Source of the DNA: Rugosibacter aromaticivorans
GTDB taxonomy: Bacteria; Pseudomonadota; Gammaproteobacteria; Burkholderiales; Rhodocyclaceae
Assembly: GCF_000934545.1 (NCBI RefSeq)
Contig: NZ_CP010554.1
Location: 124,001 to 188,000 of the forward strand
Length of the DNA: 64,000 nt
Reading direction: 5' to 3'
This document shows positions 1 to 64,000 of this stretch, piece after piece. How positions within the stretch are numbered: position 1 is the first letter of the stretch; every line of letters starts with the position of its first letter. The notes below the pieces were generated by a model. The model saw only the letters and a program-made list of their open reading frames with translations, did no database searches and had not been told where the DNA came from. The position numbers and the translations under genes are program-made.

Positions 1-766
1 GGATCAGGGTGGTTGTTTTGCCTGTACCGGGCGGGCCCAGGATCAACAGGCGCTTGTCGAGAGGGAGACGGAAAATTTCGTCCTGGTATTGATCGAGGAT
101 GGGCTGATCCCGCAGTCCCATCTTGGTGATGACGCTGCGGCGAACGCCGTCGATGATGTTGGCCTTGACGGTCTCTTCGGCCAGCAATTGGCCAAGAATG
201 TCTTCGGTGACTTCCTCCCCCGCAACCTCGGTCAGCAGCGCACGCAGTGACTCGATGGTGAACGGCCCAAAATGCTCGGCTTCAACGACGGTGTCGCGAG
301 AGTCCCACCCATCGGCAAGCGCATTGGGCCGAAGCTGGGCCCGCTCAAGAACCTCAACGACGGTTCCATTGGGAAGCGTGAACTCTGCGCCAATTGCCAG
401 TGAGGCCAGGCGTCCAACCGGCGCGCGGTAGCTGGCCAAATTGGGAAAGCCCGATACCGGCGTCGTGCGGCAGATGTAGTAGGTTTTCTCTTCTCCCTCT
501 TCATCGACCACCACAACGCGGGCGATGGCAGGCTCTGCCACCAGCACCTGATAGCTTTCGCGGTTCGCCTGACTGATCTGATCCAGCCTTTGGATGGCTG
601 AACTGGACGTCATTGTGTTGATGCTTGCCAGCGCATCCGAGCCCAGTGTCCGCCCATCGTGCAGCTTGCTCTTGGCCGTTTCAGCAATGCTTTCGAGTTG
701 CGCCAACGCTTCGCCAGCGACCTGCTCGATGTGTTTCCTCGATTCGTCATTCAGGCTCTGCGTCAT
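1..766 (-). CDS. P-loop ATPase/helicase-like protein, C-terminus outside window
   Basis: Read directly on the minus strand: 255 codons from an ATG, running off the window edge. Residues 243-250 form a Walker A site (GPPGTGKT) preceded by LDKRLLIL, the arrangement seen in SF1 (UvrD/Rep-like) helicases and related AAA ATPases. The first 240 residues precede the P-loop; they begin with a helical segment and continue with a mixed region I cannot assign. The start codon overlaps the stop of the DUF4391 gene by 4 bp (ATGA), so it is the fourth gene of the WYL-helicase operon. The helicase motifs that would prove SF1 membership are outside the window, so the class is inferred from the P-loop only. 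Confidence 0.75.
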   Translation of the reverse strand, partial: MTQSLNDESRKHIEQVAGEALAQLESIAETAKSKLHDGRTLGSDALASINTMTSSSAIQRLDQISQANRESYQVLVAEPAIARVVVVDEEGEEKTYYICRTTPVSGFPNLASYRAPVGRLASLAIGAEFTLPNGTVVEVLERAQLRPNALADGWDSRDTVVEAEHFGPFTIESLRALLTEVAGEEVTEDILGQLLAEETVKANIIDGVRRSVITKMGLRDQPILDQYQDEIFRLPLDKRLLILGPPGTGKTTTLI

Positions 767-1464
767 GCACTCTCCCTCCCGGTCAATTCTTCAAGTTCGT
801 TTTTAAGCTGCCGCAAGTGCGCGTTGATCTCTACCTTGCGGTTGAATTGTTTTTCTTTGGCAAGTCGGCTGGCGGCTTTCTCGACCTCACGCTGCTTGGC
901 GGCAACCTGTTCAACGCGGGCGACCAAGTCAGCGAGGCTTTCTTGTGGGCGCGCGGGCGTGGGAATCAGGCGGTGAAGCGCCTGCTCATACAAGCCGCCC
1001 AAGTCGAGTGCCAAGGGCATGGCGGCGCGCTCACAGTCACTCGGCAACCAGGCTGTCGCAAAGTAGTCGCTCAAGACCCAACGGCTGGCGTCTGACTCGT
1101 TCGGGCGCTTGTACGCGGCAATCACCTGTGTTCGGCCATCAAAGCTCAGCTCGAAGATGATGGGAAACTGCACCGCGCCATCGATGCAGCGCAAGACGTC
1201 CAGATTCAGCTCAGACGTCTTGAGCTGGATTGAGAAAATCTGAAGCTCTGGTACTCCCGGCTTGGCGGGCAGGTTGATCGTTTCTGGTGCCAACTTGTAT
1301 TGCCAGACGATCTGCTCCACCTGCTCGACGAACAAGTCCTTCAGCCTCGTATTGGCACCGCTGTGTTCGTAGATCTTGTTCTTTGGCAGGGTGCGGCCAA
1401 AAGCGGCTTGCTTCGGGTAATTGATGAACGCGGCATTCGACTCGAATCGGGCGGGCAGACTCAT
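763..1464 (-). CDS. DUF4391 domain-containing protein
   Basis: A 233-residue protein starting MSLPARFESNAAF. It resembles the DUF4391 family, found beside helicases and methylases in restriction or defence loci; its biochemical activity is not known to me. A charged helical C-terminal third (about residues 170-230, rich in Lys, Glu and Arg) looks like a coiled coil, while the N-terminal part is mixed alpha/beta. The ATG overlaps the helicase stop by 4 bp and its own stop overlaps the next start by 4 bp, so translation is coupled in both directions. A longer open frame extends upstream into the helicase gene, but the ATGA overlap makes this start much the likeliest. Confidence 0.75.
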   Translation of the reverse strand: MSLPARFESNAAFINYPKQAAFGRTLPKNKIYEHSGANTRLKDLFVEQVEQIVWQYKLAPETINLPAKPGVPELQIFSIQLKTSELNLDVLRCIDGAVQFPIIFELSFDGRTQVIAAYKRPNESDASRWVLSDYFATAWLPSDCERAAMPLALDLGGLYEQALHRLIPTPARPQESLADLVARVEQVAAKQREVEKAASRLAKEKQFNRKVEINAHLRQLKNELEELTGRESA

Positions 1465-4400
1465 CCGGCCTCCTGAATCACGAGGAAGGTGATCAGTTCG
1501 AAGTCGTCCAGCCCGGCGATGGTATTGACCAGCGCGGTGGTCTTGCCGCCGCTGAACAGGCTGTCCAGATCCTTCTCTTCCTTCACCTCGATCATGGAGC
1601 GGATGGTCTTGCCAAGCAGGTCCGAATACACCTGCATCTTGCGGCCATCGGCCGTTTCCTTGTTGAACAGGCGGCAGGCATCTGGAATAGGCTGGGCTTG
1701 CCCCTTGCAACAGGTGCGCACCAGATCGAGCAGGCGCTTGACCTCGGTGTGGTCGTGAATGACTTCACCCTCGCGGTTGATGTAGACGAGGTAGTAAGGG
1801 TGCAGCCGGTTGTGCTGGCTGACACTGACGCTCGGATTGCGGTTGCGAAGCGTGAAGATCACGCCCGGGCGCAGGCCCAACTCCGGCTTGGCAGGCACCA
1901 CGGCGTGCATCCCGCTTGGCACGTTGCTCAATTCACCATTGGCCTTAACGTAGTTGAGCAAGTCCATGCGGAAGTCATTGAGTCCGAGGTCAGTGATCGA
2001 CACGCCAGTCTTCAGGTCTTCCAGCTCGATCACTTCTTCTTGCAGACGACGCAATTGCTCCTTGCGATAAGACACGTCGTTGGCTTGGGCGCTCAGCACG
2101 TTGTCATCGCCGGTGGCCGTGACGTCGGCAATCATCATCCGACTCTCAACCCGCTCCTTGAGGTTGATGTACTCGTCGAGCGAGATGTCTGGCCAGTAGT
2201 TGACCAGCTGGATACTGCTGTTGGGCGAGCCGATGCGATCCACACGGCCGAAACGCTGGATGATGCGCACGGGGTTCCAGTGGATGTCGTAGTTGATGAG
2301 GTAGTCGCAGTCCTGCAGGTTCTGGCCTTCAGAGATGCAATCAGTGCCGATCAGCAAGTCAATCTCTGCCGGTTCGTTCGGCAGCACGATGGCTTTCTCC
2401 TTCGAACGCGGCGAGAAGAGGGTGAGCAGTTCCTGGAAGTCGTAGCTCTTCTTGAGCGTGGACTTCGGCGCACCTTTGCCGGTGACTTTCGCGCTGTGCA
2501 GGGTCTGTGTGGCCAGCAACTCCGGAGCCAAATTGGCATACAGATAGTCAGCGGTGTCGGCGAAGGCGGTGAAGATCAGCACCTTCTTGTTGCCGGGATT
2601 CAGCGGTGCTGCGATTTTGTCCAGAACCAGTGCCTTCAGGTGCTGCAGCTTGGCGTCATCGGCAGGTGTGATCTTGTTCATCGACGCCAGCAAGGCATCA
2701 ATGATTTCCAGATCGACCTTCAGCTCGTGCTCCCAAGAAGGCAAGTCCATATCGGCGAGGCTGATCTTGACCTTGCCGCCTATTTTTTCAGACTCGTCGC
2801 TGTCCCCAATGGTGGGCAGGTCGTCGTCGTCCGCGTCGAGGTTTTCCAACTGGTCGGTCAGGTCATCAATGCTGGCGACGTTGCCGGTCTGATTGAACGT
2901 GCTGATCTTGGCCAGCGTATTCGTGTGGTTCGCACGCAGGGACTGGAGCGTCAAGCGGAAGGACTCAATCGAGCTTTCTAGGCGCTTGAGCAGATTGGTC
3001 GTCATCAACGCCTGCAGGCTCTTTTCGCGGTCGGCTTGCTTGAGCTTGCCTTTGCCAGCGACCTGGGTGTCGTACATCTCCTCGTACTTCTTGAGCCGAC
3101 TTGGCAGGATGTAGCTGATCGGGGCGTACACGGCGAGCTTGAGCAGGGACAGTTGCTCGAAGATCTCGTTGAAGCTCATCACGTCCGTTCGCTGCGTGAG
3201 CGGGCTGTGGAATGACAAGGGTTTGCGGCGCTCGGGGAATTGGCCGATGTCCTTGGTGTCGTAGAAGGTCTGGATGTGCTTGCGCGAGCGTGCGATGGTG
3301 ACGCTGTCGAGCAATTCGAAGAAGTCGAAGTCCAACGAGTCCAGGATGGCTCGCGCTGTGCGCTCTTCCGGTGGAAGCTTTGCCCATGCGTTGAAGCTGG
3401 CCTGTGCACCACGGAAAATATCCTCTACCGTCTTGCCGGTGCGCAGCTTCTTGCTGAGGTTTTCGGAGTCGCCCTCGTAGGCCAGTGCCAGTTGGTTGCG
3501 CAGGTCATTGAAGCGGTTGTTCACTGGGGTGGCTGAAAGCATCAGCACCTTGGTTTTCACGCCCTCCTTGATGACCTTGTTCATCAGCTTCTGGTAGCGG
3601 GTTTCCTTGTCCTTGTAGGCGTCGTTATTGCGGAAGTTGTGCGACTCGTCGATGACGACGAGGTCGTAATTGCCCCAGTTGATGCGGTTCAGCGGTGTGC
3701 CAAACGACTCGCCGCTGGTGCGGCTGAGGTCGGTATGGCAAAGTACGTCGTAATTGAACCGGTCACGGGCAAAGATGTTGGTTTTGAGGTTGCGGTTGTA
3801 GTTCAGCCAGTTGTCCGCCAGCTTCTTGGGGCATAACACCAGGACTGACTTGTTACGCAGCTCGTAATACTTGACGACCGCCAGGGCCGTGAAGGTCTTG
3901 CCCAAGCCGACGCTGTCGGCCAGGATGCAGCCGCTGTAGGTCTCAAGTTTGTTGATGATCCCAGTGGCCGCATCTTTCTGGTAGTTGAAGAGCTTGTTCC
4001 AGATGAGCGTGTCTTGGTAGCCCGTGCGGTCGTTCGGCAGGACATCCTCATTGATGTCGTCCAGGAACTCATTGAAGATGTTGTAGAGCATCAGGAAATA
4101 GATGCTCTCGGGCGAGTTTTCCTGGTACACAGACGCAATATGGTCGCAGATCTGCGCCGTCACATCCTCCAGCTTCTCGGGGTCCTGCCAGATCTGGTTA
4201 AACAGACTGAGGTAGGTCGCCGTAAAGGTCGGCTCGTCCATCTTGTTGACGAGGTTGGAGACAGCGTTGCCCTGCTGGTAGCCAAGGTCGACGGCGGTAA
4301 AGCCGTGCAATGGCATGTAGGCAGTCTCTGTGGCGGCCGCCTGAACGCAGGCAAACTGCTGCATGGGTGCCTTGCTGCGATTGGACTTGAACGTCGCCTT

Positions 4401-4745
4401 GCGCCGCATCCAGTCCGCGCACTCTTTTGCAATCGCGCGCTGGGTCAGTTTGTTGCGAAGCTGAATCTCGAACTCACTCCCGTACAGACTCCGTTCGCGG
4501 TCAGCCTTCGGGATGTGGAATTCTTTGCGTTCCTTGCGAATCTTGTCGGTAACCTCGTTGGCGGTGAACGTCGGCGAGGTAAAGATGAATTGCAGCTCGT
4601 CGATTTTTTCCAGCTCTGCTTTGAGCGCTTCAAACGCGTACATCGAAAAGCAGGAGGCTGCGATTTTCAGGCGAGCACCGGGTTTGAGCGTCTGCTTTAG
4701 GTCGTCGCCGAGCAGGCGGTTGATGTTGTCGATCAGTTCCATCAA
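1461..4745 (-). CDS. SNF2-family helicase with N-terminal PLD-like domain
   Basis: A 1,094-residue superfamily 2 helicase. An N-terminal segment (about 25-180) resembles phospholipase-D-like domains fused to SNF2 helicases, but no clear HKD motif is visible, so it is probably not a nuclease. Helicase motifs follow: motif I DSVGLGKT (about 278-285), motif II VIDESHNF (about 365), motif III LSATPVNNR, and a C-terminal lobe with GTDCISEGQNLQ and QRFGRVDRIGS. Such proteins are ATP-driven DNA translocases often found in defence islands. It is the second gene of an operon, overlapping the WYL gene by 4 bp and DUF4391 by 4 bp. The role of DNA tracking for an antiphage effector is inference. Confidence 0.85.
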   Translation of the reverse strand: MMELIDNINRLLGDDLKQTLKPGARLKIAASCFSMYAFEALKAELEKIDELQFIFTSPTFTANEVTDKIRKERKEFHIPKADRERSLYGSEFEIQLRNKLTQRAIAKECADWMRRKATFKSNRSKAPMQQFACVQAAATETAYMPLHGFTAVDLGYQQGNAVSNLVNKMDEPTFTATYLSLFNQIWQDPEKLEDVTAQICDHIASVYQENSPESIYFLMLYNIFNEFLDDINEDVLPNDRTGYQDTLIWNKLFNYQKDAATGIINKLETYSGCILADSVGLGKTFTALAVVKYYELRNKSVLVLCPKKLADNWLNYNRNLKTNIFARDRFNYDVLCHTDLSRTSGESFGTPLNRINWGNYDLVVIDESHNFRNNDAYKDKETRYQKLMNKVIKEGVKTKVLMLSATPVNNRFNDLRNQLALAYEGDSENLSKKLRTGKTVEDIFRGAQASFNAWAKLPPEERTARAILDSLDFDFFELLDSVTIARSRKHIQTFYDTKDIGQFPERRKPLSFHSPLTQRTDVMSFNEIFEQLSLLKLAVYAPISYILPSRLKKYEEMYDTQVAGKGKLKQADREKSLQALMTTNLLKRLESSIESFRLTLQSLRANHTNTLAKISTFNQTGNVASIDDLTDQLENLDADDDDLPTIGDSDESEKIGGKVKISLADMDLPSWEHELKVDLEIIDALLASMNKITPADDAKLQHLKALVLDKIAAPLNPGNKKVLIFTAFADTADYLYANLAPELLATQTLHSAKVTGKGAPKSTLKKSYDFQELLTLFSPRSKEKAIVLPNEPAEIDLLIGTDCISEGQNLQDCDYLINYDIHWNPVRIIQRFGRVDRIGSPNSSIQLVNYWPDISLDEYINLKERVESRMMIADVTATGDDNVLSAQANDVSYRKEQLRRLQEEVIELEDLKTGVSITDLGLNDFRMDLLNYVKANGELSNVPSGMHAVVPAKPELGLRPGVIFTLRNRNPSVSVSQHNRLHPYYLVYINREGEVIHDHTEVKRLLDLVRTCCKGQAQPIPDACRLFNKETADGRKMQVYSDLLGKTIRSMIEVKEEKDLDSLFSGGKTTALVNTIAGLDDFELITFLVIQEAG

Positions 4746-5641
4746 GAGTCCGCCTTCGTAGTGGCGCTATAGCCTGGTGCCAGTACGGCATTTTTCACGC
4801 CGTAAATCGCGAGATGATCTTTGAGCCATAACCGGTACTCCGGTCCACGAAGGCAATGATCGGGCGAACAGTCGACACTCCATTTGCGCAGGATGTATCC
4901 AGCCGTGGCAGCGCGCAGCTTCATCCGCAGCACGCCGTCGCGCATGCCGTAATCCATTTCGGTGATCTCCGGCCGGGGCTGATCCGGGTGCGGCACCAAC
5001 TCCAGTTCGACGATCCGCGTCCACTGGATGTCTTGATCGCTCATCTCATGGGCTGCCACTGGCTGCCCCTTGAGCACGACAGGGTTCTTGATCCGGGTGA
5101 TGACGAAATCCCGGAACTCCTGAGACTTCCGGTCAAAGGCGCGGACATGCCAGCGCAGGCCGTTGTCGATCAGCGCAAAGGGGACGACTTCCCGCTCAGT
5201 ACAGCCGCTAGATATTGAGTAGTACTCGACGCGGAGCGGACACACCAGATGGATCGCCCGGGTCACGCTGGCCAGCACATCGAGATCCGGGTGTGTAAGC
5301 CGTGAGGGGCTTTCGCTGGCCACCCACGCCTTGAGCCGCATCGGCTCGCCGTCTCCAAAGCCCTGCGTCAGCCAAGACAGCACCCGCTCCGGAGGAAAGT
5401 CGAAGATGGGGCGGAAGTCTGGCCCCAGGACGTAGGCCTTGCCTTTGGGGTCATAGTCGATGTTGCCTGGAGACAACTCCTTATAGAGCGCTAAATCTCG
5501 AGTTGCCGCTGCGGACTGGATGCCAAACCGCGCAACCAAGTCCTGCCGACGGATCTCCCCCACGAAGCGCACGCGCAGCTCAATGAACGCGAGCCGGTCG
5601 CGCTGAGGCTGGGTCAGTTCTGCAAGTTGGTCTTTGGGCAT
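4742..5641 (-). CDS. WYL-domain transcriptional regulator (BrxR/CapW-like)
   Basis: A 299-residue protein with an N-terminal winged-helix region (about 10-60, DRLAFIELRVRFVGEIRRQD) and a WYL domain near residues 130-200, including REVVPFALIDNGLRWHVRAF, where these proteins sense a ligand. Three-part wHTH-WYL-C-terminal proteins of this length repress defence operons such as BREX and CBASS. It is the first gene of the minus-strand operon, and an inverted repeat overlaps its promoter, fitting autorepression. The start ATG is immediately preceded by AGGA, closer than a normal ribosome binding site, and no later in-frame ATG lies nearby. Regulation of the divergent Wadjet genes is possible but inferred. 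Confidence 0.85.
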   Translation of the reverse strand: MPKDQLAELTQPQRDRLAFIELRVRFVGEIRRQDLVARFGIQSAAATRDLALYKELSPGNIDYDPKGKAYVLGPDFRPIFDFPPERVLSWLTQGFGDGEPMRLKAWVASESPSRLTHPDLDVLASVTRAIHLVCPLRVEYYSISSGCTEREVVPFALIDNGLRWHVRAFDRKSQEFRDFVITRIKNPVVLKGQPVAAHEMSDQDIQWTRIVELELVPHPDQPRPEITEMDYGMRDGVLRMKLRAATAGYILRKWSVDCSPDHCLRGPEYRLWLKDHLAIYGVKNAVLAPGYSATTKADS

Positions 5642-5691
5642 TCCTGAGTGCTCTATCGGGTTAGCGAATACTTGTGCGGGTTATTGCGGGA

Positions 5692-5720
5692 AGTATATAA
5701 GCTGCTCTAGAATGTGGCAA
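5692..5720 (-). promoter_or_regulatory. Sigma70-like promoter of the WYL-helicase operon
   Basis: On the minus strand, TTGCCA (-35) is followed after exactly 17 bp by TATACT (-10). Each box matches its consensus at five of six positions. It lies 51 bp upstream of the WYL start codon. The -35 box overlaps the left arm of the neighbouring inverted repeat by four bases, so a repressor bound there would block polymerase. Confidence 0.65.
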
Positions 5721-5750
5721 CGCAATGTTTATGATTCTTGTATGCGTTGC
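5717..5750. promoter_or_regulatory. Inverted repeat, candidate WYL-regulator operator
   Basis: Perfect 8-bp arms GCAACGCA and TGCGTTGC separated by 18 bp (26 bp start to start). It sits in the 157-bp space between two divergent defence operons and overlaps the -35 box of the WYL promoter. WYL-type repressors bind such palindromes as dimers. Binding by the adjacent WYL protein is an inference. Confidence 0.55.
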
Positions 5751-5798
5751 ATTGTGATTACCACATGACGGGCGATGCCCGCACTTTGGAGCATGGGA

Positions 5799-7259
5799 GT
5801 GAAAGCAGACAAAGCCATCGCGACCTACCGGCGCATGCGGGCGCAGCCGCTGTGGCGTCTGCTTGCCTCGACTACCGGGCCCACCGTCATTGGCCTGCTC
5901 CAATCTCATCTATATGAGAGCGAGCGAAGCCTCCCTGCCTCCATTTTTCACGAACGCATCGCAAGGGATCTGGAAGAGCTGCGCGCCCAAGGCGAAGACT
6001 TTCCCCAAACGGCACAGGCGTATGTCGCCAGCTGGCTCGCCGATGGGTACCTGGAGCGACGCTTCCCGGCTGGGGCTTCAGAAGAGGAATATGAACTCTC
6101 CACGGCGGCCGTCGAAGCCATTCGGTTTGTATCTGGACTGGCGCAGCCGCACTCCGCCGCGACCGAAAGTCGCCTGACGCTCGTCATCGAGGCCTTGGCC
6201 CGACTTGCCGAGGACACCGACACCGACAAGTTCCGCCGCATCGACCGGCTGATGGCCGAGCAAGCCCGCATCGACAAGGAGATTGACGCCATCCAGAAGG
6301 GGCAGATGCGCGTGCTGCCCCAAACAACGGCGCTCGAGCGCACGCGGGAGATCATCACGCTGGCCGACGATCTGGCCGGTGATTTCCGCCGAGTCCGCGA
6401 TCAGTTCGACCAGCTCAATCGCGATCTCCGTGAGCGCATCATGGACAACGATGGCAATCGCGGGGATGTGCTGGATTCGCTGTTCGCCGGAATCGACCTG
6501 ATTTCAGAGAGTGACGCCGGAAGAACTTTCTCCGCTTTCTGGCGACTGCTCACGGACCCAGAACAAGCGGCCACGCTTGATCAGGCGCTAGATAGCGTTA
6601 TGTCGCGGGAGTTCGTGGGGCAGCTCGAAGCCAAGGAGCGACGATTCCTTCTGCGGCTCACGCGGACTCTTCTCGAGCAAGGCGGTATGGTTCACGAGGT
6701 GCTCCAGACCTTCGCGCGCAGCCTGAAGCACTTCGTCCAAAGTCGTGAGTACCTCGAGCAACGCCGACTCAATCACCTGCTGAAAGACGCCCAACGCGCA
6801 GCACTGGCCCTGAAGGATGAAGTCAGGGCCACAGAAACCCTCCAGTACACGCTGGAACTCACGAGCAGTCGTTTGCGCTCATTGTCTCAATGGGTGTTGC
6901 ACGACCCATCCCTACAAGCATTGCCCGGGCAGATGGCAGAAGGGGATGCGCCGCCAATCGACCTTGAGTCTGTGAGCGAACTGGTCGCACAGTCCGAGAT
7001 CGACTTCCGAACACTGAAGGCCAACGTGCTGGCTGTCCTAGAGCAACGCTCCCAGGCATCCATTGCCGACGTGCTGGAGCAGTTCCCTGCTGCGCAGGGG
7101 TTGGGCAGCGTCGTCGGCCTGCTTGCGTTGGGCAGTCGGCATGGGTTCAAGGCCGACCACAGTGAAACCGTAGGCTGGGTTGGAGGCGACGACGAGCGTC
7201 GTAGCGCCCGAATTCCAAAGATCTTCTTTTTGAGGGAGCGGGCCAATGAACTGGTCTGA
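5799..7259 (+). CDS. jetA: Wadjet type I protein JetA (DUF3375, kleisin)
   Basis: About 486 residues of the DUF3375 family. JetA is the kleisin subunit linking the JetC ATPase heads in the Wadjet SMC complex, which recognises and cleaves closed circular plasmid DNA. Family features include the N-terminal helical part (YRRMRAQPLWRLLAS), long charged helices over residues 130-400 and a C-terminal winged-helix-like part. GTG 5799 is chosen because GGAG lies 7 bp upstream; in-frame ATGs at 5775 and 5793 lack a well-spaced ribosome binding site. It is the first gene of jetABCD, and its end overlaps jetB by 14 bp. Confidence 0.9.
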   Translation: MKADKAIATYRRMRAQPLWRLLASTTGPTVIGLLQSHLYESERSLPASIFHERIARDLEELRAQGEDFPQTAQAYVASWLADGYLERRFPAGASEEEYELSTAAVEAIRFVSGLAQPHSAATESRLTLVIEALARLAEDTDTDKFRRIDRLMAEQARIDKEIDAIQKGQMRVLPQTTALERTREIITLADDLAGDFRRVRDQFDQLNRDLRERIMDNDGNRGDVLDSLFAGIDLISESDAGRTFSAFWRLLTDPEQAATLDQALDSVMSREFVGQLEAKERRFLLRLTRTLLEQGGMVHEVLQTFARSLKHFVQSREYLEQRRLNHLLKDAQRAALALKDEVRATETLQYTLELTSSRLRSLSQWVLHDPSLQALPGQMAEGDAPPIDLESVSELVAQSEIDFRTLKANVLAVLEQRSQASIADVLEQFPAAQGLGSVVGLLALGSRHGFKADHSETVGWVGGDDERRSARIPKIFFLRERANELV

Positions 7260-7953
7260 GAACAACGAATCAGCAATGCCAGTCGAAGCACAAGCACCCG
7301 ATGATGCTCAGGCACCTGCCAACACCCTGTTCCTGGGCGACAGCGGCGAGTTGGCACTGGATACCCGGCGCGCCCTGGTGCAGCTGCTGGCAGGGCCATC
7401 GCTCGACGGACGTCGGCATCCAAAACTCTGGCCGATCTTGGTACGAGACGAAGCGGTGATCCGTCGGCGTCTTGCCGAGCTGTTTCTCGAACTGGTTATC
7501 GACCGAGACGTACAAGTGGCGTTCACGCGCCAGGCAGACACCGGCGAACTTGAGGTACCTCTCCTGTTGCGTCGTGCCCAGCTGACGTTCATTGACTCCA
7601 TTCTGCTGCTCCACCTTCGCCAGCGATTGACCCAGGCGGACTCGCAGGGCGACCGTGCCGTGGTGTCGACAGACGAGATCACGGAGTTTCTCTCCCTCTA
7701 TGAGCGCGCCGCCAACACCGACCGTGCAGGGTTCGTGAAACGGGTTCATGCCTCCATCGAGAAGATCAAGAAGCACAGCATTCTTCAGAAAATTCGCTCG
7801 AGTGAGGATCGCTTCGAGATTTCGCCGACGCTGAAGCTCCTCTTCTCGGCAGAGGAAATACAAGCGCTGACGCACCTGTATCAGCGAATGGCGGCCGGAG
7901 AAACGCCAGCGCAGCTGGTTCAGACTGAAGCTGATGAGGAGGCTGACCAATGA
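7246..7953 (+). CDS. jetB: Wadjet type I protein JetB (DUF4194, KITE subunit)
   Basis: A 235-residue DUF4194-family protein, the MukE-like KITE subunit that binds the JetA kleisin. Visible features are a proline/alanine-rich N-terminus, a winged-helix body with RRALVQLLAGPSLDG near residue 40, and an acidic tail (TEADEEADQ). GAGGGAG lies just upstream of the ATG as a ribosome binding site. It overlaps jetA by 14 bp and jetC by 4 bp (ATGA), consistent with stoichiometric co-translation of the condensin-like complex. Identification rests on family resemblance and the intact four-gene order. Confidence 0.88.
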   Translation: MNWSENNESAMPVEAQAPDDAQAPANTLFLGDSGELALDTRRALVQLLAGPSLDGRRHPKLWPILVRDEAVIRRRLAELFLELVIDRDVQVAFTRQADTGELEVPLLLRRAQLTFIDSILLLHLRQRLTQADSQGDRAVVSTDEITEFLSLYERAANTDRAGFVKRVHASIEKIKKHSILQKIRSSEDRFEISPTLKLLFSAEEIQALTHLYQRMAAGETPAQLVQTEADEEADQ

Positions 7954-10900
7954 TCTCGGAACCCCAAACCGCCTCCTTGTTTGCCCGCGAGCAGTTCCGG
8001 ATGACCCGCCTGCAGGTTTACAACTGGGGTACTTTCTCCGGCCTGCACGACGTGCCGATCAGCGAGCGAGGCTTTCTGTTTGTGGGTCGATCCGGCGCTG
8101 GAAAGTCGACACTGCTCGATGCATTTTCGGCGTTGCTGACGCCACCTCGCTGGATCGATTTCAACGCTGCTGCACGCGAGGCGGACCGCAGCGGTCGTGA
8201 CCGAAACCTCGTCACCTACATACGTGGTGCGTGGGCTGAACAGAAGGATGGGGAGTCGGGAGAGATCGCGACCCGCTACCTGCGCGCAGGGACGACCTGG
8301 TCAGCCTTGGCACTGACCTACCAGAATGCCTTGGGTCAGTCTGTGGTGCTGGTTCAGGTGTTCTGGTTGCGGGGCAATGCAAACGGCAGTACCGACGTCA
8401 AACGCCACTACCTTGTCATGGAACGGGCCTTTGATCTGCGCGAGCTGGAGGACTTTGGCCAATTCAACTTCGACATCCGGAAGCTCAAGCAGTCTTTCCC
8501 TGAGGCATTCGCACGCGACGAATTTCGCCCCTATTGCGAACGGTTCTGCCGTCTGCTCGGCATCGAAAGCGAAATGGCGCTGCGTTTGCTGCACAAAACC
8601 CAGTCGGCCAAAAACCTCGGCGACCTCAATACCTTCCTGCGCGACTTCATGCTCGACAAGCCCGAGACCTTCGAGGTGGCGGATCGCTTGGTCAGCGAAT
8701 TCGGCGAACTCAATGCGGCCCACCAGGCGGTCGTCACGGCTCGCGAACAGGTTCAAACGCTCGCGCCAGCGCGGGAGCAGCATCAGCGCAGGGATTCGTT
8801 GATGCTGCTGCGCAATGGGCTGGATGAGCTTCGGCTGGGGGTTGATGGCTACCGTGAGACTCGCCGTATTGAGCTCCTCAAGGAGCACGTGGCATCCCTG
8901 GAGGTGCAAGCCAACGGCTCGGAAGGCGAAGTGGGGCGACGTCAAAGCACTCTGGAAAACCACGCTGCAATCCTGCGCGATCTGGAGCGGCAGCACCGTG
9001 AAGCAGGCGGTGATCAGATCGAACAATGGGAAGCAGAGAAATCTGGTCTGGAGGGCCAGCGCACGGATCGCCTGCGCAAACGCGGTCAGGCCGAAGATGC
9101 GTGCAAGAAGCTGGGCTGGAGCCTTCCTGATTCGCCTCAAGCCTTCGCAGAACTGTTGGGCAACGCGCGGCAGGAAGTCGAAAATTGGGAACAGCGCAGC
9201 AACGATAGCCGGGCCGAGCAGTTCCGCCTGGACCGAGAAAAGAAGGATGCCGAGACCGCGTTTTCGCAAGCACTGAAAGAGGTGCAGGCACTCCAGCGCC
9301 AGCCATCGAACATTCCGGCGGACATGCTGGAAATGCGTCGAGAAATCGCCGCCGCCATCGGCATCTCAGAGTCGGCACTTCCCTTTGTTGGCGAACTCGT
9401 CGAGGTGAAGCCTGACGAGGCCGAATGGCAGGGGGCCATTGAGCGCGTACTGCATGGATTCGCGCTCTCACTCTTGGTAGACGAGCGCCAGTATTCAGCG
9501 CTAGCCAACCACATCAACACCACCCACCTCGGCCAGCGCCTGGTTTATTACCGGACTGGCCGCCCGGAGACCTGGCAGGCCAAGCCCATTGGTGGCAACT
9601 CGCTCGTCCTCAAGCTGAACGTCAAGGAGGGGGCGTATGCCGATTGGCTCCAGGCCGAGCTACGGCAACGCTTCGATTACGCGTGCGTCGATTCCATTCA
9701 GTCGTTCAGGAGTGCTGATCGCGCCATCACCCGCGAGGGGCAGGTCAAGCACAGCAAAACCCGGCACGAGAAAGACGACCGAAGAAGTGTCGGCGACCGG
9801 CGAAACTGGGTGCTCGGATTCGATAACCGCGAGAAGCTCGGGCTCTTTCAAGCTCAGGCGCAGGAGCTAGCTGACACCATTTCGCGCCTCGGCGGGGAGA
9901 TCGACAAGCTCTCCGACCAGGACAAGAATCGTGCGGCCCGAGCGATGCAGTGCCAGACTCTGGTGAATCTCCAGTGGCAGGAAATAGATGTGCTCCCATT
10001 GCTGGATCGCATCTCCAGCATTGAACGGCAGATCCGCGAAGCGCGGGAGGGCAATGCCACCCTGCTGCAAATCAGCGAGCAGATCGGTGAACAAAAGAAG
10101 CTCGTCGAGGATGCTGACAAGGAGCTTCGCCAGGCAACACGCGCGCACGACTCGATTCTTGATCAGATCAAGACCAGCACCCAGAAACTGGAATCTCTCC
10201 TGCAGGACGCGTCTATCGTTCCATTGACGCCCCATCAGGTGTCGGGTCTCGACGAGCGCTTCGCCAAGCAGTCAGATGCAGTCCGGCTCGACAACCTCGA
10301 CAAGGTGACAACGTCTGTAGAACGCGCACTCAATGCGGAGATCGAAGAGGTCAACCGTGGGATTGGTGCCTGCGAGAAGGAAATAGAAGCGCGCTTTGCC
10401 GATTTCAAACGGCAATGGCCGATGGACGCGGGCGACATGGACACGAGCCTTGCCAGCGCGCCAGATTTCTTCGCCAAACTGGTTCGGCTGGAAACGGATG
10501 GACTGCCCGCCTATGAGCAGCGATTCTTTGAACTGCTACAGAACCAAAGCCACCAGAATCTGGCGGCGCTTTCCACCTACCTGAACGATGCGCGTAAGGC
10601 GATCCTGGAACGGATGGATCTGGTCAACGATAGTCTTGGCCAGGTGCCCTTCAACCAGAGCGCCAATCAACGCACCTATCTCCACATCGACGCCAGTGAC
10701 CGGCAGCTTGTCGACGTCAAGGAGTTCAAGCAGGAGATCCAGCAGGCGCTGAGTCATGCATGGACGGAGGATCGCGAGTTTGCCGAGGCACGGTTTCTGG
10801 CCTTGCGACGACTTGTTGATCGACTCGCCAGTCAGGACCCCGAGCAAAAGCGCTGGCGCGAGACTGTGCTCGACGTTCGACAGCATGTTGAGTTCATCGG

Positions 10901-11324
10901 GCGGGAGATCGATGAAAGCGGCGTCGAGGTCGAGATCTACCGCAGCGGAGCAGGCAAGTCCGGCGGCCAACGGCAGAAACTGGCCACTACGTGCTTGGCC
11001 GCAGCCCTGCGATATCAACTGGGCGGGAACGACCACGGCGTGCCGATGTATGCGCCCGTCGTGCTGGATGAAGCCTTCGACAAGGCGGATAACGAGTTCA
11101 CCGCTTTGGCGATGAATATCTTTACCAATTTCGGATTCCAGATGGTGGTCGCCACGCCGCTGAAGTCCGTCATGACCCTTGAGCCATTCATCGGTGGCGC
11201 CTGCTTCGTGGACATCAGCGATCGGCGCGTGTCAGGCGTCCTGCTGATTGAGTACGACGGTGATCGTCAGCGGCTGAAACTGCCAGAGCACGCACGAGAG
11301 GAGGCTAGCGTTGAAGCTTCCTGA
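7950..11324 (+). CDS. jetC: Wadjet type I SMC-like ATPase JetC
   Basis: A 1,124-residue SMC/MukB/SbcC-like ATPase. Walker A GRSGAGKST is near residues 48-56. Two coiled-coil stretches (about 250-480 and 590-800) flank a hinge-like region around 480-590. The C-terminal head has a signature-like SGAGKSGGQRQ near residue 1000 and Walker B VVLDEAFDKAD near 1040. In Wadjet, JetC dimers extrude DNA loops and trigger JetD to cut small circular plasmids. All nucleotide-binding motifs look intact, so the system is probably functional. It overlaps jetB by 4 bp and jetD by 14 bp. Confidence 0.92.
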   Translation: MISEPQTASLFAREQFRMTRLQVYNWGTFSGLHDVPISERGFLFVGRSGAGKSTLLDAFSALLTPPRWIDFNAAAREADRSGRDRNLVTYIRGAWAEQKDGESGEIATRYLRAGTTWSALALTYQNALGQSVVLVQVFWLRGNANGSTDVKRHYLVMERAFDLRELEDFGQFNFDIRKLKQSFPEAFARDEFRPYCERFCRLLGIESEMALRLLHKTQSAKNLGDLNTFLRDFMLDKPETFEVADRLVSEFGELNAAHQAVVTAREQVQTLAPAREQHQRRDSLMLLRNGLDELRLGVDGYRETRRIELLKEHVASLEVQANGSEGEVGRRQSTLENHAAILRDLERQHREAGGDQIEQWEAEKSGLEGQRTDRLRKRGQAEDACKKLGWSLPDSPQAFAELLGNARQEVENWEQRSNDSRAEQFRLDREKKDAETAFSQALKEVQALQRQPSNIPADMLEMRREIAAAIGISESALPFVGELVEVKPDEAEWQGAIERVLHGFALSLLVDERQYSALANHINTTHLGQRLVYYRTGRPETWQAKPIGGNSLVLKLNVKEGAYADWLQAELRQRFDYACVDSIQSFRSADRAITREGQVKHSKTRHEKDDRRSVGDRRNWVLGFDNREKLGLFQAQAQELADTISRLGGEIDKLSDQDKNRAARAMQCQTLVNLQWQEIDVLPLLDRISSIERQIREAREGNATLLQISEQIGEQKKLVEDADKELRQATRAHDSILDQIKTSTQKLESLLQDASIVPLTPHQVSGLDERFAKQSDAVRLDNLDKVTTSVERALNAEIEEVNRGIGACEKEIEARFADFKRQWPMDAGDMDTSLASAPDFFAKLVRLETDGLPAYEQRFFELLQNQSHQNLAALSTYLNDARKAILERMDLVNDSLGQVPFNQSANQRTYLHIDASDRQLVDVKEFKQEIQQALSHAWTEDREFAEARFLALRRLVDRLASQDPEQKRWRETVLDVRQHVEFIGREIDESGVEVEIYRSGAGKSGGQRQKLATTCLAAALRYQLGGNDHGVPMYAPVVLDEAFDKADNEFTALAMNIFTNFGFQMVVATPLKSVMTLEPFIGGACFVDISDRRVSGVLLIEYDGDRQRLKLPEHAREEASVEAS

Positions 11325-12474
11325 AGATGTTCGGCAGTTTCTTGCCCGTCGCTTTCAAAGCAAGCACCGCGAGTGGTTGATTGGTGATGCGGGCGAGGAT
11401 CAATGGCCGCTGGAAGTTCCGCTCGGCATACCGACGGAACAGGCTGCGCTGAGGCAGGTCGACGGCGTTCGTGCTTGGGTGAGCGCATGGCAAGGTTGGC
11501 AAGGAGTCGGCTCCTTGTCCTGGTGTGAGCGCCGGTGGAAAGCGCTTGGCGTTCAGCTACTACCGGAGAAGCTAGCGTTGGGCGGCCCAGAGCATGTTGC
11601 CATGTGGATTGGTGAGTCCGCACGATGGGAGCGTGCTCAATCTCGCTACCGGACACTCACCGCTCGCTGGCCGGTACTGGCGCAGCCGTTGCCAAGGTAC
11701 TTTGATGTCCTGGCGGACTACGGCGATGCCGATTTTCATCGGCTTGCAGAGATGCTGGACTGGATAGCGAACCATCCACAATCCGACCTATACCCCCGCC
11801 AGCTGCCGGTGTCCGGGCTGGATAGCAAATGGCTCGATGGGCGCAAAGGACTGCTGACGGATCTGGTGGCCGCAATACAAGAGGACTCCTCCAGCGACCT
11901 GGACTTCTACCAGCGCTGCGGACTGAAGGCACCTCCACTCCTTGTGCGAATGCGGGTGCTGGATCAGGCATTGCGAGCCAGGGTCGGTGGCGTGGGTGAC
12001 ATCACTGCACCAGTGGAAGATCTGGCAAGTCTCAATTTGCCGGTCTCACATGTGTTTATTGTCGAGAACCTTCAAACGGGACTGGCAATGTCCGACATGC
12101 CGGGCGCTGTCGTGTTCATGCGTCTTGGCTATAACGTCGACGTGTTGGCCCGATTGCCTTGGCTTGCCCGCGCGAAGTGCATCTACTGGGGTGATTTGGA
12201 CACCCATGGATTTGCCATCCTGCATCGAGCCCGCTCATACATTCCAGCGTTGCAATCCGTGCTCATGGACGAGGGCACCTTGCTGCAACACAAGGCGCTG
12301 TGGGTGGATGAGTCGGCGCAGCATCCATCAACGGAACTGACGCTTCTGACGGAGCAAGAGCAGCAACTCTATCGGGATCTCAAGCAGCAGCGCTGGGGGC
12401 AAAACGTTCGCTTGGAGCAAGAGCGGATCGACTGGGTCGCCGCGTGGGGCGCGTTGCAGCGGACATTGGCCTAA
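11311..12474 (+). CDS. jetD: Wadjet type I TOPRIM nuclease JetD (DUF3322/DUF2220)
   Basis: A 387-residue JetD homologue: an N-terminal DUF3322-like DNA-binding arm and a C-terminal DUF2220 TOPRIM domain. Candidate metal-binding TOPRIM residues are the Glu in VFIVENLQTG (about 252) and the acidic cluster in YWGDLDTHGFAIL (about 292). JetD makes the double-strand break in circular DNA held by JetABC. The start is TTG, 7 bp after a strong AGAGGAGG site; the next ATG would remove the start of the domain. The gene overlaps jetC by 14 bp, and no frameshift or missing catalytic residue is seen. Confidence 0.9.
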   Translation: MKLPEDVRQFLARRFQSKHREWLIGDAGEDQWPLEVPLGIPTEQAALRQVDGVRAWVSAWQGWQGVGSLSWCERRWKALGVQLLPEKLALGGPEHVAMWIGESARWERAQSRYRTLTARWPVLAQPLPRYFDVLADYGDADFHRLAEMLDWIANHPQSDLYPRQLPVSGLDSKWLDGRKGLLTDLVAAIQEDSSSDLDFYQRCGLKAPPLLVRMRVLDQALRARVGGVGDITAPVEDLASLNLPVSHVFIVENLQTGLAMSDMPGAVVFMRLGYNVDVLARLPWLARAKCIYWGDLDTHGFAILHRARSYIPALQSVLMDEGTLLQHKALWVDESAQHPSTELTLLTEQEQQLYRDLKQQRWGQNVRLEQERIDWVAAWGALQRTLA

Positions 12475-12517
12475 AGCCACTGGCCCCCAATGGTTGCCTG
12501 CCGATGGCAGAACCTGA

Positions 12518-13027
12518 TCAACGCAGCGCGTTCAGCACTTTTTCGGCTTCCGGCCAGGGCAGCCGTCGCTTGCCAGACTTCATTCGGTCAAGTGCCTTGA
12601 AGGCGTCGTCGACTGACAGCAGCTGGTTCTCGATCATGGCGCACAGCAGCCCGATGGTTCCCATGACGTTGACCTGCTCCTTGTTGGCAACAATCCGCAA
12701 ATTGGCGTCGCCGGTCAGCAAAGTGCAAGTCTCTTGCTTCGCAAGCGCCAGTGCCAAGTAGTCGTTGTGACTGGGCTTGGGACCGTTTTTAGCGGGAAGC
12801 AGATGGTTGTGCTGGCCTGGCAACTGCTCGGCATACGCCACGAAGTCGCCGCTGACCTCCATGACCTGCAAGCCCAGGTCTTCAAGGCCAGGGCTGCCCG
12901 GTTCAATTTCTTCGTAGTACAGCAGATCAGGGATGCCGAACTGCATCGGAAGCTGGAAGAGCGTTTCCATCAACGCTCCCGCTTCCATATCGATCAAGAT
13001 GTTCGCATCACTGATGAGCAACCGCAT
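12518..13027 (-). CDS. PIN-domain protein, putative toxin
   Basis: A 169-residue protein with a PIN-like nuclease fold. The N-terminal strand LLISDANILIDME carries the first acidic residue, and the C-terminal half has HNDYLALALAKQETCTLLTGD with two further acidic residues. This is the layout of PIN ribonucleases and of DUF4411-type proteins. Its start overlaps the end of the XRE-ImmA/IrrE gene by 20 bp, so the two form an operon. XRE-ImmA plus PIN/DUF4411 pairs occur as toxin-antitoxin-like modules. RNase activity is inferred from the family. Confidence 0.7.
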   Translation of the reverse strand: MRLLISDANILIDMEAGALMETLFQLPMQFGIPDLLYYEEIEPGSPGLEDLGLQVMEVSGDFVAYAEQLPGQHNHLLPAKNGPKPSHNDYLALALAKQETCTLLTGDANLRIVANKEQVNVMGTIGLLCAMIENQLLSVDDAFKALDRMKSGKRRLPWPEAEKVLNALR

Positions 13028-14087
13028 CCGATGACTCCAGCTGGCGTTCTTTGTGGAAGCGCATCATCGGGATGCCCAGCAGTTCCGCCGCCTTGCCTTC
13101 AGAAATGTATTGCTCGGCCAAGGCGCGGTACACCAACTGATCAAACAGTCGGGGATGCTCTTGCGGCAGTGGCTGGCCAGGCTCGGTCTTGCGCCAGCCC
13201 TTGGCCGAAAACCGCTTGAACATGGAGAGGTGAGCGGCCTCGGTGATCACGCCACACTGTTTGGCGCGCTGCAGCCATCCAGTCATCGACAGACCGAACT
13301 CGTGCTTGAGCACGTACAGCTCTTGCCATTCCAGCGCATGGCGTTGTGCCCCAAGCAACTGCAACACCGCGACACGCGGAGCCAGGAAGGCGCCGGCGAA
13401 CCGGTCGCAGGCTTTCTCTTCGTTGATGCCGTCAGCCAGTCGTCCTTCGAGCAACAGGTGCCCCAGCTCATGCGCCAGCGTGAACCGCTGCCGATCACCG
13501 GGCCAGCGCTCGGAAACAGCCACGACCGGATACTCTCGGCCATCTTCGGTCCGTGCCTTGGCCGTCAAGCCAGAGAAGCCTGGGTTCTCTTCATCGACCA
13601 CGATGACCAGCAAGCCAAGGCCTTCGAGGGTGTCGGTGAGGTCAGCAATCGGATTCAGCCCCAACTGCCAAGCGTTGCGGACCGAATCCGAGAACGCATC
13701 GATCTCATCCAGCGAGGTGATGTGCTCGGGCAGATTCGCGGGCGGCGCAAAAGCCGGGAACGGCAGTTCGGGAAACGCGCCGAGCAACTCCACGCGCTTT
13801 TCCACCAACTCGACGACCTTGATCTTCAGCGCATCCTGCGCCGTCTTGCCAAAGGTCGAGAGCTTGCGGAACTCGGGCTGCAGCAGTTCAACGGTGTGCG
13901 TACGGAAGAAGTATTCGGTCCGAATGCCGCAGGCGCGGGCCAGCTTGAGCAGCTGAGTCGAGGACGGCGTCAGCAGACCCTTCTCGTACTTCTGGATGGC
14001 GGTGTGAGAAACACCCACCTGTTCGCCCAACGCACCCAGGGTCAGACCTGCCGCCAATCGTGCTTGACGAATGCGATCTGCAATCAT
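13008..14087 (-). CDS. XRE-family HTH regulator with ImmA/IrrE metallopeptidase domain
   Basis: A 359-residue protein. Residues 3-60 are an XRE helix-turn-helix (IRQARLAAGLTLGALGEQVG, then VSHTAIQKYEKG). An ImmA/IrrE zinc peptidase domain follows, with HELGH at 206-210 and downstream KACDRFAGAFLAP. Proteins of this type repress mobile-element or toxin genes and can cleave regulators. ATG 14087 is chosen because AAGGAGGAG lies just upstream; a longer frame from 14123 has no such site. The gene overlaps the PIN gene by 20 bp. An inverted repeat upstream suggests self-regulation. It is the likely antitoxin/regulator of the pair. Confidence 0.85.
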   Translation of the reverse strand: MIADRIRQARLAAGLTLGALGEQVGVSHTAIQKYEKGLLTPSSTQLLKLARACGIRTEYFFRTHTVELLQPEFRKLSTFGKTAQDALKIKVVELVEKRVELLGAFPELPFPAFAPPANLPEHITSLDEIDAFSDSVRNAWQLGLNPIADLTDTLEGLGLLVIVVDEENPGFSGLTAKARTEDGREYPVVAVSERWPGDRQRFTLAHELGHLLLEGRLADGINEEKACDRFAGAFLAPRVAVLQLLGAQRHALEWQELYVLKHEFGLSMTGWLQRAKQCGVITEAAHLSMFKRFSAKGWRKTEPGQPLPQEHPRLFDQLVYRALAEQYISEGKAAELLGIPMMRFHKERQLESSDAVAHQ

Positions 14088-14104
14088 GACTCCTCCTTGG
14101 GTTG

Positions 14105-14142
14105 GGTTTAAAACAACCGTCATCCTACCAAATTTTTAAACC
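14105..14142. promoter_or_regulatory. Inverted repeat upstream of the XRE-ImmA gene
   Basis: Arms GGTTTAAAA and TTTTAAACC (9 bp, perfect) are separated by 20 bp, directly upstream of the XRE-ImmA/IrrE ribosome binding site. XRE proteins commonly bind paired half-sites in their own promoters. I infer an autoregulatory operator; no clear -10/-35 pair could be assigned. Confidence 0.5.
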
Positions 14143-14176
14143 AAAGAGAAGCCCGGCCGTCTCGGCGACCGTGGCG

Positions 14177-14806
14177 TCAGTCGTGGGCGACTGCTTCCAT
14201 GTAGGGGCGCATCACAGTGGCGACGCGGCAGTCCTGGGCGTAGCGCCACAGATCGTCTGCAGAGGCCTTGCGCGTCCTCCAGGCGTCTTTCAAGGCCTCC
14301 AGCGCCACATCCAGACCGATCTTGTTGCGATGTTTGAAGCAATCGACCACGGTCTTGGCCGGGCTGTAGATCCGCACCTTCACCCCGTTGCACAAGTGCT
14401 CCTCGACGCCTGCCAGATGAGCCCTACCGGCCATCTGAACCATCCGGATCGGCGGATAGTCGATCCGGGGTGAGTGGCTGCCGCGTGGCATGGCGATCCA
14501 GACTTGACGCGGTAGTTGGGTGGTCAGCCCGTGGAACTGGAGTGCGGTGAGCAGGCAGAACACGGCTTGTGGCACCCTGGTGGCAACAAGGGCAAGACTC
14601 TCAAATTCCGTCGCCTGTGCGCCTGGCAGACGGTAAAGACCACGCCCGACCCGTACCAGCAGACCTGCGGCCGTCATGCGCGTCAGGATGACCCGGGGCG
14701 AGCCGATGGCGTCCAGGTCGCTGGCACGCAGCAGTCCTCTCTGGTTGGCCAGATCAAGGATGCGCTGGGTATGGGTCTCGGAGAGCATGGCTGGAGTATG
14801 TTCCAT
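14177..14806 (-). CDS. AbiEi-type antitoxin/transcriptional regulator, toxin gene absent
   Basis: A 209-residue AbiEi-family protein. An N-terminal winged helix (about 10-60, with GSPRVILTRMTAAGLLVRVG) is followed by the AbiEi body with VFCLLTALQFHGLTTQLP and a C-terminal domain containing YSPAKTVVDCFKHRNKIG. AbiEi is the antitoxin and repressor of type IV AbiE systems, normally followed by the AbiEii nucleotidyltransferase toxin. Here the next gene downstream is the unrelated XRE-ImmA gene, so the gene stands alone. GGAG lies about 6 bp before the ATG. It may now be a free-standing regulator or a remnant. Confidence 0.8.
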   Translation of the reverse strand: MEHTPAMLSETHTQRILDLANQRGLLRASDLDAIGSPRVILTRMTAAGLLVRVGRGLYRLPGAQATEFESLALVATRVPQAVFCLLTALQFHGLTTQLPRQVWIAMPRGSHSPRIDYPPIRMVQMAGRAHLAGVEEHLCNGVKVRIYSPAKTVVDCFKHRNKIGLDVALEALKDAWRTRKASADDLWRYAQDCRVATVMRPYMEAVAHD

Positions 14807-14879
14807 TTGTTCTCCATTTTCAATTAATCAACGAAATATCGGAACGCATGACAACACACTTCGCCACGGCCCGCCCCAA

Positions 14880-15428
14880 CTACGGGGCATCAGCATTCCC
14901 TTTCATCGGGTACCGGCATGGGCGCAGCTGATGCATCTCCCAGAGGAAGAGTTCCTCGATGCTGAAGCGGATGACTTCACCGTTTGCGATCCGGTAGAAC
15001 GGAATGCCGAGCCGCAGGCGTTCCTGATTCTGGTGAATCCAGTAACCGGGCAAGCCAGTGATATCGACCACATCCTTGGCGGAGTAGAAAACCCGATCAC
15101 GGCGCTCAGGCCGTTTCTGCATCATCTGCTCGATGGCATCTTCACGTGCCGTGGGAGAGGATTCGGACAACTGGCGTCCCGTAGGGGATTTCCAAGTGAC
15201 CCGAGCCTTGCGTTCGAAGGCCTCGACCTCCACCAGAAGGTAACGGACAGATCTGTTGAGGTGCCAGGCGGGCGGGCCGATCCCTTCCGAGCGCCACTTT
15301 TGCAGCGTCTTGGGTGAGAGATTCCACCTCGAGGACAAGTGGGTTTCATCGAGGACCGGATACGTGATGACTGGCTCATCCGGGCTGGGCGCAACGCCCT
15401 GCTTGTTGGCATCAACCTTGGGTTTCAT
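14880..15428 (-). CDS. AlpA/MerR-like helix-turn-helix protein, long paralogue
   Basis: A 182-residue protein with two HTH-like parts. The N-terminal one (about 28-75) carries LSSRWNLSPKTLQKWRSEG and PPAWHLNRSVRYLLVEVE; a second near residues 115-165 carries VDITGLPGYWIHQNQE. Proteins of this kind in integrative elements act like AlpA or excisionase regulators. ATG 15428 is preceded by GGAGG with 6-bp spacing; a GTG one codon earlier is possible. It overlaps the end of its shorter neighbour by 17 bp, and the two share a closely similar HTH, so they probably arose by tandem duplication. Confidence 0.7.
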   Translation of the reverse strand: MKPKVDANKQGVAPSPDEPVITYPVLDETHLSSRWNLSPKTLQKWRSEGIGPPAWHLNRSVRYLLVEVEAFERKARVTWKSPTGRQLSESSPTAREDAIEQMMQKRPERRDRVFYSAKDVVDITGLPGYWIHQNQERLRLGIPFYRIANGEVIRFSIEELFLWEMHQLRPCRYPMKGNADAP

Positions 15429-15774
15429 CACGCACCTCCGTCAGCGCGGCCTCGGCCGCTTCAAGACTGCCGTACTGCGCGATGAGTGCGAAGGCCTCGC
15501 TCAAGTAGTACCGCTTTGGTTCGGGAGCGGTGGGCGCGGGAGATTCGACAACGGGCTGCGAGTCGCATAAGGATGGCAACGGCGCTTCGTTGGACATGCC
15601 CTGGCGGATCGCCTGCTCATAGGTGACGATCTCATCGACTGGATAGCGGATGGCCTTTGAGAGCTTGATGTACGGCGGGCCGCGTTCTTCGCTGCGCCAG
15701 CGTTGCAGGGTCTTGATGCTGACGTTCCACCGACGTGCGAGCTCCGTTTCGGTGAAGGCGGGTTCGGTTTGCAT
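15412..15774 (-). CDS. AlpA/MerR-like helix-turn-helix protein, short paralogue
   Basis: A 120-residue protein whose first 55 residues (ELARRWNVSIKTLQRWRSEE followed by RGPPYIKLSKAIRYPVDEIV) match the N-terminal HTH of the following gene at most positions. The remainder has a Pro/Ala-rich linker and a short helical tail. It is probably a DNA-binding regulator of the integrated element. Its position as the outermost gene on the right of the island is typical for AlpA-like integration or excision control genes. No integrase is present in this window. Confidence 0.7.
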   Translation of the reverse strand: MQTEPAFTETELARRWNVSIKTLQRWRSEERGPPYIKLSKAIRYPVDEIVTYEQAIRQGMSNEAPLPSLCDSQPVVESPAPTAPEPKRYYLSEAFALIAQYGSLEAAEAALTEVRDETQG

Positions 15775-16029
15775 GGCATTTCCTTTCGTCGTTCGTGCCG
15801 GGCATTACGGCGACAAACGAGAGGAAAGCCAAGTTGCGGCCCCGAGATTCCCCGGCAGTCGTGGCAACTGCGAGTGCCAATCTGCCTCTCTGAACTTACA
15901 ATCATGGGCATGTGCGGTTGCGCGAAATCCTTCCCCGGAATCGCGCGAGGGTCTCAAGGCTTCCGACCGGGGCTGAGAGACTGCTGATATGTGGGTTTGG
16001 TTTTCTGTTAAACTCCACCACCAACGTAC
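15775..16029. other. Non-coding right margin of the accessory island
   Basis: Nothing I can defend as a gene lies here. There is an imperfect inverted repeat just upstream of the HTH gene (TTTCCT near 15779 against AGGAAA near 15822, with partial pairing inward). Short minus-strand frames are open, but they lack a ribosome binding site and recognisable domains. The sequence CTCCACCACCA near 16013 recalls a tRNA 3' end, yet no acceptor partner or T arm precedes it. Confidence 0.4.
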
Positions 16030-16053
16030 AAAGCCGACTTTTTAGTCGGCTTT
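16030..16053. terminator. Perfect hairpin at the island/core boundary
   Basis: Nine-base arms AAAGCCGAC and GTCGGCTTT around a TTTTTA loop. The arms end in A3 and T3, so it could terminate transcription on either strand. It lies between the outermost island regulator and the 3' end of the WecA-like gene. Confidence 0.6.
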
Positions 16054-16157
16054 GGCGTTTCTGGAATTTGCCCACATCACGTTCGTAATTCATGCCCGTA
16101 ATTTCCGGCATAGCGCTCACATTCCTCGCATTTCTGCAAGGTCGATTCTTTGTTGTT

Positions 16158-17192
16158 TTATTTCTCTTGCCGCCAGCGGTACGCCACAGCGAATAGCAGG
16201 ACGGCGTATATCACTACCCAAAAAGCCAGGCCTAAGGTAACTGAGGCACCGTTCATGGTACGTAAAACCAGCGCACTCGCAGCGCACGCGGCCATCAATT
16301 CATACGCTGCTAACGCCAGCTGCCGGTGTGACCAGCCGGAGCGGATGAGGCGCTGATAGGCATGATCATGATGCGCCTGCCACACCTTCTCGCCGCGCAA
16401 GGCACGGCGTAGTAGCGTGACAGTGGCGTCCACAATAAAAGGCGAGAACACCAGCAGCGGAAACCACACCGGCCATACCGTTGCCTGCCAGCCCCACAGT
16501 CCTAGTGCACCCGCCAAAAAGCCGAGCGGGATGGAGCCGACATCACCCAAAAACACCCGTGCAGGGTCAAAATTGAAGACCAAAAATGCCAGCGCGGCAG
16601 CCGCTACGACGAAAGCCAGCGCCGCGAATTCCGGTTGCCCGGCCAGCCACGCAGCAATTCCGTAAACACCAAAACCGAAAACCGCCATGCCACCCGCCAG
16701 CCCGTTGGCGCCGTCCATGAAGTTGTAAAGATTCATCATCCAGCCGAGCGCGAGCGTCAGGCCGAATAGCATGGGCCAACTCACCGTATCACCAGCGCCA
16801 CCCAGCCCAGAAACGTGTTCAAAAGACGGACCCAAGACTTTTCCGGCAGCAACCACCCACACGGCGGCCACCAGCAAATGCACCGACAGACGTAGCGCAG
16901 CTGATAGTCCACGGCGATCATCCAGAAAGCAAAAGCCGCCGAGAAGCAACAGCAGAATAAGTAGCAGCAGCAGTGGCGATGAATCAACCAGTGCACCTGT
17001 CAGCAAGCTACCGCCAAGAATGCCCGCCAGCAAGCCCAGCCCGCCGATACGCGGCGTCGGTGTGGAATGTAACGAACGATGATTCGGCTGATCCAGCGTA
17101 GTTTTCGCCAGTTGCCCACGCAGCAGCCAACGCAAAAGCAAAAAACAAACAGAAAACGAGACCACGGATGAAATAAGGTAAGTCATGGGCAC
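16158..17192 (-). CDS. WecA/MraY-family glycosyl-1-phosphate transferase
   Basis: A 344-residue polytopic membrane protein that transfers a sugar-1-phosphate from a UDP-sugar to undecaprenyl phosphate, starting O-antigen or capsule synthesis. Family motifs are visible: DQPNHRSLHSTPTPRIGG (about 35-52), LDDR near 90, NLYNFMDGANGLAGG (about 155-169), VFLGDVGSIPLGF (about 213-225) and AHHDHAYQRL near 274. About ten hydrophobic segments are present. Residues GKVLGPSFEHVSGL and the GAGDT that follows come from a copy of the dispersed repeat described separately and lie in a loop between membrane helices. It is followed on the island side by a hairpin. The exact sugar substrate is unknown. Confidence 0.85.
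   Translation of the reverse strand: MPMTYLISSVVSFSVCFLLLRWLLRGQLAKTTLDQPNHRSLHSTPTPRIGGLGLLAGILGGSLLTGALVDSSPLLLLLILLLLLGGFCFLDDRRGLSAALRLSVHLLVAAVWVVAAGKVLGPSFEHVSGLGGAGDTVSWPMLFGLTLALGWMMNLYNFMDGANGLAGGMAVFGFGVYGIAAWLAGQPEFAALAFVVAAAALAFLVFNFDPARVFLGDVGSIPLGFLAGALGLWGWQATVWPVWFPLLVFSPFIVDATVTLLRRALRGEKVWQAHHDHAYQRLIRSGWSHRQLALAAYELMAACAASALVLRTMNGASVTLGLAFWVVIYAVLLFAVAYRWRQEK
16784..16842 (-). repeat. Dispersed modular repeat, 59-bp form, inside the WecA-like gene
   Basis: On the gene's coding strand it reads AAAAGTC, then a 36-bp core, then GGCGCTGG and TGATACGG. The core is shared with the prmC copy at 29 or more of 36 positions by eye. It is translated in frame as KVLGPSFEHVSGL followed by GGAGDT, in a region where other family members show little conservation. 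Confidence 0.75.
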
Positions 17193-17240
17193 TGGCTCAT
17201 AACCACGCCGTTGCCACTGCCCGATGACATTGTGTTGGTG

Positions 17241-18527
17241 TTACAGCGACCACACTTTTCTCGCCCCGAATGCGCCGCTCCCAAACAGCGATTTGACGTC
17301 AATGATGCAGCCGTGCGCGGCAAGACATTCGGCAATGCCGACAGCCTCGCGCTGGCGGTAGGCGTCGTGCGCCACGGCGATGACGACGGCATCCGCTGCG
17401 GGTAAATTTTCCCAGGAGGTTAATGTCAGCCCGTATTCGTGCATCGCCTCGTCTGTGTCGGCCAGCGGGTCATGCGCGATGACTTCGATGCCGTAACTTT
17501 GGAGTTCGGTAATGATGTCCGGCACTTTTGAGTTGCGCAGGTCGGGGCAGTTTTCCTTGAAGGTGAGGCCCAGCACGTTGACCTTTGCCCCCTTGATGCC
17601 GCTGCCGGATTCAATCATCAGTTTGACGGTTTTTTCGGCAATGAATTTGCCCATGCCGTCGTTGATGCGGCGGCCGGCGAGAATCACTTGCGGGTGGTAG
17701 CCAAGCATGTCGGCCTTATGCGTCAGGTAGTAGGGGTCGACGCCGATGCAGTGGCCGCCAACGAGGCCGGGCGAAAATTTGAGAAAGTTCCATTTGGTGC
17801 CGGCAGCGGCCAGCACGTCCGAGGTGGCGATGCCGATCTTGTCGAAGATGATGGACAGTTCGTTCATCAGCGCAATGTTGAGATCGCGCTGAGTGTTCTC
17901 GATCACCTTGGCGGCTTCGGCGACCTTGATCGATGAAGCGCGATGCACGCCGGCGGTGATGACGGATTCGTAAAGCTGCGCGACTTGCGCGAGCGTTGCC
18001 GCATCGTCGCCAGAGACGACCTTGATGATTTTGGTGAGCGTGTGTTCCCTGTCGCCGGGGTTGATACGCTCAGGCGAATAGCCGATGTGAAAATCTGTTT
18101 GCCACTGCATGCCGGAATGTTTTTCCAGCACGGGGATACAGACTTCTTCTGTTGCGCCGGGATAGACGGTGGACTCAAAAATCACCACCGCACCGCGTTT
18201 CATGTGCTGGCCGACAATGGTTGATGCGCCGATCAGCGGGCCGAAGTCGGGCTGATGCGCGGCGTCAACGGGCGTGGGCACGGCGACGATCAAAAAGTCG
18301 GCGCTGGCAAGACGGCGCGGATCGGTAGTGCAGTCGAGTTTTGCGGCTGCGCGCAAATCGTCCGCCGAGACTTCGCCGGTCGGGTCGCGGAATTCGTTGT
18401 AGGCGGCAACCTTGGCGGCCGATAAATCAAAGCCGATGGTTTGACATTGCTTGCCGAATTCAACAGCGAGCGGCAGGCCGACATAGCCGAGGCCGACGAT
18501 GGCAATGATGGGATTTTCAGGTAGCAT
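17241..18527 (-). CDS. UDP-sugar 6-dehydrogenase (WbpO/TviB-like)
   Basis: A 428-residue nucleotide-sugar dehydrogenase making a UDP-uronic acid, most like UDP-N-acetylgalactosamine/glucosamine dehydrogenases. It has the NAD site GLGYVGLPLAVEFGK at the N-terminus, VPTPVD (about 85), ESTVYPGATEE with the conserved Thr/Glu, and the catalytic-Cys motif GGHCIGVDPYYL (about 255). The C-terminal UDP-binding domain contains LGLTFKENCPDLRNSK. ATG 18527 is chosen because the GxGxxG motif follows directly; an upstream ATG would add 30 unrelated residues. With the epimerase upstream it supplies acidic sugars for surface polysaccharide. A 20/23 match to the dispersed repeat lies at 18293-18315. Confidence 0.88.
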   Translation of the reverse strand: MLPENPIIAIVGLGYVGLPLAVEFGKQCQTIGFDLSAAKVAAYNEFRDPTGEVSADDLRAAAKLDCTTDPRRLASADFLIVAVPTPVDAAHQPDFGPLIGASTIVGQHMKRGAVVIFESTVYPGATEEVCIPVLEKHSGMQWQTDFHIGYSPERINPGDREHTLTKIIKVVSGDDAATLAQVAQLYESVITAGVHRASSIKVAEAAKVIENTQRDLNIALMNELSIIFDKIGIATSDVLAAAGTKWNFLKFSPGLVGGHCIGVDPYYLTHKADMLGYHPQVILAGRRINDGMGKFIAEKTVKLMIESGSGIKGAKVNVLGLTFKENCPDLRNSKVPDIITELQSYGIEVIAHDPLADTDEAMHEYGLTLTSWENLPAADAVVIAVAHDAYRQREAVGIAECLAAHGCIIDVKSLFGSGAFGARKVWSL

Positions 18528-18567
18528 TATCTTAATTGGCCGGATAAATGGGTGTTGGTACAATGGT

Positions 18568-18828
18568 TCATAGCAGACTTGCCCACCGAACCGACAAGGG
18601 GCTGTTCCAGCTTTCATCTATGCAGGCAATAGCCGATTCTGGAGACAGCAGCTGCGAAAAAATACGCGGGTTGGCGCAAATACACAGAAAGGCCAGTATC
18701 GACCTCCAGGGAGTGTTGACTGTTGCGGCGCCCGAGAGCGCCTGTTTCCACCAGGATATGGCGCGTTTGTGTTGGGGCAAGTTCTGGTTGACCGCATAAG
18801 TCAGCAGGTTGGCATCAACCAGAATCAC
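18568..18828 (-). pseudogene. Truncated VapC-like PIN toxin
   Basis: An 86-residue fragment starting from GTG (MILVDANLLTYAV), the typical start of VapC PIN ribonucleases. Similarity persists through NTPWRSILAFLCI and NPRIFSQLLSPESAIA, then ends after about 75 residues. The C-terminal half of a usual 130-145-residue VapC, with the last catalytic acidic residues, is missing. The GTG overlaps the antitoxin stop by 4 bp, so this was a normal vapBC operon. It is probably an inactive toxin remnant between the dehydrogenase and epimerase genes. Confidence 0.7.
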
Positions 18829-19100
18829 TTGCGTTGCTCCAGATTGGCTCGTAGCGATATGTCTTCCAGTTCGTCCGCAAGATGCAATGCCTTGTCCAGA
18901 TTAATGCTCGCCAGCGGTACGCCAAGCGAAGCCGGCTTCAGGCGATACGCTGGAGACGTGGACTTGCGTACTGCTTTCTGCTGCAACTCCGTCAGCAGGT
19001 TTTCATTGATCACCGGCTTAAAGGGTTTGCCTGCTTCTTGCGCGCGCTTTTTGAGTTGGCAGGCCAGTGCGTCTTCGATTGTGAGCGTGGTTCGCATCAT
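18825..19100 (-). CDS. VapB-like ribbon-helix-helix antitoxin
   Basis: A 91-residue protein. The first 40 residues (MRTTLTIEDALACQLKKRAQ) have the ribbon-helix-helix pattern of VapB/CopG antitoxins; the acidic tail (ADELEDISLRANLEQRK) would wrap the toxin. It is followed, with a 4-bp overlap, by a truncated VapC. The antitoxin looks intact and may still bind its own promoter or cross-neutralise another VapC. Two adjacent ATG codons could each start it. Confidence 0.75.
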   Translation of the reverse strand: MMRTTLTIEDALACQLKKRAQEAGKPFKPVINENLLTELQQKAVRKSTSPAYRLKPASLGVPLASINLDKALHLADELEDISLRANLEQRK

Positions 19101-19200
19101 GCCGCCCTTCGCGTAAGCATCAAAGTGTCATTTTACGGCAAGTCATGGTTTGCAAGATGCCCACTGATCGATGAGGAGACTGGCGTTCTCTGGTGGCATG

Positions 19201-20208
19201 TCAGACGCCGTAATAGCCGCGATACCAGGTAACAAAGCGTGCGATGCCCTGTTCGACGCTGGTGGCGGGGGCGAAGCCGGTGGCGGCTTGTAGCGCAGCA
19301 GTGTCAGCCGAGGTGGCGGGCACATCGCCGTTTTGCAGCGGTAAAAAATTTTTCTGCGCGGTTTTGCCTAAAGCAGTTTCAAGCGTGGTGATGTAGGTCA
19401 TGAGCTCCACAGGATTGTGGTTGCCGATGTTGAACACGCGGTAAGGTGCCCAACTGGTGGCGGGGTCGGGATGCTGTTTGTCAAACGCTGGATTGGCCAT
19501 GGGCGGCCGGTCGCAAACGCGGATCACGCCTTCGACAATATCATCGATATAGGTGAAGTCGCGTTGCATCTTGCCATGGTTGAAAACATCAATCGGCTGC
19601 CCTTCGAGTATCGCCTTGGTGAACAAAAACAGCGCCATGTCGGGCCGGCCCCAGGGGCCGTACACGGTAAAAAAACGCAGCCCGGTGGTGGGTATGCCAT
19701 ATAGGTGGCTGTAGGTATGAGCCATCAGCTCGTTGGCTTTTTTGGTGGCGGCATACAGGCTCACCGGATGGTCTACCGAATCGGTCTCACTAAACGGCAT
19801 TTTGGTGTTGCCACCATACACGCTGGAGCTGCTGGCATAGGTGAGATGCTCAACCCCGGCGTGACGGCAGCCTTCGAGGATGTTTACGAAGCCAGTCAGG
19901 TTGCTGTCCACATAAGCGTGTGGGTTTTGTAGCGAATAGCGCACGCCAGCCTGGGCAGCCAGATGAATCACCCGCTGTGGCTTTTCATGGGCGAACAGTT
20001 CAGCCATGCCGGGCCGGTCTGCCACGTCATGCTTGATGAAGCGGAACAACGAGCGGGGTGTCAGTCGTGCCAGTCGCGCTTCTTTGAGCGTGACATCGTA
20101 ATAATCGTTCAGGTTATCCAGCCCGATGACTTCGTCGCCGCGCGCCAGCAGGCGTTCGCAAACATGCATGCCGATGAATCCGGCGCAACCGGTCACAAGA
20201 ATTTTCAC
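19201..20208 (-). CDS. UDP-uronate 4-epimerase-like NAD-dependent epimerase
   Basis: A 335-residue extended short-chain dehydrogenase. The Rossmann motif GCAGFIG is at residues 7-13, the SSSSVYGG loop near 125, the catalytic Tyr/Lys in [11 protein letters not shown] near 150, and [19 protein letters not shown] (about 178) is typical of UDP-glucuronate 4-epimerases (LspL/CapI type). It likely converts UDP-glucuronate to UDP-galacturonate for capsule or O-antigen. It is in the same orientation as the dehydrogenase and WecA-like genes, but the vapBC remnant splits the cluster. Confidence 0.85.
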
Positions 20209-20618
20209 TATTCATCCACCTGAAAAGAACGCATTTTCTCATAGTTGGCCAATGGTTCCACCACGATGAAGATATGTCGCGCTTGCGCGGGTGACGAAAT
20301 CTGCTGTTGTTTCACGCTGGCGCGGGCGATTTTCCCCGAGTCAATTCCCGATCAACTCTGGCAACGATATGCCGCACATCGATGCGCTTGGAGCCGCTTA
20401 CCAAAATCCGCCCAAACTATTCATGTGGCATTGCAGTTGCTTGTGCCGGTGCGTTCCCGGGTGTGAAAATTTCAATCGCGGAATTTGGGTCCAGCAATAA
20501 GTGTTACCGTCTATGACATTTCGTTATAGAAATGCCATTGAGCGCGGTGTATATTTTGATGACGTGGAAAAGTATCTACGTGAATGCTTCATGGAATTCA
20601 ATTGCATAAGGAGGAATC
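20209..20618. other. Intergenic region of 410 bp
   Basis: It separates the divergent epimerase gene and the small exported-protein gene and must hold both promoters. I see a short inverted repeat (ATTTC and GAAAT around GTTATA near 20520) and AT-rich stretches near 20555, but no -35/-10 pair good enough to call. No coding region is supported. Confidence 0.4.
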
Positions 20619-20951
20619 ATGTTCAAAAGAATATTTGTTATTGCTACCACTGTGTTTTTGGCCAGTACCAGTGTCACCACTTTTGCCCGTGGTGGACCGG
20701 GAGGCGGGGGGCATGCCGGTAGTATGGGCGGTATGTCGCCAGAGCACATCAGCAGTCAAGGGATGCAAAATACCAATGGACCTGATGCCAGCGACAGAGA
20801 TAAGGGGCTGGAGCGTGCGGAAGACCGTATGAGCCAGGAAGGTCTAACCCATGAAAAAGCGGGTGCTGCCCATAGCAAGCATAAACGCCATGGCTCACCG
20901 ATGACGAAGGATGGGAAAGACGAGAACTCGTCTCAAAATAGAAGTAAGTGA
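20619..20951 (+). CDS. Small exported Gly/Met/His-rich hypothetical protein
   Basis: A 110-residue protein with a clear signal peptide (MFKRIFVIATTVFLASTSVTT, then FARG, cleavage likely near residue 23). The mature start is glycine-rich (GGPGGGGHAGSMGGMS) and the rest is highly hydrophilic with Lys, Asp and His. A strong AAGGAGGAA ribosome binding site lies just upstream of the ATG. No family is recognised. His- and Met-rich exported peptides can bind metals, but that is only a suggestion here. Confidence 0.65.
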   Translation: MFKRIFVIATTVFLASTSVTTFARGGPGGGGHAGSMGGMSPEHISSQGMQNTNGPDASDRDKGLERAEDRMSQEGLTHEKAGAAHSKHKRHGSPMTKDGKDENSSQNRSK

Positions 20952-20991
20952 AGTCGGACCATGACCAGAGGTAAGTGGTAAAGCGAGAGGT

Positions 20992-21350
20992 TTATTTGTC
21001 GAAAGCGGCGGCAGATGTGAACCTGAACACCACCCGCTGCTTGTTCCAGTCTACTGACACCTCAGCCTGCCGCCACGTACCGGATGCAGATTGAGGTGCC
21101 GTAGCTGACGATCATCAACAATCGCCTGTACGATGTCCGGGGTCGGACGCGTCAATCGCAGAGCCTTGGACACCGGGCCCTCCGTTCCGGTTTGAGTGAC
21201 CCGGGCAAGCTCGGTGGCATTGGCCCTCGCCGGAATCCAGCGCCTTGCCAGTAGAGCGCCTTGCCCAGGGGCCGGACCACCGGCAGATCGAACGACGATT
21301 TGATTTTGGCGCTCTTGGTCCCCGGCGGCGGTACCAGTAGCACCTTGCTA
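20992..21350 (-). pseudogene. Decayed site-specific recombinase C-terminal remnant
   Basis: Three minus-strand frames together read as the C-terminus of a recombinase-family protein: VRPLGKALYWQ, then ALDSGE, then ANATELARVTQ, then SKALRLTRPTPDIVQAIVDD, then VDWNKQRVVFRF ending in AAAFDK and a stop. This matches the usual order seen in recombinases (LVKALARA, LLDSGE, LRLTLLAPDIVEAILDGRQ, W-x-EQR). At least two frameshifts and no usable start are present. It is likely the relic of a mobile element inserted upstream of hemA. Exact ends are uncertain. Confidence 0.6.
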
Positions 21351-21642
21351 ACCATGCCGCTTGATCGACAGTGGCATAAAGATAACCGGCCTGCCTCGCA
21401 CATCAAACTGCCTGGCCGTACGGTGTGTTTCTGTCCTGCGCAATGATGGCACATCTCGGGGATTAGCCCGCTGCCATCCAATCTGCGAATGGGCGTTAAA
21501 ATAGGCGAATTCCGTCCACATAAAACCCCTGGCCCGCCGCTGCCTACCGTTGCGAACCTTGTCGTTTTCTTGTTCCCGGTTTTTAATACGTCTACTATTC
21601 ACTCCGCCGGATCACCCCGGCCTCTCTCAGGGTTCAACCGAC

Positions 21643-22896
21643 GTGCAGCTTTTTGCTCTAGGTATCAATCACCATACGGCACCGCTGGCCGTGCGCGAGC
21701 TTATCGCCTTCCAGCCTGCACACCTGGGCCAGGCTCTGCACGATCTGTTGCGCGAGCACACGGTGCACGAAGCCGCGCTATTGTCGACCTGTAATCGCAC
21801 CGAACTGTATTGCACCACTGAGCACCCGCAAGTGGCGGCTGACTGGCTGGCGACATACCATGCGCTGCCGCCGGAGAAGATTCAGCCCTATCTGTATCAA
21901 TATCCGCAGCAGGATGCGGTGCGCCACATGTTTCGCGTGGCCTCTGGGCTGGATTCCATGGTGCTCGGCGAGCCGCAGATTCTGGGGCAGATGAAGCAGG
22001 CGGCGCGCATTGCTGAAGAAGCTGGCACGTTGGGCACGCTGCTTGGCAAGCTCTTCCAGCGCACCTTTGCCGTCGCTAAGGAAGTGCGCTCCACCACTGC
22101 GATCGGTGCGAACACGGTGTCGATGGCGGCCGCTGCCGTGCGGCTTTCCGCGCGCATTTTTGAGTCAATCGCCGCGCAACGCATTTTGTTTATTGGTGCA
22201 GGCGAAATGATCGAGCTTTGCGCCGCGCACTTTGCCGGTCAAAAACCCAAGCAGCTCACCATTGCTAACCGTACGATTGAGCGTGCCGAGGCGCTGGCGC
22301 AGCGCTTTTCCGGCGACGCGTTACGGCTCGACGAGGTGGCCGAGCGGCTGGCGAATTACGATATTGTGATCTCTTGCACCGCCAGCCCGCTGCCGATTAT
22401 TGGCTTAGGGTTGGTTGAGCGGGCGTTGAAAATTCGCCGCCATCGGCCGATGGTGATGGTTGATCTGGCGATCCCGCGCGATATCGAAAGAGAAGTGGGT
22501 GATCTGGATGATGCGTTTCTCTACACGCTGGATGATCTTGGGCAGATTGTTGAATCCGGACTGGAATCACGCCAGGCAGCGGTCATTGAAGCCGAAGCGA
22601 TCATCGATGAGCGCGTGCAGGGTTTTTTGCATTGGTTAGCCGCGCGCGAGACCGTGCCCACCATTCGCGCCTTGCGCGATGCTGCAGAGCGCATGCGGCG
22701 GCATGAAATCGAACACGCGCTGAAATTGCTGGCGCGCGGTGATGCGCCCGATAAGGTGCTCGACGCGCTGTCGCATGGGCTAATCAATAAATTTTTGCAT
22801 GCGCCAACGCAGGCCTTGAATCAGGCAGAAGGCGATGAGCGCACCGAGATCGCCGCACTAATTGCGCGCCTGTACCATCTTTCTTCCACTGATTAG
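21643..22896 (+). CDS. hemA: Glutamyl-tRNA reductase
   Basis: A 417-residue NADPH-dependent enzyme reducing glutamyl-tRNA to glutamate-1-semialdehyde, the first step of tetrapyrrole synthesis. Catalytic Cys lies in STCNRTELY (about residue 50), followed by [15 protein letters not shown] (about 105), [10 protein letters not shown] and a NAD site [14 protein letters not shown]. The C-terminal helical dimerisation domain is complete. GTG 21643 is chosen because the family starts directly before the [11 protein letters not shown] motif; an upstream ATG would add about 30 residues without homology. It is followed by prfA and prmC in the usual order. Confidence 0.95.
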
Positions 22897-22958
22897 ATTG
22901 TCCGCGCCGGTGCTGCGCTTTGCGCGCGTACTTGGCCATTATTTGTGATCGCCTTGCC

Positions 22959-24035
22959 ATGAAAAAAAGCATTTACGACAAACTGGAACAACTGGCCGAA
23001 CGCCTGGCCGAGCTCGATGGCTTGCTGGGTGCCGAAAATGCTACGCACGACATGGACAGCTATCGCAAGCTCACGAAGGAGCATGCCGACATCACGCCCG
23101 TGGTCGCTTTGTTCCAGGCTTACCGTCGTGCCAGCGCCGACTTTTCAGCGGCGGGCGAGATGTTGAACGACGCTGAAATGAAAGCGTTGGCGCAGGTCGA
23201 GCAGGTGAGTGCGTTGGCGGAAATGGCGCGACTCGAAGATGAATTGCAAACGGCGCTGCTGCCGCGCGACCCGAATGACGATAAAAATCTGTTCCTTGAA
23301 ATCCGCGCTGGCACGGGCGGCGATGAATCCGCGCTGTTTGCTGGCGATCTGTTTCGCATGTATTCGCGTTACGCCGAGCGCCAGGGCTGGCGCGTGGAGA
23401 TCATCTCGCGCAGCGAGTCCGACCTTGGTGGCTTCCGTGAAATCATTGCCCGCATCGAAGGTCATGGCGCCTATTCGCAACTCAAGTTCGAGTCCGGCGG
23501 GCATCGCGTGCAGCGCGTGCCGACGACGGAAACGCAAGGCCGTATCCACACCTCGGCCTGCACGGTAGCGGTAATGCCAGAAGCCGATGCGTTGGCCGAG
23601 GTTGCAATCAATCCGGCGGACCTGCGCATCGATACATTTCGCGCGTCGGGCGCGGGCGGGCAGCACATCAACAAGACCGATTCGGCGGTGCGCATCACGC
23701 ATCTGCCCACCGGCATCGTCGTCGAATGTCAGGACGACCGTTCGCAACATCGCAACCGCGCCCAGGCCATGGCCGTGCTGGCAGCGCGTATCACGGCAGA
23801 GCAAGAGCGCGAGCAGCAGCAAAAACTCGCCTCGACGCGTAAATCATTGATCGGTTCCGGCGACCGTTCCGAGCGCATCCGCACCTATAACTTTCCGCAG
23901 GGGCGTATTACCGATCACCGCATCAATCTGACGCTGTACAAGATTGACGCGATCATGGATGGTGATTTGAGCGAGCTGGTCCGTGCGCTGACTACCGAAC
24001 ATCAAACCGAACTGCTGGCCGAGCTGGCAGCGTGA
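22959..24035 (+). CDS. prfA: Peptide chain release factor 1
   Basis: A 358-residue class I release factor for UAA and UAG. The codon-recognition PxT loop is in [14 protein letters not shown], and the catalytic GGQ is in [18 protein letters not shown] 22959 begins the conserved N-terminus [16 protein letters not shown]; an earlier in-frame ATG would add 13 residues. It lies 62 bp after hemA and overlaps prmC by 4 bp (GTGA). Its GGQ glutamine is the substrate of the PrmC methylase next door. A 19/23 match to the dispersed repeat occurs at 23123-23145. Confidence 0.96.
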
Positions 24036-24949
24036 ACACGCGGGTGACCATCGCCGCCGCGCTGGCCGCTGCGCGCGAAAAATTGCCGGGCTTTGAGGCG
24101 CGCCTGCTGTTGGGCCATGTATTACAGCGACCGCCCGTGTGGTTGCTGGCACATGATGATGTGCTGGATGAGGCCGTGCTGCGCGCTTTTAATGTGCTTG
24201 TGGCGCGCCGTCATGAGGGCGAACCCGTGGCTTATCTGCTCGGCCGGCGCGAATTTTTCGGCCGTGATTTTTGCACTTCGCCCGCCGTGTTGATTCCGCG
24301 CCCTGAGACTGAACTACTGGTCGACATCGCGCTGCGAAAAGTCTTGAGTCCGTCTTTTGAACCCGTTTCTGGGCTGGACGGCGCTGGTTTGGATTCGTTT
24401 CTGGATGATACGGCGGAAAACGGCAATACAGCGGGTAAAGCAGTGAGAATTCTCGACCTGGGTACCGGCACCGGCTGCATCGCCATCACACTGGCGCTGG
24501 AATACGCGCAGGCGCACGTAACTGCCCTCGATGCCAGTGACGCAGCATTAGCGATCGCCAAAGAAAACGCGCAGCGGCTCCATGCCGCGGTGCGGTTTTT
24601 GCAGAGCGATTGGTATGCGACTGTGCAGGGCGAGACGTTTGATCTCATCGTCAGCAACCCCCCCTACATCGCAGCCACCGATGCCCATTTGGCGCAGGGC
24701 GATTTGCGTTACGAACCGTCTGCTGCATTAACCAGCGGCGGGGATGGACTCGATGCCATCCGCCACATCATCGCCGCTGCGCCCGCGCATTTATCTCCGC
24801 AGGGTCAGCTCTGGCTGGAACACGGCTACGATCAGGCCGAAGCCGTGCGCACGTTGCTCATCGCCGCCGGATTCGTGGCTATCAAGCAGCATCGCGATCT
24901 GGCTGGCATCGTGCGCGTGAGCGGCGGTTGTTTTATGGGTGTGGAATAA
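24032..24949 (+). CDS. prmC: Release factor glutamine methyltransferase
   Basis: A 305-residue SAM-dependent methylase modifying the GGQ glutamine of RF1/RF2. It has an N-terminal helical domain, [12 protein letters not shown], motif [17 protein letters not shown] and the catalytic NPPY in [11 protein letters not shown]. The GTG start overlaps the prfA stop by 4 bp. Between the [11 protein letters not shown] and ILDLGTGTG motifs sits an extra stretch of about 30 residues ([28 protein letters not shown]) supplied by a dispersed repeat. The insertion keeps the frame and lies in a linker, so the enzyme is probably active. Confidence 0.95.
24337..24413 (+). repeat. Dispersed modular repeat, 77-bp form, inside prmC
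   Basis: It reads AAAAGTC, a 36-bp core almost identical to the copy in the WecA-like gene, GGCGCTGGT, an 18-bp insertion, then GATACGG. All interior lengths are multiples of three, and the frame gives [13 protein letters not shown] followed by DGAG and DTA. Orientation relative to the host gene and reading frame are the same as in the WecA-like gene. Confidence 0.75.
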
Positions 24950-24950
24950 A

Positions 24951-24978
24951 AAAGCCTTCTCGCGAGTGAGAAGGCTTT
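24951..24978. terminator. Bidirectional terminator after prmC
   Basis: A hairpin with arms AAAGCCTTCTC and GAGAAGGCTTT and a 6-base loop begins directly after the prmC stop codon. The A-run on the left and T-run on the right allow termination from both sides, fitting its place between convergent prmC and cytochrome c genes. Confidence 0.8.
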
Positions 24979-24983
24979 GTGTT

Positions 24984-25011
24984 CGAGTGGCACGACGCGT
25001 CGTGCCACTCG
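24984..25011. repeat. Perfect 28-bp palindrome
   Basis: The left half CGAGTGGCACGACG is followed immediately by its exact reverse complement, with no loop. It lies 6 bp after the terminator hairpin and 9 bp before the cytochrome c stop. It could be a second terminator stem for the minus strand or a protein-binding site; there is no T-run on either side. Confidence 0.7.
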
Positions 25012-25020
25012 CCGAGGCGT

Positions 25021-25674
25021 TTAGTGCAGCCCCGCCATGTAGTCAGTGACCGCCTTGATTTCCGCATCGGTCATTTTCAGCGCAATGGTGCGCATGATCT
25101 TGGCGGGATCATTAGCGCGCGTGCCATCGCGGAAGGCCTTGAGTTGCACTTCGGCATAATCGGCGTGTTGTCCGCCGACACGCGGGTATTGCGCCGGGAT
25201 GCCAGCGCCTGTAGGGCCGTGGCACGAGGCACAGGCAGGCAGGCCTTTGCTTGCGTCACCGCGACGATAAATCGTTTGACCTAGTTTGATGGTGGCTTCG
25301 TTTTTCGCTGCGCCGGGTTTGGCGGTCTGCGTTGCAAAATAGGCTGCCAAATCACGCATCTGGCCGAGGTCATACGGTGCGATCATGCCACCCATGACGG
25401 CATTGGCGCGCAGCGCAGGCTGGCCATCGGCGGCTTTGAAATTGGTCATCTGCTTGAGCAGGTAATCGTAGCTTTGGCCAGCCAGCGTGGGGTTCACAGG
25501 GATGAGGCTATTGCCATCAGCGCCATGACAGGCAGCGCAAACGGTGGTTGCGATTTCCTTGCCGCGGGCCGCATCGCCCATGGGGGCTGCGTGGGCAGAC
25601 ACTTTGGCGGTACCGGTGGCATGTGCGCTGCACGTGATGACCGCAAAAATTAATGCAAACAGGGAACGACTCAT
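25021..25674 (-). CDS. Dihaem cytochrome c4
   Basis: A 217-residue periplasmic electron carrier. A signal peptide (MSRSLFALIFAVITCSAHA) is followed by two similar haem domains with CAACHG (about residue 47) and CASCHG (about 146), plus candidate methionine ligands near MGGMIAPYD and MRTIALKM. The two-domain architecture and length match cytochrome c4, which feeds terminal oxidases or denitrification enzymes. It is convergent with prmC and divergent from engB. Confidence 0.9.
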   Translation of the reverse strand: MSRSLFALIFAVITCSAHATGTAKVSAHAAPMGDAARGKEIATTVCAACHGADGNSLIPVNPTLAGQSYDYLLKQMTNFKAADGQPALRANAVMGGMIAPYDLGQMRDLAAYFATQTAKPGAAKNEATIKLGQTIYRRGDASKGLPACASCHGPTGAGIPAQYPRVGGQHADYAEVQLKAFRDGTRANDPAKIMRTIALKMTDAEIKAVTDYMAGLH

Positions 25675-25846
25675 GATGACAAATTCTCCGATTAACTGCC
25701 GACTGTCCGGCCCGCGAAAGCTGTTATTCTACCTTAGGCTAAAAGTGGCTAATCTACTGCTTGCTTTTATTTAGCGCTTTATATAAAGCCGGCTGCAACG
25801 CCTTGCGCGGTGCTATTGAACCAAACTTTATTTTATTCTCTTTACC

Positions 25847-26527
25847 ATGGCTCTTTTTCGTCACGCCACATTTGAAATTTCTGCTGCCAAACCGAGCGAC
25901 TTGTCACCCTCTTTAGGGCCGGAGATCGCTTTTGCCGGTCGTTCCAACGCAGGCAAATCAAGCGCCATCAATACGCTGGTTGGCCACACCCGGCTGGCTT
26001 TTGTTTCCAAAACGCCCGGGCGCACGCAGCTGATTAACCTCTTCCGCATGAAAAACGGTGCGGCGCTGGTGGATCTTCCCGGGTATGGGTTTGCGCAAGT
26101 GCCTTTGGCCGTGCGGCTGCAATGGCAAGGCTTGCTGGAGGAATATCTGATCCGGCGCAGCAACTTGGTGGGGCTGGTGCTGATCATGGATTCGCGTCGT
26201 CCACTCACTGAGCTGGACCGGAAAATGATCGGCTGGTTTGCGCCAACGGGGCGCCCCATTCATTGTTTGCTGACGAAATCTGACAAACTCACTCGCCAGG
26301 AACAAACCAAAACCTTGCTTGACGCACGTGTCGCGCTTGCCGAGTATGACGCGGGGGTGACTGTGCAGTTATTTTCCAGCCTGAAAAAAACCGGTATGGA
26401 AGAAGTTGAGCGCATCGTGGGTGGCTGGCTAGGAGTGCAAGCCGGAGTAGAAACTGCAAGCCGCGATGAAGCAAAAGAAAAACCCTCGGCTATCGGGGGA
26501 GGGATAGCCGAGGGCGAAGTTGCCTGA
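25847..26527 (+). CDS. engB: Ribosome biogenesis GTPase YihA/EngB
   Basis: A 226-residue GTPase needed for 50S subunit maturation. G1 GRSNAGKSS (about 32-40), G3 DLPGYGFAQ (about 79), G4 TKSD (about 144) and G5-like SSLKKTG are present. The last 20 residues (SRDEAKEKPSAIGGG onward) extend beyond the usual family end and are encoded by a strong hairpin sequence, suggesting the stop codon moved into what had been a terminator. It is divergent from cytochrome c4. Confidence 0.95.
   Translation: MALFRHATFEISAAKPSDLSPSLGPEIAFAGRSNAGKSSAINTLVGHTRLAFVSKTPGRTQLINLFRMKNGAALVDLPGYGFAQVPLAVRLQWQGLLEEYLIRRSNLVGLVLIMDSRRPLTELDRKMIGWFAPTGRPIHCLLTKSDKLTRQEQTKTLLDARVALAEYDAGVTVQLFSSLKKTGMEEVERIVGGWLGVQAGVETASRDEAKEKPSAIGGGIAEGEVA
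26483..26514 (-). terminator. Hairpin terminator sequence inside the engB 3' end
   Basis: Twelve-base perfect arms CCCTCGGCTATC and GATAGCCGAGGG around an 8-base loop. On the minus strand the stem is followed by TTTTTCTTTT, the form of an intrinsic terminator. It would stop transcription entering engB from the hemB side. On the plus strand there is no T-run, and the sequence is translated as the engB tail. Confidence 0.65.
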
Positions 26528-26644
26528 CAACTTGTCAAGACACCTGCCAAGGGGGAAAAAGCAGGGAGCGCCACGCAAAGAACGTGATGAAAAGGGGAAA
26601 ATCAGCACGTTGATTCTTTGCTTGGCACACGTCTTATTGGATAA

Positions 26645-27720
<1,076 letters not shown>

Positions 27721-27721
<1 letters not shown>

Positions 27722-27823
27722 AAAGTCTTGTCCAGAGACGGCTTTGTATTCCCTGCGGTCAGATTCAAAAGTCCGTTTTTGACGGCGCTAGTCGGCTGTG
27801 AAAAGTCGGCGCTGGTGATACGG
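27721..27823 (+). repeat. Dispersed modular repeat, about 103-bp compound copy after hemB
   Basis: It begins with AAAAGTCTTG overlapping the last base of the hemB stop and ends with a complete perfect 23-bp short form (AAAAGTCGGCGCTGG then TGATACGG at 27801-27823). Between them lie partial units (CAAAAGTCCG, GACGGCGCTAG, GTCGGCTGTG). It looks like nested or rearranged copies of the same element. Confidence 0.65.
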
Positions 27824-27842
27824 CCTTATCTTATATATCTTA

Positions 27843-28430
27843 TTATCGTGCCAGTAGCGGCCATTGAGCGGACCACTGCGCCAGCGGGTCTTCCTTAAAA
27901 CCACTTTTCACAAAGCGCTGCCAGCGGCCCAGCGTATAGCAAACGAGCAGATTGGCATGCGCGCTGCAATCGTGTTCGGTGCTTAACGCGCCTTGCGCGA
28001 CGGCGATCTTCAGGCACTGCTTGAGCGTGGCTTCGATGCGGTCGAGCAGTTGATTGATGCGCGCCTGTAAACGCGGGTTTTCATGCACTAGCGCATCGCC
28101 CACCAGCACGCGCGTCAAGCCACGGTTTTTTTGCGCAAAGCGTAACAGCGAAGCGACAATTGTCTCCGCTTGTTTCAGGCCGGATTCCTCTGCTGATTCA
28201 ATCTGGCCGATCACGCTGAACACACCGCCTTCGATGAATTCGATCAGCCCTTCATACATCTGCGCCTTGCTCGCAAAGTGGCGATACAGCGCGGCTTCAG
28301 AGACATTCAACTGTTTTGCCAGCAGCGCCGTCGTCACTTTTTCAGCCGCGGGCCGTTCGAGCATTTCGGCGATGGTTTGCAAAATGACCAGCTTCTTTTC
28401 GCCTACTTGAGTGCTTCGCGGTTCGTTCAT
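27843..28430 (-). CDS. slmA: Nucleoid occlusion factor SlmA (TetR family)
   Basis: A 195-residue TetR-type DNA-binding protein. The N-terminal HTH (LLAKQLNVSEAALYRHFASK, about 37-56) and the C-terminal region with LLVCYTLGRWQRFVKSGFK match SlmA, which blocks FtsZ ring assembly over the nucleoid. It lies 22 bp downstream of argB on the same strand, a common arrangement in betaproteobacteria. Its 3' end faces the hemB 3' end across the repeat. Confidence 0.9.
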   Translation of the reverse strand: MNEPRSTQVGEKKLVILQTIAEMLERPAAEKVTTALLAKQLNVSEAALYRHFASKAQMYEGLIEFIEGGVFSVIGQIESAEESGLKQAETIVASLLRFAQKNRGLTRVLVGDALVHENPRLQARINQLLDRIEATLKQCLKIAVAQGALSTEHDCSAHANLLVCYTLGRWQRFVKSGFKEDPLAQWSAQWPLLAR

Positions 28431-28452
28431 AGGGGTCTCGGACAGAGTCTCG

Positions 28453-29373
<921 letters not shown>

Positions 29374-29444
29374 CTAGCGATGTACACAAGAAAATGGGGC
29401 GCAACCACCCTTTACGGTCGCTGCGCCCCGTATGCTCATGCGCG

Positions 29445-29538
29445 CCGTATCTCCACTGTCGGCTTTGCACAGCCGACCGGCTTCGGCGGCACGGAGCAGT
29501 GCTCCGCGAAACCCCGCCTACGCCCAGCGCCGACTTTT
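29445..29538 (-). repeat. Dispersed modular repeat, 94-bp form, after hsp20
   Basis: On the minus strand it starts AAAAGTCGGCGCTGG and ends GATACGG, with a long unrelated interior. The interior includes a small hairpin (GTCGGCT and AGCCGAC around TTGCAC). It begins inside the hsp20 stop codon region. Only the two ends match the other copies, which helps define the element's termini. Confidence 0.6.
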
Positions 29539-29950
29539 ATTGAATGCTCAACCGCTTGGCCTGCGCTGCCACTTTCTTCGGCAACACCAGTTCCAGCACG
29601 CCGTCGTTGTATTTGGCGCTGGACTGCGATTCATCGACTTCCTGCGGCAACTGGAAGCTGCGCGATACCTTGCCGAAATAACGTTCGCTGCGCAGTACCT
29701 GTTCGCCTTCCTTGACTTCTTTTTCTTCACGGCGCTCGGCGGAAATCGACACGACAGCGCCATCAATGGAAACGTGAATATCCTCTTTCTTCACACCGGG
29801 AATTTCGACGTGAATGGCATAGGCATCTTCACGCTCCTTGACGTCAACTTTCAAGGCCGGTGCTTCTGTCCTTTCGCCGAACTCAACAGGACGCACAAAA
29901 AAACCGCGCAGCAAATCGTTCAATGGATCACGATATATCAGGTTGTTCAT
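29537..29950 (-). CDS. Hsp20-family small heat-shock protein
   Basis: A 137-residue alpha-crystallin-domain chaperone that holds unfolded proteins. The domain spans about residues 30-130 with VDVKEREDAYAIHVEIPGVK, the ISAERREEKE strand, FQLPQEVDES and the closing GVLELVLPKK. The short tail lacks an obvious IxI motif (ends RLSIQ). A heat-shock sigma-32-like promoter lies upstream. Its 3' end overlaps a dispersed repeat. Confidence 0.9.
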   Translation of the reverse strand: MNNLIYRDPLNDLLRGFFVRPVEFGERTEAPALKVDVKEREDAYAIHVEIPGVKKEDIHVSIDGAVVSISAERREEKEVKEGEQVLRSERYFGKVSRSFQLPQEVDESQSSAKYNDGVLELVLPKKVAAQAKRLSIQ

Positions 29951-29976
29951 TTTTCTTCCTTTCTTGATTAATGGGT

Positions 29977-29998
29977 GACTCCCACCCCTGTGAGAGTC
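29977..29998. promoter_or_regulatory. Inverted repeat between hsp20 and the ECF sigma operon
   Basis: Arms GACTCCCAC and GTGAGAGTC match at eight of nine pairs around a 4-base spacer. It is downstream of the sigma-32-like promoter, within the hsp20 leader. It could be an operator or an mRNA hairpin near the ribosome binding site that senses temperature. It does not match the CIRCE element. Confidence 0.4.
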
Positions 29999-30008
29999 TT
30001 ATGGCAGC

Positions 30009-30037
30009 TATATAGGCGCGCCCCGTCAGTTTTCAAG
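30009..30037 (-). promoter_or_regulatory. Sigma-32-like heat-shock promoter of hsp20
   Basis: On the minus strand, CTTGAA (-35) is followed after 15 bp by CCTATATA (-10), close to the sigma-32 pattern CTTGAA and CCCCATNT with a 13-15-bp spacer. It lies about 60 bp upstream of the hsp20 start, in the space shared with the divergent ECF sigma factor gene. Confidence 0.55.
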
Positions 30038-30058
30038 AGCATGTAACATGGGGCCGTT

Positions 30059-30628
30059 ATGACCCCGCATGAACTTTCAAGCGCTGTAAGCGCGCTGCGG
30101 CCCCGCCTGCTGCGCTTCGCCCATCTGCAACTACGCGATGCATCGGCCGCCGAAGATGCTGTGCAGGACACCCTGCTTGCTGCTACCGAGCGAGCCCGCC
30201 AGTTTGCCGGCGCCGCAGCGGTATCGACGTGGGTCTTTGCCATTCTGAAGAACAAAATCATCGACGAATTCCGCCGCCGTAGCCGTCAGCCGCAAGCGGC
30301 TGGTGATATCGAGCAGGAACAGGGGCTTGAAGACGCATTGGAAGAGCAATTCGATGAGCGTGGTCACTGGGTCTCGCATCCCACGCCTTGGGCCGACCCG
30401 CAGGCTTCGCTGGAGCAGAAGCAGTTCTGGGCAGTCTTCGAGGTTTGCATCAGCGGTCTGCCTGAAAAACCGGCGCGGGTTTTCGGCATGCGCGAATTGC
30501 TGGGCATGGAAACGACAGAAATTTGTAAGGAACTCGGATTGTCCGCGTCGAATTGCTGGGTGCTGTTGCACCGGGCGCGTCTGGGGCTACGTGATTGCTT
30601 GTCCCGACGCTGGTTTGGAGAAAGTTAA
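30059..30628 (+). CDS. ECF-type RNA polymerase sigma factor
   Basis: A 189-residue sigma-70 family factor of the ECF group. Region 2 (about 10-75) contains HLQLRDASAAEDAVQDTLLA and AVSTWVFAILKNKIIDEFRR; region 4 (about 125-180) contains GMRELLGMETTEICKELGLS with the HTH and WVLLHRARLGLRDCL. It is one base from the anti-sigma gene and heads the precursor-MNIO operon. In known bufferin clusters a metal-responsive ECF factor controls the operon; that role is inferred here. Confidence 0.9.
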   Translation: MTPHELSSAVSALRPRLLRFAHLQLRDASAAEDAVQDTLLAATERARQFAGAAAVSTWVFAILKNKIIDEFRRRSRQPQAAGDIEQEQGLEDALEEQFDERGHWVSHPTPWADPQASLEQKQFWAVFEVCISGLPEKPARVFGMRELLGMETTEICKELGLSASNCWVLLHRARLGLRDCLSRRWFGES

Positions 30629-30826
30629 ATGCTGTCGTGTCGCGAAGAAACAGAATTGATGTCACAAAGGCTGGATCGTCCGCTGTCGTCGGGTGAACGA
30701 CTCGGGTTGTGGTTTCATTTGTTATTCTGTAAGGGCTGTCGCGCGACGCAAAAGCATTTTGCCTTTCTGCGGACTGCCACACGGGCCTGGCGAGAGCATC
30801 ATGACGTTGATTCAATCCCGCGTTAA
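30629..30826 (+). CDS. Zinc-finger anti-sigma factor
   Basis: A 65-residue protein with the HxxxCxxC zinc-binding motif of anti-sigma factors (HLLFCKGC, about 32-39) and an upstream Cys at position 4. It is too short for a membrane segment, so it is probably a soluble cytoplasmic anti-sigma. It directly follows the sigma gene with no gap, as expected for a sigma/anti-sigma pair. Oxidation or metal displacement at the Cys residues could release the sigma factor. Confidence 0.8.
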   Translation: MLSCREETELMSQRLDRPLSSGERLGLWFHLLFCKGCRATQKHFAFLRTATRAWREHHDVDSIPR

Positions 30827-30853
30827 CCATTTACAACCTTGAGGAGCAATGCA

Positions 30854-31267
30854 ATGAAAAAGATGAATTCCCTTACCCTCGCTGTTGGGGCCGCTTTTGC
30901 AACGACCGTTCTCAGCACGGCCGCTTTTGCTGGTAGCAACCCTTTTGCCATGCAAAAGCTCGATAGCGGCTACCAGCTTGCGGCAGCTGATACCGACAAG
31001 AAAATGGATGGCTCCTGTGGTGACAAAATGAAGGATGGCAAGTGTGGTGCCAAAATGAAAAAGAAAGATGGCAAATGTGGTGAAGGCAAGTGTGGCGCGA
31101 ATAAGAAGAAAATGCATGATGGCAAATATGGCGACCACAAAGACAAGATGAAAGAAGGCTCTTGTGGCGCCGACAAGAAGAAAGACGGTAGCTGTGGCGC
31201 TGGTAAAAAAATGGAAGCACCCATGGAGAAATCCATGGAAACACCCAAGGCTGAAGAAGCAAAGTAA
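30854..31267 (+). CDS. Exported Cys-repeat RiPP precursor (bufferin/HvfA-like)
   Basis: A 137-residue peptide with a signal peptide (MKKMNSLTLAVGAAFATTVL, cleavage likely after AFA at residue 26). The mature part carries seven pentapeptide units in a Lys-rich background: DGSCG, DGKCG, DGKCG, EGKCG, DGKYG, EGSCG, DGSCG. The EGKCG motif is the Cys site modified by DUF692/MNIO enzymes in the copper-binding peptides called bufferins or oxazolins. The fifth unit has Tyr instead of Cys and could not be modified the same way. ATG 30854 follows a GAGGAG site. The MNIO gene is 18 bp downstream. Confidence 0.85.
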   Translation: MKKMNSLTLAVGAAFATTVLSTAAFAGSNPFAMQKLDSGYQLAAADTDKKMDGSCGDKMKDGKCGAKMKKKDGKCGEGKCGANKKKMHDGKYGDHKDKMKEGSCGADKKKDGSCGAGKKMEAPMEKSMETPKAEEAK

Positions 31268-31285
31268 CAAAGTAAGTTTGCGGCC

Positions 31286-32143
31286 ATGACATCCTCCGTG
31301 ATTTCAGGGGCGGGCCTCGGCTTCAGGCGGGAACTTATTCCCGCGCTGAAAGCCGGGGTACCGGACCCTGTACGCTTTTTCGAACTAGCACCCGAAAATT
31401 GGGCCGGCATGGGTGGCAGCTCAGCCAAAGATCTGCGCGCTTTTACCGAACGCTATCCCTTTGTTTGCCACGGCCTGTCACTTGATCTGGGTGGCCCTTC
31501 ACCGCTGGATGACTCTTTGCTCCATCGCATCCGCAGTTTCATGCAGCAACAGGGCATTACGCTGTATACCGAGCACTTATCCTGGTGCGCCGATGATGGT
31601 CATCTATACGATCTGTTACCGATCCCGTTAACGCAAGATGCTGTACGCTGGGTGGCAGGCCGCATCCGCCACGCACAGGATATTCTTGGCATGCAGATCG
31701 GCATTGAAAATGCGTCGACTTATCTCATTCCACCTGGTGCGGAAATGACGGAACCGGAATTCATCCGCGCCGTGATTGATGAGGCGGATTGCCTGCTGCA
31801 TCTGGACGTGAATAATATTGTCGTCAATAGCTTGAATCATGGCTTTAATGCCAGCGAATTCCTGCGCGCTTTGCCGCTGGAGCGCGTCTGCTACATTCAT
31901 GTGGCCGGCCATCATGTCGAGCCCGACGGGTTGGTGATAGACACCCACGGTGCGGATGTCATCGATCCGGTGTGGCAATTGCTCGCAGAAGCCTATGCGC
32001 TGTGTGGCCCGGTACCCACTTGCCTCGAGCGCGATTTCAATTTCCCTGAGCTGACTGTTCTCAGCCGAGAGGTCAAGCAAATTGCCACGCTGCAGGCGCG
32101 CTATGAAACGCGTGAAAATCAAGCTCAACGGGCCGTCGCATGA
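31286..32143 (+). CDS. DUF692 multinuclear iron oxygenase (MNIO), BufB/HvfB-like
   Basis: A 285-residue TIM-barrel enzyme of the DUF692 family, which converts precursor Cys residues to thiooxazole or oxazolone-type groups using a multi-iron centre. Conserved stretches include LAPENWAG (about 33), HGLSLDLGGPSPLD (about 60), IGIENASTY with the metal-ligand Glu (about 140), LHLDVNNIVVNS, CYIHVAGHHVEPDG and TCLERDFNFPEL. It lies 18 bp after the precursor gene and overlaps the DUF2063 gene by 4 bp (ATGA). The substrate assignment to the upstream peptide follows from this neighbourhood. Confidence 0.92.
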   Translation: MTSSVISGAGLGFRRELIPALKAGVPDPVRFFELAPENWAGMGGSSAKDLRAFTERYPFVCHGLSLDLGGPSPLDDSLLHRIRSFMQQQGITLYTEHLSWCADDGHLYDLLPIPLTQDAVRWVAGRIRHAQDILGMQIGIENASTYLIPPGAEMTEPEFIRAVIDEADCLLHLDVNNIVVNSLNHGFNASEFLRALPLERVCYIHVAGHHVEPDGLVIDTHGADVIDPVWQLLAEAYALCGPVPTCLERDFNFPELTVLSREVKQIATLQARYETRENQAQRAVA

Positions 32144-32898
32144 ACGCGCTGCTCCCCTTTCAGGACTTTCAATTTGCGCTGGCCCGCCACCTGCGTTACC
32201 CGCGTCGTGTACCTCGCCCCATGGGTGTGTCAGCACGCCGCACAGAGATATATCGCGGGTTGGTGCGCAATAATCTCGAAGGTTTTTTGCTCGCTTGTTT
32301 TCCTATTACGCATGCGCTGCTTGGTGCGCGTCGTTGGCCGCGGTTGGTGGATGCTTTTTTTCGCGAAGCACGCTGCCATACGCCGTATTTTCGTGAAATT
32401 CCGCGTGAATTTTTGCACTGGCTGCTAGAAACACCGTCGTTGCCGATGACCGTTCCCCCTTGGTTGCCAGAGCTAGCCCATTACGAATGGGTCGAGTTGG
32501 CGGTTGATGTTATGGACACCCTCCCGTCACCCGCGTACAACCCGACAGGCAACCTGCTGGATGGCCAGCCGCTGTTATCAGCTGCGGCAATGAATCTCGC
32601 CTATGCCTGGCCGGTGCACCGCATCGGCCCGCAATGGCGTCCACGCAAACCCAGCGCAACCCATTTGCTGGTGTTTCGGGATGCGTATGAGGCTGTGCAA
32701 TTTATCGCGTTGAATCCGGTCAGCGCACGCTTGGTGGCCTTGCTACACGCGGCAGAAGGGCAGCTCAGCGGCCGCGAGGCTTGTGTGCAGATTGCACATG
32801 AATTGCAGCATCCCGAACCGGAATCACTCCTCATGCATGGTGCGCACTTGTTGGATCAACTACGCACTGCGGGTGCTATTTTAGGGAGCAAAAAATGA
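32140..32898 (+). CDS. DUF2063 partner protein, BufC/HvfC-like
   Basis: A 252-residue protein. The N-terminal DUF2063 domain (about 1-95) contains [20 protein letters not shown] and [20 protein letters not shown], typical of the MNIO partner that recognises the precursor leader. The C-terminal half (about 150-250) is a winged-helix-like domain. It overlaps bufB upstream and the DoxX gene downstream by 4 bp each. It is needed with the MNIO for peptide modification in characterised systems; here that is inference. Confidence 0.88.
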
Positions 32899-33392
32899 CG
32901 AGGTTATGGGCAGTTGTTGTGCGTTTGCTTAATGCCGTAGGTGACTGGTTGGGTTTTTTGGGTTTGCGTTTTCTACTGGGCTGGGAGTTCTTTGAATCCG
33001 GCCTGGAAAAATATCATGGCGAAAACTGGTTTGCCGACATCCAGGATAAATTTCCCACGCCATTTAATCTGATGCCGGTGAATATCAGCTGGTCCATCTC
33101 CACCTGGTTTGAGTTGATCGGCGGCGTGGCGCTGATAGTCGGGTTCGGCACGCGGTTTTTTGCCGTGTCTCTTTTTGTGCTTACGGTCGTTGCGATCGTG
33201 GCAGTGCATTGGCCAGATGAATGGCACACGATGATGGCGTTAGCGCAGGGCTATGCCATCACCGATGACGGTCACGGCAATTTCAAACTGCCAGTAATCT
33301 TTCTGGCAATGCTCTTGCCGCTAATCTTTTCCGGCCCTGGAAAATTATCGCTGGATGCCTGGATTGCCCGGCGTTTTTTGGGTAAGGCATGA
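32895..33392 (+). CDS. DoxX-family membrane protein, BufD/HvfD-like
   Basis: A 165-residue inner-membrane protein with about four hydrophobic segments. The DoxX pattern is visible in [20 protein letters not shown] and [20 protein letters not shown]. DoxX proteins accompany MNIO clusters and may serve in redox handling or export of the peptide. It is coupled by 4-bp overlaps to both neighbours. Confidence 0.85.
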
Positions 33393-33604
33393 CTGTAGAA
33401 AAATCGGCGCTGGTAATACGGCAAGATAGCCCCTCTCGTTGCCCGCGTTGTGCTGCAAGCTTCACCTGTGGTGTTGTCGCGGGGCGCGACACCTGCTGGT
33501 GCGCTGAATTGCCGCCGCTCACGCTGTCCAAAACTTCTGCCGCTACTTGCTATTGCCCTGAATGTTTCCAGGCACTACTCAGCGCGCCATCTCACCCAAC
33601 GTAA
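33389..33604 (+). CDS. Cysteine-rich CWC family protein
   Basis: A 71-residue protein with paired Cys motifs [19 protein letters not shown] and CYCPEC, the pattern of the small Cys-rich CWC family, probably metal-binding. Its ATG overlaps the DoxX stop by 4 bp, so it ends the MNIO operon. Its first residues ([12 protein letters not shown]) are encoded by a copy of the dispersed repeat. Its end overlaps the convergent nudB gene by 26 bp. A role in metal handling with the peptide is inferred. Confidence 0.75.
33399..33421 (+). repeat. Dispersed modular repeat, 23-bp form, at the start of the CWC gene
   Basis: It matches the short consensus (AAAAGTCGGCGCTGG then TGATACGG) at 21 of 23 positions. 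It lies in codons 4-11 of the CWC gene but in a different frame from the copies in other proteins (giving EKSALVIR). Confidence 0.6.
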
Positions 33605-34019
33605 GAATTGCGTCGCGGTTGCTCCACGAAAAGCAGGCGGCGGCGGCTTGTTTCCATGGTAGCCATTGGTAGGCGACATGCTCGTCCAGTGTTATTTTTA
33701 TCGGACATTTTTCTGCGAGCGCCAAGCTGAATACATGTTCGGTGTTGTGCGTTACCCCCGGCCCGTAACGGTATTGCCACTCGGGGAATATTTCAAAGCG
33801 ATTCGTTTTTTGCCAGTCAACGAATTGTGTGATCGGTGCGTGAATCCCCGTTTCCTCAAACACCTCGCGCTGGGCCGTTAGATTGAGCGGCTCATTGTCT
33901 TCCTGGCTGCCCGTCACCGATTGCCAGAAGCCGTGGTGCTGCGCCCGTTCAAGCAGCAGCACATCCAGCGCTGCTGTATGAATTATCACGAGCACTGAAA
34001 CCGGTTTTTTGAAAATCAT
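33579..34019 (-). CDS. nudB: Dihydroneopterin triphosphate pyrophosphohydrolase
   Basis: A 146-residue Nudix hydrolase of folate synthesis. The Nudix box is GSQEDNEPLNLTAQREVFEE followed by TGI (about 37-59), and WQSVTGSQEDNEP is characteristic of NudB. Its neighbourhood downstream of aspS on the same strand matches the usual aspS-nudB linkage, although a barnase/barstar pair is inserted between them. It is convergent with and overlaps the CWC gene by 26 bp. Confidence 0.88.
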   Translation of the reverse strand: MIFKKPVSVLVIIHTAALDVLLLERAQHHGFWQSVTGSQEDNEPLNLTAQREVFEETGIHAPITQFVDWQKTNRFEIFPEWQYRYGPGVTHNTEHVFSLALAEKCPIKITLDEHVAYQWLPWKQAAAACFSWSNRDAILTLGEMAR

Positions 34020-34042
34020 TATTTAAATCCCCAGAAACGGGT

Positions 34043-34507
34043 TCAAACGTCTCTGGATTCCGGTTGGGCGATGATGGGTAGCCAGGCGATACCATCGGCT
34101 TGCATATCGACCAGGCACCAGAACGGCACGCCTTGTTCGCGCCACTCGTTGGCGACATTCTGCAAGACCTGCATCAGGGTGACGAAATCGCTTTCGGCGT
34201 GGGCATGGATGCCATCGCAATGGTCGAGGATAACGACATAGCCTTCGGCGGGACGCCAACCCATATCGAGCAGGCAGTCGTTGAGTGCATCCCAGTTATG
34301 GCCGAACCATTCAGGAAAGCCAAGGCCGCGGCCGAGGGTTTCGAGCAATTCATCTCGGTTATGGGTGCTGCGTAAATCAATTCGCTGCACGAGGCAACCC
34401 GCCGATTCGGCACCTGTAATCAGGTCGCTTAAGTTTCCGTGCGGTAAATGATAGACACCAGCGTGGCCAGCCGCGCTAAACAACGTCTGATAATGGGCGA
34501 TGCTCAT
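34043..34507 (-). CDS. Barstar-family ribonuclease inhibitor
   Basis: A 154-residue barstar-like protein. The core is FPEWFGHNWDALNDCLLD (about 84-101), the helix that plugs barnase-type active sites, with VVILDHCDGI following. It is longer than Bacillus barstar (about 90) because of an N-terminal extension. Its start overlaps the ribonuclease stop by 4 bp, so toxin and inhibitor are co-translated. It would protect the cell from the exported RNase encoded upstream. Confidence 0.88.
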   Translation of the reverse strand: MSIAHYQTLFSAAGHAGVYHLPHGNLSDLITGAESAGCLVQRIDLRSTHNRDELLETLGRGLGFPEWFGHNWDALNDCLLDMGWRPAEGYVVILDHCDGIHAHAESDFVTLMQVLQNVANEWREQGVPFWCLVDMQADGIAWLPIIAQPESRDV

Positions 34508-34848
34508 CGTTGAATTCTCTGGAAGCTGCGGTAGTGGTCGTCAGTGTAATAGAACACGATCGGTGGCGAGCCGCCAGTGATGATGCGGCGTGCCCCTCGG
34601 TCATGGCGACCAGGGGTCGGCACCGTGTATTCGTGATAGTAGCCACGCGCTTTTTGTGGCAGCCGACGTTCGAAATTTTGAAAGACAATGCCGTCGCGGC
34701 GGTAAGGAAAGTCGCTACCCTGATCGATCAAGCGCAGCGTTTCGCGCGCTTCCGGTGGCAGCTGTGCAAGGGTTGTTTCGTCCGCCAGGGCAACCAGCGC
34801 AAACGCAGCGCTGCACAGAGTGACGAGACGGCTTAGTGCGGCGCGCAT
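34504..34848 (-). CDS. Exported barnase-family (RNase N1/T1) ribonuclease
   Basis: A 114-residue guanyl-specific ribonuclease with a signal peptide (MRAALSRLVTLCSAAFALVA, then LAD). Catalytic-type residues are in YYHEYTVPTPGRHDRGARRI (Glu and Arg) and FYYTDDHYRSFQRI (His). FPYRRDGIVFQNFERRLP matches the barnase core. It is followed with a 4-bp overlap by its barstar inhibitor and lies 6 bp before aspS. It may act in nutrient scavenging or interbacterial competition. Confidence 0.88.
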   Translation of the reverse strand: MRAALSRLVTLCSAAFALVALADETTLAQLPPEARETLRLIDQGSDFPYRRDGIVFQNFERRLPQKARGYYHEYTVPTPGRHDRGARRIITGGSPPIVFYYTDDHYRSFQRIQR

Positions 34849-34854
34849 GCGTTA

Positions 34855-36660
34855 TCAACCAACCTCAACCTGGGTTTCCACTTTCTGTCGCAGACGAATA
34901 TGCAGTTCGCGTAATTGTTTTTCGTCCACTGGGGACGGGGCATCGGTGAGCAGACACTGCGCGCGTTGCGTTTTGGGGAAGGCAATCACGTCGCGAATCG
35001 ATTCAGCGCCGGTCATCATGGTGACGATGCGATCAAGGCCGAACGCCAAGCCGCCATGCGGTGGCGCGCCATACTTGAGCGCATCAAGCAGGAAACCAAA
35101 TTTTGTCTGCTGCTCTTCAGGGCTGATACCGAGCGCCTGAAATACGCGTTCCTGAACCTCTGCGCGATGGATACGCACTGAGCCACCGCCCATTTCCCAG
35201 CCGTTCAAGGCGAGATCGTAAGCTTTGGCCAGGCACGCGCCCGGGTCGGTCGCCATGAGTTCCTCATGGCCATCTTTCGGGCTGGTGAATGGGTGATGGC
35301 AGGCATTCCAGCGTTTGTTTTCTTGATCATATTCAAACATCGGGAAATCGACCACCCACAAAGGCCGCCAGGCTTCGCCAGTGACATAGCCTTTTTCGTG
35401 GCCTATTTTGGTGCGCAATGCGCCGAGCGCGTCATTGACGACTTTTGTTTTGTCGGCACCAAAGAAAATCAGATCGCCGGATTGTGCGCCAGTACGTTCA
35501 ACGATGGCAGCCAGCGCTTTCTCGTGCAGATTTTTAACAATGGGCGATTGCAAACCTTCCTCGTTCAGCTGGGTGACGTTGTTGACTTTGATATAAGCTA
35601 GCCCCTTGGCGCCATAGATTTTCACGAACTCGGTGTAAGCATCGATCTCGCTGCGCGTGAGCGATTTTTCGCCACTGCCGCCGCCAGGGATGCGCAGGGC
35701 TGCGACACGGCCGCCCGAGGTGGCAGGGCCGCTGAATACCTTGAAGGCGACATCCGTGACGACATCCGCCACGTCAACCAGCTCAAGGGTGACGCGTAGA
35801 TCGGGCTTATCCGAGCCGAAGCGCTGCATGGCATCGGCATGGGTCATGCGCGGGAAGGGGTTAGGCAAATCGACGGCCAGCGCGGTTTTGAAGACGCTGC
35901 GTATCATGTCTTCCATCAAGGCAGTGATTTGTGTTTCATTCAGAAACGACGTTTCGATATCCACCTGGGTAAATTCGGGCTGCCGATCAGCGCGGAGGTC
36001 TTCGTCGCGGAAGCATTTAGTGATCTGGTAATAGCGGTCGTAACCAGCGACCATTAACAGCTGTTTGAATAACTGCGGTGATTGCGGCAGAGCGAAAAAC
36101 TGGCCGGGATGGACACGCGATGGCACCAGGTAATCGCGCGCGCCTTCAGGCGTTGACTTGGTCAGCATCGGTGTTTCGATATCGATGAAACCCGCATCGT
36201 CAAGGAAGCGGCGGAAAGCCATGGCTACCTTGTAGCGCAGCATGAGATTTTTTTGCATCTGCGGGCGGCGCAGATCAATCACGCGATGAGTGAGGCGCAC
36301 GTTTTCCGAGAGATTGTCTTCATCCAGCTGGAAAGGCGGCGTTACCGCCGTGTTGAGCACTTCCAGCTCATGACAGAGAATTTCGATTTCGCCGGTGGGC
36401 AGATTAGGGTTTTCGGTGCCGGCAGGACGGCGGCGCACACGGCCCGTGATGCGCAGGACATACTCGTTGCGCACATCTTCCGCTACCTTGAACATCTCGG
36501 ACCGGTCTGGGTCGCAAACAATTTGCGCCATGCCTTCGCGATCGCGCAGGTCGATGAAAATCACGCCGCCGTGATCACGCCGACGATGGTTCCAGCCGCA
36601 CAGGGTAACTATCTGGTCAACATGGGAGGCATTAACTTGACCGCAATAATGAGTACGCAT
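34855..36660 (-). CDS. aspS: Aspartyl-tRNA synthetase (likely non-discriminating)
   Basis: A 601-residue class II synthetase of the bacterial type. It has an N-terminal OB anticodon domain ([20 protein letters not shown]), motif 2 [19 protein letters not shown], the large GAD insertion domain (about 290-420) and motif 3 [15 protein letters not shown] near the C-terminus. Beta-proteobacterial forms often charge tRNA-Asp and tRNA-Asn; that specificity cannot be decided here. It is preceded by the DUF502 gene and followed by barnase/barstar and nudB. Confidence 0.96.
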
Positions 36661-36708
36661 AATAAGTTCCGAACTGAGATGAATTGCCCCGGTGTGACGG
36701 TGGGCGGT

Positions 36709-37329
36709 TTATTGGTTTTTGGCGTGCCTGAGCGGGTTCCTCATGGGCGGGGCGACGACCCCCATGGAGACGATGTATTTCAATGCATCATCGACGTTCA
36801 TGTCGAGTTCGATGACATCGCGGCGTTTGACAAAGAAGAAAAATCCATTGACCGGGCTGGGGGTGGTCGGAATAAAAACGCCGACATATTCTTCAGGCAG
36901 CTTATTGGCGACATCGTGCGCCGGATTCCCTGTCTGAAAAGCAATGGCCCACGCCTCGGGATGCGGGTATCGCACCAGCAACACTTTGCGAAACGCATCA
37001 CCTTTCCCAGAGAAGAGCGTATCGCTAACTTGTTTAACTGCGTAATAGACCGATTTGACGACGGGAATGCGCGAAAGCATGGCTTCCCAAAAGCGCACCA
37101 AGCGTTGACCGACGATGTTTGCGGCAAGCAGCCCCGTAAGCAGAATGACTGCAATCGTCAGAATAACGCCCAGACCCGGCAGGTAGAAACCCAGCAGATT
37201 TTCAGGTTGAATGGCCGTGGGCAAAAGCTTCAACGACTGATCCATCGAGCGCACGATCAGTGACAGCACCCAGATGGTGATTCCCAGAGGTACCCAGATG
37301 AGTAAGCCAGTAACGAAATATTTTTTCAA
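36709..37329 (-). CDS. DUF502 family inner-membrane protein
   Basis: A 206-residue membrane protein with two N-terminal hydrophobic segments (about 5-25, 45-72), then a conserved cytoplasmic part with IPVVKSVYYAVKQVSDTLFS and IPTTPSPVNGFFFFV. The family is widespread next to aspS and fmdB in beta-proteobacteria; its function is unknown. It lies 48 bp upstream of aspS and 29 bp after the FmdB-like gene on the same strand. Confidence 0.9.
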   Translation of the reverse strand: MKKYFVTGLLIWVPLGITIWVLSLIVRSMDQSLKLLPTAIQPENLLGFYLPGLGVILTIAVILLTGLLAANIVGQRLVRFWEAMLSRIPVVKSVYYAVKQVSDTLFSGKGDAFRKVLLVRYPHPEAWAIAFQTGNPAHDVANKLPEEYVGVFIPTTPSPVNGFFFFVKRRDVIELDMNVDDALKYIVSMGVVAPPMRNPLRHAKNQ

Positions 37330-37358
37330 GGCAAAGAGGCCGTTTTGGCGGGTAGCAT

Positions 37359-37673
37359 TTAAGCCTTGGTGCTGGCAGATTCGCTTTTGCTCGCGGGTGT
37401 CGCTGTCGCTGGAGCGGCCTTGGTTTCAATCTTGGTTTCCGCCCTGGTTTCTGATGTTGTCTCGGTGATTACGGCAGGTTTTCCTGCTGGACCTCCTTTA
37501 AAGTCAGTAGCATACCAGCCACTCCCCTTGAGCTGAAAGCCGGGAGCGGTGAGTTGTTTGGCTAAGGATTCAGACTGACATTGAGGGCAGAGCGTCAGCA
37601 GAGGGTCGCTTATTTTCTGCATGAACTCTTTCTCAAAGCCGCACTGAGTGCAACGATAAGCGTAGATTGGCAT
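37359..37673 (-). CDS. FmdB-family zinc-ribbon protein
   Basis: A 104-residue protein. The first 50 residues form the FmdB zinc ribbon (MPIYAYRCTQCGFEKEFMQK, then CPQCQ), with four Cys residues as CxxC pairs. The C-terminal half is Ala/Thr/Lys-rich and disordered-looking. ATG 37673 begins exactly at the conserved MPIYAYRC; a longer frame adds 19 unrelated residues. It is a putative regulatory protein of unknown role, located as usual before DUF502 and aspS. Confidence 0.9.
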   Translation of the reverse strand: MPIYAYRCTQCGFEKEFMQKISDPLLTLCPQCQSESLAKQLTAPGFQLKGSGWYATDFKGGPAGKPAVITETTSETRAETKIETKAAPATATPASKSESASTKA

Positions 37674-37757
37674 GGCATTCTCCGGTATTTCTGAATAGCA
37701 GATAATTATAGCCGAAGGCCCCCTGGCCAAGGAATCGGGGAATTCGTGGTGCAGGGC

Positions 37758-38615
37758 TTACAGCGTGGTGCCGAGATAAGCCTGAGTGAGCGGTTTGCCC
37801 CAGATCAAGGCAACGATCCCCGCTGCGGCAAGATAAGGCCCGAAAGGAATGGGCTCCTGGCGGCCGTGTTTTGACATCACCATGAGCAGGATGCCGACCA
37901 CGGCGCCCACCAGGGAGGATAACAGAATAGTCAAGGGAAGCATTTGCCACCCCAGCCAGGCACCGAGGGCCGCCAATAATTTAAAGTCGCCGTAACCCAT
38001 GCCCTCTTTGCCGGTGACAAGCTTGAATAGCCAATACACGCTCCAAAGGGACAGATAGCCTGCTATAGCCCCAATCACTGCACTTTTAAGATCGGTATAT
38101 GTGCCAAACAGATTAAATAGCAAACCAATCCATAGCAGCGGTAGCGTAATGTCATCGGGTAGCAGTCGCGTATCGTAGTCGATGCCTGTGAGTGAAATCA
38201 GCGCCGCGATAAAAATTAGCGCGCCCCAACCCGCAGCAGTTAAACCAAAGTGCATGGCAGCGAAGGCAAACAACGCCGCTGTCGCTAGTTCTATCAAGGG
38301 GTAGCGAATAGAGATCGGTGTTTTGCAAGCGCTGCAACGGCCACGCAGAAAAAACCAGCTAAAGAGCGGGATATTCTCAGTCGCCGTAATGGCATGGCTA
38401 CATTTGGGGCAACGCGAGCGCGGACGAGACAGACTGAGTGGCTCAAAAACGGGTGGCGTGTCACCGCGCAAATCGGCACATTGCACGGCCCAATCGCGCT
38501 CCATCATGATAGGCAAACGGTGAATCACGACATTAAGAAAGCTGCCAACCATCAAGCCCAGCACGCTGGCGATCAAAACAACCACCGACGGATCCGTAAA
38601 CCACAAGGCGCTCAT
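37758..38615 (-). CDS. pilD: Type IV prepilin peptidase/N-methyltransferase
   Basis: A 285-residue inner-membrane enzyme that cleaves and N-methylates prepilins. The cytoplasmic loop has the zinc-binding pairs RCPKC and RCSACKTP (about 68-97). The two catalytic aspartates are in GIDYDTRLLPDDITLP and GKEGMGYGDFKLL. About seven membrane segments follow. It is 9 bp downstream of pilC. The linked pilB ATPase gene usually found here is not next to them. Confidence 0.95.
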   Translation of the reverse strand: MSALWFTDPSVVVLIASVLGLMVGSFLNVVIHRLPIMMERDWAVQCADLRGDTPPVFEPLSLSRPRSRCPKCSHAITATENIPLFSWFFLRGRCSACKTPISIRYPLIELATAALFAFAAMHFGLTAAGWGALIFIAALISLTGIDYDTRLLPDDITLPLLWIGLLFNLFGTYTDLKSAVIGAIAGYLSLWSVYWLFKLVTGKEGMGYGDFKLLAALGAWLGWQMLPLTILLSSLVGAVVGILLMVMSKHGRQEPIPFGPYLAAAGIVALIWGKPLTQAYLGTTL

Positions 38616-38624
38616 GAACAGCGC

Positions 38625-39857
38625 TTAACCGACAACCGAGCCAAGCTTGAAGATGGGTAGGTACATCGCAACGACGAGGCCACCGATAAGCACACCAAGA
38701 AATACCATGATGATGGGCTCCATCAGGCTGGACAGCGCACCGACAGCATCGTCAACCTCAGCCTCGAAAAAGTCAGCCACCTTGCCCAGCATTGAATCGA
38801 GCTGCCCTGATTCTTCGCCAATAGCGACCATTTGCGTCACCATGGGCGGAAATACATCCGAGTTTTGCATAGCGACTGTCAGGCTCGAGCCGGTACTCAC
38901 CTCGTTTTGAATCTGTTGGGTAGCAGTGGCATAGACGTAGTTGCCTGATGCACCTCCGACGGAATCCAGCGCCTCAACAAGGGGTACACCTGCGGCAAAC
39001 ATGGTGGATAAAGTACGTGTCCAGCGGGCGATAGAGGTTTTGCGAATCAGATCGCCAAAGACGGGTAGCTTGAGCGCATATTTGTCCACTGCGATCTGGA
39101 AGGCGCGTGAGCGCTTGAAAGCGTACACCATGCCATAGATAGCGGCAAATAGAGCGCCGAAGATAATATGCCAGTTCGCCACAAAACCATCGGAAATGGC
39201 GATAACGACCAAGGTAGGACCCGGCAGATCACCGCCAAAACTGGCGAATACGCCTTTGAACGCGGGAACAACGAAAATCATGATTACCGCTGTGATAACA
39301 AAGGCGACCACCAGAATCGATGTTGGGTAGAACATCGCGCTTTTCAGCTTGGACTTGATCGCCTGAATTTTTTCTTTGTAGCTTGCTAGCCGATCAAGCA
39401 GTGTGTCCAGAATCCCCGCTTGCTCACCCGCAGCGACAAGATTGCAGAACAACGCATCGAAATGGATTGGGTATTTGCGAAATGCAGTGGCTAGACTAGC
39501 CCCTGTTTCAACATCCGTTTTTATGCTGATCAACAGTCTGGCGAGCGCGGGGTTGTTGGTACCCTTACCAACAATGTCAAAGGACTGCAATAGAGGCACG
39601 CCAGACTTAACCATCGTGGCAAGCTGACGGGTAAATAGCGTGATGTCCTTGTCGGTGACTTTGCCGCCAGAGCCGATTTTTTTCTGTTTCAGCTTGCTGA
39701 CCAAAATCCCCTGTCGGCGCAAGGCTACCTGCGCAACAGCCAAGCTGGGTGCATTCATTTCGCCACGGACAACTTTGCCGGTTCTATTCTTGCCTTCCCA
39801 AAGAAAGCTTGCCTCTTTTACAAGAATTTTTTTTTGCGCCGTTGTCGTTGTCGCCAT
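38625..39857 (-). CDS. pilC: Type IV pilus assembly inner-membrane protein PilC
   Basis: A 410-residue GspF/PilC platform protein. Two homologous halves are visible: FTRQLATMVKSGVPLLQSFD (about 93) with FCNLVAAGEQAGILDTLLDR, and WTRTLSTMFAAGVPLVEALD (about 285) with MVAIGEESGQLDSMLGKVAD. Each half is followed by membrane segments. It anchors the PilB/PilT motors at the pilus base. It forms an operon with pilD; pilB is not upstream, where the CBS transporter gene begins instead. Confidence 0.95.
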   Translation of the reverse strand: MATTTTAQKKILVKEASFLWEGKNRTGKVVRGEMNAPSLAVAQVALRRQGILVSKLKQKKIGSGGKVTDKDITLFTRQLATMVKSGVPLLQSFDIVGKGTNNPALARLLISIKTDVETGASLATAFRKYPIHFDALFCNLVAAGEQAGILDTLLDRLASYKEKIQAIKSKLKSAMFYPTSILVVAFVITAVIMIFVVPAFKGVFASFGGDLPGPTLVVIAISDGFVANWHIIFGALFAAIYGMVYAFKRSRAFQIAVDKYALKLPVFGDLIRKTSIARWTRTLSTMFAAGVPLVEALDSVGGASGNYVYATATQQIQNEVSTGSSLTVAMQNSDVFPPMVTQMVAIGEESGQLDSMLGKVADFFEAEVDDAVGALSSLMEPIIMVFLGVLIGGLVVAMYLPIFKLGSVVG

Positions 39858-39914
39858 CCCCTTATCCTCAGTCTAGTTGCTTGTCACTGCGCCCGACAAA
39901 CCGTGGCAAGCGTA

Positions 39915-41186
39915 TCACTCTTGTCCAGGATAGTGAAGCCGAACCATTTTAACCTTACGGTTCTGGGTCTGAATAATCTCCATGGGTACCCCACTCACTC
40001 TGACACCGACACCAACCTCAGGGATGTCTTGCAGGTGCTCGATGATCAACCCATTCAGGGTGCGCGGGCCGTCGACGGGCAGATCGAGTTCAAGCTGACG
40101 ATTTAACTCGCGCAAGCTGATGGCACCATCAACCAACACGGTGCCTGCCTCATCCCACGTCAGGCGCGTACCTACATCCGCTTGCCGGGTGGTGAATTTT
40201 CCTACCAGTGCTTCAACAATATCTTCCAGGGTAACCAAGCCTTGGATTTCGCCATACTCATCCACCACCAGACCGAGGCGCTGGCGGTTTTCGCGGAAGA
40301 ACTGAAGCTGCATGTAGATGGGTGTCGCTGCCGGAATGAAATACGGCGCGGTCATTCTTTCGCGTAAGGTTTCCAGATTGATTTCACCGTTAAACGCCTC
40401 GCTAAGCAAATGGCGCAGGCGGAGCACGCCTATGACATTTGCTGAGTCATGCTCGGAAACAATCACGCGTGTGTGGTAGCTGGTAGCAAGCTGCGCCATG
40501 ATTTCATCAATGGGCGCAGCGATATCAATCGTTTCTATTTCACCCCGCGGCGTCATGATATCGGCCACAGTGACATGTTCCAGTTCAAACAAATTCAGCA
40601 GAATGGAACGGTGCTGTGAGGGGATAAATTGGCCAGAATCAAGCACCACAGCGCGTAACTCTTCAACGGATAAATGGTGCCCTTCGGCGTCTGGTTTGGG
40701 TTGCAGATGCAGTAACCGCAACAGGGAGCGGACAAACAGATTGATGAACCAGACGACGGGGTAAGCGATACGCAACAATGGCGTCAGAATGTAGCTGATG
40801 CGAATGGCCAGCCAGTCTGAATACATTGCCCCGGCGACCTTTGGCGTGATTTCTGAAAATACCAGCAAGCAGAAGGTGACAAAGAGCGCACCGGCCTCAA
40901 GCGACCATTTTTCGTCACCAAAGACGGTCACCGCAATATTTGCGGTCAGCATGGCGGCCAGCGAATTAATGAGGGTGTTGCCAAGCAAAATCATGCCAAG
41001 CAGCTGATCTGTTTTGCTCAGCAACTGGATTGCCAGCCGTGCACCACGGTGTTCTCCTTTGGCTAAATGCCGCAGACGAATGCGGTTGGAAGCCATCATC
41101 ACGGTTTCGGCCATGGAAAAAAAGCCGGACAAAATCAGCAATGCGGCAAGCGCCACAAATTGCGTACTGAGGGGTAATTCATCCAT
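39915..41186 (-). CDS. HlyC/CorC (CNNM-type) CBS-domain transporter
   Basis: A 423-residue protein with a DUF21/CNNM membrane domain of about four helices (1-190), a CBS pair (about 205-330; IMTPRGEIETIDIAAPIDEI and YGEIQGLVTLEDIVEALVGK) and a C-terminal CorC_HlyC domain (about 345-420). Related proteins are implicated in magnesium or cobalt export. It lies 23 bp downstream of the CcsA-like gene on the same strand. Confidence 0.88.
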   Translation of the reverse strand: MDELPLSTQFVALAALLILSGFFSMAETVMMASNRIRLRHLAKGEHRGARLAIQLLSKTDQLLGMILLGNTLINSLAAMLTANIAVTVFGDEKWSLEAGALFVTFCLLVFSEITPKVAGAMYSDWLAIRISYILTPLLRIAYPVVWFINLFVRSLLRLLHLQPKPDAEGHHLSVEELRAVVLDSGQFIPSQHRSILLNLFELEHVTVADIMTPRGEIETIDIAAPIDEIMAQLATSYHTRVIVSEHDSANVIGVLRLRHLLSEAFNGEINLETLRERMTAPYFIPAATPIYMQLQFFRENRQRLGLVVDEYGEIQGLVTLEDIVEALVGKFTTRQADVGTRLTWDEAGTVLVDGAISLRELNRQLELDLPVDGPRTLNGLIIEHLQDIPEVGVGVRVSGVPMEIIQTQNRKVKMVRLHYPGQE

Positions 41187-41209
41187 CGATTCGGGCCATA
41201 CGATTCAAG

Positions 41210-42064
41210 TCATGTGCTGCGGTTGAGAATAATCTCAAGCACAAAGCGGCTGCCAACATAGGCTAGCAGCAAGGCCAGAAACCCGGCCAGCGTCCAGCGT
41301 AATGCCACCCTGCCGCGCCAGCCACGCAGATGGCGACCGATAAGCAAGGCGGCGAAAATCAGCCAGGAAATAATCGCAAACACTGTTTTATGGTCAAACG
41401 TTAACGCCTTGCCAAACAAGTCTTCAGAAAAAAACACGCCCGAAACCAAGGTTAATGTCAGCAGCACAAAGGCGATATGAATTAAGCGAAACAGAATGGT
41501 TTCCATTGTGAGCAAGGGGGGCAGGCTCGCGAGCAAAGGTGAAATTTTCCCGCGATGCAACCCACGCTCAGCTGCTGCCATGAGTAAAGCGTGCAAAGCG
41601 GCCAATGTAAACAGGCTGTAAGCCAGCATGGCGGCGAGCAAATGCAGACGCAGGGCCGTTGAGCTGGCATTGGCCAGGATATGCGGTTCGGCAAATAGGG
41701 CAGGTAACAGGCTGGCTAAAGCCGCGGCGGGTAAACCCAGTGCCAGCAAGCCATTCAGCCGGGCGAAAAAACTTTCAATCCAAAACAACACGATAGCCAG
41801 CCACACCATCACAGACAACGCGATGGCAAAACCAAAGTGCACTTGGGTACCATCAAAAATTGCCATGCGGATACTTACCGCATGAGCAGCTAAGGCGGCG
41901 AGCAAAATACTGCGCTCGACCAAGGGTAAGCCGGGTAACCCGGACAATTCGCGGGAAGACTGGTTCAGTAGCGAACCACGCCAACTCGTGCGCCATAATT
42001 GGAGCGATAGTGCGGTATATATCGCAGCAGCCAGCACATGCATTACTATTGGGGACATTCGCAA
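41210..42064 (-). CDS. CcsA/YpjD-like cytochrome c assembly-family membrane protein
   Basis: A 284-residue polytopic protein with about eight hydrophobic segments and LHLLAAMLAYSLFTLAALHA and DHKTVFAIISWLIFAALLIG, in which His residues could bind haem as in CcsA proteins. YpjD-type members are encoded divergently from ffh in many proteobacteria, exactly as here. The precise role is uncertain. The intergenic space to ffh is only 34 bp between start codons, so the promoters overlap the genes. Confidence 0.82.
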   Translation of the reverse strand: MRMSPIVMHVLAAAIYTALSLQLWRTSWRGSLLNQSSRELSGLPGLPLVERSILLAALAAHAVSIRMAIFDGTQVHFGFAIALSVMVWLAIVLFWIESFFARLNGLLALGLPAAALASLLPALFAEPHILANASSTALRLHLLAAMLAYSLFTLAALHALLMAAAERGLHRGKISPLLASLPPLLTMETILFRLIHIAFVLLTLTLVSGVFFSEDLFGKALTFDHKTVFAIISWLIFAALLIGRHLRGWRGRVALRWTLAGFLALLLAYVGSRFVLEIILNRST

Positions 42065-42098
42065 AGTCTACACCAAGCCACTTAATCTTATTGTCATC

Positions 42099-43454
42099 AT
42101 GCTCGACAACCTAACCCAGCGCTTCGGCCGCGTCGTTAAAAATCTCCGTGGTCAGGCACACCTGACCGAAGACAACATTACAGACATGCTCAGGGAAGTG
42201 CGCATGGCCTTGCTCGAAGCGGATGTTGCTTTGCCCGTCGTCAAAGAATTTATCTCCCGGGTGAAAGAAAAGTCGCTCGGTCAGGAGGTCGTTGGTTCAT
42301 TAACACCCGGCCAGGCGCTGGTAGGTGTTGTTCAGCGCGAATTAACCGAGCTCATGGGTGGTGCGAGTGTCGCCCTGAATCTGGCAACGCAGCCCCCCGC
42401 GATTATGCTTATGGTCGGCTTGCAAGGCGCGGGTAAAACAACCACCACCGCCAAACTGGGTAAATGGCTCAAAGAGCGGCAAAAGAAAAAAGTGCTCACC
42501 GTCAGTTGCGACGTGTATCGCCCCGCTGCCATAGAACAGTTAAAAACCGTATCCGCCCAGGCGGGCATCGATTTTTTTCCTTCGTCGCCTGATCAAAAGC
42601 CGGCCGATATCGCCGCGGCAGCCATCGATTATGCCAAGCGACACTTTTATGATGCGCTCTTTATCGATACCGCCGGACGGCTGGCGATTGATACTGCGAT
42701 GATGACCGAGATACGCGATTTGCATGCGCAGGTCAAACCTATCGAAACCCTGTTCATCGTGGATGCCATGCTTGGCCAGGATGCTGTGAACACCGCCAAG
42801 ACATTTGCTGAAATGCTGCCCTTAACCGGCATTATTCTGACCAAGCTGGATGGTGACGCCCGCGGCGGTGCGGCGCTATCCGTGCGGCAAATCACCGGCA
42901 AACCCATCAAGTTTGCCGGGGTGGGCGAAAAGCTCGACGGGCTGGAAGAATTTCATCCCGAACGCATGGCCAGCCGTATTCTCGGTATGGGCGATATTCT
43001 GAGTCTGGTTGAAGAGGCTCAGCGTAACGTTGATCACGACAAAGCGCAGGCGTTTGCCAAGAAAATGAAAGCCGGCAAGGGCTTTGATCTGAACGACTTC
43101 AAAGAGCAAATCGGGCAGATGAAAAAAATGGGCGGCATGGCCGGCCTGCTCGACAAGCTGCCTGCGCAGTTAAGCCGGGCTGCGCAACAGGCAGGCGGCG
43201 CGGTGAATGATAAATCGATGAACCGTCTGGAAGGCATCATCAATTCGATGACACCTGCCGAACGCGCAAAACCCGAAATCATCAAGGCTACGCGCAAGCG
43301 GCGCATTGCGCTGGGCGCGGGGGTGCAGGTGCAGGAAGTGAATCGCCTGCTCAATCAATTCGAGCAGACACAGAAAATGATGAAGCAGTTTTCCAAAGGC
43401 GGTATGCAGAAGATGATGCGCGGCATGAAGGGGATGTTACCGGGGATGCGGTGA
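42099..43454 (+). CDS. ffh: Signal recognition particle protein Ffh
   Basis: A 451-residue SRP GTPase that targets membrane proteins co-translationally with 4.5S RNA and FtsY. N domain at the start (MLDNLTQRFGRVVKNLRGQ), G1 GLQGAGKTTTTAKLG (about 106), DTAGRLAID (about 190), TKLDGDARGG (about 247), and a methionine-rich M domain ending KMMRGMKGMLPGMR. ATG 42099 matches the family start; an upstream frame adds 37 unrelated residues overlapping the divergent gene. Confidence 0.96.
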   Translation: MLDNLTQRFGRVVKNLRGQAHLTEDNITDMLREVRMALLEADVALPVVKEFISRVKEKSLGQEVVGSLTPGQALVGVVQRELTELMGGASVALNLATQPPAIMLMVGLQGAGKTTTTAKLGKWLKERQKKKVLTVSCDVYRPAAIEQLKTVSAQAGIDFFPSSPDQKPADIAAAAIDYAKRHFYDALFIDTAGRLAIDTAMMTEIRDLHAQVKPIETLFIVDAMLGQDAVNTAKTFAEMLPLTGIILTKLDGDARGGAALSVRQITGKPIKFAGVGEKLDGLEEFHPERMASRILGMGDILSLVEEAQRNVDHDKAQAFAKKMKAGKGFDLNDFKEQIGQMKKMGGMAGLLDKLPAQLSRAAQQAGGAVNDKSMNRLEGIINSMTPAERAKPEIIKATRKRRIALGAGVQVQEVNRLLNQFEQTQKMMKQFSKGGMQKMMRGMKGMLPGMR

Positions 43455-43506
43455 CGCCGGCCCGCGAAGCGGAATCCCCGGCGCGGTGGTCAATCAGAAA
43501 CAAGGC

Positions 43507-43572
43507 AAAAGTCGGCGCTACAAGGCGGTCGAGCAAAATGCGCTCTCCTCGCCGCTGCGGATGGCGATACGG
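43507..43572 (+). repeat. Dispersed modular repeat, 66-bp form, after ffh
   Basis: It starts AAAAGTCGGCGCT and ends GATACGG with an unrelated interior of about 46 bp. It is located 52 bp past the ffh stop in a 260-bp non-coding stretch that contains nothing else recognisable. Confidence 0.5.
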
Positions 43573-43715
43573 CGAGGATCTAACGGGGTCGAAGTAAATT
43601 GGTCAGCTTCAACCTTCTTTGGAACCGATTGCCACGCCGCCCACGAATCCAGCGCGGATTACCGTTTTTCTGAACAGAAAATCGTAGCCTTTCTTATTAC
43701 GTAGAACCCGACGCC

Positions 43716-43988
43716 CTAATGCGTATGCAGCTTCTCCTGAAGCCAAACCTTGATCAGCGATTGATAGGAAACGTCGCGGGCGTTGGCGGCGGCTTTGAGG
43801 GCGTCAAGCAGATGTTGCGGCAGCCGCAGAGAAATCGTCTTCGTTGAGGGTTTCAGGTTTGGCAGCACGGCACGCTGGGCTTTCTTCCAGTCCAGAAATT
43901 CTGTCGAGTCTTTTCCCCTGGTTTCCCAAAAGGTGCGCTCTGCCGCTTCGTTCTTGAATTTCGGCAGCTGTTTAGTTTGCTTGCTCAT
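43716..43988 (-). CDS. BrnA/CopG-like antitoxin without partner
   Basis: A 90-residue protein. The C-terminal 45 residues (TISLRLPQHLLDALKAAANA, then RDVSYQSLIKVWLQEKL) form a ribbon-helix-helix domain as in BrnA antitoxins, preceded by the conserved WETRGKDSTEFLDW region. BrnA normally follows the BrnT RNase gene. Upstream here are only 55 bp before the transglycosylase gene, so no toxin is present. ATG 43988 is chosen at the conserved MSKQ start. It may act as an orphan regulator. Confidence 0.75.
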   Translation of the reverse strand: MSKQTKQLPKFKNEAAERTFWETRGKDSTEFLDWKKAQRAVLPNLKPSTKTISLRLPQHLLDALKAAANARDVSYQSLIKVWLQEKLHTH

Positions 43989-44043
43989 AGATGATCCTTT
44001 CTTTCCGATGCATGCCATGGGTTGAAAGCGCGTAAAAGACTTC

Positions 44044-44649
44044 TTATCGCGTAGCTTGCATCACCCTTGGCCCCCAACTCCAGCGCCCTTCCCATGCGCC
44101 GCGCACCATGTTCGGATACTCGGGCTGGCCCAGGCTGCCGTTGTAGCGGCCCAGGGCGCGGTACAGGTCGCCGTTTTCGAGATCGAGATAGTGGCGCAGG
44201 ATGGTGCAGCCAAAACGCAGATTCGTGCGCAGGTGAAACAGATTGCTATCCTCGCTGCCGATCAGCTTGACCCAGAAGGGCATGATCTGCATGTAGCCGC
44301 GGGCGCCCGCCGATGACACGGCGTATTTTCTGAAGCCACTTTCTACCTGGATCAGGCCGAGCACCATCTGCGGATCGAGCCCGGCGCGCTTGGCTTCGTA
44401 ATATACGGTTTTGAGGAAATCCAGCCGCGCCTCGCGGTCCGGCATGCGCGGCGAAAGCCGGCGCGACATTTCTGTGAGCCAGTCAATTTTTTCTTCAAGT
44501 GAGGGAAACTGCGGTTCAGGTGCGGCATGGTCGGCAATCGACGCCTGCAGCGCGGCCTGCACGCTGGCTGCCAGCGGTTCGTACTGCTGCGCGCCAGCCC
44601 AGACATTGCCGGTAAGTAGCAGCGTACCAAGAGCAATCGTCAGGCGCAC
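44044..44649 (-). CDS. Lytic transglycosylase (SLT domain)
   Basis: A 201-residue exported murein transglycosylase. A signal peptide ([20 protein letters not shown]) is followed by an SLT domain: catalytic Glu in [20 protein letters not shown] (about 105), [14 protein letters not shown], and the closing [12 protein letters not shown]. It is encoded 6 codons into the end of proS on the same strand (10-bp overlap), an arrangement seen in related beta-proteobacteria. Confidence 0.92.
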
Positions 44650-46364
44650 AGCTTCTGCTGCAAGAATCCGGTGATTTCATCTGCCGCCACCAGCGTCGCG
44701 TCGACGTCGCTACGGCCTTTGTATTCGAGCTTGCCGTCTTTCAGGCCGCGTTCGCCCACTACCACGCGATGCGGCACGCCGATGAGTTCCCAATCCGCAA
44801 ACATCGAGCCGGGGCGTTCGTCGCGATCATCCAGCACCACATCGATACCTGCCGCGAGGAGTTCTGCGTAAAGCGCGTCAGCTGCCGTTTTCACCATGGT
44901 CGATTTGCCATACGCCATGGGCACAATCACTACGGCGAAGGGTGCGATGCCCGCCGGGAAAACAATGCCGCGTTCATCGTGGCCCTGTTCGATCGCCGCG
45001 CCGATAATGCGTGAAACGCCGATGCCATAACAGCCCATTTCCATGATTTGTTCCTTGCCCTGCTCGTCAAGAAAAGTACATTTGAGCGCTTCGGCATATT
45101 TGGTGCGTAGCTGAAAAATATGACCGACTTCGATGCCGCGACATAGCTCCAGCGTGCCTTTGCCATCGGGTGATGGGTCGCCTGCGACCACGTTACGAAT
45201 ATCGGCGATTTCCGCTGGTAGCGGCAAGTCACGGCTAAAGTTTGCGCCGGTCAAGTGATAGCCTTCTGCGTTGGCGCCGCAAATAAAGTTGTTCATAACA
45301 GCCACCGCGCGGTCAGCAATGATACGGCCATTAAAGCCCACCGGTCCAATATAGCCGGGCTTGCAACCCAGCGCCGCCACAATCTCTTCGTCGCGCGCAA
45401 AACGAAACTCGCCTATCAGTTTTTGCGCCTTGATTTCGTTCAGCTCATGGTCGCCGCGCAACAGCAGCAGGACGAATTGGCCGATCTCCCTGGCGGAACC
45501 AGCCATCACGGCGACTGCCTTGACCGTCTGGGTGAGTGGCGCATTAAGAAAATCGGCCACGTCGGCGCATTTGGTCTTGCCTGGAGTCGCTTTTTTCTCG
45601 CATTTTTCTATTGCCGCCGTCTCACCAGCGCCGATTTTTTGTGGTGTGACAGCTTCAGCCAGTTCGACGTTCGCAGCGTAGTCCGATGTCGGGCAAAAGG
45701 CGATGGCGTCTTCGCCCGAATCAGCCAGCACATGAAACTCGTGCGAGCCGGTGCCGCCAATCGAACCGGTATCCGCCGCCACGGCGCGGAACTTAAGACC
45801 AAGCCGCGTGAAGATGCGTGTATAGGCGTCATGCATGCTGCGGTATTCGCGCTCCAGATCGGCGAACGAGGTGTGGAACGAATAGCCATCTTTCATCAAA
45901 AACTCGCGCCCGCGCATGACGCCAAACCGTGGCCGGATTTCGTCGCGGAATTTGGTCTGAATCTGGTAAAAATTTCGGGGCAACTGGCGATAACTTTTCA
46001 CTTCGCGACGCACGATATCGGTAATCACTTCCTCGTGCGTTGGGCCAATGACAAAATCACGCTGGTGGCGATCCTTGAAGCGCAGCAGTTCAGGGCCGTA
46101 TTGCGGGCCGCGGCCGGATTCTTCCCACAGCTCGAAAGGTTGCACGGCGGGCATCAGCAGCTCGATGCCTCCGGCGCGATTCATTTCCTCGCGCACGATG
46201 GTCTCTACTTTGCGCAGCACGCGCAAACCCATCGGCATCCAGGTATAGATGCCCCCGGCAAGACGCCGAATCAGCCCGGCGCGCAGCATGAGCTGATGAC
46301 TGACAATCTCGGCGTCCGAGGGGGCTTCTTTGAGGGTGGCAATGAAAAACTGGCTGGCGCGCAT
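44640..46364 (-). CDS. proS: Prolyl-tRNA synthetase
   Basis: A 574-residue bacterial-type class II synthetase with the editing insertion. Visible parts are [20 protein letters not shown], motif 2 [20 protein letters not shown], the INS editing domain (about 225-405) and the C-terminal anticodon domain. At the start of the editing insertion, [16 protein letters not shown] is encoded by a dispersed-repeat copy; other ProS proteins vary here. It is divergent from rppH with 124 bp between start codons. Confidence 0.96.
45617..45639 (-). repeat. Dispersed modular repeat, 23-bp form, inside proS
   Basis: On the proS coding strand it matches the short consensus at 21 of 23 positions. It is translated KIGAGETA, the same frame and orientation as the copies in the WecA-like gene, prmC and the GT4 glycosyltransferase. 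It lies in a variable loop at the entry of the editing domain. Confidence 0.65.
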
Positions 46365-46488
46365 AAATAAATACAGGCTAAAAATGGCAGGAGGGCTATT
46401 TTACCTGCGAGATGCCCAGACGCAGGTGGCTTTCCAGCGCGCCCTGATTGTGAAAGAATACTACCCAGTTAATTATTGGAATTTTGTC

Positions 46489-47070
46489 ATGCTCGATCGT
46501 GAAGGATATCGCCCAAACGTCGGCATCATTCTGACCAATCAGCGTAATGAGGTTTTTTGGGGCAAGCGTATCCGTGAGCACTTCTGGCAGTTTCCGCAGG
46601 GTGGCATCGATAAAGGCGAAACCCCCGAGCAGGCGATGTTTCGGGAATTATACGAGGAGGTGGGCCTCATGCCGGAACATGTGCGGATTATCGGCCGCAC
46701 TCGCAGCTGGTTGCGTTATGAGGTGCCACAGCACTGGGTTCGCCGCGAAGGACAGAGTCACTATCGCGGCCAGAAGCAGATCTGGTTTTTGTTGCGCTTG
46801 ATCGGCAGGGATAGCGATGTACACCTGCGCGCCAGTGCGCGGCCGGAGTTTGATGCCTGGCGTTGGAGTTCGTACTGGATTCCGCTGGATAGCGTGATTG
46901 AATTCAAGCGTGGCGTGTATGAGGCTGCCTTGAATGAACTTTCTCATATTTTGTTTCGTGGGCACGTCGATCAACACGCCGCCCAGCCATTAAGTCAGCC
47001 CAGCCAAACACCTGAGCAGAAAAGCACGGGTGCGTCCGCTAGTCAATCCTTAACGGATCATGCACCGTAA
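46489..47070 (+). CDS. rppH: RNA pyrophosphohydrolase
   Basis: A 193-residue Nudix hydrolase that removes pyrophosphate from the 5' end of mRNA to start decay. The typical start [15 protein letters not shown] and Nudix box [20 protein letters not shown] (about 37-56) are present. The C-terminal 40 residues are a low-complexity Gln/Ser/Ala tail. ATG 46489 is the conserved family start. It overlaps nothing and is followed 10 bp later by the CNP1-like gene. Confidence 0.93.
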
Positions 47071-47080
47071 TGGATGCACG

Positions 47081-47641
47081 ATGAATGCACAACGCAAAAC
47101 TTCCCTTGCTTGCTTGGCCGGTGCTTTGTGGATTGTCAGTGCCACGGCACTTGCCGAAAAGAATAATGGCTACGGGCTCGATGCGGGTTCCGGCATTGAG
47201 TACGTGCCAGAAGAGACTGTTGAATGGAAGGAGCTGGAAGTAACGCTGCCTGCGGCCCCAAAATCTGAAAACCTGCGGGAGTTTTATGTCAGTGCCGTGG
47301 CGACCAATCATTACTTCATCGACAGCAGTTCGCTCGCTGTAGGGAGCGATGGCATCGTGCGTTATGTCCTGGTGGTGCGCACAGAAGGCGGGGCAGAAAA
47401 TGTCAGCTTTGAGGGCATTCGGTGCGAAGAGCATACCTGGAAGCTCTATGCCACGGGTGGCACTGATGGGCAATGGCGCACTGCGCGAATCAGCGAGTGG
47501 CGGCCTATCGAAAACAAGCCGGTGAATCGCTACCATGCGGTGTTAAGCCAAGAATTGTTTTGTCCGGATGGCTATCCCATTGCCACGGCGGATGAAGGCC
47601 GTCGCGCTTTGCAGTTAGGCAGGTATCCCAACGTCAAATGA
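47081..47641 (+). CDS. CNP1-like family exported protein
   Basis: A 186-residue protein with a signal peptide (MNAQRKTSLACLAGALWIVS, then ATALA). The CNP1 domain includes EYVPEETVEWKELEVTLPAA, FYVSAVATNHYFIDSSSLAV and LCPDGYPI-like FCPDGYPIA near the end. The family is found next to rppH in beta-proteobacteria; its function is unknown. The start chosen places the signal peptide at the N-terminus. Confidence 0.85.
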   Translation: MNAQRKTSLACLAGALWIVSATALAEKNNGYGLDAGSGIEYVPEETVEWKELEVTLPAAPKSENLREFYVSAVATNHYFIDSSSLAVGSDGIVRYVLVVRTEGGAENVSFEGIRCEEHTWKLYATGGTDGQWRTARISEWRPIENKPVNRYHAVLSQELFCPDGYPIATADEGRRALQLGRYPNVK

Positions 47642-47663
47642 GTGTTTATAGGAGTGTTCGCGC

Positions 47664-48284
47664 ATGATCGACCGTCTGATTCCCGAGATCGACAAAGTGT
47701 TGCGCACGCTGTTTGCGCCTGCGCCCACCAGCCGCCCCATGCCAGGAGAAGACCTGCCTGAAGCCGATTTGAGCGAAGCTGAAAAGCGGCATGCCGCCGC
47801 GTTGATGCGCATTAATCATTGTGGTGAAATTTGCGCGCAGGCGTTGTATCAGGGGCAGGCCATCACCTCACGTCAGCCCGAAGTCAAGCGCGCCTTGGCA
47901 AAGGCCGCGCAAGAAGAAACCGAGCATCTCAACTGGACGGAGCGGCGCATTGCCGAGCTGGGTGGCAGAAAAAGTCTGCTCAATCCGCTGTGGTATGCCG
48001 GCTCACTTGGTCTGGGGCTCATCGCAGGCAAGCTGGGCGACGCCTGGAACCTGGGTTTTCTTGCCGAAACCGAGCGACAAGTTGAAGGTCACCTTGAAAG
48101 CCACAAGGCGCAACTGTCGCCGCAAGATCAAAAGTCCTGGGTAGTGCTCGAACAGATGAAATCAGATGAAATCAGCCACGCCCACATGGCCGTTCAGCAT
48201 GGCGCACGCGAACTGCCTTTGCCCGCCAAGATGGCCATGAAGCTCTCATCCAAAGTGATGACAAAAACCGCTTATTACCTTTGA
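47664..48284 (+). CDS. coq7: Demethoxyubiquinol hydroxylase
   Basis: A 206-residue di-iron membrane-associated monooxygenase of ubiquinone synthesis. Iron ligands are in MRINHCGEICAQALY (about 50), EETEHLNW (about 90), ETERQVEGHLESHK (about 135) and MKSDEISHAHMAV (about 170). It is in the usual rppH-CNP1-coq7 order, with AGGAGT before its ATG. Confidence 0.94.
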   Translation: MIDRLIPEIDKVLRTLFAPAPTSRPMPGEDLPEADLSEAEKRHAAALMRINHCGEICAQALYQGQAITSRQPEVKRALAKAAQEETEHLNWTERRIAELGGRKSLLNPLWYAGSLGLGLIAGKLGDAWNLGFLAETERQVEGHLESHKAQLSPQDQKSWVVLEQMKSDEISHAHMAVQHGARELPLPAKMAMKLSSKVMTKTAYYL

Positions 48285-48293
48285 TCGGCGCGA

Positions 48294-48710
48294 TTACGCT
48301 TCCACCAATTCAAAGCTGTGCGAAATTTCGGCAGTTTTTTCCAGCATGATTGAAGCGGAGCAGTATTTTTCTGCCGAAAGTTTCAGCGCCCGCTCAACGG
48401 CTTCGGGTTTTAAGGCTTTGCCTGTTACCGTAAAGTGCAGATTGATCCGCGTGAATACTTTGGGGTCGGTGTCAGCACGCTCGGCCTGGAGCTTTACCGT
48501 GCAGCCGCTCACCGCATGCCGCCCACGCTGCAAAATCAGCACCACATCAAACGCCGTGCAGCCACCCATACCAGCTAGAAGCAACTCCATCGGCCGTGGT
48601 GCCAAGTTACGTCCACCGGCATCTGGTGCGCCATCCATCGCCACCAAATGGCCACTGCCTGTTTCGGCAATAAAGCTCATCCCATCGTGCCATCGTACTG
48701 TACATTCCAT
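48294..48710 (-). CDS. OsmC-family protein
   Basis: A 138-residue OsmC/Ohr-fold protein. The Cys residues in LLAGMGGCTAFDVVLILQRG (about 54) and in EKYCSASIMLEKTAEI (about 120) match the redox-active pair of the family, which reduces organic peroxides. It is closest to the YhfA-like group by its GCTAFDVV motif. It is convergent with coq7, with 9 bp between them. Confidence 0.88.
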   Translation of the reverse strand: MECTVRWHDGMSFIAETGSGHLVAMDGAPDAGGRNLAPRPMELLLAGMGGCTAFDVVLILQRGRHAVSGCTVKLQAERADTDPKVFTRINLHFTVTGKALKPEAVERALKLSAEKYCSASIMLEKTAEISHSFELVEA

Positions 48711-48847
48711 GTCTTTTCTTCCTTAATGTATTGCTCACTAAATCACATTTATATTCTATCCTTGGCATCTGGGCCATGGGACTTGATGTGGCTGCGCTAG
48801 CCGTTTTTACTTTATGAACCCTGCTGAATACTGCAAAGAGCAAAGAG

Positions 48848-49276
48848 ATGACAACACGGGAAAATTCTGCATCGAATGTGGCACCCGATGTGGCGCTTGT
48901 TGTGGCGGCCGCAGCCGAGCCCGCTGTGGAACACATGATAGAACCGGTAGTAGCGCCTGCTATGCGCTACCGCGTAAAGCTCAAACAAACGAACGAAGTC
49001 TATGAGTGCCTGCCTCACGAAAGTATGCTGCAAGGCATGGCGCGGCTTGGGCGGCGTGGCATACCGATCGGTTGCTTGAATGGTGGTTGCGGTATTTGCA
49101 AAGTCGCCGTAGTGGCAGGTGCCTGGGAGAAAACCGGGCTCATGAGTCGGGCACATGTCAGCGCAGAAGAAGAAGCCCGTGGCACGGTGCTGGCTTGCCG
49201 TGCCGCCCCGAGTTCGGATATTGAAATTGAAGTACTCGGCAAAATGCAGAAGGCTGTGTTTAAAGGCTGGCCATAG
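48848..49276 (+). CDS. 2Fe-2S plant-type ferredoxin
   Basis: A 142-residue protein. Residues about 40-138 form a plant-type ferredoxin with the cluster motif GCLNGGCGICK (CxxxxCxxC, about 76-86) and the fourth Cys in VLACRAAP. The first 38 residues are Ala/Val/Glu-rich and unlike the family, so translation could also start at ATG 48962 (MRYRVKLKQ), though that has no ribosome binding site. Such ferredoxins serve oxygenases or reductases; the partner is not obvious here. Confidence 0.8.
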   Translation: MTTRENSASNVAPDVALVVAAAAEPAVEHMIEPVVAPAMRYRVKLKQTNEVYECLPHESMLQGMARLGRRGIPIGCLNGGCGICKVAVVAGAWEKTGLMSRAHVSAEEEARGTVLACRAAPSSDIEIEVLGKMQKAVFKGWP

Positions 49277-49301
49277 CCGCAAACTGGCGTCGCCGACGAG
49301 C

Positions 49302-50456
49302 TTAGCGCGACGTTTTTTCTTGCAGGATGCGTGTGTAAAGCGCAGTTAATTTTTCTGCCATGCGCGTGAGATCAAGCGCACTGACACTTGAACGTGCCGC
49401 GGTTTGCATGGTGGCGGCGCGGCCTGTTTCGCAGAGTGTGTTGATTGCCGCAGCGAGTGATTCAGGATGATGCGCCCTGACGACGACACCATTGGCGGTT
49501 GTGACTAATTCTGCGGCGCCGCAACTGGTGGTGGTGATCAGCGGCAAGCCACACGCCAAGGCTTCGAGCGCCGCATTAGGGAATGGATCGTATAGCGTGG
49601 GCAGCGCAAAGATGTCGGCTGCGCCATAAAAGGGGCGAACATCTTTTTGCGGCCCCCAGAAACGAACGCGCCTCGCCAAGCCAAGTTTTTCAGCTTTATG
49701 CTGCATCGCTAGAGCAGATTTGTCGTAACCCACTACCCACAGCTGGGCAGAAGATGACGGCAGTAGCGCAAACGCGTCAAGCAAACTTGGCAAGCCTTTG
49801 CGTTCAAAGCCGGAACCCACAAAAAGCACCACGGGCGCCGTATCACCAGCGCCGACTTTTGTCCGCATCGTCGCACGATACTCGGTACGTAAGCGTGGAT
49901 GAAAGTGTTCCAGATCGACACCGTTGTAAATCACCGGCAGTTTTTCAAGCGGGATGTCAAAGCGCTGTGCAACATCGTCACGCACCATGTACGAGTTGCA
50001 AATCACCGCGCCAAGATTTGGATGACGGAACATCGCCGCCTCAGCTCGCAGCATGTAGCGATGCCAGGGCGAGAGCCATTCAGTGAGGCGAGCTATCTTG
50101 CTGCGTGAGGCGGCTCGCAAGGCAAGCCACGTGGCATGCACGCCGTCGCCTGCGCGGTAAATGTGGCAACCGGGAATCCGCTCGTGACTTTGCACCAGGT
50201 CGTATTCACCGGATGCAATAATTTTTTGTACGCCGCGCGCAAAGCTCCAGTCGCGCCAGGTGCGGCCGATATAAAAAGGGTTCACGCGGTGGCCTGCTGG
50301 CGGCGTTTCAGTTGTCGATGCAGTTGGTGTTGTCCATTGTCTTGCAATGATGTCGACATCCACGTGGCGCGCTTTCAAACCGGCGATCGCCCGTTCGACA
50401 AAACGTTCTGCACCGCCAAACGGCGTGTATTTCTGCCGCACGATGGCGAGTTTCAC
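49302..50456 (-). CDS. GT4-family LPS-core glycosyltransferase (WaaG-like)
   Basis: A 384-residue retaining glycosyltransferase with the GT-B fold. The start VKLAIVRQKYTPFGGAERFV fits WaaG-type LPS core transferases; the nucleotide-sugar site is ALPTLYDPFPNAALEALACG (about 285). GTG 50456 overlaps the WaaQ stop by 4 bp, so the two form an operon. The linker between the two domains contains TKVGAGDTAP, encoded by a perfect copy of the dispersed repeat. Confidence 0.88.
   Translation of the reverse strand: MKLAIVRQKYTPFGGAERFVERAIAGLKARHVDVDIIARQWTTPTASTTETPPAGHRVNPFYIGRTWRDWSFARGVQKIIASGEYDLVQSHERIPGCHIYRAGDGVHATWLALRAASRSKIARLTEWLSPWHRYMLRAEAAMFRHPNLGAVICNSYMVRDDVAQRFDIPLEKLPVIYNGVDLEHFHPRLRTEYRATMRTKVGAGDTAPVVLFVGSGFERKGLPSLLDAFALLPSSSAQLWVVGYDKSALAMQHKAEKLGLARRVRFWGPQKDVRPFYGAADIFALPTLYDPFPNAALEALACGLPLITTTSCGAAELVTTANGVVVRAHHPESLAAAINTLCETGRAATMQTAARSSVSALDLTRMAEKLTALYTRILQEKTSR
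49838..49860 (-). repeat. Dispersed modular repeat, perfect 23-bp form, inside the GT4 gene
   Basis: All 23 positions match the short consensus on the gene's coding strand. It is translated KVGAGDTA, in the same frame as the copies in proS, prmC and the WecA-like gene. It lies at the junction of the two Rossmann domains. Confidence 0.75.
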
Positions 50457-51580
50457 AGCAATTCCTCGCACGCAGCCATGACCTGTGTTACGGGCAGGGT
50501 CGTCAGGCATTCGCTGATCTTGCTGTCGTTACAACCCGCCCGACCACACGGGCGGCAAACGTGATTGCTTGAGGTAACGATCCGCTGGGCGACTTGCCAG
50601 GGCCCCCATTCGCGGTCACCGGAGGGGCCGAATATTGCCACCGTGGGCGTGCCCATAGCGGCTGCGATATGCATGGGGGCGGAATCGACACCCACAAACA
50701 ACTTGGCGCGCGAGGTCAGCGCAGCCAGTTCTTTTAATGAAAGCTGGCCGGATAAATCAATCAGCGGTGCGGTGTTTAGTACAGCGCTGCGGGCGCGGTG
50801 GACAAGAATCGTCTGGATCATGGCGAGCTCTTGCGCATCGGGTGCAGCGGTTAAAACAATGGGCCAGCCGCTGCTGCTCAATAGCTGACACAATGCGGCG
50901 ACGCGTTCGGCTGGCCAACATTTGAACAGCCAGCGTGACGTGGGATGAATATGAATAAAGTGCCCGGCCGTTAAGCCGTGCGCCGCCATGAGTTGATCCA
51001 TGCGGGCTTCTGCGGGTGCACCCGGCACGAGAATCACCCGCTTATCTGTGGCTGTTGGCGTGAAACCCAAGGCGCGCAGGCTATCCAGATTGCTTTCCAC
51101 CGTATGTCGATCGGGGTTTGATTGTGCAGGGTAAAAATGCGTAAAGCTGCGTGCCCAAAAGCCTCCGCCAACATTGTCACCGAAGCTGCCATCCGAGTTG
51201 CCACTTAAGCGTGGCGCAACGGACCAGCGCGGACGCAACAACCGCGTGAGCCACGCACCCCGCATGTGCACTGAGAGATGGATGATCAGATCATAATGCC
51301 GTGCGCGCAATTGCGCCAACAAACGCCCTTCGGCCGTCAATTGGTGCCAGACGCCCTGCTTTTTCCACTGGCGATCGATGACATGCAGTTGAGCCAATTG
51401 CGGATGGCAGGTGAGCATGGGCGCGGTATCGCGATATACCAGCGCATCAATCTCACACTGGGGTGCCAGACGCTGCAGGGTGGAGATGACCGGGGTGGCC
51501 AACAAAACATCGCCGTGATGGCGTAATTTAATGACCAAGGCGCGGCGCACAGCGGCCGCGGAAAAGATGTCGGAAGGCAT
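50453..51580 (-). CDS. waaQ: LPS heptosyltransferase III (RfaQ-like)
   Basis: A 375-residue GT9 family heptosyltransferase adding heptose to the LPS inner core. Motifs are RALVIKLRHHGDVLLATPVI (about 13), HIHPTSRWLFKCWP (about 205), the FVGVDSAPMHIAAAMGTPTV site (about 290) and GPSGDREWGPWQ. The C-terminal CRPCGRAGC motif is typical of this family. It is coupled to the WaaG-like gene by a 4-bp overlap. Confidence 0.9.
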   Translation of the reverse strand: MPSDIFSAAAVRRALVIKLRHHGDVLLATPVISTLQRLAPQCEIDALVYRDTAPMLTCHPQLAQLHVIDRQWKKQGVWHQLTAEGRLLAQLRARHYDLIIHLSVHMRGAWLTRLLRPRWSVAPRLSGNSDGSFGDNVGGGFWARSFTHFYPAQSNPDRHTVESNLDSLRALGFTPTATDKRVILVPGAPAEARMDQLMAAHGLTAGHFIHIHPTSRWLFKCWPAERVAALCQLLSSSGWPIVLTAAPDAQELAMIQTILVHRARSAVLNTAPLIDLSGQLSLKELAALTSRAKLFVGVDSAPMHIAAAMGTPTVAIFGPSGDREWGPWQVAQRIVTSSNHVCRPCGRAGCNDSKISECLTTLPVTQVMAACEELL

Positions 51581-51670
51581 TTGTGTATTGTGCCAGAGTC
51601 GCCAAGGTTCACGCCTACTGGTTAGCGCGTACTGCTTGACCGGGTTCTGGTTTTCGCCGAAACTTGGCGG

Positions 51671-51874
51671 ATGATGTCCTCCCTCGATTCCTTTGAACGC
51701 AAGATTGATCAGCTTTTAGCCATCATGCAGGGTCTGCGTGCTGAAAATGAAACGCTGCGCCAGCGTGTTACATCGCTAGAAGCCGAAAAATCTGTCTTGA
51801 ACAACAAAATCATCGCGGCCTGTGAACGCCTTGCTGCCTTGCGCGACCAACTGCCGGAAATACCTGAGCCATGA
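51671..51874 (+). CDS. Small coiled-coil protein, TIGR02449 (ZapB-like)
   Basis: A 67-residue protein that is nearly all coiled coil (FERKIDQLLAIMQGLRAENE, then TLRQRVTSLEAEKS). TIGR02449 proteins are encoded directly before zapA in many proteobacteria and are thought to assist Z-ring assembly. Its stop overlaps the zapA start by 4 bp (ATGA). Two adjacent ATG codons could start it. Confidence 0.88.
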   Translation: MMSSLDSFERKIDQLLAIMQGLRAENETLRQRVTSLEAEKSVLNNKIIAACERLAALRDQLPEIPEP

Positions 51875-52224
51875 GCGAAACGCTAGATATTCATTTACTA
51901 GGTAAGGATTACCGTGTGGTGTGCGCCCCGGCAGAGCGGGACGCATTGGTTGCTGCGGTGGCGTTTCTTGACGATAAATTCAAGCACATAGGTAGTAAAA
52001 CCCCGCAGGTATCCGGTGGCGCGCGCACTCGCAGTAGTAGTGAGCGTATTGCGGTCATGGCGGCGTTGAACATTGCGCATGAATTACTCACCTTGAAAAA
52101 CGCAACACCTGATCTTTTCGTTGGGCTTGAAAATGAAACGATTCAGCGTAGAATAAATTCCATTGAGAGCAAGCTGGATGAATCACTGGCTGCCGCACGG
52201 GTCACACGTCAGCCATTGCCCTAG
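51871..52224 (+). CDS. zapA: Cell division protein ZapA
   Basis: A 117-residue ZapA that bundles FtsZ filaments. The N-terminal domain starts LDIHLLGKDYRVVCAPAERD, and a long C-terminal helix follows (about 60-110). The middle has an Ala/Ser/Arg-rich linker. It is translationally coupled to the upstream coiled-coil gene, and the 6S RNA gene follows, the standard order. Confidence 0.92.
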   Translation: MSETLDIHLLGKDYRVVCAPAERDALVAAVAFLDDKFKHIGSKTPQVSGGARTRSSSERIAVMAALNIAHELLTLKNATPDLFVGLENETIQRRINSIESKLDESLAAARVTRQPLP

Positions 52225-52248
52225 AGACTTTTCGGTGATTGAAAACGG

Positions 52249-52290
52249 TAATCGTAGGTAGTTGTGGATAGTCGTAGGTAATCGTACGTA
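52249..52290. repeat. Three short direct repeats upstream of 6S RNA
   Basis: The 12-bp units TAATCGTAGGTA, TAGTCGTAGGTA and TAATCGTACGTA occur at 52249, 52269 and 52279. They lie between zapA and 6S RNA, where the 6S promoter should be. They may be slippage products or regulator sites. Confidence 0.5.
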
Positions 52291-52316
52291 ATTGAATCTA
52301 GTCTGCTTTCCCTGAT

Positions 52317-52494
52317 TTTCCCCTGCGGTGTGCGCCAAGGCTATCATTCTTTGAGCCAATACGCATTTACGCTGGTTACTGCCCTTGAGTGCCGCTGTTG
52401 TGATCGCTTCTTGTAAGTGAGCCTGATGTGGCTGGAACGTAACCTCCCTGAACTCAGGTTCGGGATGTCGGCCAAACGCCATGCGCGGGGGAGC
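52317..52494 (+). ncRNA. ssrS: 6S RNA
   Basis: Located directly after zapA, the conserved position of ssrS. The sequence has the family hallmarks: a pyrimidine-rich 5' end with CCCCTGCGGTGTGCGCCAAG, the TTGAGCCAATA stretch, a long central bubble region, the late CTGAACTCAGGTTCGGGATG hairpin, and a closing purine-rich strand (GCGCGGGGGAG) pairing with the 5' end. 6S RNA binds the sigma-70 holoenzyme as an open-promoter mimic in stationary phase. Ends are estimated from the terminal stem. Confidence 0.82.
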
Positions 52495-52507
52495 CCTAAG
52501 CTACAAC

Positions 52508-52552
52508 AACCCCAATAGTGCGGACTCTTTCGCGCTCTTGGGGTTTGTTTTT
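52508..52552 (+). terminator. Terminator after 6S RNA
   Basis: A stem with AACCCCAA and TTGGGGTT at its base, extended by AGTGCG against CGCGCT, is followed by TTGTTTTT. It sits 14 bp after the 6S RNA 3' end and before the EVE-domain gene. Confidence 0.7.
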
Positions 52553-52612
52553 AGGCTTTATCGGGTAAAAAATGGAGCGTATTTTTTTAAAACACGCATG
52601 GAGGCTATTGGC

Positions 52613-53083
52613 ATGTCGCGCTATTGGTTGATGAAAAGCGAACCTTCAGTGATCAGCATTGATGATGTGCTGGCCATGCCGCAGCAAACGGTTGATTGGT
52701 GGGGAGTACGTAACTACCAAGCGCGCAATTTCATGCGCGATCAAATGTCCGTCGGTGACGGGGTTTTTTTCTATCATTCTTCATGTCCCGAACCGGGCAT
52801 TGCGGGGGTGGCCGAGGTCGCGCGGCAGGCTTATCCTGACCGCACGCAGTTTGATCCTGCAAGCCCTTACTTTGATGCCAAGGCAACCGCTGAAAACCCA
52901 CGCTGGATGAATGTGGATGTTCGTATCGTGCGGAAAACCCGGTTGATCAGTCTGGATGAGTTGCGCGCTCATGCGGAGCTGGCTTCCATGCGCACGCTGC
53001 AACGCGGTAATCGCCTGTCCATCACGCCAGTAGATCCAGCGGAGTGGAAGTTCATCATTGAAAAACTGATAGGTACGCAATGA
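52613..53083 (+). CDS. EVE domain-containing protein
   Basis: A 156-residue EVE (PUA-like) domain protein. Family motifs are RYWLMKSEPS at the start, WWGVRNYQARNFMRDQMSVG (about 28) and FYHSSCPEPGIAGVAEVARQ (about 52). EVE domains bind modified bases in DNA or RNA. ATG 52613 is chosen by the conserved start and the GGAGG upstream. It overlaps the TauE gene by 4 bp (ATGA). Confidence 0.9.
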   Translation: MSRYWLMKSEPSVISIDDVLAMPQQTVDWWGVRNYQARNFMRDQMSVGDGVFFYHSSCPEPGIAGVAEVARQAYPDRTQFDPASPYFDAKATAENPRWMNVDVRIVRKTRLISLDELRAHAELASMRTLQRGNRLSITPVDPAEWKFIIEKLIGTQ

Positions 53084-53880
53084 ACTGGTTCTTTGCTTAC
53101 CTTGCGCTAGGCGTCGCGGCTGGTTTTTTTGCTGGCTTGTTAGGGATAGGCGGTGGCGCCGTGGTGGTGCCTATCCTTGTCATGATGTTTGCAGCGCAAG
53201 GGTTTCCGGATGCGCATTTGATGCACTTGGTGCTCGGCACCTCAATGGCGACCATTATTTTCACGTCGATTTCCAGCATGCGCACGCATCATCAGCATCA
53301 GGCGGTGAACTGGTCTGTGGTGAAAACCATCAGCCCCGGCATCATTCTCGGCACGCTGCTGGGCGCGCAACTGGCGGCGCATGTGCCAACCCGTCCGCTG
53401 GCTATTTTTTTCGCCGTGTTCATGACCTACGTGGCTGCACAAATGATCATCAATGCCAAACCGGCGCCTTCGCGCGATCTCCCCGGCCGCTTGGGCATGA
53501 TGGGTGCAGGCTTGGGTATCGGGGCTATTTCCGCGCTGGCGGCAGTGGGTGGCGGCTCGCTGACCGTGCCATTTTTACTGTGGTGCAATGTCAAAATGCA
53601 CCAAGCCATTGGAACATCGGCAGCTGTTGGCTTGCCCATTGCGCTGGCTGGCACCCTAGGTTACATGCTGTCAGGTTACGGCGCGAGCGGTTTACCGGCG
53701 GGCAGCTTTGGCTTTATTTATCTGCCTGCGTTAGCGGGTACGGTGCTGGCCAGTGCGATGGTCGCACCCTTTGGTGCGCGGCTGGCGCACCGGCTGCCGG
53801 TGGCAATCCTGAAAAAGATTTTCGCCAGCGTGATCTTGCTGTTGTTGGCAAAAATGCTGTATGGGTTGTTTAGTCGCTAA
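53080..53880 (+). CDS. TauE/SafE-family sulfite/organosulfonate exporter
   Basis: A 266-residue membrane protein with about eight hydrophobic segments. The two repeats typical of the family are visible: GFFAGLLGIGGGAVVVPILV (about 15) and ISALAAVGGGSLTVPFLLWC (about 148). It is coupled to the EVE gene by a 4-bp overlap. The substrate is unknown. Confidence 0.88.
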   Translation: MNWFFAYLALGVAAGFFAGLLGIGGGAVVVPILVMMFAAQGFPDAHLMHLVLGTSMATIIFTSISSMRTHHQHQAVNWSVVKTISPGIILGTLLGAQLAAHVPTRPLAIFFAVFMTYVAAQMIINAKPAPSRDLPGRLGMMGAGLGIGAISALAAVGGGSLTVPFLLWCNVKMHQAIGTSAAVGLPIALAGTLGYMLSGYGASGLPAGSFGFIYLPALAGTVLASAMVAPFGARLAHRLPVAILKKIFASVILLLLAKMLYGLFSR

Positions 53881-53938
53881 GCGGGTTACTGGGCGGGCTG
53901 AAAAATTTGTCGCCAAGTGTGCGAATCGCGGGTGCTTA

Positions 53939-53961
53939 CCGTATCACCAGCACCGACTTTT
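53939..53961 (-). repeat. Dispersed modular repeat, 23-bp form, between TauE and yrfG
   Basis: It matches the short consensus on the minus strand at 22 of 23 positions. It lies in the space between two convergent genes, 12 bp past the yrfG stop. Confidence 0.65.
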
Positions 53962-53973
53962 TATCGCGCCCGA

Positions 53974-54636
53974 TTACTTTGGCAGCAATTGTGAAAAATC
54001 ATCAATCGCGGGGTAGTCTGCTGTGTTTTTTTGCGGCTGTCGCGTGTCCGGTTTTTTAACCGCAACTAAATGCGCTATGCCATATCGGCGGGCTGAATCC
54101 AGTACAGGCAAACTATCATCCACCAGCAAAGTACGCGCAGGGTCAAAGGGTTCGATTTTGTTCAAGTGTTGCCAGAACGCTTGTTCCTCTTTGGCGGCGC
54201 CCAGGGCATGCGAGCTGATAATGGCATCAAAGTGCGGGGTGAGCCCGGTGCGCGCCATTTTCAGCGCCACGCTTTTATGGTGTGCGTTAGTCGCCAGAAC
54301 AATGCGTCGGCCGCTGAGCCGGATGGCGGAAAGAAACGTGAGCACATGCGGGTGAACTGCAATCAGATGCGCCACTTCTTCTTTCAAGCACATGATGTCC
54401 AGTCCCAGCTCGTTTTGCCAGAAATCGACGGAATACCAATCGAGCGTGCCCGCGCCTTGGCGGTAACGGGTCATCAATTCGTGGCGCACCACATCGTGCG
54501 GCCGATCAAGCGATTCAGCGTAGCGTTGTGGCAAATGCGTCTGCCAAAAATGATTATCAAAATGCAGGTCGAGCAAGGTGCCATCCATGTCGAGCAACAC
54601 GGTGTCGATGTGCGCCCAGGGGACAAGTGGATTCAT
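53974..54636 (-). CDS. yrfG: GMP/IMP nucleotidase (HAD family)
   Basis: A 220-residue HAD hydrolase dephosphorylating purine monophosphates. Motif 1 is LLDMDGTLLDLHFDNHFWQT (about 14), motif 2 VLATNAHHKS (about 113) and motif 4 TLLVDDSLPVLDSA (about 172). The LDLHFDNHFW continuation is characteristic of YrfG. It lies 33 bp downstream of the enoyl-CoA hydratase gene on the same strand. Confidence 0.88.
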   Translation of the reverse strand: MNPLVPWAHIDTVLLDMDGTLLDLHFDNHFWQTHLPQRYAESLDRPHDVVRHELMTRYRQGAGTLDWYSVDFWQNELGLDIMCLKEEVAHLIAVHPHVLTFLSAIRLSGRRIVLATNAHHKSVALKMARTGLTPHFDAIISSHALGAAKEEQAFWQHLNKIEPFDPARTLLVDDSLPVLDSARRYGIAHLVAVKKPDTRQPQKNTADYPAIDDFSQLLPK

Positions 54637-54669
54637 GGTGTGCTCAGTGTGGGTCGGGGTGAGTTAGGG

Positions 54670-55446
54670 TTAGCAGCCCCGAAATCGTGGTGGGCGTTTT
54701 TCGAGAAAGGCGGCAAGGCCCTCTTGATAATCTGCTGTCTCAAGAAAACGAAATGCCTCGCGTTTTTCTTCCAGCGTGAGCGGCTGTCCGGTAGATAAGC
54801 GGGTGATCCATTGCCTGTGCGCTCTTGCCACCAAGGGCGCCCCTGCGGCAATGCGGCAGGCGGTGGCGTGCGCTTCAGTGAACACCTGCGCATCTTCAGT
54901 GACGCGTGTTAGCAAGCCTTTGGCATAGGCTTCGTCTGCAGTGAATAAGCGGCCTTCGAGCAGAATTTCCTTGGTAACCGCCGGGCCTGCGATGGCGAGT
55001 AAACCGTGAAGTTCACCGGGATACATTGAAAATCCGAGCTTCATGATCGGTGCGCCGAACTTGGCGCTGTGGCCCGCGATGCGCAAATCACAAGCGCAGG
55101 CAATTTCCAGCCCGCCACCGATGCATGGGCCGAGAATAGCGGCAACCGTGGGCACGGCACAGTGTTCGATCGCGGCCAGTGCCGCACCCACTGCCTCGTG
55201 GTAAGCAAGAGCTAGATCCACAGTGGCACGGGCGGTATGAAACTCTTCCAGGTCGCCTCCGGCGGCAAAGGCTGCGCCTTCACCGCGCACAATGATGCAG
55301 TGCAAAGAGTCGTCATCACTCAGCGTGCGCATGACGGCGTGCAACTGTTGCCACATGGCGGCATTGAGGGCGTTGAGCTTGCCGGGGTTGCACAACGTCA
55401 CCGTAGCGATGTCATTTTCGCGCGTGCGGCGTATCGTGGGTGTCAT
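54670..55446 (-). CDS. Enoyl-CoA hydratase/isomerase family protein
   Basis: A 258-residue crotonase. The oxyanion-hole segments are AAFAAGGDLEEFHTA (about 58) and PCIGGGLEIACACDLRIAGH (about 105). At the usual second catalytic position, the loop KLGFSMYPGELHGLLAIAG has no clear Glu/Gly pair, so the reaction may differ from simple hydration. It may serve the acyl-CoA genes to the right, but is on the opposite strand. Confidence 0.85.
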   Translation of the reverse strand: MTPTIRRTRENDIATVTLCNPGKLNALNAAMWQQLHAVMRTLSDDDSLHCIIVRGEGAAFAAGGDLEEFHTARATVDLALAYHEAVGAALAAIEHCAVPTVAAILGPCIGGGLEIACACDLRIAGHSAKFGAPIMKLGFSMYPGELHGLLAIAGPAVTKEILLEGRLFTADEAYAKGLLTRVTEDAQVFTEAHATACRIAAGAPLVARAHRQWITRLSTGQPLTLEEKREAFRFLETADYQEGLAAFLEKRPPRFRGC

Positions 55447-55541
55447 GGCTGTTCATGCTCCTTATTTTTCTTATGGTCATTTTACCGGGCTTTACATGAT
55501 AGCCACGCGCGTGCTGCGGCTCCTGCGGTATAGTCAGACGG

Positions 55542-56738
55542 ATGAAAATTTCACAACAACACTTCGCTTTTTTGCTGGCCGCACTGTCTGCGATCGGTCC
55601 GTTTGCGATTGATACTTATTTGCCGGCTTTCCCGGAAATGGCGCAGCAACTGGGCGCGTCGGCGTTGCAGATTCAGCAAACGCTCACCTTCTATCTGATT
55701 CCCTTTGGTTTCATGATGCTGTGGCATGGCACGCTATCAGATGCCTTGGGCAGGCGACGCATTATTCTTGCCGGGCTATTGCTGTTCGTTCTGGCATCAT
55801 TGCTGTGCGCTTTTGCTACGCGCATTGAAATGTTGTGGCTTGGACGCGCGTTGCAAGGGATGTCGTCAGGTGTGGGCATGGTAGTGGGCCGGGCCATGGT
55901 ACGTGATGTGCTGCACGGCGCTCACGCGCAGCGGCTGATGGCCAAGGTAGCGATTCTTTTCGCCATTGCGCCGGCCGTTTCACCTATTGTGGGTGGCTAC
56001 CTTTTGCGCTTTTATGACTGGCAGGGAATTTTTATTTTTCTTGCACTGTTTACGGGCTTGTTACTCGCTGCATGCCTGGCCTGGCTGCCCGAAACGCTCG
56101 CGGTGGAAAAGCGGCAATCGCTGCATCCCCTGAAATTATTGCGGGCTTATCAAGACGTGTTGAGTCATGGGATGTTTAATCGCCTGGCGATGGCCAGTGC
56201 GTTTACTTTCAACGCATTTTTTATTTACGTCGTGGCGGCGCCCGTATTTCTTATTCGCCATCTTGGGCTGACGCCACAATCGTTTGCGGTCATGTTTGTG
56301 CCCCAGGTGGCCGGCATGATGATCGGTTCTTTTTTGTCGGGCAGATTCGCGGGGCGGCTCACGCATCGGCGGACTATCGTGATCAGCTATGCGGTCATGG
56401 CGGTTGCTGCCAGCTTGAATCTGGTGATTAATCTGGTTCTGCCACCGAGCCTGCCCTGGTCGATTTTGCCACTGCCCTTGTTTGCTTGCGGCATGTCGCT
56501 CTCGATGCCCAACATGCAGTTACTGGTTCTCGATTTGTTCCCCGAGCGGCGGGGGTTAACCTCCAGCACCATGAGTGCGATCTCTACGCTGGTTGGTGCA
56601 CTATCAACCGCCTTGATTATCCCGCTGCTATGGGATAGCACGTTGGGTCTGTCATTGGGTATGGCGGGATTTTTGGTGTTGGGTGTGATTAGCTTTGCGC
56701 TCACCCGAACATTAGACGAAGCTCACGCAGGCGCGTAA
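55542..56738 (+). CDS. Bcr/CflA-family MFS drug exporter
   Basis: A 398-residue major facilitator with 12 predicted membrane segments. It has DTYLPAFPEMAQQLGAS near the N-terminus, the motif A-like loop LSDALGRRRIILAG (about 66) and the motif C-like VGRAMVRDVLHG (about 114), as in Bcr/CflA multidrug exporters. The substrate is unknown. A dispersed repeat follows 16 bp after the stop. Confidence 0.88.
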   Translation: MKISQQHFAFLLAALSAIGPFAIDTYLPAFPEMAQQLGASALQIQQTLTFYLIPFGFMMLWHGTLSDALGRRRIILAGLLLFVLASLLCAFATRIEMLWLGRALQGMSSGVGMVVGRAMVRDVLHGAHAQRLMAKVAILFAIAPAVSPIVGGYLLRFYDWQGIFIFLALFTGLLLAACLAWLPETLAVEKRQSLHPLKLLRAYQDVLSHGMFNRLAMASAFTFNAFFIYVVAAPVFLIRHLGLTPQSFAVMFVPQVAGMMIGSFLSGRFAGRLTHRRTIVISYAVMAVAASLNLVINLVLPPSLPWSILPLPLFACGMSLSMPNMQLLVLDLFPERRGLTSSTMSAISTLVGALSTALIIPLLWDSTLGLSLGMAGFLVLGVISFALTRTLDEAHAGA

Positions 56739-56754
56739 CCATGGCTGAACAATG

Positions 56755-56777
56755 AAAAGTCGGCGCTGGTGAGACGC
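56755..56777 (+). repeat. Dispersed modular repeat, 23-bp form, after the MFS gene
   Basis: It matches the short consensus at 21 of 23 positions (AAAAGTCGGCGCTGG exact, then TGAGACGC). It is the rightmost copy seen; none was found in the remaining 7 kb. Confidence 0.6.
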
Positions 56778-56903
56778 CGCGCAACAAGTCCCCTGGGGGG
56801 ACGGCGAGAATGAAAAAGTCCATTGTGTCTTCTGGCTGTAAAGATAAATTGCCTGAGCAGGGTAAGATTAAATTTTTTTATCATCCTGTATTCATCACTG
56901 CTT

Positions 56904-58943
56904 ATGAGTGCCCTCCATTTCCCCACGCTCTTTTCCCCGTTACAGGTAGGCGCGCATGTGTTGAAAAATCGCGCCATCATGGGCTCCATGCATTTGCGCC
57001 TGGAAACCATGGATCGCCCTCTGCAACGCCAAGCGATGTTTTATGCCGAGCGCGCCCGCCACGGCGTTGCCTTGATGGTGACGGGTGGTTTTTCTCCCAG
57101 CGCTGAGGGGCTGCTGGAAGAAGGCGGTCCATTATTGGCTGACCCTGAGCAGGCAGAAAAATTGCGTGGCATTACCGAGGCCGTGCATGCCGAAGGCGGA
57201 CGTATTTTGTTGCAGATATTGCATGCCGGCCGCTATGCGCGAATTCCTTCACCTGTCGCTCCGTCGGTTATTCCATCGCGCATTAACCGCAGTATTCCAC
57301 GCGAATTGACCGAGGCTGAAATAGAAACCACGATAGAAGATTTCGTGCGCTGCGCTGAGCTCGCTGCGCTGGCTGGTTTTGATGGTGTGGAAGTGATGGG
57401 TTCGGAAGGCTATTTACTCAACCAATTCACGGTTACGCGCACCAATCAGCGCACCGATGCGTGGGGTGGCAGCGTTGAAAACCGGCATCGGTTGCCGGTT
57501 GAAATTGTCCGCCGCATGCGCGAGCGCTTGGGTGTTGGTTTTTTGATCATGTTTCGCATCTCGGCAATAGACTTGGTCGAAGACGGCGCCGATGCGCATG
57601 AAGTCGCGCAGCTTGCACGCGCGGTTGAGGCGGCGGGGGCTGATATTTTGAATACCGGCATCGGCTGGCATGAGGCGCGCATCCCCACCATTGCGTTTGT
57701 GGTTCCCCGTGCGGCGTGGCGCTTTGCCGCAGCGCGTCTTAAGCGCGTGGTGACTATCCCCGTGGTGGCCTCCAACCGCATCAACGCACCGGACGTTGCG
57801 GAAAGCTTGCTCGCCAGCGGTGACGCTGATTTGGTATCGATGGCGCGACCATTTCTCGCCGATCCTGCCTTCATGCACAAAGCAGCGGAAGGGCGTGCCG
57901 ATGAAATCAATACATGCATTGCTTGTAATCAGGCGTGCCTGGATTATGTTTTTTCGGATCGTCCGGCGACCTGCCTGGTGAACCCGCGTGCAGGCCATGA
58001 ACTGACGTTTGCGGAAATCAAACCGTCTACTGTTCGACGTCGTATCGCGGTGGTGGGTGCGGGGGTTGCGGGGCTGACGTGTGCTGTTACGGCAGCCGAA
58101 CAAGGCCATCACGTCACGTTATTTGAAGCGGCTGACGCTATTGGCGGGCAAATTAACTATGCGAGGCAAGTGCCAGGAAAGCAGGAGTTTAACGAGCTGT
58201 TGCGCTATTACCAGCGGCGGTTAGAGGTTTTGGGTGTGGCATTGCAGCTGGGTGAAAAACCCGATGCTGGTCGGTTGGTTGCGGGCAAGTTCGATCGCAT
58301 TGTGATCGCCACGGGTGTGCGTCCGCGTGTGCCTGATATTCCGGGCATTACGCACCCTAAAGTGGTGAGCTATCCGGAGGTTTTTTCCGGGCGGGTGGTG
58401 CCGGGTCAGCGCGTGGTGGTTATTGGTGCCGGTGGTATCGGTTTCGATCTGGCGGAATTTCTCTGTCATCCGCCGCCGGACGCACAGGCCGCGCAAGACA
58501 CGGTCCAGCAGTTTCAAAACGCCTGGGGCGTCGATACTTCACCCGATGCGCACGGCGGGTTAAAGGCGCCAGCCCCAGCGCAACCCTTCCGGCGCGTGAC
58601 CTTGGTGCAACGCAAACCCGATAAACCCGGCCGCAGGCTGGGACTCACAACCGGCTGGGCACTGAAAGCAACCTTGCAACGCTATGGTGTCGAGATGCTC
58701 GCTGGCTGTCACTACGAGCGCATTGACGATGCGGGCTTACACCTCACCATGAACAACCAGGCACGGGTGCTGGCCGCCGATACCATCGTGCTTTGCGCAG
58801 GACAAGAAACGGAGCGCAGTTTGTTTGAAGCCTTATGTGCGTTAGGTGTAACGCCCGATTTGATTGGTGGGGCAAATGAAGCCGCGGAGCTGGATGCCTT
58901 GCATGCGATCAATCAGGGAATGCGCTGTGCGCTGCAAATGTAA
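56904..58943 (+). CDS. 2,4-dienoyl-CoA reductase-like FMN/4Fe-4S/FAD oxidoreductase
   Basis: A 679-residue flavoprotein of the FadH/old yellow enzyme group. An N-terminal FMN TIM barrel (about 1-340; EGYLLNQFTVTRTNQRTDAW) is followed by the 4Fe-4S motif CIACNQACLDYVFSDRPATC (about 345) and an FAD/NAD(P) domain with VVGAGVAGLTCAVTAAEQGH (about 392) and VVVIGAGGIGFDLAEF. Such enzymes reduce dienoyl-CoA esters or related enones. ATG 56904 gives the family start; an upstream frame adds 27 unlike residues. It heads the acyl-CoA gene group. Confidence 0.88.
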   Translation: MSALHFPTLFSPLQVGAHVLKNRAIMGSMHLRLETMDRPLQRQAMFYAERARHGVALMVTGGFSPSAEGLLEEGGPLLADPEQAEKLRGITEAVHAEGGRILLQILHAGRYARIPSPVAPSVIPSRINRSIPRELTEAEIETTIEDFVRCAELAALAGFDGVEVMGSEGYLLNQFTVTRTNQRTDAWGGSVENRHRLPVEIVRRMRERLGVGFLIMFRISAIDLVEDGADAHEVAQLARAVEAAGADILNTGIGWHEARIPTIAFVVPRAAWRFAAARLKRVVTIPVVASNRINAPDVAESLLASGDADLVSMARPFLADPAFMHKAAEGRADEINTCIACNQACLDYVFSDRPATCLVNPRAGHELTFAEIKPSTVRRRIAVVGAGVAGLTCAVTAAEQGHHVTLFEAADAIGGQINYARQVPGKQEFNELLRYYQRRLEVLGVALQLGEKPDAGRLVAGKFDRIVIATGVRPRVPDIPGITHPKVVSYPEVFSGRVVPGQRVVVIGAGGIGFDLAEFLCHPPPDAQAAQDTVQQFQNAWGVDTSPDAHGGLKAPAPAQPFRRVTLVQRKPDKPGRRLGLTTGWALKATLQRYGVEMLAGCHYERIDDAGLHLTMNNQARVLAADTIVLCAGQETERSLFEALCALGVTPDLIGGANEAAELDALHAINQGMRCALQM

Positions 58944-59057
58944 CGTGAAAAAATAAGAGTCGGAGAACTCCTCGTCATATAATCATCAAAAAATAATGAC
59001 TTTTCAGAAAGTTAAGCATTCCGTATCAACATCTCATCTACAGCACCTACATCTGCA

Positions 59058-60224
59058 ATGGATTTTTCTCAATCGGAGGAGCACACCAGTATTCGTGATG
59101 CCGTGGGCAAAATATGCGCACGGTTTGATGATCACTACTGGTTAGAAAAAGATCGTGTGGGTGGTTTCCCCCACGAGCTGCACCGTGCCTTTGCTGACGG
59201 GGGTTGGCTAGGCATCTGTCTGCCCGTTGCGTACGGTGGCAGTGGCATGGGCATTACTGAGGCTGCGGTGATGATGCAAACCATCACCGCTTCCGGGGCG
59301 GGACTGTCGGGCGCTTCGGCTGTCCATATGAATATTTTCGGGCTGCAGCCAGTAGCGGTGTTCGGCACGGAGGAACAAAAACAGCGTATGTTGCCGCCGT
59401 TAATTGCCGGGCAAGAGAAAGCCTGTTTTGCCGTGACTGAGCCAAATGCAGGGCTAAACACCACCCAATTACAAACCCGTGCTGAGCGCGTGGGCGACCA
59501 CTATGTGATCGCAGGTGAAAAGGTGTGGATCTCTACGGCGCAAGTCGCCGAGAAGATGCTGATTCTCGCGCGCACAACGCCACAAGATCAATGCAGTAAA
59601 CCGTCGCTGGGTTTGAGCTTGTTTTATACCGATCTTGATCGCCAGTATGTTGAGCTGCGCGAGATAGACAAAATGGGCCGCAAAACGGTGGACTCCAACC
59701 AGATGTTCATTGACGGATTACCAGTGCCGGTAGCTGACCGCATTGGCGAAGAAGGCCGCGGGTTTGAATATATCCTGCATAGCATGAATCCCGAACGGAT
59801 TCTTGTTGCTGCCGAAGCAATAGGGCTGGGACGCGCGGCACTGAATCGCGCCACGCGGTACGCCAATGAACGCATTGTGTTTAACCGGCCCATTGGAAAA
59901 AACCAGGCGATTCAGCATCCCTTGGCTGAGTCATGGATGGAACTTGAAGCGGCTGATCTGATGATGATGCGCGCCGCCTGGAAATATGATCACGGCGAGC
60001 CATGCGGCGCGGATGCGAACGCGGCAAAGTATCTGGCCGCTGAAGCAGGATTCAATGCCTGCCAGCGTGCGGTGATGACTCACGGTGGGTATGGTTACGC
60101 TAAGGAGTATCACGTTGAACGGTATTTGCGCGAGATTCTGATTCCGCGTATTGCCCCTATCAGCCCGCAATTGATTTTGTGTTACATCGCGGAAAAAGTA
60201 TTGGGTTTGCCAAAGTCGTATTAA
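59058..60224 (+). CDS. Acyl-CoA dehydrogenase
   Basis: A 388-residue FAD-dependent acyl-CoA dehydrogenase with the usual three-domain layout. Visible are CFAVTEPNAGLNTTQLQT (about 128), VWISTAQVAEKMLILART, the arginine in RILVAAEAIGLGRAALNRAT (about 255) and GGYGYAKEYHVERYLREILI (about 345), where the Glu is the likely catalytic base. It begins a run of three dehydrogenase genes followed by DUF35 and thiolase-like genes, typical of side-chain or branched acyl-CoA degradation. Confidence 0.92.
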   Translation: MDFSQSEEHTSIRDAVGKICARFDDHYWLEKDRVGGFPHELHRAFADGGWLGICLPVAYGGSGMGITEAAVMMQTITASGAGLSGASAVHMNIFGLQPVAVFGTEEQKQRMLPPLIAGQEKACFAVTEPNAGLNTTQLQTRAERVGDHYVIAGEKVWISTAQVAEKMLILARTTPQDQCSKPSLGLSLFYTDLDRQYVELREIDKMGRKTVDSNQMFIDGLPVPVADRIGEEGRGFEYILHSMNPERILVAAEAIGLGRAALNRATRYANERIVFNRPIGKNQAIQHPLAESWMELEAADLMMMRAAWKYDHGEPCGADANAAKYLAAEAGFNACQRAVMTHGGYGYAKEYHVERYLREILIPRIAPISPQLILCYIAEKVLGLPKSY

Positions 60225-60300
60225 AAATCTTTAACAAATAATTAACTCCAAGCCCTCTGAATAAAAGGGAAATGTTTAAATTTTTTTGGAAAAATCGCTC

Positions 60301-61455
60301 ATGAATAATGAAACTCTTGAAATCGAACGGCAGGACAATATCCGCATGCTGCGCGAAAGTGCGCAGGGCTTTGCGGCTAAAGCCTCACCCCTGACCCGCG
60401 CCCGTGGTTTGCGTGGCTCGGCAACGGGGTTTGATCGCAGTTTTTGGGGCAGTCTCGCCGAGCAAGGCTGGACAGGGCTGCTTATTCCTGAATCGTTTGA
60501 TGGCTATGGTCAAGGGTTTGGTGAGATGGCTGCCGTCGTGAGCGAACTGGCTACTCAGGTGGCGCCAGAGCCGATTGTGCCCACGCTGGTTTTTGCAAGT
60601 CGCCTGATTCAGCATACCGGCAGTGGTGACGTTCAGCGGCAATTGTTGGCAAGCATCGCATCCGGAGAATTGATTCCGGCCGTGGCCTGGCAAGAAGATA
60701 TTGCCGGTTTGCGGATCAATCTGAACGCTGAAAAAGTGTGCGCCCGGCAGGTCGATGGCTGCGTCAAACTCTCGGGAGAAAAGCACCATGTGCGCCCCGG
60801 TGCTGATGCCGATGGCTTTGTGGTCTCGGCACGCAGTGATGAGGGCACGCTGTCGCTGTGGTGGGTGCCGTCAAACACGACAGGCGTGAGCGTGAAATCC
60901 GTTGCGCTGGCCGATGGCACGAGTGCTGCGCGCGTGATGTTCGATGGCGTCATGCTGGACACTAACTGGTGCTTGGCGCATGGCGCCGCCGCGACAGACG
61001 CCTTGACGCATGCCTATGACGAAGCACTGGTGATGACCAGTGTCGAACTGTTGGCGCTGCAACGCGCGATGCTTTCGATGACGCTTGAATACCTGCGCAC
61101 CCGTGTGCAGTTTGGCAAACCCATTGGCAGCTTTCAGGCATTGCAACATCGCGCTGTCGATTTGCTCATCCAACAAGAGCTGACATCTGCTGTCGTTGGA
61201 CAAGCCATCACGCTGCTGGATGGCACCGCCACCGTGGTGGAACGTTCTGCGATGGCTAGTCGCACCAAGGCGCGTGCATCGGATGCCGGTTTATTGATGG
61301 CGCGTGAATCGGTGCAGATGCATGGTGCCATTGGCTTTACCGATGAATATGACCTGGGGTTGTATGTGCAGCGTGCGCTGGTGTTATCGGCCTGGCTTGG
61401 CAATGCGCAAACACAGCGCCGTCGTTACGCATCGATCACCGCCCCATCTGCTTGA
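60301..61455 (+). CDS. Acyl-CoA dehydrogenase, divergent (FadE29/small-subunit-like)
   Basis: A 384-residue acyl-CoA dehydrogenase of the divergent type that often pairs with a second subunit. The N-domain is short and the C-domain has TRVQFGKPIGSFQALQHRAV (about 265) and QMHGAIGFTDEYDLGLYVQR (about 340). In known steroid-degrading bacteria, such proteins form heterotetramers with a second dehydrogenase. The next gene, frameshifted, is the natural partner candidate. It is separated from it by 17 bp. Confidence 0.88.
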   Translation: MNNETLEIERQDNIRMLRESAQGFAAKASPLTRARGLRGSATGFDRSFWGSLAEQGWTGLLIPESFDGYGQGFGEMAAVVSELATQVAPEPIVPTLVFASRLIQHTGSGDVQRQLLASIASGELIPAVAWQEDIAGLRINLNAEKVCARQVDGCVKLSGEKHHVRPGADADGFVVSARSDEGTLSLWWVPSNTTGVSVKSVALADGTSAARVMFDGVMLDTNWCLAHGAAATDALTHAYDEALVMTSVELLALQRAMLSMTLEYLRTRVQFGKPIGSFQALQHRAVDLLIQQELTSAVVGQAITLLDGTATVVERSAMASRTKARASDAGLLMARESVQMHGAIGFTDEYDLGLYVQRALVLSAWLGNAQTQRRRYASITAPSA

Positions 61456-61472
61456 AGCAAGGAGAAACCCGA

Positions 61473-62635
61473 ATGTCTACGAATCAATCTACTGACTGGA
61501 ATGCCCTCGATACCGAGACTTTTCGCCAGACGGTGCGTACGTTTTTTGAGCAAAACTATCCAGCGGAATTACGCTATCCAAAAACCCGTTTGCGCTGGTC
61601 TGAAATCAAAGACTGGTATATGACCTTGTCGCGTAAAGGCTGGGTTGCCCCCAGTTGGCCGCAGGCTTATGGCGGCATGGGGCTAAGCCCCGAAAAGCTC
61701 ATTGTGTTTATCGAAGAGCAGGAGCGCTGGGGTGTGGGCCGTGCGCCGGACATGGGCATCGCGATGATAGGCCCGCTGCTGATTCAATATGGCAGTGACG
61801 AACAACGGCAGAAATATCTGCCAAAAATCATCCAGGGCGAAAACATCTGGTGCCAAGGCTACTCTGAACCCAATGCCGGCTCCGATCTAGCCAGTTTGCG
61901 CACAGACGCGGTCGAAGACGGCGATGATTTCATCGTCAATGGGCAGAAAACATGGACTACCCTCGCACAGGATGCCACCCATATTTTTTTGCTCGTACGC
62001 ACCGATAAAACCGTGAAGAAGCAGGAAGGCATCAGCTTTCTGCTGGTTGACTTCACCACCCCGGGAATTACTGTTCGGCCGATTCGCAATATCGCGGGTC
62101 ATGAAGAATTTTGTGAAGTCTTCTTTGAAAATGTCCGTGTGCCCAAAGCTAATCTCGTGGGGGGCTTAACCAAGGGTGGGGTATTGCCAAGGCCTTACTC
62201 GGCTTTGAACGCATTTTTCTCGGGAGCCCGAAGCAATCGCAATATGCGCTTTCCAGAATTGAAGAAGCCGCCCACGCGATGGGTTTGTTTGGTGATCAAG
62301 GCTTTGTTGATCGCTACACGCAACTTCAACTGGATGTCGCTGATTTAAGTGCGCTGTATGTGCGGTTTGTTGAGCAAGTGAAACGCGGCGAAGAACTCGG
62401 ACCGGATGTCTCCATGCTCAAAGTATGGGCGGCAGAAACCTTTTCACGCCTGGCCAATTTGTTGGTCGAGATAACGGGTGGATCAGGTGCGGTGGCTGGC
62501 GATATTGAGGTGAATGGCAAAAAGATTGATGTGCTCACCAGTTTTTACAATGCCAGACCGGCAACCATCTACGGGGGAAGTAGCGAAATTCAGCGCAACA
62601 TTCTGGCTTCCAGCGTCTTGCAATTGCGCAGCTAA
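61473..62635 (+). pseudogene. Acyl-CoA dehydrogenase interrupted by a one-base frameshift
   Basis: Two overlapping frames together encode a complete dehydrogenase of about 387 residues. The first covers MSTNQSTDWNALDT through VRVPKANLVGG. The second resumes with LNQGWGIAKALLGFERIFLG and ends ITGGSGAVAGD and YNARPATIYGGSSEIQRNIL. The break falls at the G6 run at 62159-62164, where seven Gs would restore the frame. AAGGAG lies 8 bp before the ATG. It is either a sequencing error in a homopolymer or a recent loss of function. Confidence 0.85.
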
Positions 62636-62669
62636 ATTTTTCAAGCTCAACGCTATTTAAGTGCAACAT

Positions 62670-63077
62670 ATGAGTGATATGACAAATGCCTTTAATGGCC
62701 CAGGGCCGGATGCCGTTTTTGCAGCAGCGCTCGCTGAAGGGCGGTTCATGCTGCAGCAGTGCGATGATTGCAAAAAATATGTGTTCTACCCGCGTGTGCT
62801 CTGCCCGCATTGTGGTTCGCCAGAACTCACCTGGCAGCCCGCCAGCGGCCAAGGCGCGGTGTATTCAACCACCGTGGTACGCAGAAAACCCGAGCAAGGC
62901 GGCGACTATAACGTGGCACTCGTTGATCTGGCGGAAGGGCCGCGCATGATGAGTCGGGTGGATGGCATCCCGCCGCATGAGGTGTTCATTGGCCTGGCGG
63001 TGCGTGCACACATTATTGATGACCCGAAAAAAGGCAAGCTGCTGGTATTTACGCCAGCGCAAGGCGGTGTCGCATGA
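62670..63077 (+). CDS. DUF35 OB-fold/zinc-ribbon protein
   Basis: A 135-residue protein. An N-terminal rubredoxin-like zinc ribbon has CDDCKKYVFYPRVLCPHC (about 33-50), and an OB-fold follows (GQGAVYSTTVVRRKPEQGGD). DUF35 proteins bind CoA and act as partners of thiolase-fold enzymes, such as the aldolases of steroid side-chain degradation. Its stop overlaps the start of the thiolase-like gene by 4 bp, so the two are co-translated, supporting a complex. Confidence 0.88.
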   Translation: MSDMTNAFNGPGPDAVFAAALAEGRFMLQQCDDCKKYVFYPRVLCPHCGSPELTWQPASGQGAVYSTTVVRRKPEQGGDYNVALVDLAEGPRMMSRVDGIPPHEVFIGLAVRAHIIDDPKKGKLLVFTPAQGGVA

Positions 63078-64000
63078 AGACAACTGACTTGCGCGGCAAA
63101 ACCGCGATTGTGGGCGTGGGCCTGGGCGGCTTGCCCGGTGTTTTAAATGCGGCCCCCAACCGCAGCTCGATGGAAATTCAAACCGAAGCGGTGCACCATG
63201 CGTTGGCCGATGCGGGATTGAAGTCCAGCGATGTCGATGGTTTATTTACCGGCTCATCGCACGCCTTCATGCCGGCTTTATCCACGGCGGAATACTTAGG
63301 CATACGGCCGAAAATTTCGGATACCACCATGATCGGTGGTTCATCCTTCATCGGCCATTTGTTGCCCGCGGCGATGGCGCTGCAATATGGTTTGTGCGAT
63401 GTGGCGCTGATTTGCTACGGCAGCAACCAGGGCTCAGGCTTTGGCAAGCTCAAATCCATGTCCGAGCCGCAAACCTATGAAGCACCCTATGACCCGAGGC
63501 ATCCGATTAGCAGTTACGCGCTGGCGGCAGCGCGTCACATGTATCAGTTCGGCACGCGCCGTGAGGATTTGGCCGAAGTGGCCGTCGCGGCACGGCGCTG
63601 GGCGCAGTTGAACCCCTTGGCCTTTGCGCGCGATGATCTCACGATAGAGCAAGTCATGGCTTCGCGCATGGTGAATGATCCGTTATCTATTCTCGACTGT
63701 TGTCTGGTCACCGATGGGGGTGGTGCGCTGGTTTTAGTGCGCAGCGAACGCGCGAAAGATTTTCCCAAGCCTCCGGTGTATATGCTGGGCACGGCCATGG
63801 CGCATTGGCATCGCCAAATCAGTAGCATGCCTGATCTCACCGTGACAGCTGCGGCCGAATCCGGCCCGCGTGCATTTGCCATGGCAGGCTTGAAGCCAGC
63901 GGACGTGGATGTGGTTGAGCTGTACGACGCGTTCACCATCAACACCATCTTGTTTTTGGAGGACCTCGGGTTTTGTGCCAAGGGCGAAGGCGGTGCTTTT
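63074..64000 (+). CDS. Thiolase-fold lipid-transfer-type protein (Ltp2-like), truncated by window
   Basis: The first 309 residues are visible, starting MKTTDLRGKTAIVGVGLGGL. In true thiolases the catalytic Cys lies in the segment that here reads TTMIGGSSFIGHLLPAAMAL, with no Cys. YDAFTINTILFLEDLGFCAK, then GEGGAF, follow near the window end. This pattern matches Ltp2-type proteins, which act as retro-aldolases with a DUF35 partner rather than thiolases. The C-terminus lies outside the window. The specific substrate is unknown. Confidence 0.85.
   Translation, partial: MKTTDLRGKTAIVGVGLGGLPGVLNAAPNRSSMEIQTEAVHHALADAGLKSSDVDGLFTGSSHAFMPALSTAEYLGIRPKISDTTMIGGSSFIGHLLPAAMALQYGLCDVALICYGSNQGSGFGKLKSMSEPQTYEAPYDPRHPISSYALAAARHMYQFGTRREDLAEVAVAARRWAQLNPLAFARDDLTIEQVMASRMVNDPLSILDCCLVTDGGGALVLVRSERAKDFPKPPVYMLGTAMAHWHRQISSMPDLTVTAAAESGPRAFAMAGLKPADVDVVELYDAFTINTILFLEDLGFCAKGEGGAF

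Follow-up and report, generated by a model that had tools for sequence, protein, structure and literature searches.

The repeat described here is a 25-bp non-palindromic motif, AAAAGTCGGCGCTGGYRNNACGGCG, found in a 64,000-nt stretch of Rugosibacter aromaticivorans DNA (GCF_000934545.1, NZ_CP010554.1, positions 124,001-188,000; hereafter the window). We propose, with a probability of about 0.65, that it serves a lineage of Rhodocyclaceae as a DNA uptake sequence (DUS/USS type) and would label their genomes much as such sequences identify self-DNA in Neisseria and Haemophilus. The observations behind this proposal are its copy number, lack of strand bias, replacement of residues at most of the genic sites open to testing, conservation specific to the motif, dialects confined to the family, and the presence of ComEC and pilin genes; the uptake function, its receptor, biased uptake and the ensuing drive are predicted from them. 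Against the proposal stand a copy number lower and a motif longer than those of known DUS, the absence of inverted pairs, the indel-prone nature of the motif sites, and loss of the motif at some orthologous sites. The copies in the window are as follows.

16784..16842, minus strand: type C cassette (36 bp) after AAAAGTC of the motif, in frame in a WecA-like gene (16158-17192, minus; Pfam Glycos_transf_4)
18293..18317, plus strand: short motif with interior CAAG, antisense in a UDP-glucose/GDP-mannose dehydrogenase-type gene (17241-18617, minus)
23121..23145, minus strand: short motif, antisense in a release-factor-type gene (22920-24035, plus; PCRF and RF-1 domains)
24337..24413, plus strand: motif with type C cassette and 18 bp more, in frame in a PrmC-like gene (24032-24949, plus)
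27721..27825, plus strand: intergenic compound of a reverse type C-like piece and a short motif (27801-27825)
29445..29538, minus strand: intergenic, motif halves around a GC-rich interior that has inverted repeats
33399..33423, plus strand: short motif beginning AAAAATCGGCGCTGGTAATACGG, intergenic
43507..43574, plus strand: between called genes, cassette A in the motif, shortened by 17 bp between two GCGCT repeats
45615..45639, minus strand: short motif in proS (44640-46364, minus), read as KIGAGETA
49836..49860, minus strand: short motif in a GT4-type glycosyltransferase gene (49302-50510, minus), read as KVGAGDTA
53937..53961, minus strand: short motif, intergenic
56755..56806, plus strand: cassette B (27 bp, CCGCGCAACAAGTCCCCTGGGGGGACG) after TGAGACG of the motif, intergenic

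The copies listed in an earlier account of this DNA (the sequence-only reading) were all found where it had placed them; its 59-bp form is indeed a short form with 36 extra bp behind AAAAGTC, and no short copy lies beyond 56.8 kb or in 1-16 kb, where about two would be expected. It had overlooked two copies, at 18293 (plus) and 23121-23145 (minus); as both are antisense in genes, the four sense copies on which it drew give only a partial picture. The divisibility of interior length by three that it had stated is seen in the genic forms (+36, +54), whereas the intergenic ones at 43507 (+43) and 29445 (+71) depart from it. In the compound form, the BLAST match of the reverse type C-like piece starts at 27769 on the minus strand; the first base of this form is also the final stop-codon base of the gene at 26687-27721.

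The exact 15-mer of the motif occurs 206 times in the 2.93-Mb genome (99 forward, 107 reverse) and the 23-mer, at up to 3 mismatches, 387 times, with no match to the reversed control in either case; in the window, 11 copies of the 15-mer at up to 2 mismatches were observed against 0.22 expected. The motif is over-represented on both strands, as a DUS or USS would be. The earlier description of a dispersed family with fixed ends and a variable interior is upheld, and the lack of 15-mer enrichment that it had said would count against it is not seen. Finer counts come from 464 kb comprising the window and 20 other stretches of the same genome, which were picked for holding listed copies, so that densities are taken from whole-genome counts only. 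The mismatch spectrum over 21 fixed positions is bimodal in this sample, with 29, 31, 16, 16 and 7 copies at 0 to 4 mismatches, versus 0, 0, 0, 0 and 1 for the reversed motif. Its 96 short copies comprise 24 sense, 29 antisense, 38 intergenic and 5 partial ones, genes being called as ORFs scored by hexamers. The single preferred frame of the earlier account is borne out among sense copies, 21 of the 24 being in that of KVGAGDT. The 99 forward 15-mer sites do not favor either replication strand (Kuiper 1.10; 5% critical value 1.75) and are randomly spaced (CV 1.01). Inverted pairs at terminators are usual for DUS, a frequent accompaniment rather than a requirement; none was found here, no two copies in the 464 kb lying within 150 bp of each other. 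The exact motif also occurs in 94 viral-contig stretches (80 of them listed), in which phage-borne copies and host flanks look alike, and a plasmid search with a 50-mer of two motif variants gave 14 matches, all of them weak (E 0.3 to 3) and none with a Rhodocyclaceae host.

In testable genes, the alignments suggest that the short motif mostly replaces residues rather than adding them; replacement by point mutation and by recombination tracts would look the same here. In MCC-alpha, LeuC and GloB, PDB homologues align ungapped across the motif residues, barring a single 1-residue gap in one LeuC alignment. For GatB, six of nine motif-free genera align ungapped at the site (e.g., IQVGEGDKAY), two have three residues more, and one has four fewer. 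A comparison with outgroup loci covered the 13 of 53 genic sites with homologues, some of these loci deriving from motif-carrying genera; motif residues are not missing from most homologues at 12 of the 13, and the remaining site looks inserted, the residues being missing in 3/3. Indels are nevertheless commoner at motif sites than in random protein windows: 5 or more of the 8 motif residues are missing in 6/144 alignments versus 10/2748 control windows, and smaller gaps are common in proS (50/78) and GatA (11/14). We accordingly reject the short form as an insertion or excision scar for most testable sites, at which the copies do not behave as insertions relative to orthologous genes, as those of a Rickettsia palindromic element (RPE) would. 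The sequence-only reading had favored insertion, which fails at most of these sites; similar residues at these loops in distant genera, which it had named as fatal to its model, are found in part. Its RPE analogy fits the cassettes described below, as in-frame insertions, but not most testable short copies, and its overall interpretation is partly supported.

The motif is also better conserved than its surroundings. At genic sites, within-genus identity is 324/357 (91%) at fixed positions, 43/68 (63%) at free positions and 926/1360 (68%) in the flanks; at intergenic sites the values are 79%, 61% and 68%, all from 9 sites only, with 26 of 34 alignments kept. Compared with G006, the flanks are 532/720 (74%) identical, under the 83-90% of the matching BLAST segments. 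On these 9 sites, then, the motif is conserved within permissive stretches, the combination that excerpts of PMC2397512 describe as a hallmark of DUS in core genomes. Loss at orthologous sites was seen in G007 and G008 at 53937, where both have an other-strand copy nearby, and in G001 at L095 3613.

The long forms of the sequence-only reading consist of cassettes (21, 27, 36 or 60 bp) or their derivatives; as sequence comparison shows, it is these cassettes, lying inside the motif, that are the inserted material. They are open in the KVGAGDT frame, and the points at which they enter the motif are few and recurrent. Orthologous sites both with and without a cassette, as expected of RPE-type in-frame insertion, are seen on comparison with relatives at the GT4 site of 49836 (cassette A in G003), the proS site of 45615 (cassettes in G005, a different insertion in G002) and GatB (G006). 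On folding three cassette types, a clear stem was found in A only. Motif sequence adjoins the cassette in 20/20 loci retrieved as homologous to cassettes A and B of the window (15 A, 5 B), a sample biased by queries that included motif ends; the left motif half is degenerate in three (L174, L179, L180). Most sampled motif copies are empty (both halves present in 84, just the left one in 6) in a test blind to cassettes splitting AAAAGTC, and the samples of G016 and G009 are almost without long forms (19 and 1; 7 and 0). A genome-wide search for two exact ends 8-38 bases apart, a range that excludes the 60-bp cassette, gave 3 matches, one of which is a short copy followed by a second end. Mobilization of the cassettes by a RAYT is unsupported: PF01797 matches number one or two each in G000, G002, G003, G005 and G007, and G001, G004 and G006 carry cassettes without such a match (completeness 95% for G001 and 91% for G004), so that a Y1 transposase in the same genome is not a constant companion.

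Across genomes, the pattern AAAGTC-N12-ACGGCG has at least 20 matches in 34 of 249 Rhodocyclaceae genomes, representing 10 of 68 genera (range 22-639), including G016 (639 in 4.9 Mb), G009 (264 in 4.4 Mb) and G000 (168 in 2.93 Mb); the reversed pattern reaches at most 7 in any of the 249. In other families, 241 of 242 genomes have at most 5 matches and the remaining one 14, the reversed pattern giving at most 12. The interiors are genus specific, with dialects such as GGTGCTGGCGGG in G016, GACGCTGG in G024 and AGTCCC in G018, while ends and spacing are unchanged; such lineage-specific versions around constant positions are typical of DUS and USS. A seedless search of evenly spaced samples of G018 and G027 returned part of the motif or its dialect as the top over-represented 11-mer, as it did in G000, G009, G016 and G024, where samples were copy-bearing or syntenic by choice (stretches or contigs in the case of G009, G016 and G024). 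No such word emerged from the samples of G013, G026, G031 and G034; in G031 all 4 copies found sit within one of five sampled stretches.

The host encodes uptake machinery, as a DUS requires, although not as a peculiarity of motif carriers: ComEC matches without internal stops are present in 37/37 family genomes searched, and as motif-free genomes have them equally, ComEC does not discriminate. G000 has 11 N_methyl (pilin) matches, 10 of them over the cut-off, and 8 distinct pilin-like proteins listed; T2SSF (PilC-type) and prepilin peptidase genes are present in the window. Two minor-pilin-like proteins of G000, of 174 and 217 aa, which we take to be PilE-like and FimT-like, are candidate, unproven receptors. 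We envisage that the motif, when present in free DNA, is bound by a protein of the type IV pilus, whereupon DNA of the same lineage would be preferentially taken up and recombined. Motif copies would arise by mutation, be spread and kept by biased transformation, and settle where genes tolerate them. Receptor and motif might change together, which could account for the genus dialects. The short cassettes inserted into motif copies form a second layer.

One alternative is that the motif is a mobile palindromic or MITE-like element of the RPE type that inserts in frame into genes, the short form being a minimal version or scar. Fixed ends, a variable interior, a preferred frame, cassettes with filled and empty sites, indel-prone sites and the single inserted-looking site of 13 would all suit such an element. 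However, short copies replace residues at most testable sites, the fixed positions are conserved above their flanks, the motif is non-palindromic, and interiors vary by genus with ends and spacing kept, which selection by a recognizer explains better than element copying. We therefore consider it very unlikely in general and largely refuted for the testable short genic copies. We find it even harder to believe that the motif is chiefly a cassette landing site without a role in uptake, spread by the cassettes themselves. A landing site accords with the adjacency of motif and cassette in all 20 fetched loci, given queries that carried motif ends; but most sampled copies are empty, the architecture in G016 and G009 is at least as dense as in G000 almost without long forms, and conservation and dialects would be left unexplained.

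Hundreds of conserved copies with lineage-specific versions would equally fit the binding site of a chromosome-organizing, repair or recombination protein (Chi-, KOPS- or nucleoid-type) unrelated to uptake. This too we regard as unlikely, if deserving more weight: the 99 forward sites lack strand bias and have Poisson-like spacing, about 19-21 fixed bases are long for a Chi-like signal, and a housekeeping signal would hardly be expected to occur so patchily among the genera of a single family.

Sequence-specific DNA uptake is credited, in excerpts of PMC12616744, to only two bacterial families, Neisseriaceae and Pasteurellaceae. The Rhodocyclaceae may harbor a third, independently evolved two-block system, longer and with several dialects, in which mini-cassettes specialize in in-frame insertion into uptake sequences and so travel with transformed DNA, a broader proposal to which we give somewhat less than even odds. 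If true, this third case, which concerns environmental bacteria and comprises several dialects, would allow the reasons proposed for the evolution of uptake sequences, be they self-recognition, repair or molecular drive, to be tested independently, and would open a new route to the receptors of such sequences; whether selfish DNA exploits transformation could be asked of the cassettes as a natural experiment.

Among known systems, the Pasteurellaceae USS differs from the motif in sequence, family and class, while excerpts of PMC12616744 point to similar general behavior and dialects and give the USS receptor, ComN/PpdA, as itself only predicted. Like the motif, the Neisseriaceae DUS is, in excerpts of PMC3630211 and PMC2397512, a short non-palindromic repeat with many genic and intergenic copies, genus dialects around constant positions, and conservation in permissive stretches; N. 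meningitidis has about 1,900 DUS 10-mers (PMC3630211, in excerpt). In contrast to that 10-12-mer, our motif is unrelated in sequence, about 25 bp long with two fixed blocks around loose bases, and several-fold rarer, with no inverted pairs seen, inserted cassettes and a receptor that is only predicted. REP elements with RAYT (TnpA_REP) resemble cassette A as short dispersed hairpin sequences, but Y1 transposase genes do not track the cassettes. The RPEs are, as excerpts of PMC10969869 have it, likewise short, open in frame and present both inside unrelated genes and between genes; unlike these elements of about 150 bp, the cassettes measure 21-60 bp, show a clear stem in just one of three folded types, and occupy recurrent points inside one 25-bp host motif.

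A 25-bp non-palindromic word, AAAAGTCGGCGCTGG followed by four looser bases and ACGGCG, is dispersed through the chromosome and probably constitutes a new uptake-sequence system with dialects, a reading drawn from sequence comparison, in which coding cassettes are nested inside the motif. The copies listed for the window by the sequence-only reading were all recovered where it placed them, but a 15-mer search added two exact ones that it had overlooked (18293, plus strand; 23131-23145, minus strand). Allowing up to 2 mismatches, the 15-mer has 11 matches in the window against 0.22 expected. The genome, a single contig of 2,934,611 bases, holds 206 exact 15-mers (reversed control, 0) and 387 23-mers with at most 3 mismatches (control, 0). 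In 464 kb of own sequence, comprising the window and 20 stretches that we chose, the 21 fixed positions show 29, 31, 16, 16, and 7 copies at 0 to 4 mismatches and background beyond. Spacing is random, and no strand bias along the chromosome was seen in 99 forward sites. Window positions 1-16000, previously described as a defence island, are motif-free, as foreign DNA would be, though only about 2 copies are expected there.

Short copies in these 464 kb number 96: 38 intergenic (despite 85% of this sequence being called coding), 24 sense, 29 antisense, and 5 partial. The KVGAGDT frame is used by 21 of the 24 sense copies; antisense copies mainly use two frames, AVSPAPTF-type (16/29) and RITSADF-type (11/29; other, 2/29), and TGA, where present in the motif, puts a stop in one forward frame. 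As sense and antisense copies are nearly equal in number, the motif is neither a coding-strand signal nor an element that is translated. The motif is acted on as DNA by something. Within the genus, we compared 9 sites in 34 alignments, leaving out 8 in which motif gaps exceeded 4. At genic sites, identity is 324/357 at fixed positions, 43/68 at the four free positions, and 926/1360 in the flanks; the corresponding intergenic values are 150/189, 22/36, and 486/720. At one antisense site, the motif is identical at 20/21 and 21/21 positions, with flanks at 32/80 and 38/80. Orthologous sites have lost the motif in three relatives (G007 and G008 at 53937; G001 at position 3613 of stretch L095). Near the place orthologous to window 53937-53961, G007 and G008 carry an opposite-strand motif, a hint of site turnover.

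The dispersed repeat that had been noticed is thus real, and more interesting than proposed, but its short form had been taken for an in-frame insertion resembling Rickettsia palindromic elements, and this does not hold for most testable copies. Against solved structures, the motif residues are gap-free in both alignments shown for MCC-alpha, all three for GloB, and two of three for LeuC, the third having a 1-residue gap. In GatB, six of nine motif-less genera align gap-free there (G011, G013, G021, G022, G028, and G034), while G025 and G035 have 3 additional residues and G026 has 4 fewer. Homologues among 134 outgroup loci were available for 13 of 53 genic copies; of the resulting 144 alignments, 6 lack at least 5 of the 8 motif residues, versus 10 of 2748 control windows. 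Three of those six come from a single site that is apparently an insertion (L108, 2621). Taken together, these alignments and counts indicate that the short form mostly replaces residues at permissive places, either through point mutation or through recombination tracts. The GatA and proS copies lie within variable-length loops. According to PMC2397512, many recent DUS were acquired by recombination. For proS, identity is highest with two MAGs, one of Sulfuritalea and one of Rhodocyclales (85%), followed by records from Accumulibacter (75%) and Zoogloea (70-71%), which suggests that our genome belongs to a genus of Rhodocyclaceae.

The insertion idea stands for the long forms, which are cassettes within the motif:

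Cassette A: 57 bp plus a TGA repeat (60 bp), after TGA; reads GEAPALQGGRAKNALLAVADGD
Cassette B: 27 bp, after ACG; reads PRSKYPWGT
Cassette C: 36 bp, after AAAAGTC
Cassette D: 21 bp, after AAAAGT; in GatB of G006 and proS of G005
43507 (window): intergenic copy of cassette A from which 17 bp flanked by GCGCT repeats are missing

The KVGAGDT frame runs open through A, B, and C, and D is open as read in GatB. The GT4 site contains a cassette in G003 and is empty in five relatives, and the proS and GatB sites, filled in G005 and G006, respectively, likewise have empty orthologous counterparts. Each of the 20 loci retrieved through homology to A (15) or B (5) has motif sequence adjoining its cassette, three with a degenerate left half; the queries themselves contained motif ends. 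The stem of cassette A (GCTAC...GTAGC) has a fold z of -1.9, with 7 of 200 shuffles equally good, and chimeric A pieces are joined to other repeats in own-genome and genus stretches (L097, L109, L113). One possibility is that cassettes move in the course of transformation, through short stretches of homology at the motif; alternatively, an unknown recombinase could move them. A role for Y1 transposases is not supported, as their distribution does not follow the cassettes.

Across 30 genomes, relaxed counts are 775 in G009, 842 in G016, 487 in G027, 81 in G031, and 23 in G024; the other 25 have 0-16, versus 0-12 in controls. A seedless search of evenly spaced samples returned the motif as top 11-mer for G027; for G018 the top word was a related one. 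The motif was also top in our genome, G009, G016, and G024, in stretches picked by copies or synteny, and not in samples of G013, G026, G031, and G034. Two of these samples are enriched in other words: GGGAGCTTGCTGTGGGAGC in G013 (L148-L152; several of its 11-mers at 11 copies/100 kb), which looks REP-like, and the palindromic CCCCTTGAAGGGG in G034 (L143-L147; 11-mers at 6 copies/100 kb). The AAAGTC-type and ACGGCG/A ends are constant with 12 bases between, and the interior varies by dialect:

Own genome: GGCGCTGGTGAN
G016: GGTGCTGGCGGG
G024 and G077: GACGCTGG
G018: AGTCCC

AAAGTC-N12-ACGGCG has at least 20 matches in 34 of 249 family genomes, from 10 of 68 genera (range, 22-639; no more than 7 in the reversed control). 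Outside the family, the highest count in 242 genomes is 14 (G330), then 5, with one reversed control at 12. The 14 matches in G330, from another family of the same order, carry two different dialects, via horizontal transfer or a mixed bin. Surveyed genera g2, g11, g20, g24, and g90 are mixed for the motif, suggesting that it was lost in some members or that further dialects exist. The four motif copies found in G031 share one of five sampled 20-kb stretches (L158-L162); the 76 architecture copies of this genome may be clustered, perhaps because the region was acquired by transfer or because the set is dying out. In viral contigs, exact AAAAGTCGGCGCTGGnnnnACGGCG occurs in 94 stretches (80 listed, L208 onward), as host flank or phage-borne copies.

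By analogy, these features match the known profile of DUS and USS: the word is long and non-palindromic, occurs on either strand, mostly replaces residues, outlasts flank decay, is confined to one family, and has genus-specific spellings. According to PMC12616744, such sequences are known only from Neisseriaceae and Pasteurellaceae, and listings of open papers, searched with the 15-mer, Rhodocyclaceae plus “DNA uptake sequence,” and related terms, show no report of the motif. ComEC was matched in 37/37 family genomes; there are also matches to pilins and genes of the PilC/prepilin-peptidase type. We infer a receptor and an uptake bias for the motif. Two differences from DUS speak against this reading: no inverted pairs occur in the 464 kb, and copies are fewer. 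Like DUS, for which PMC3630211 describes dialects and PMC2397512 describes conservation in permissive core regions, the motif has dialects and is conserved at permissive places.
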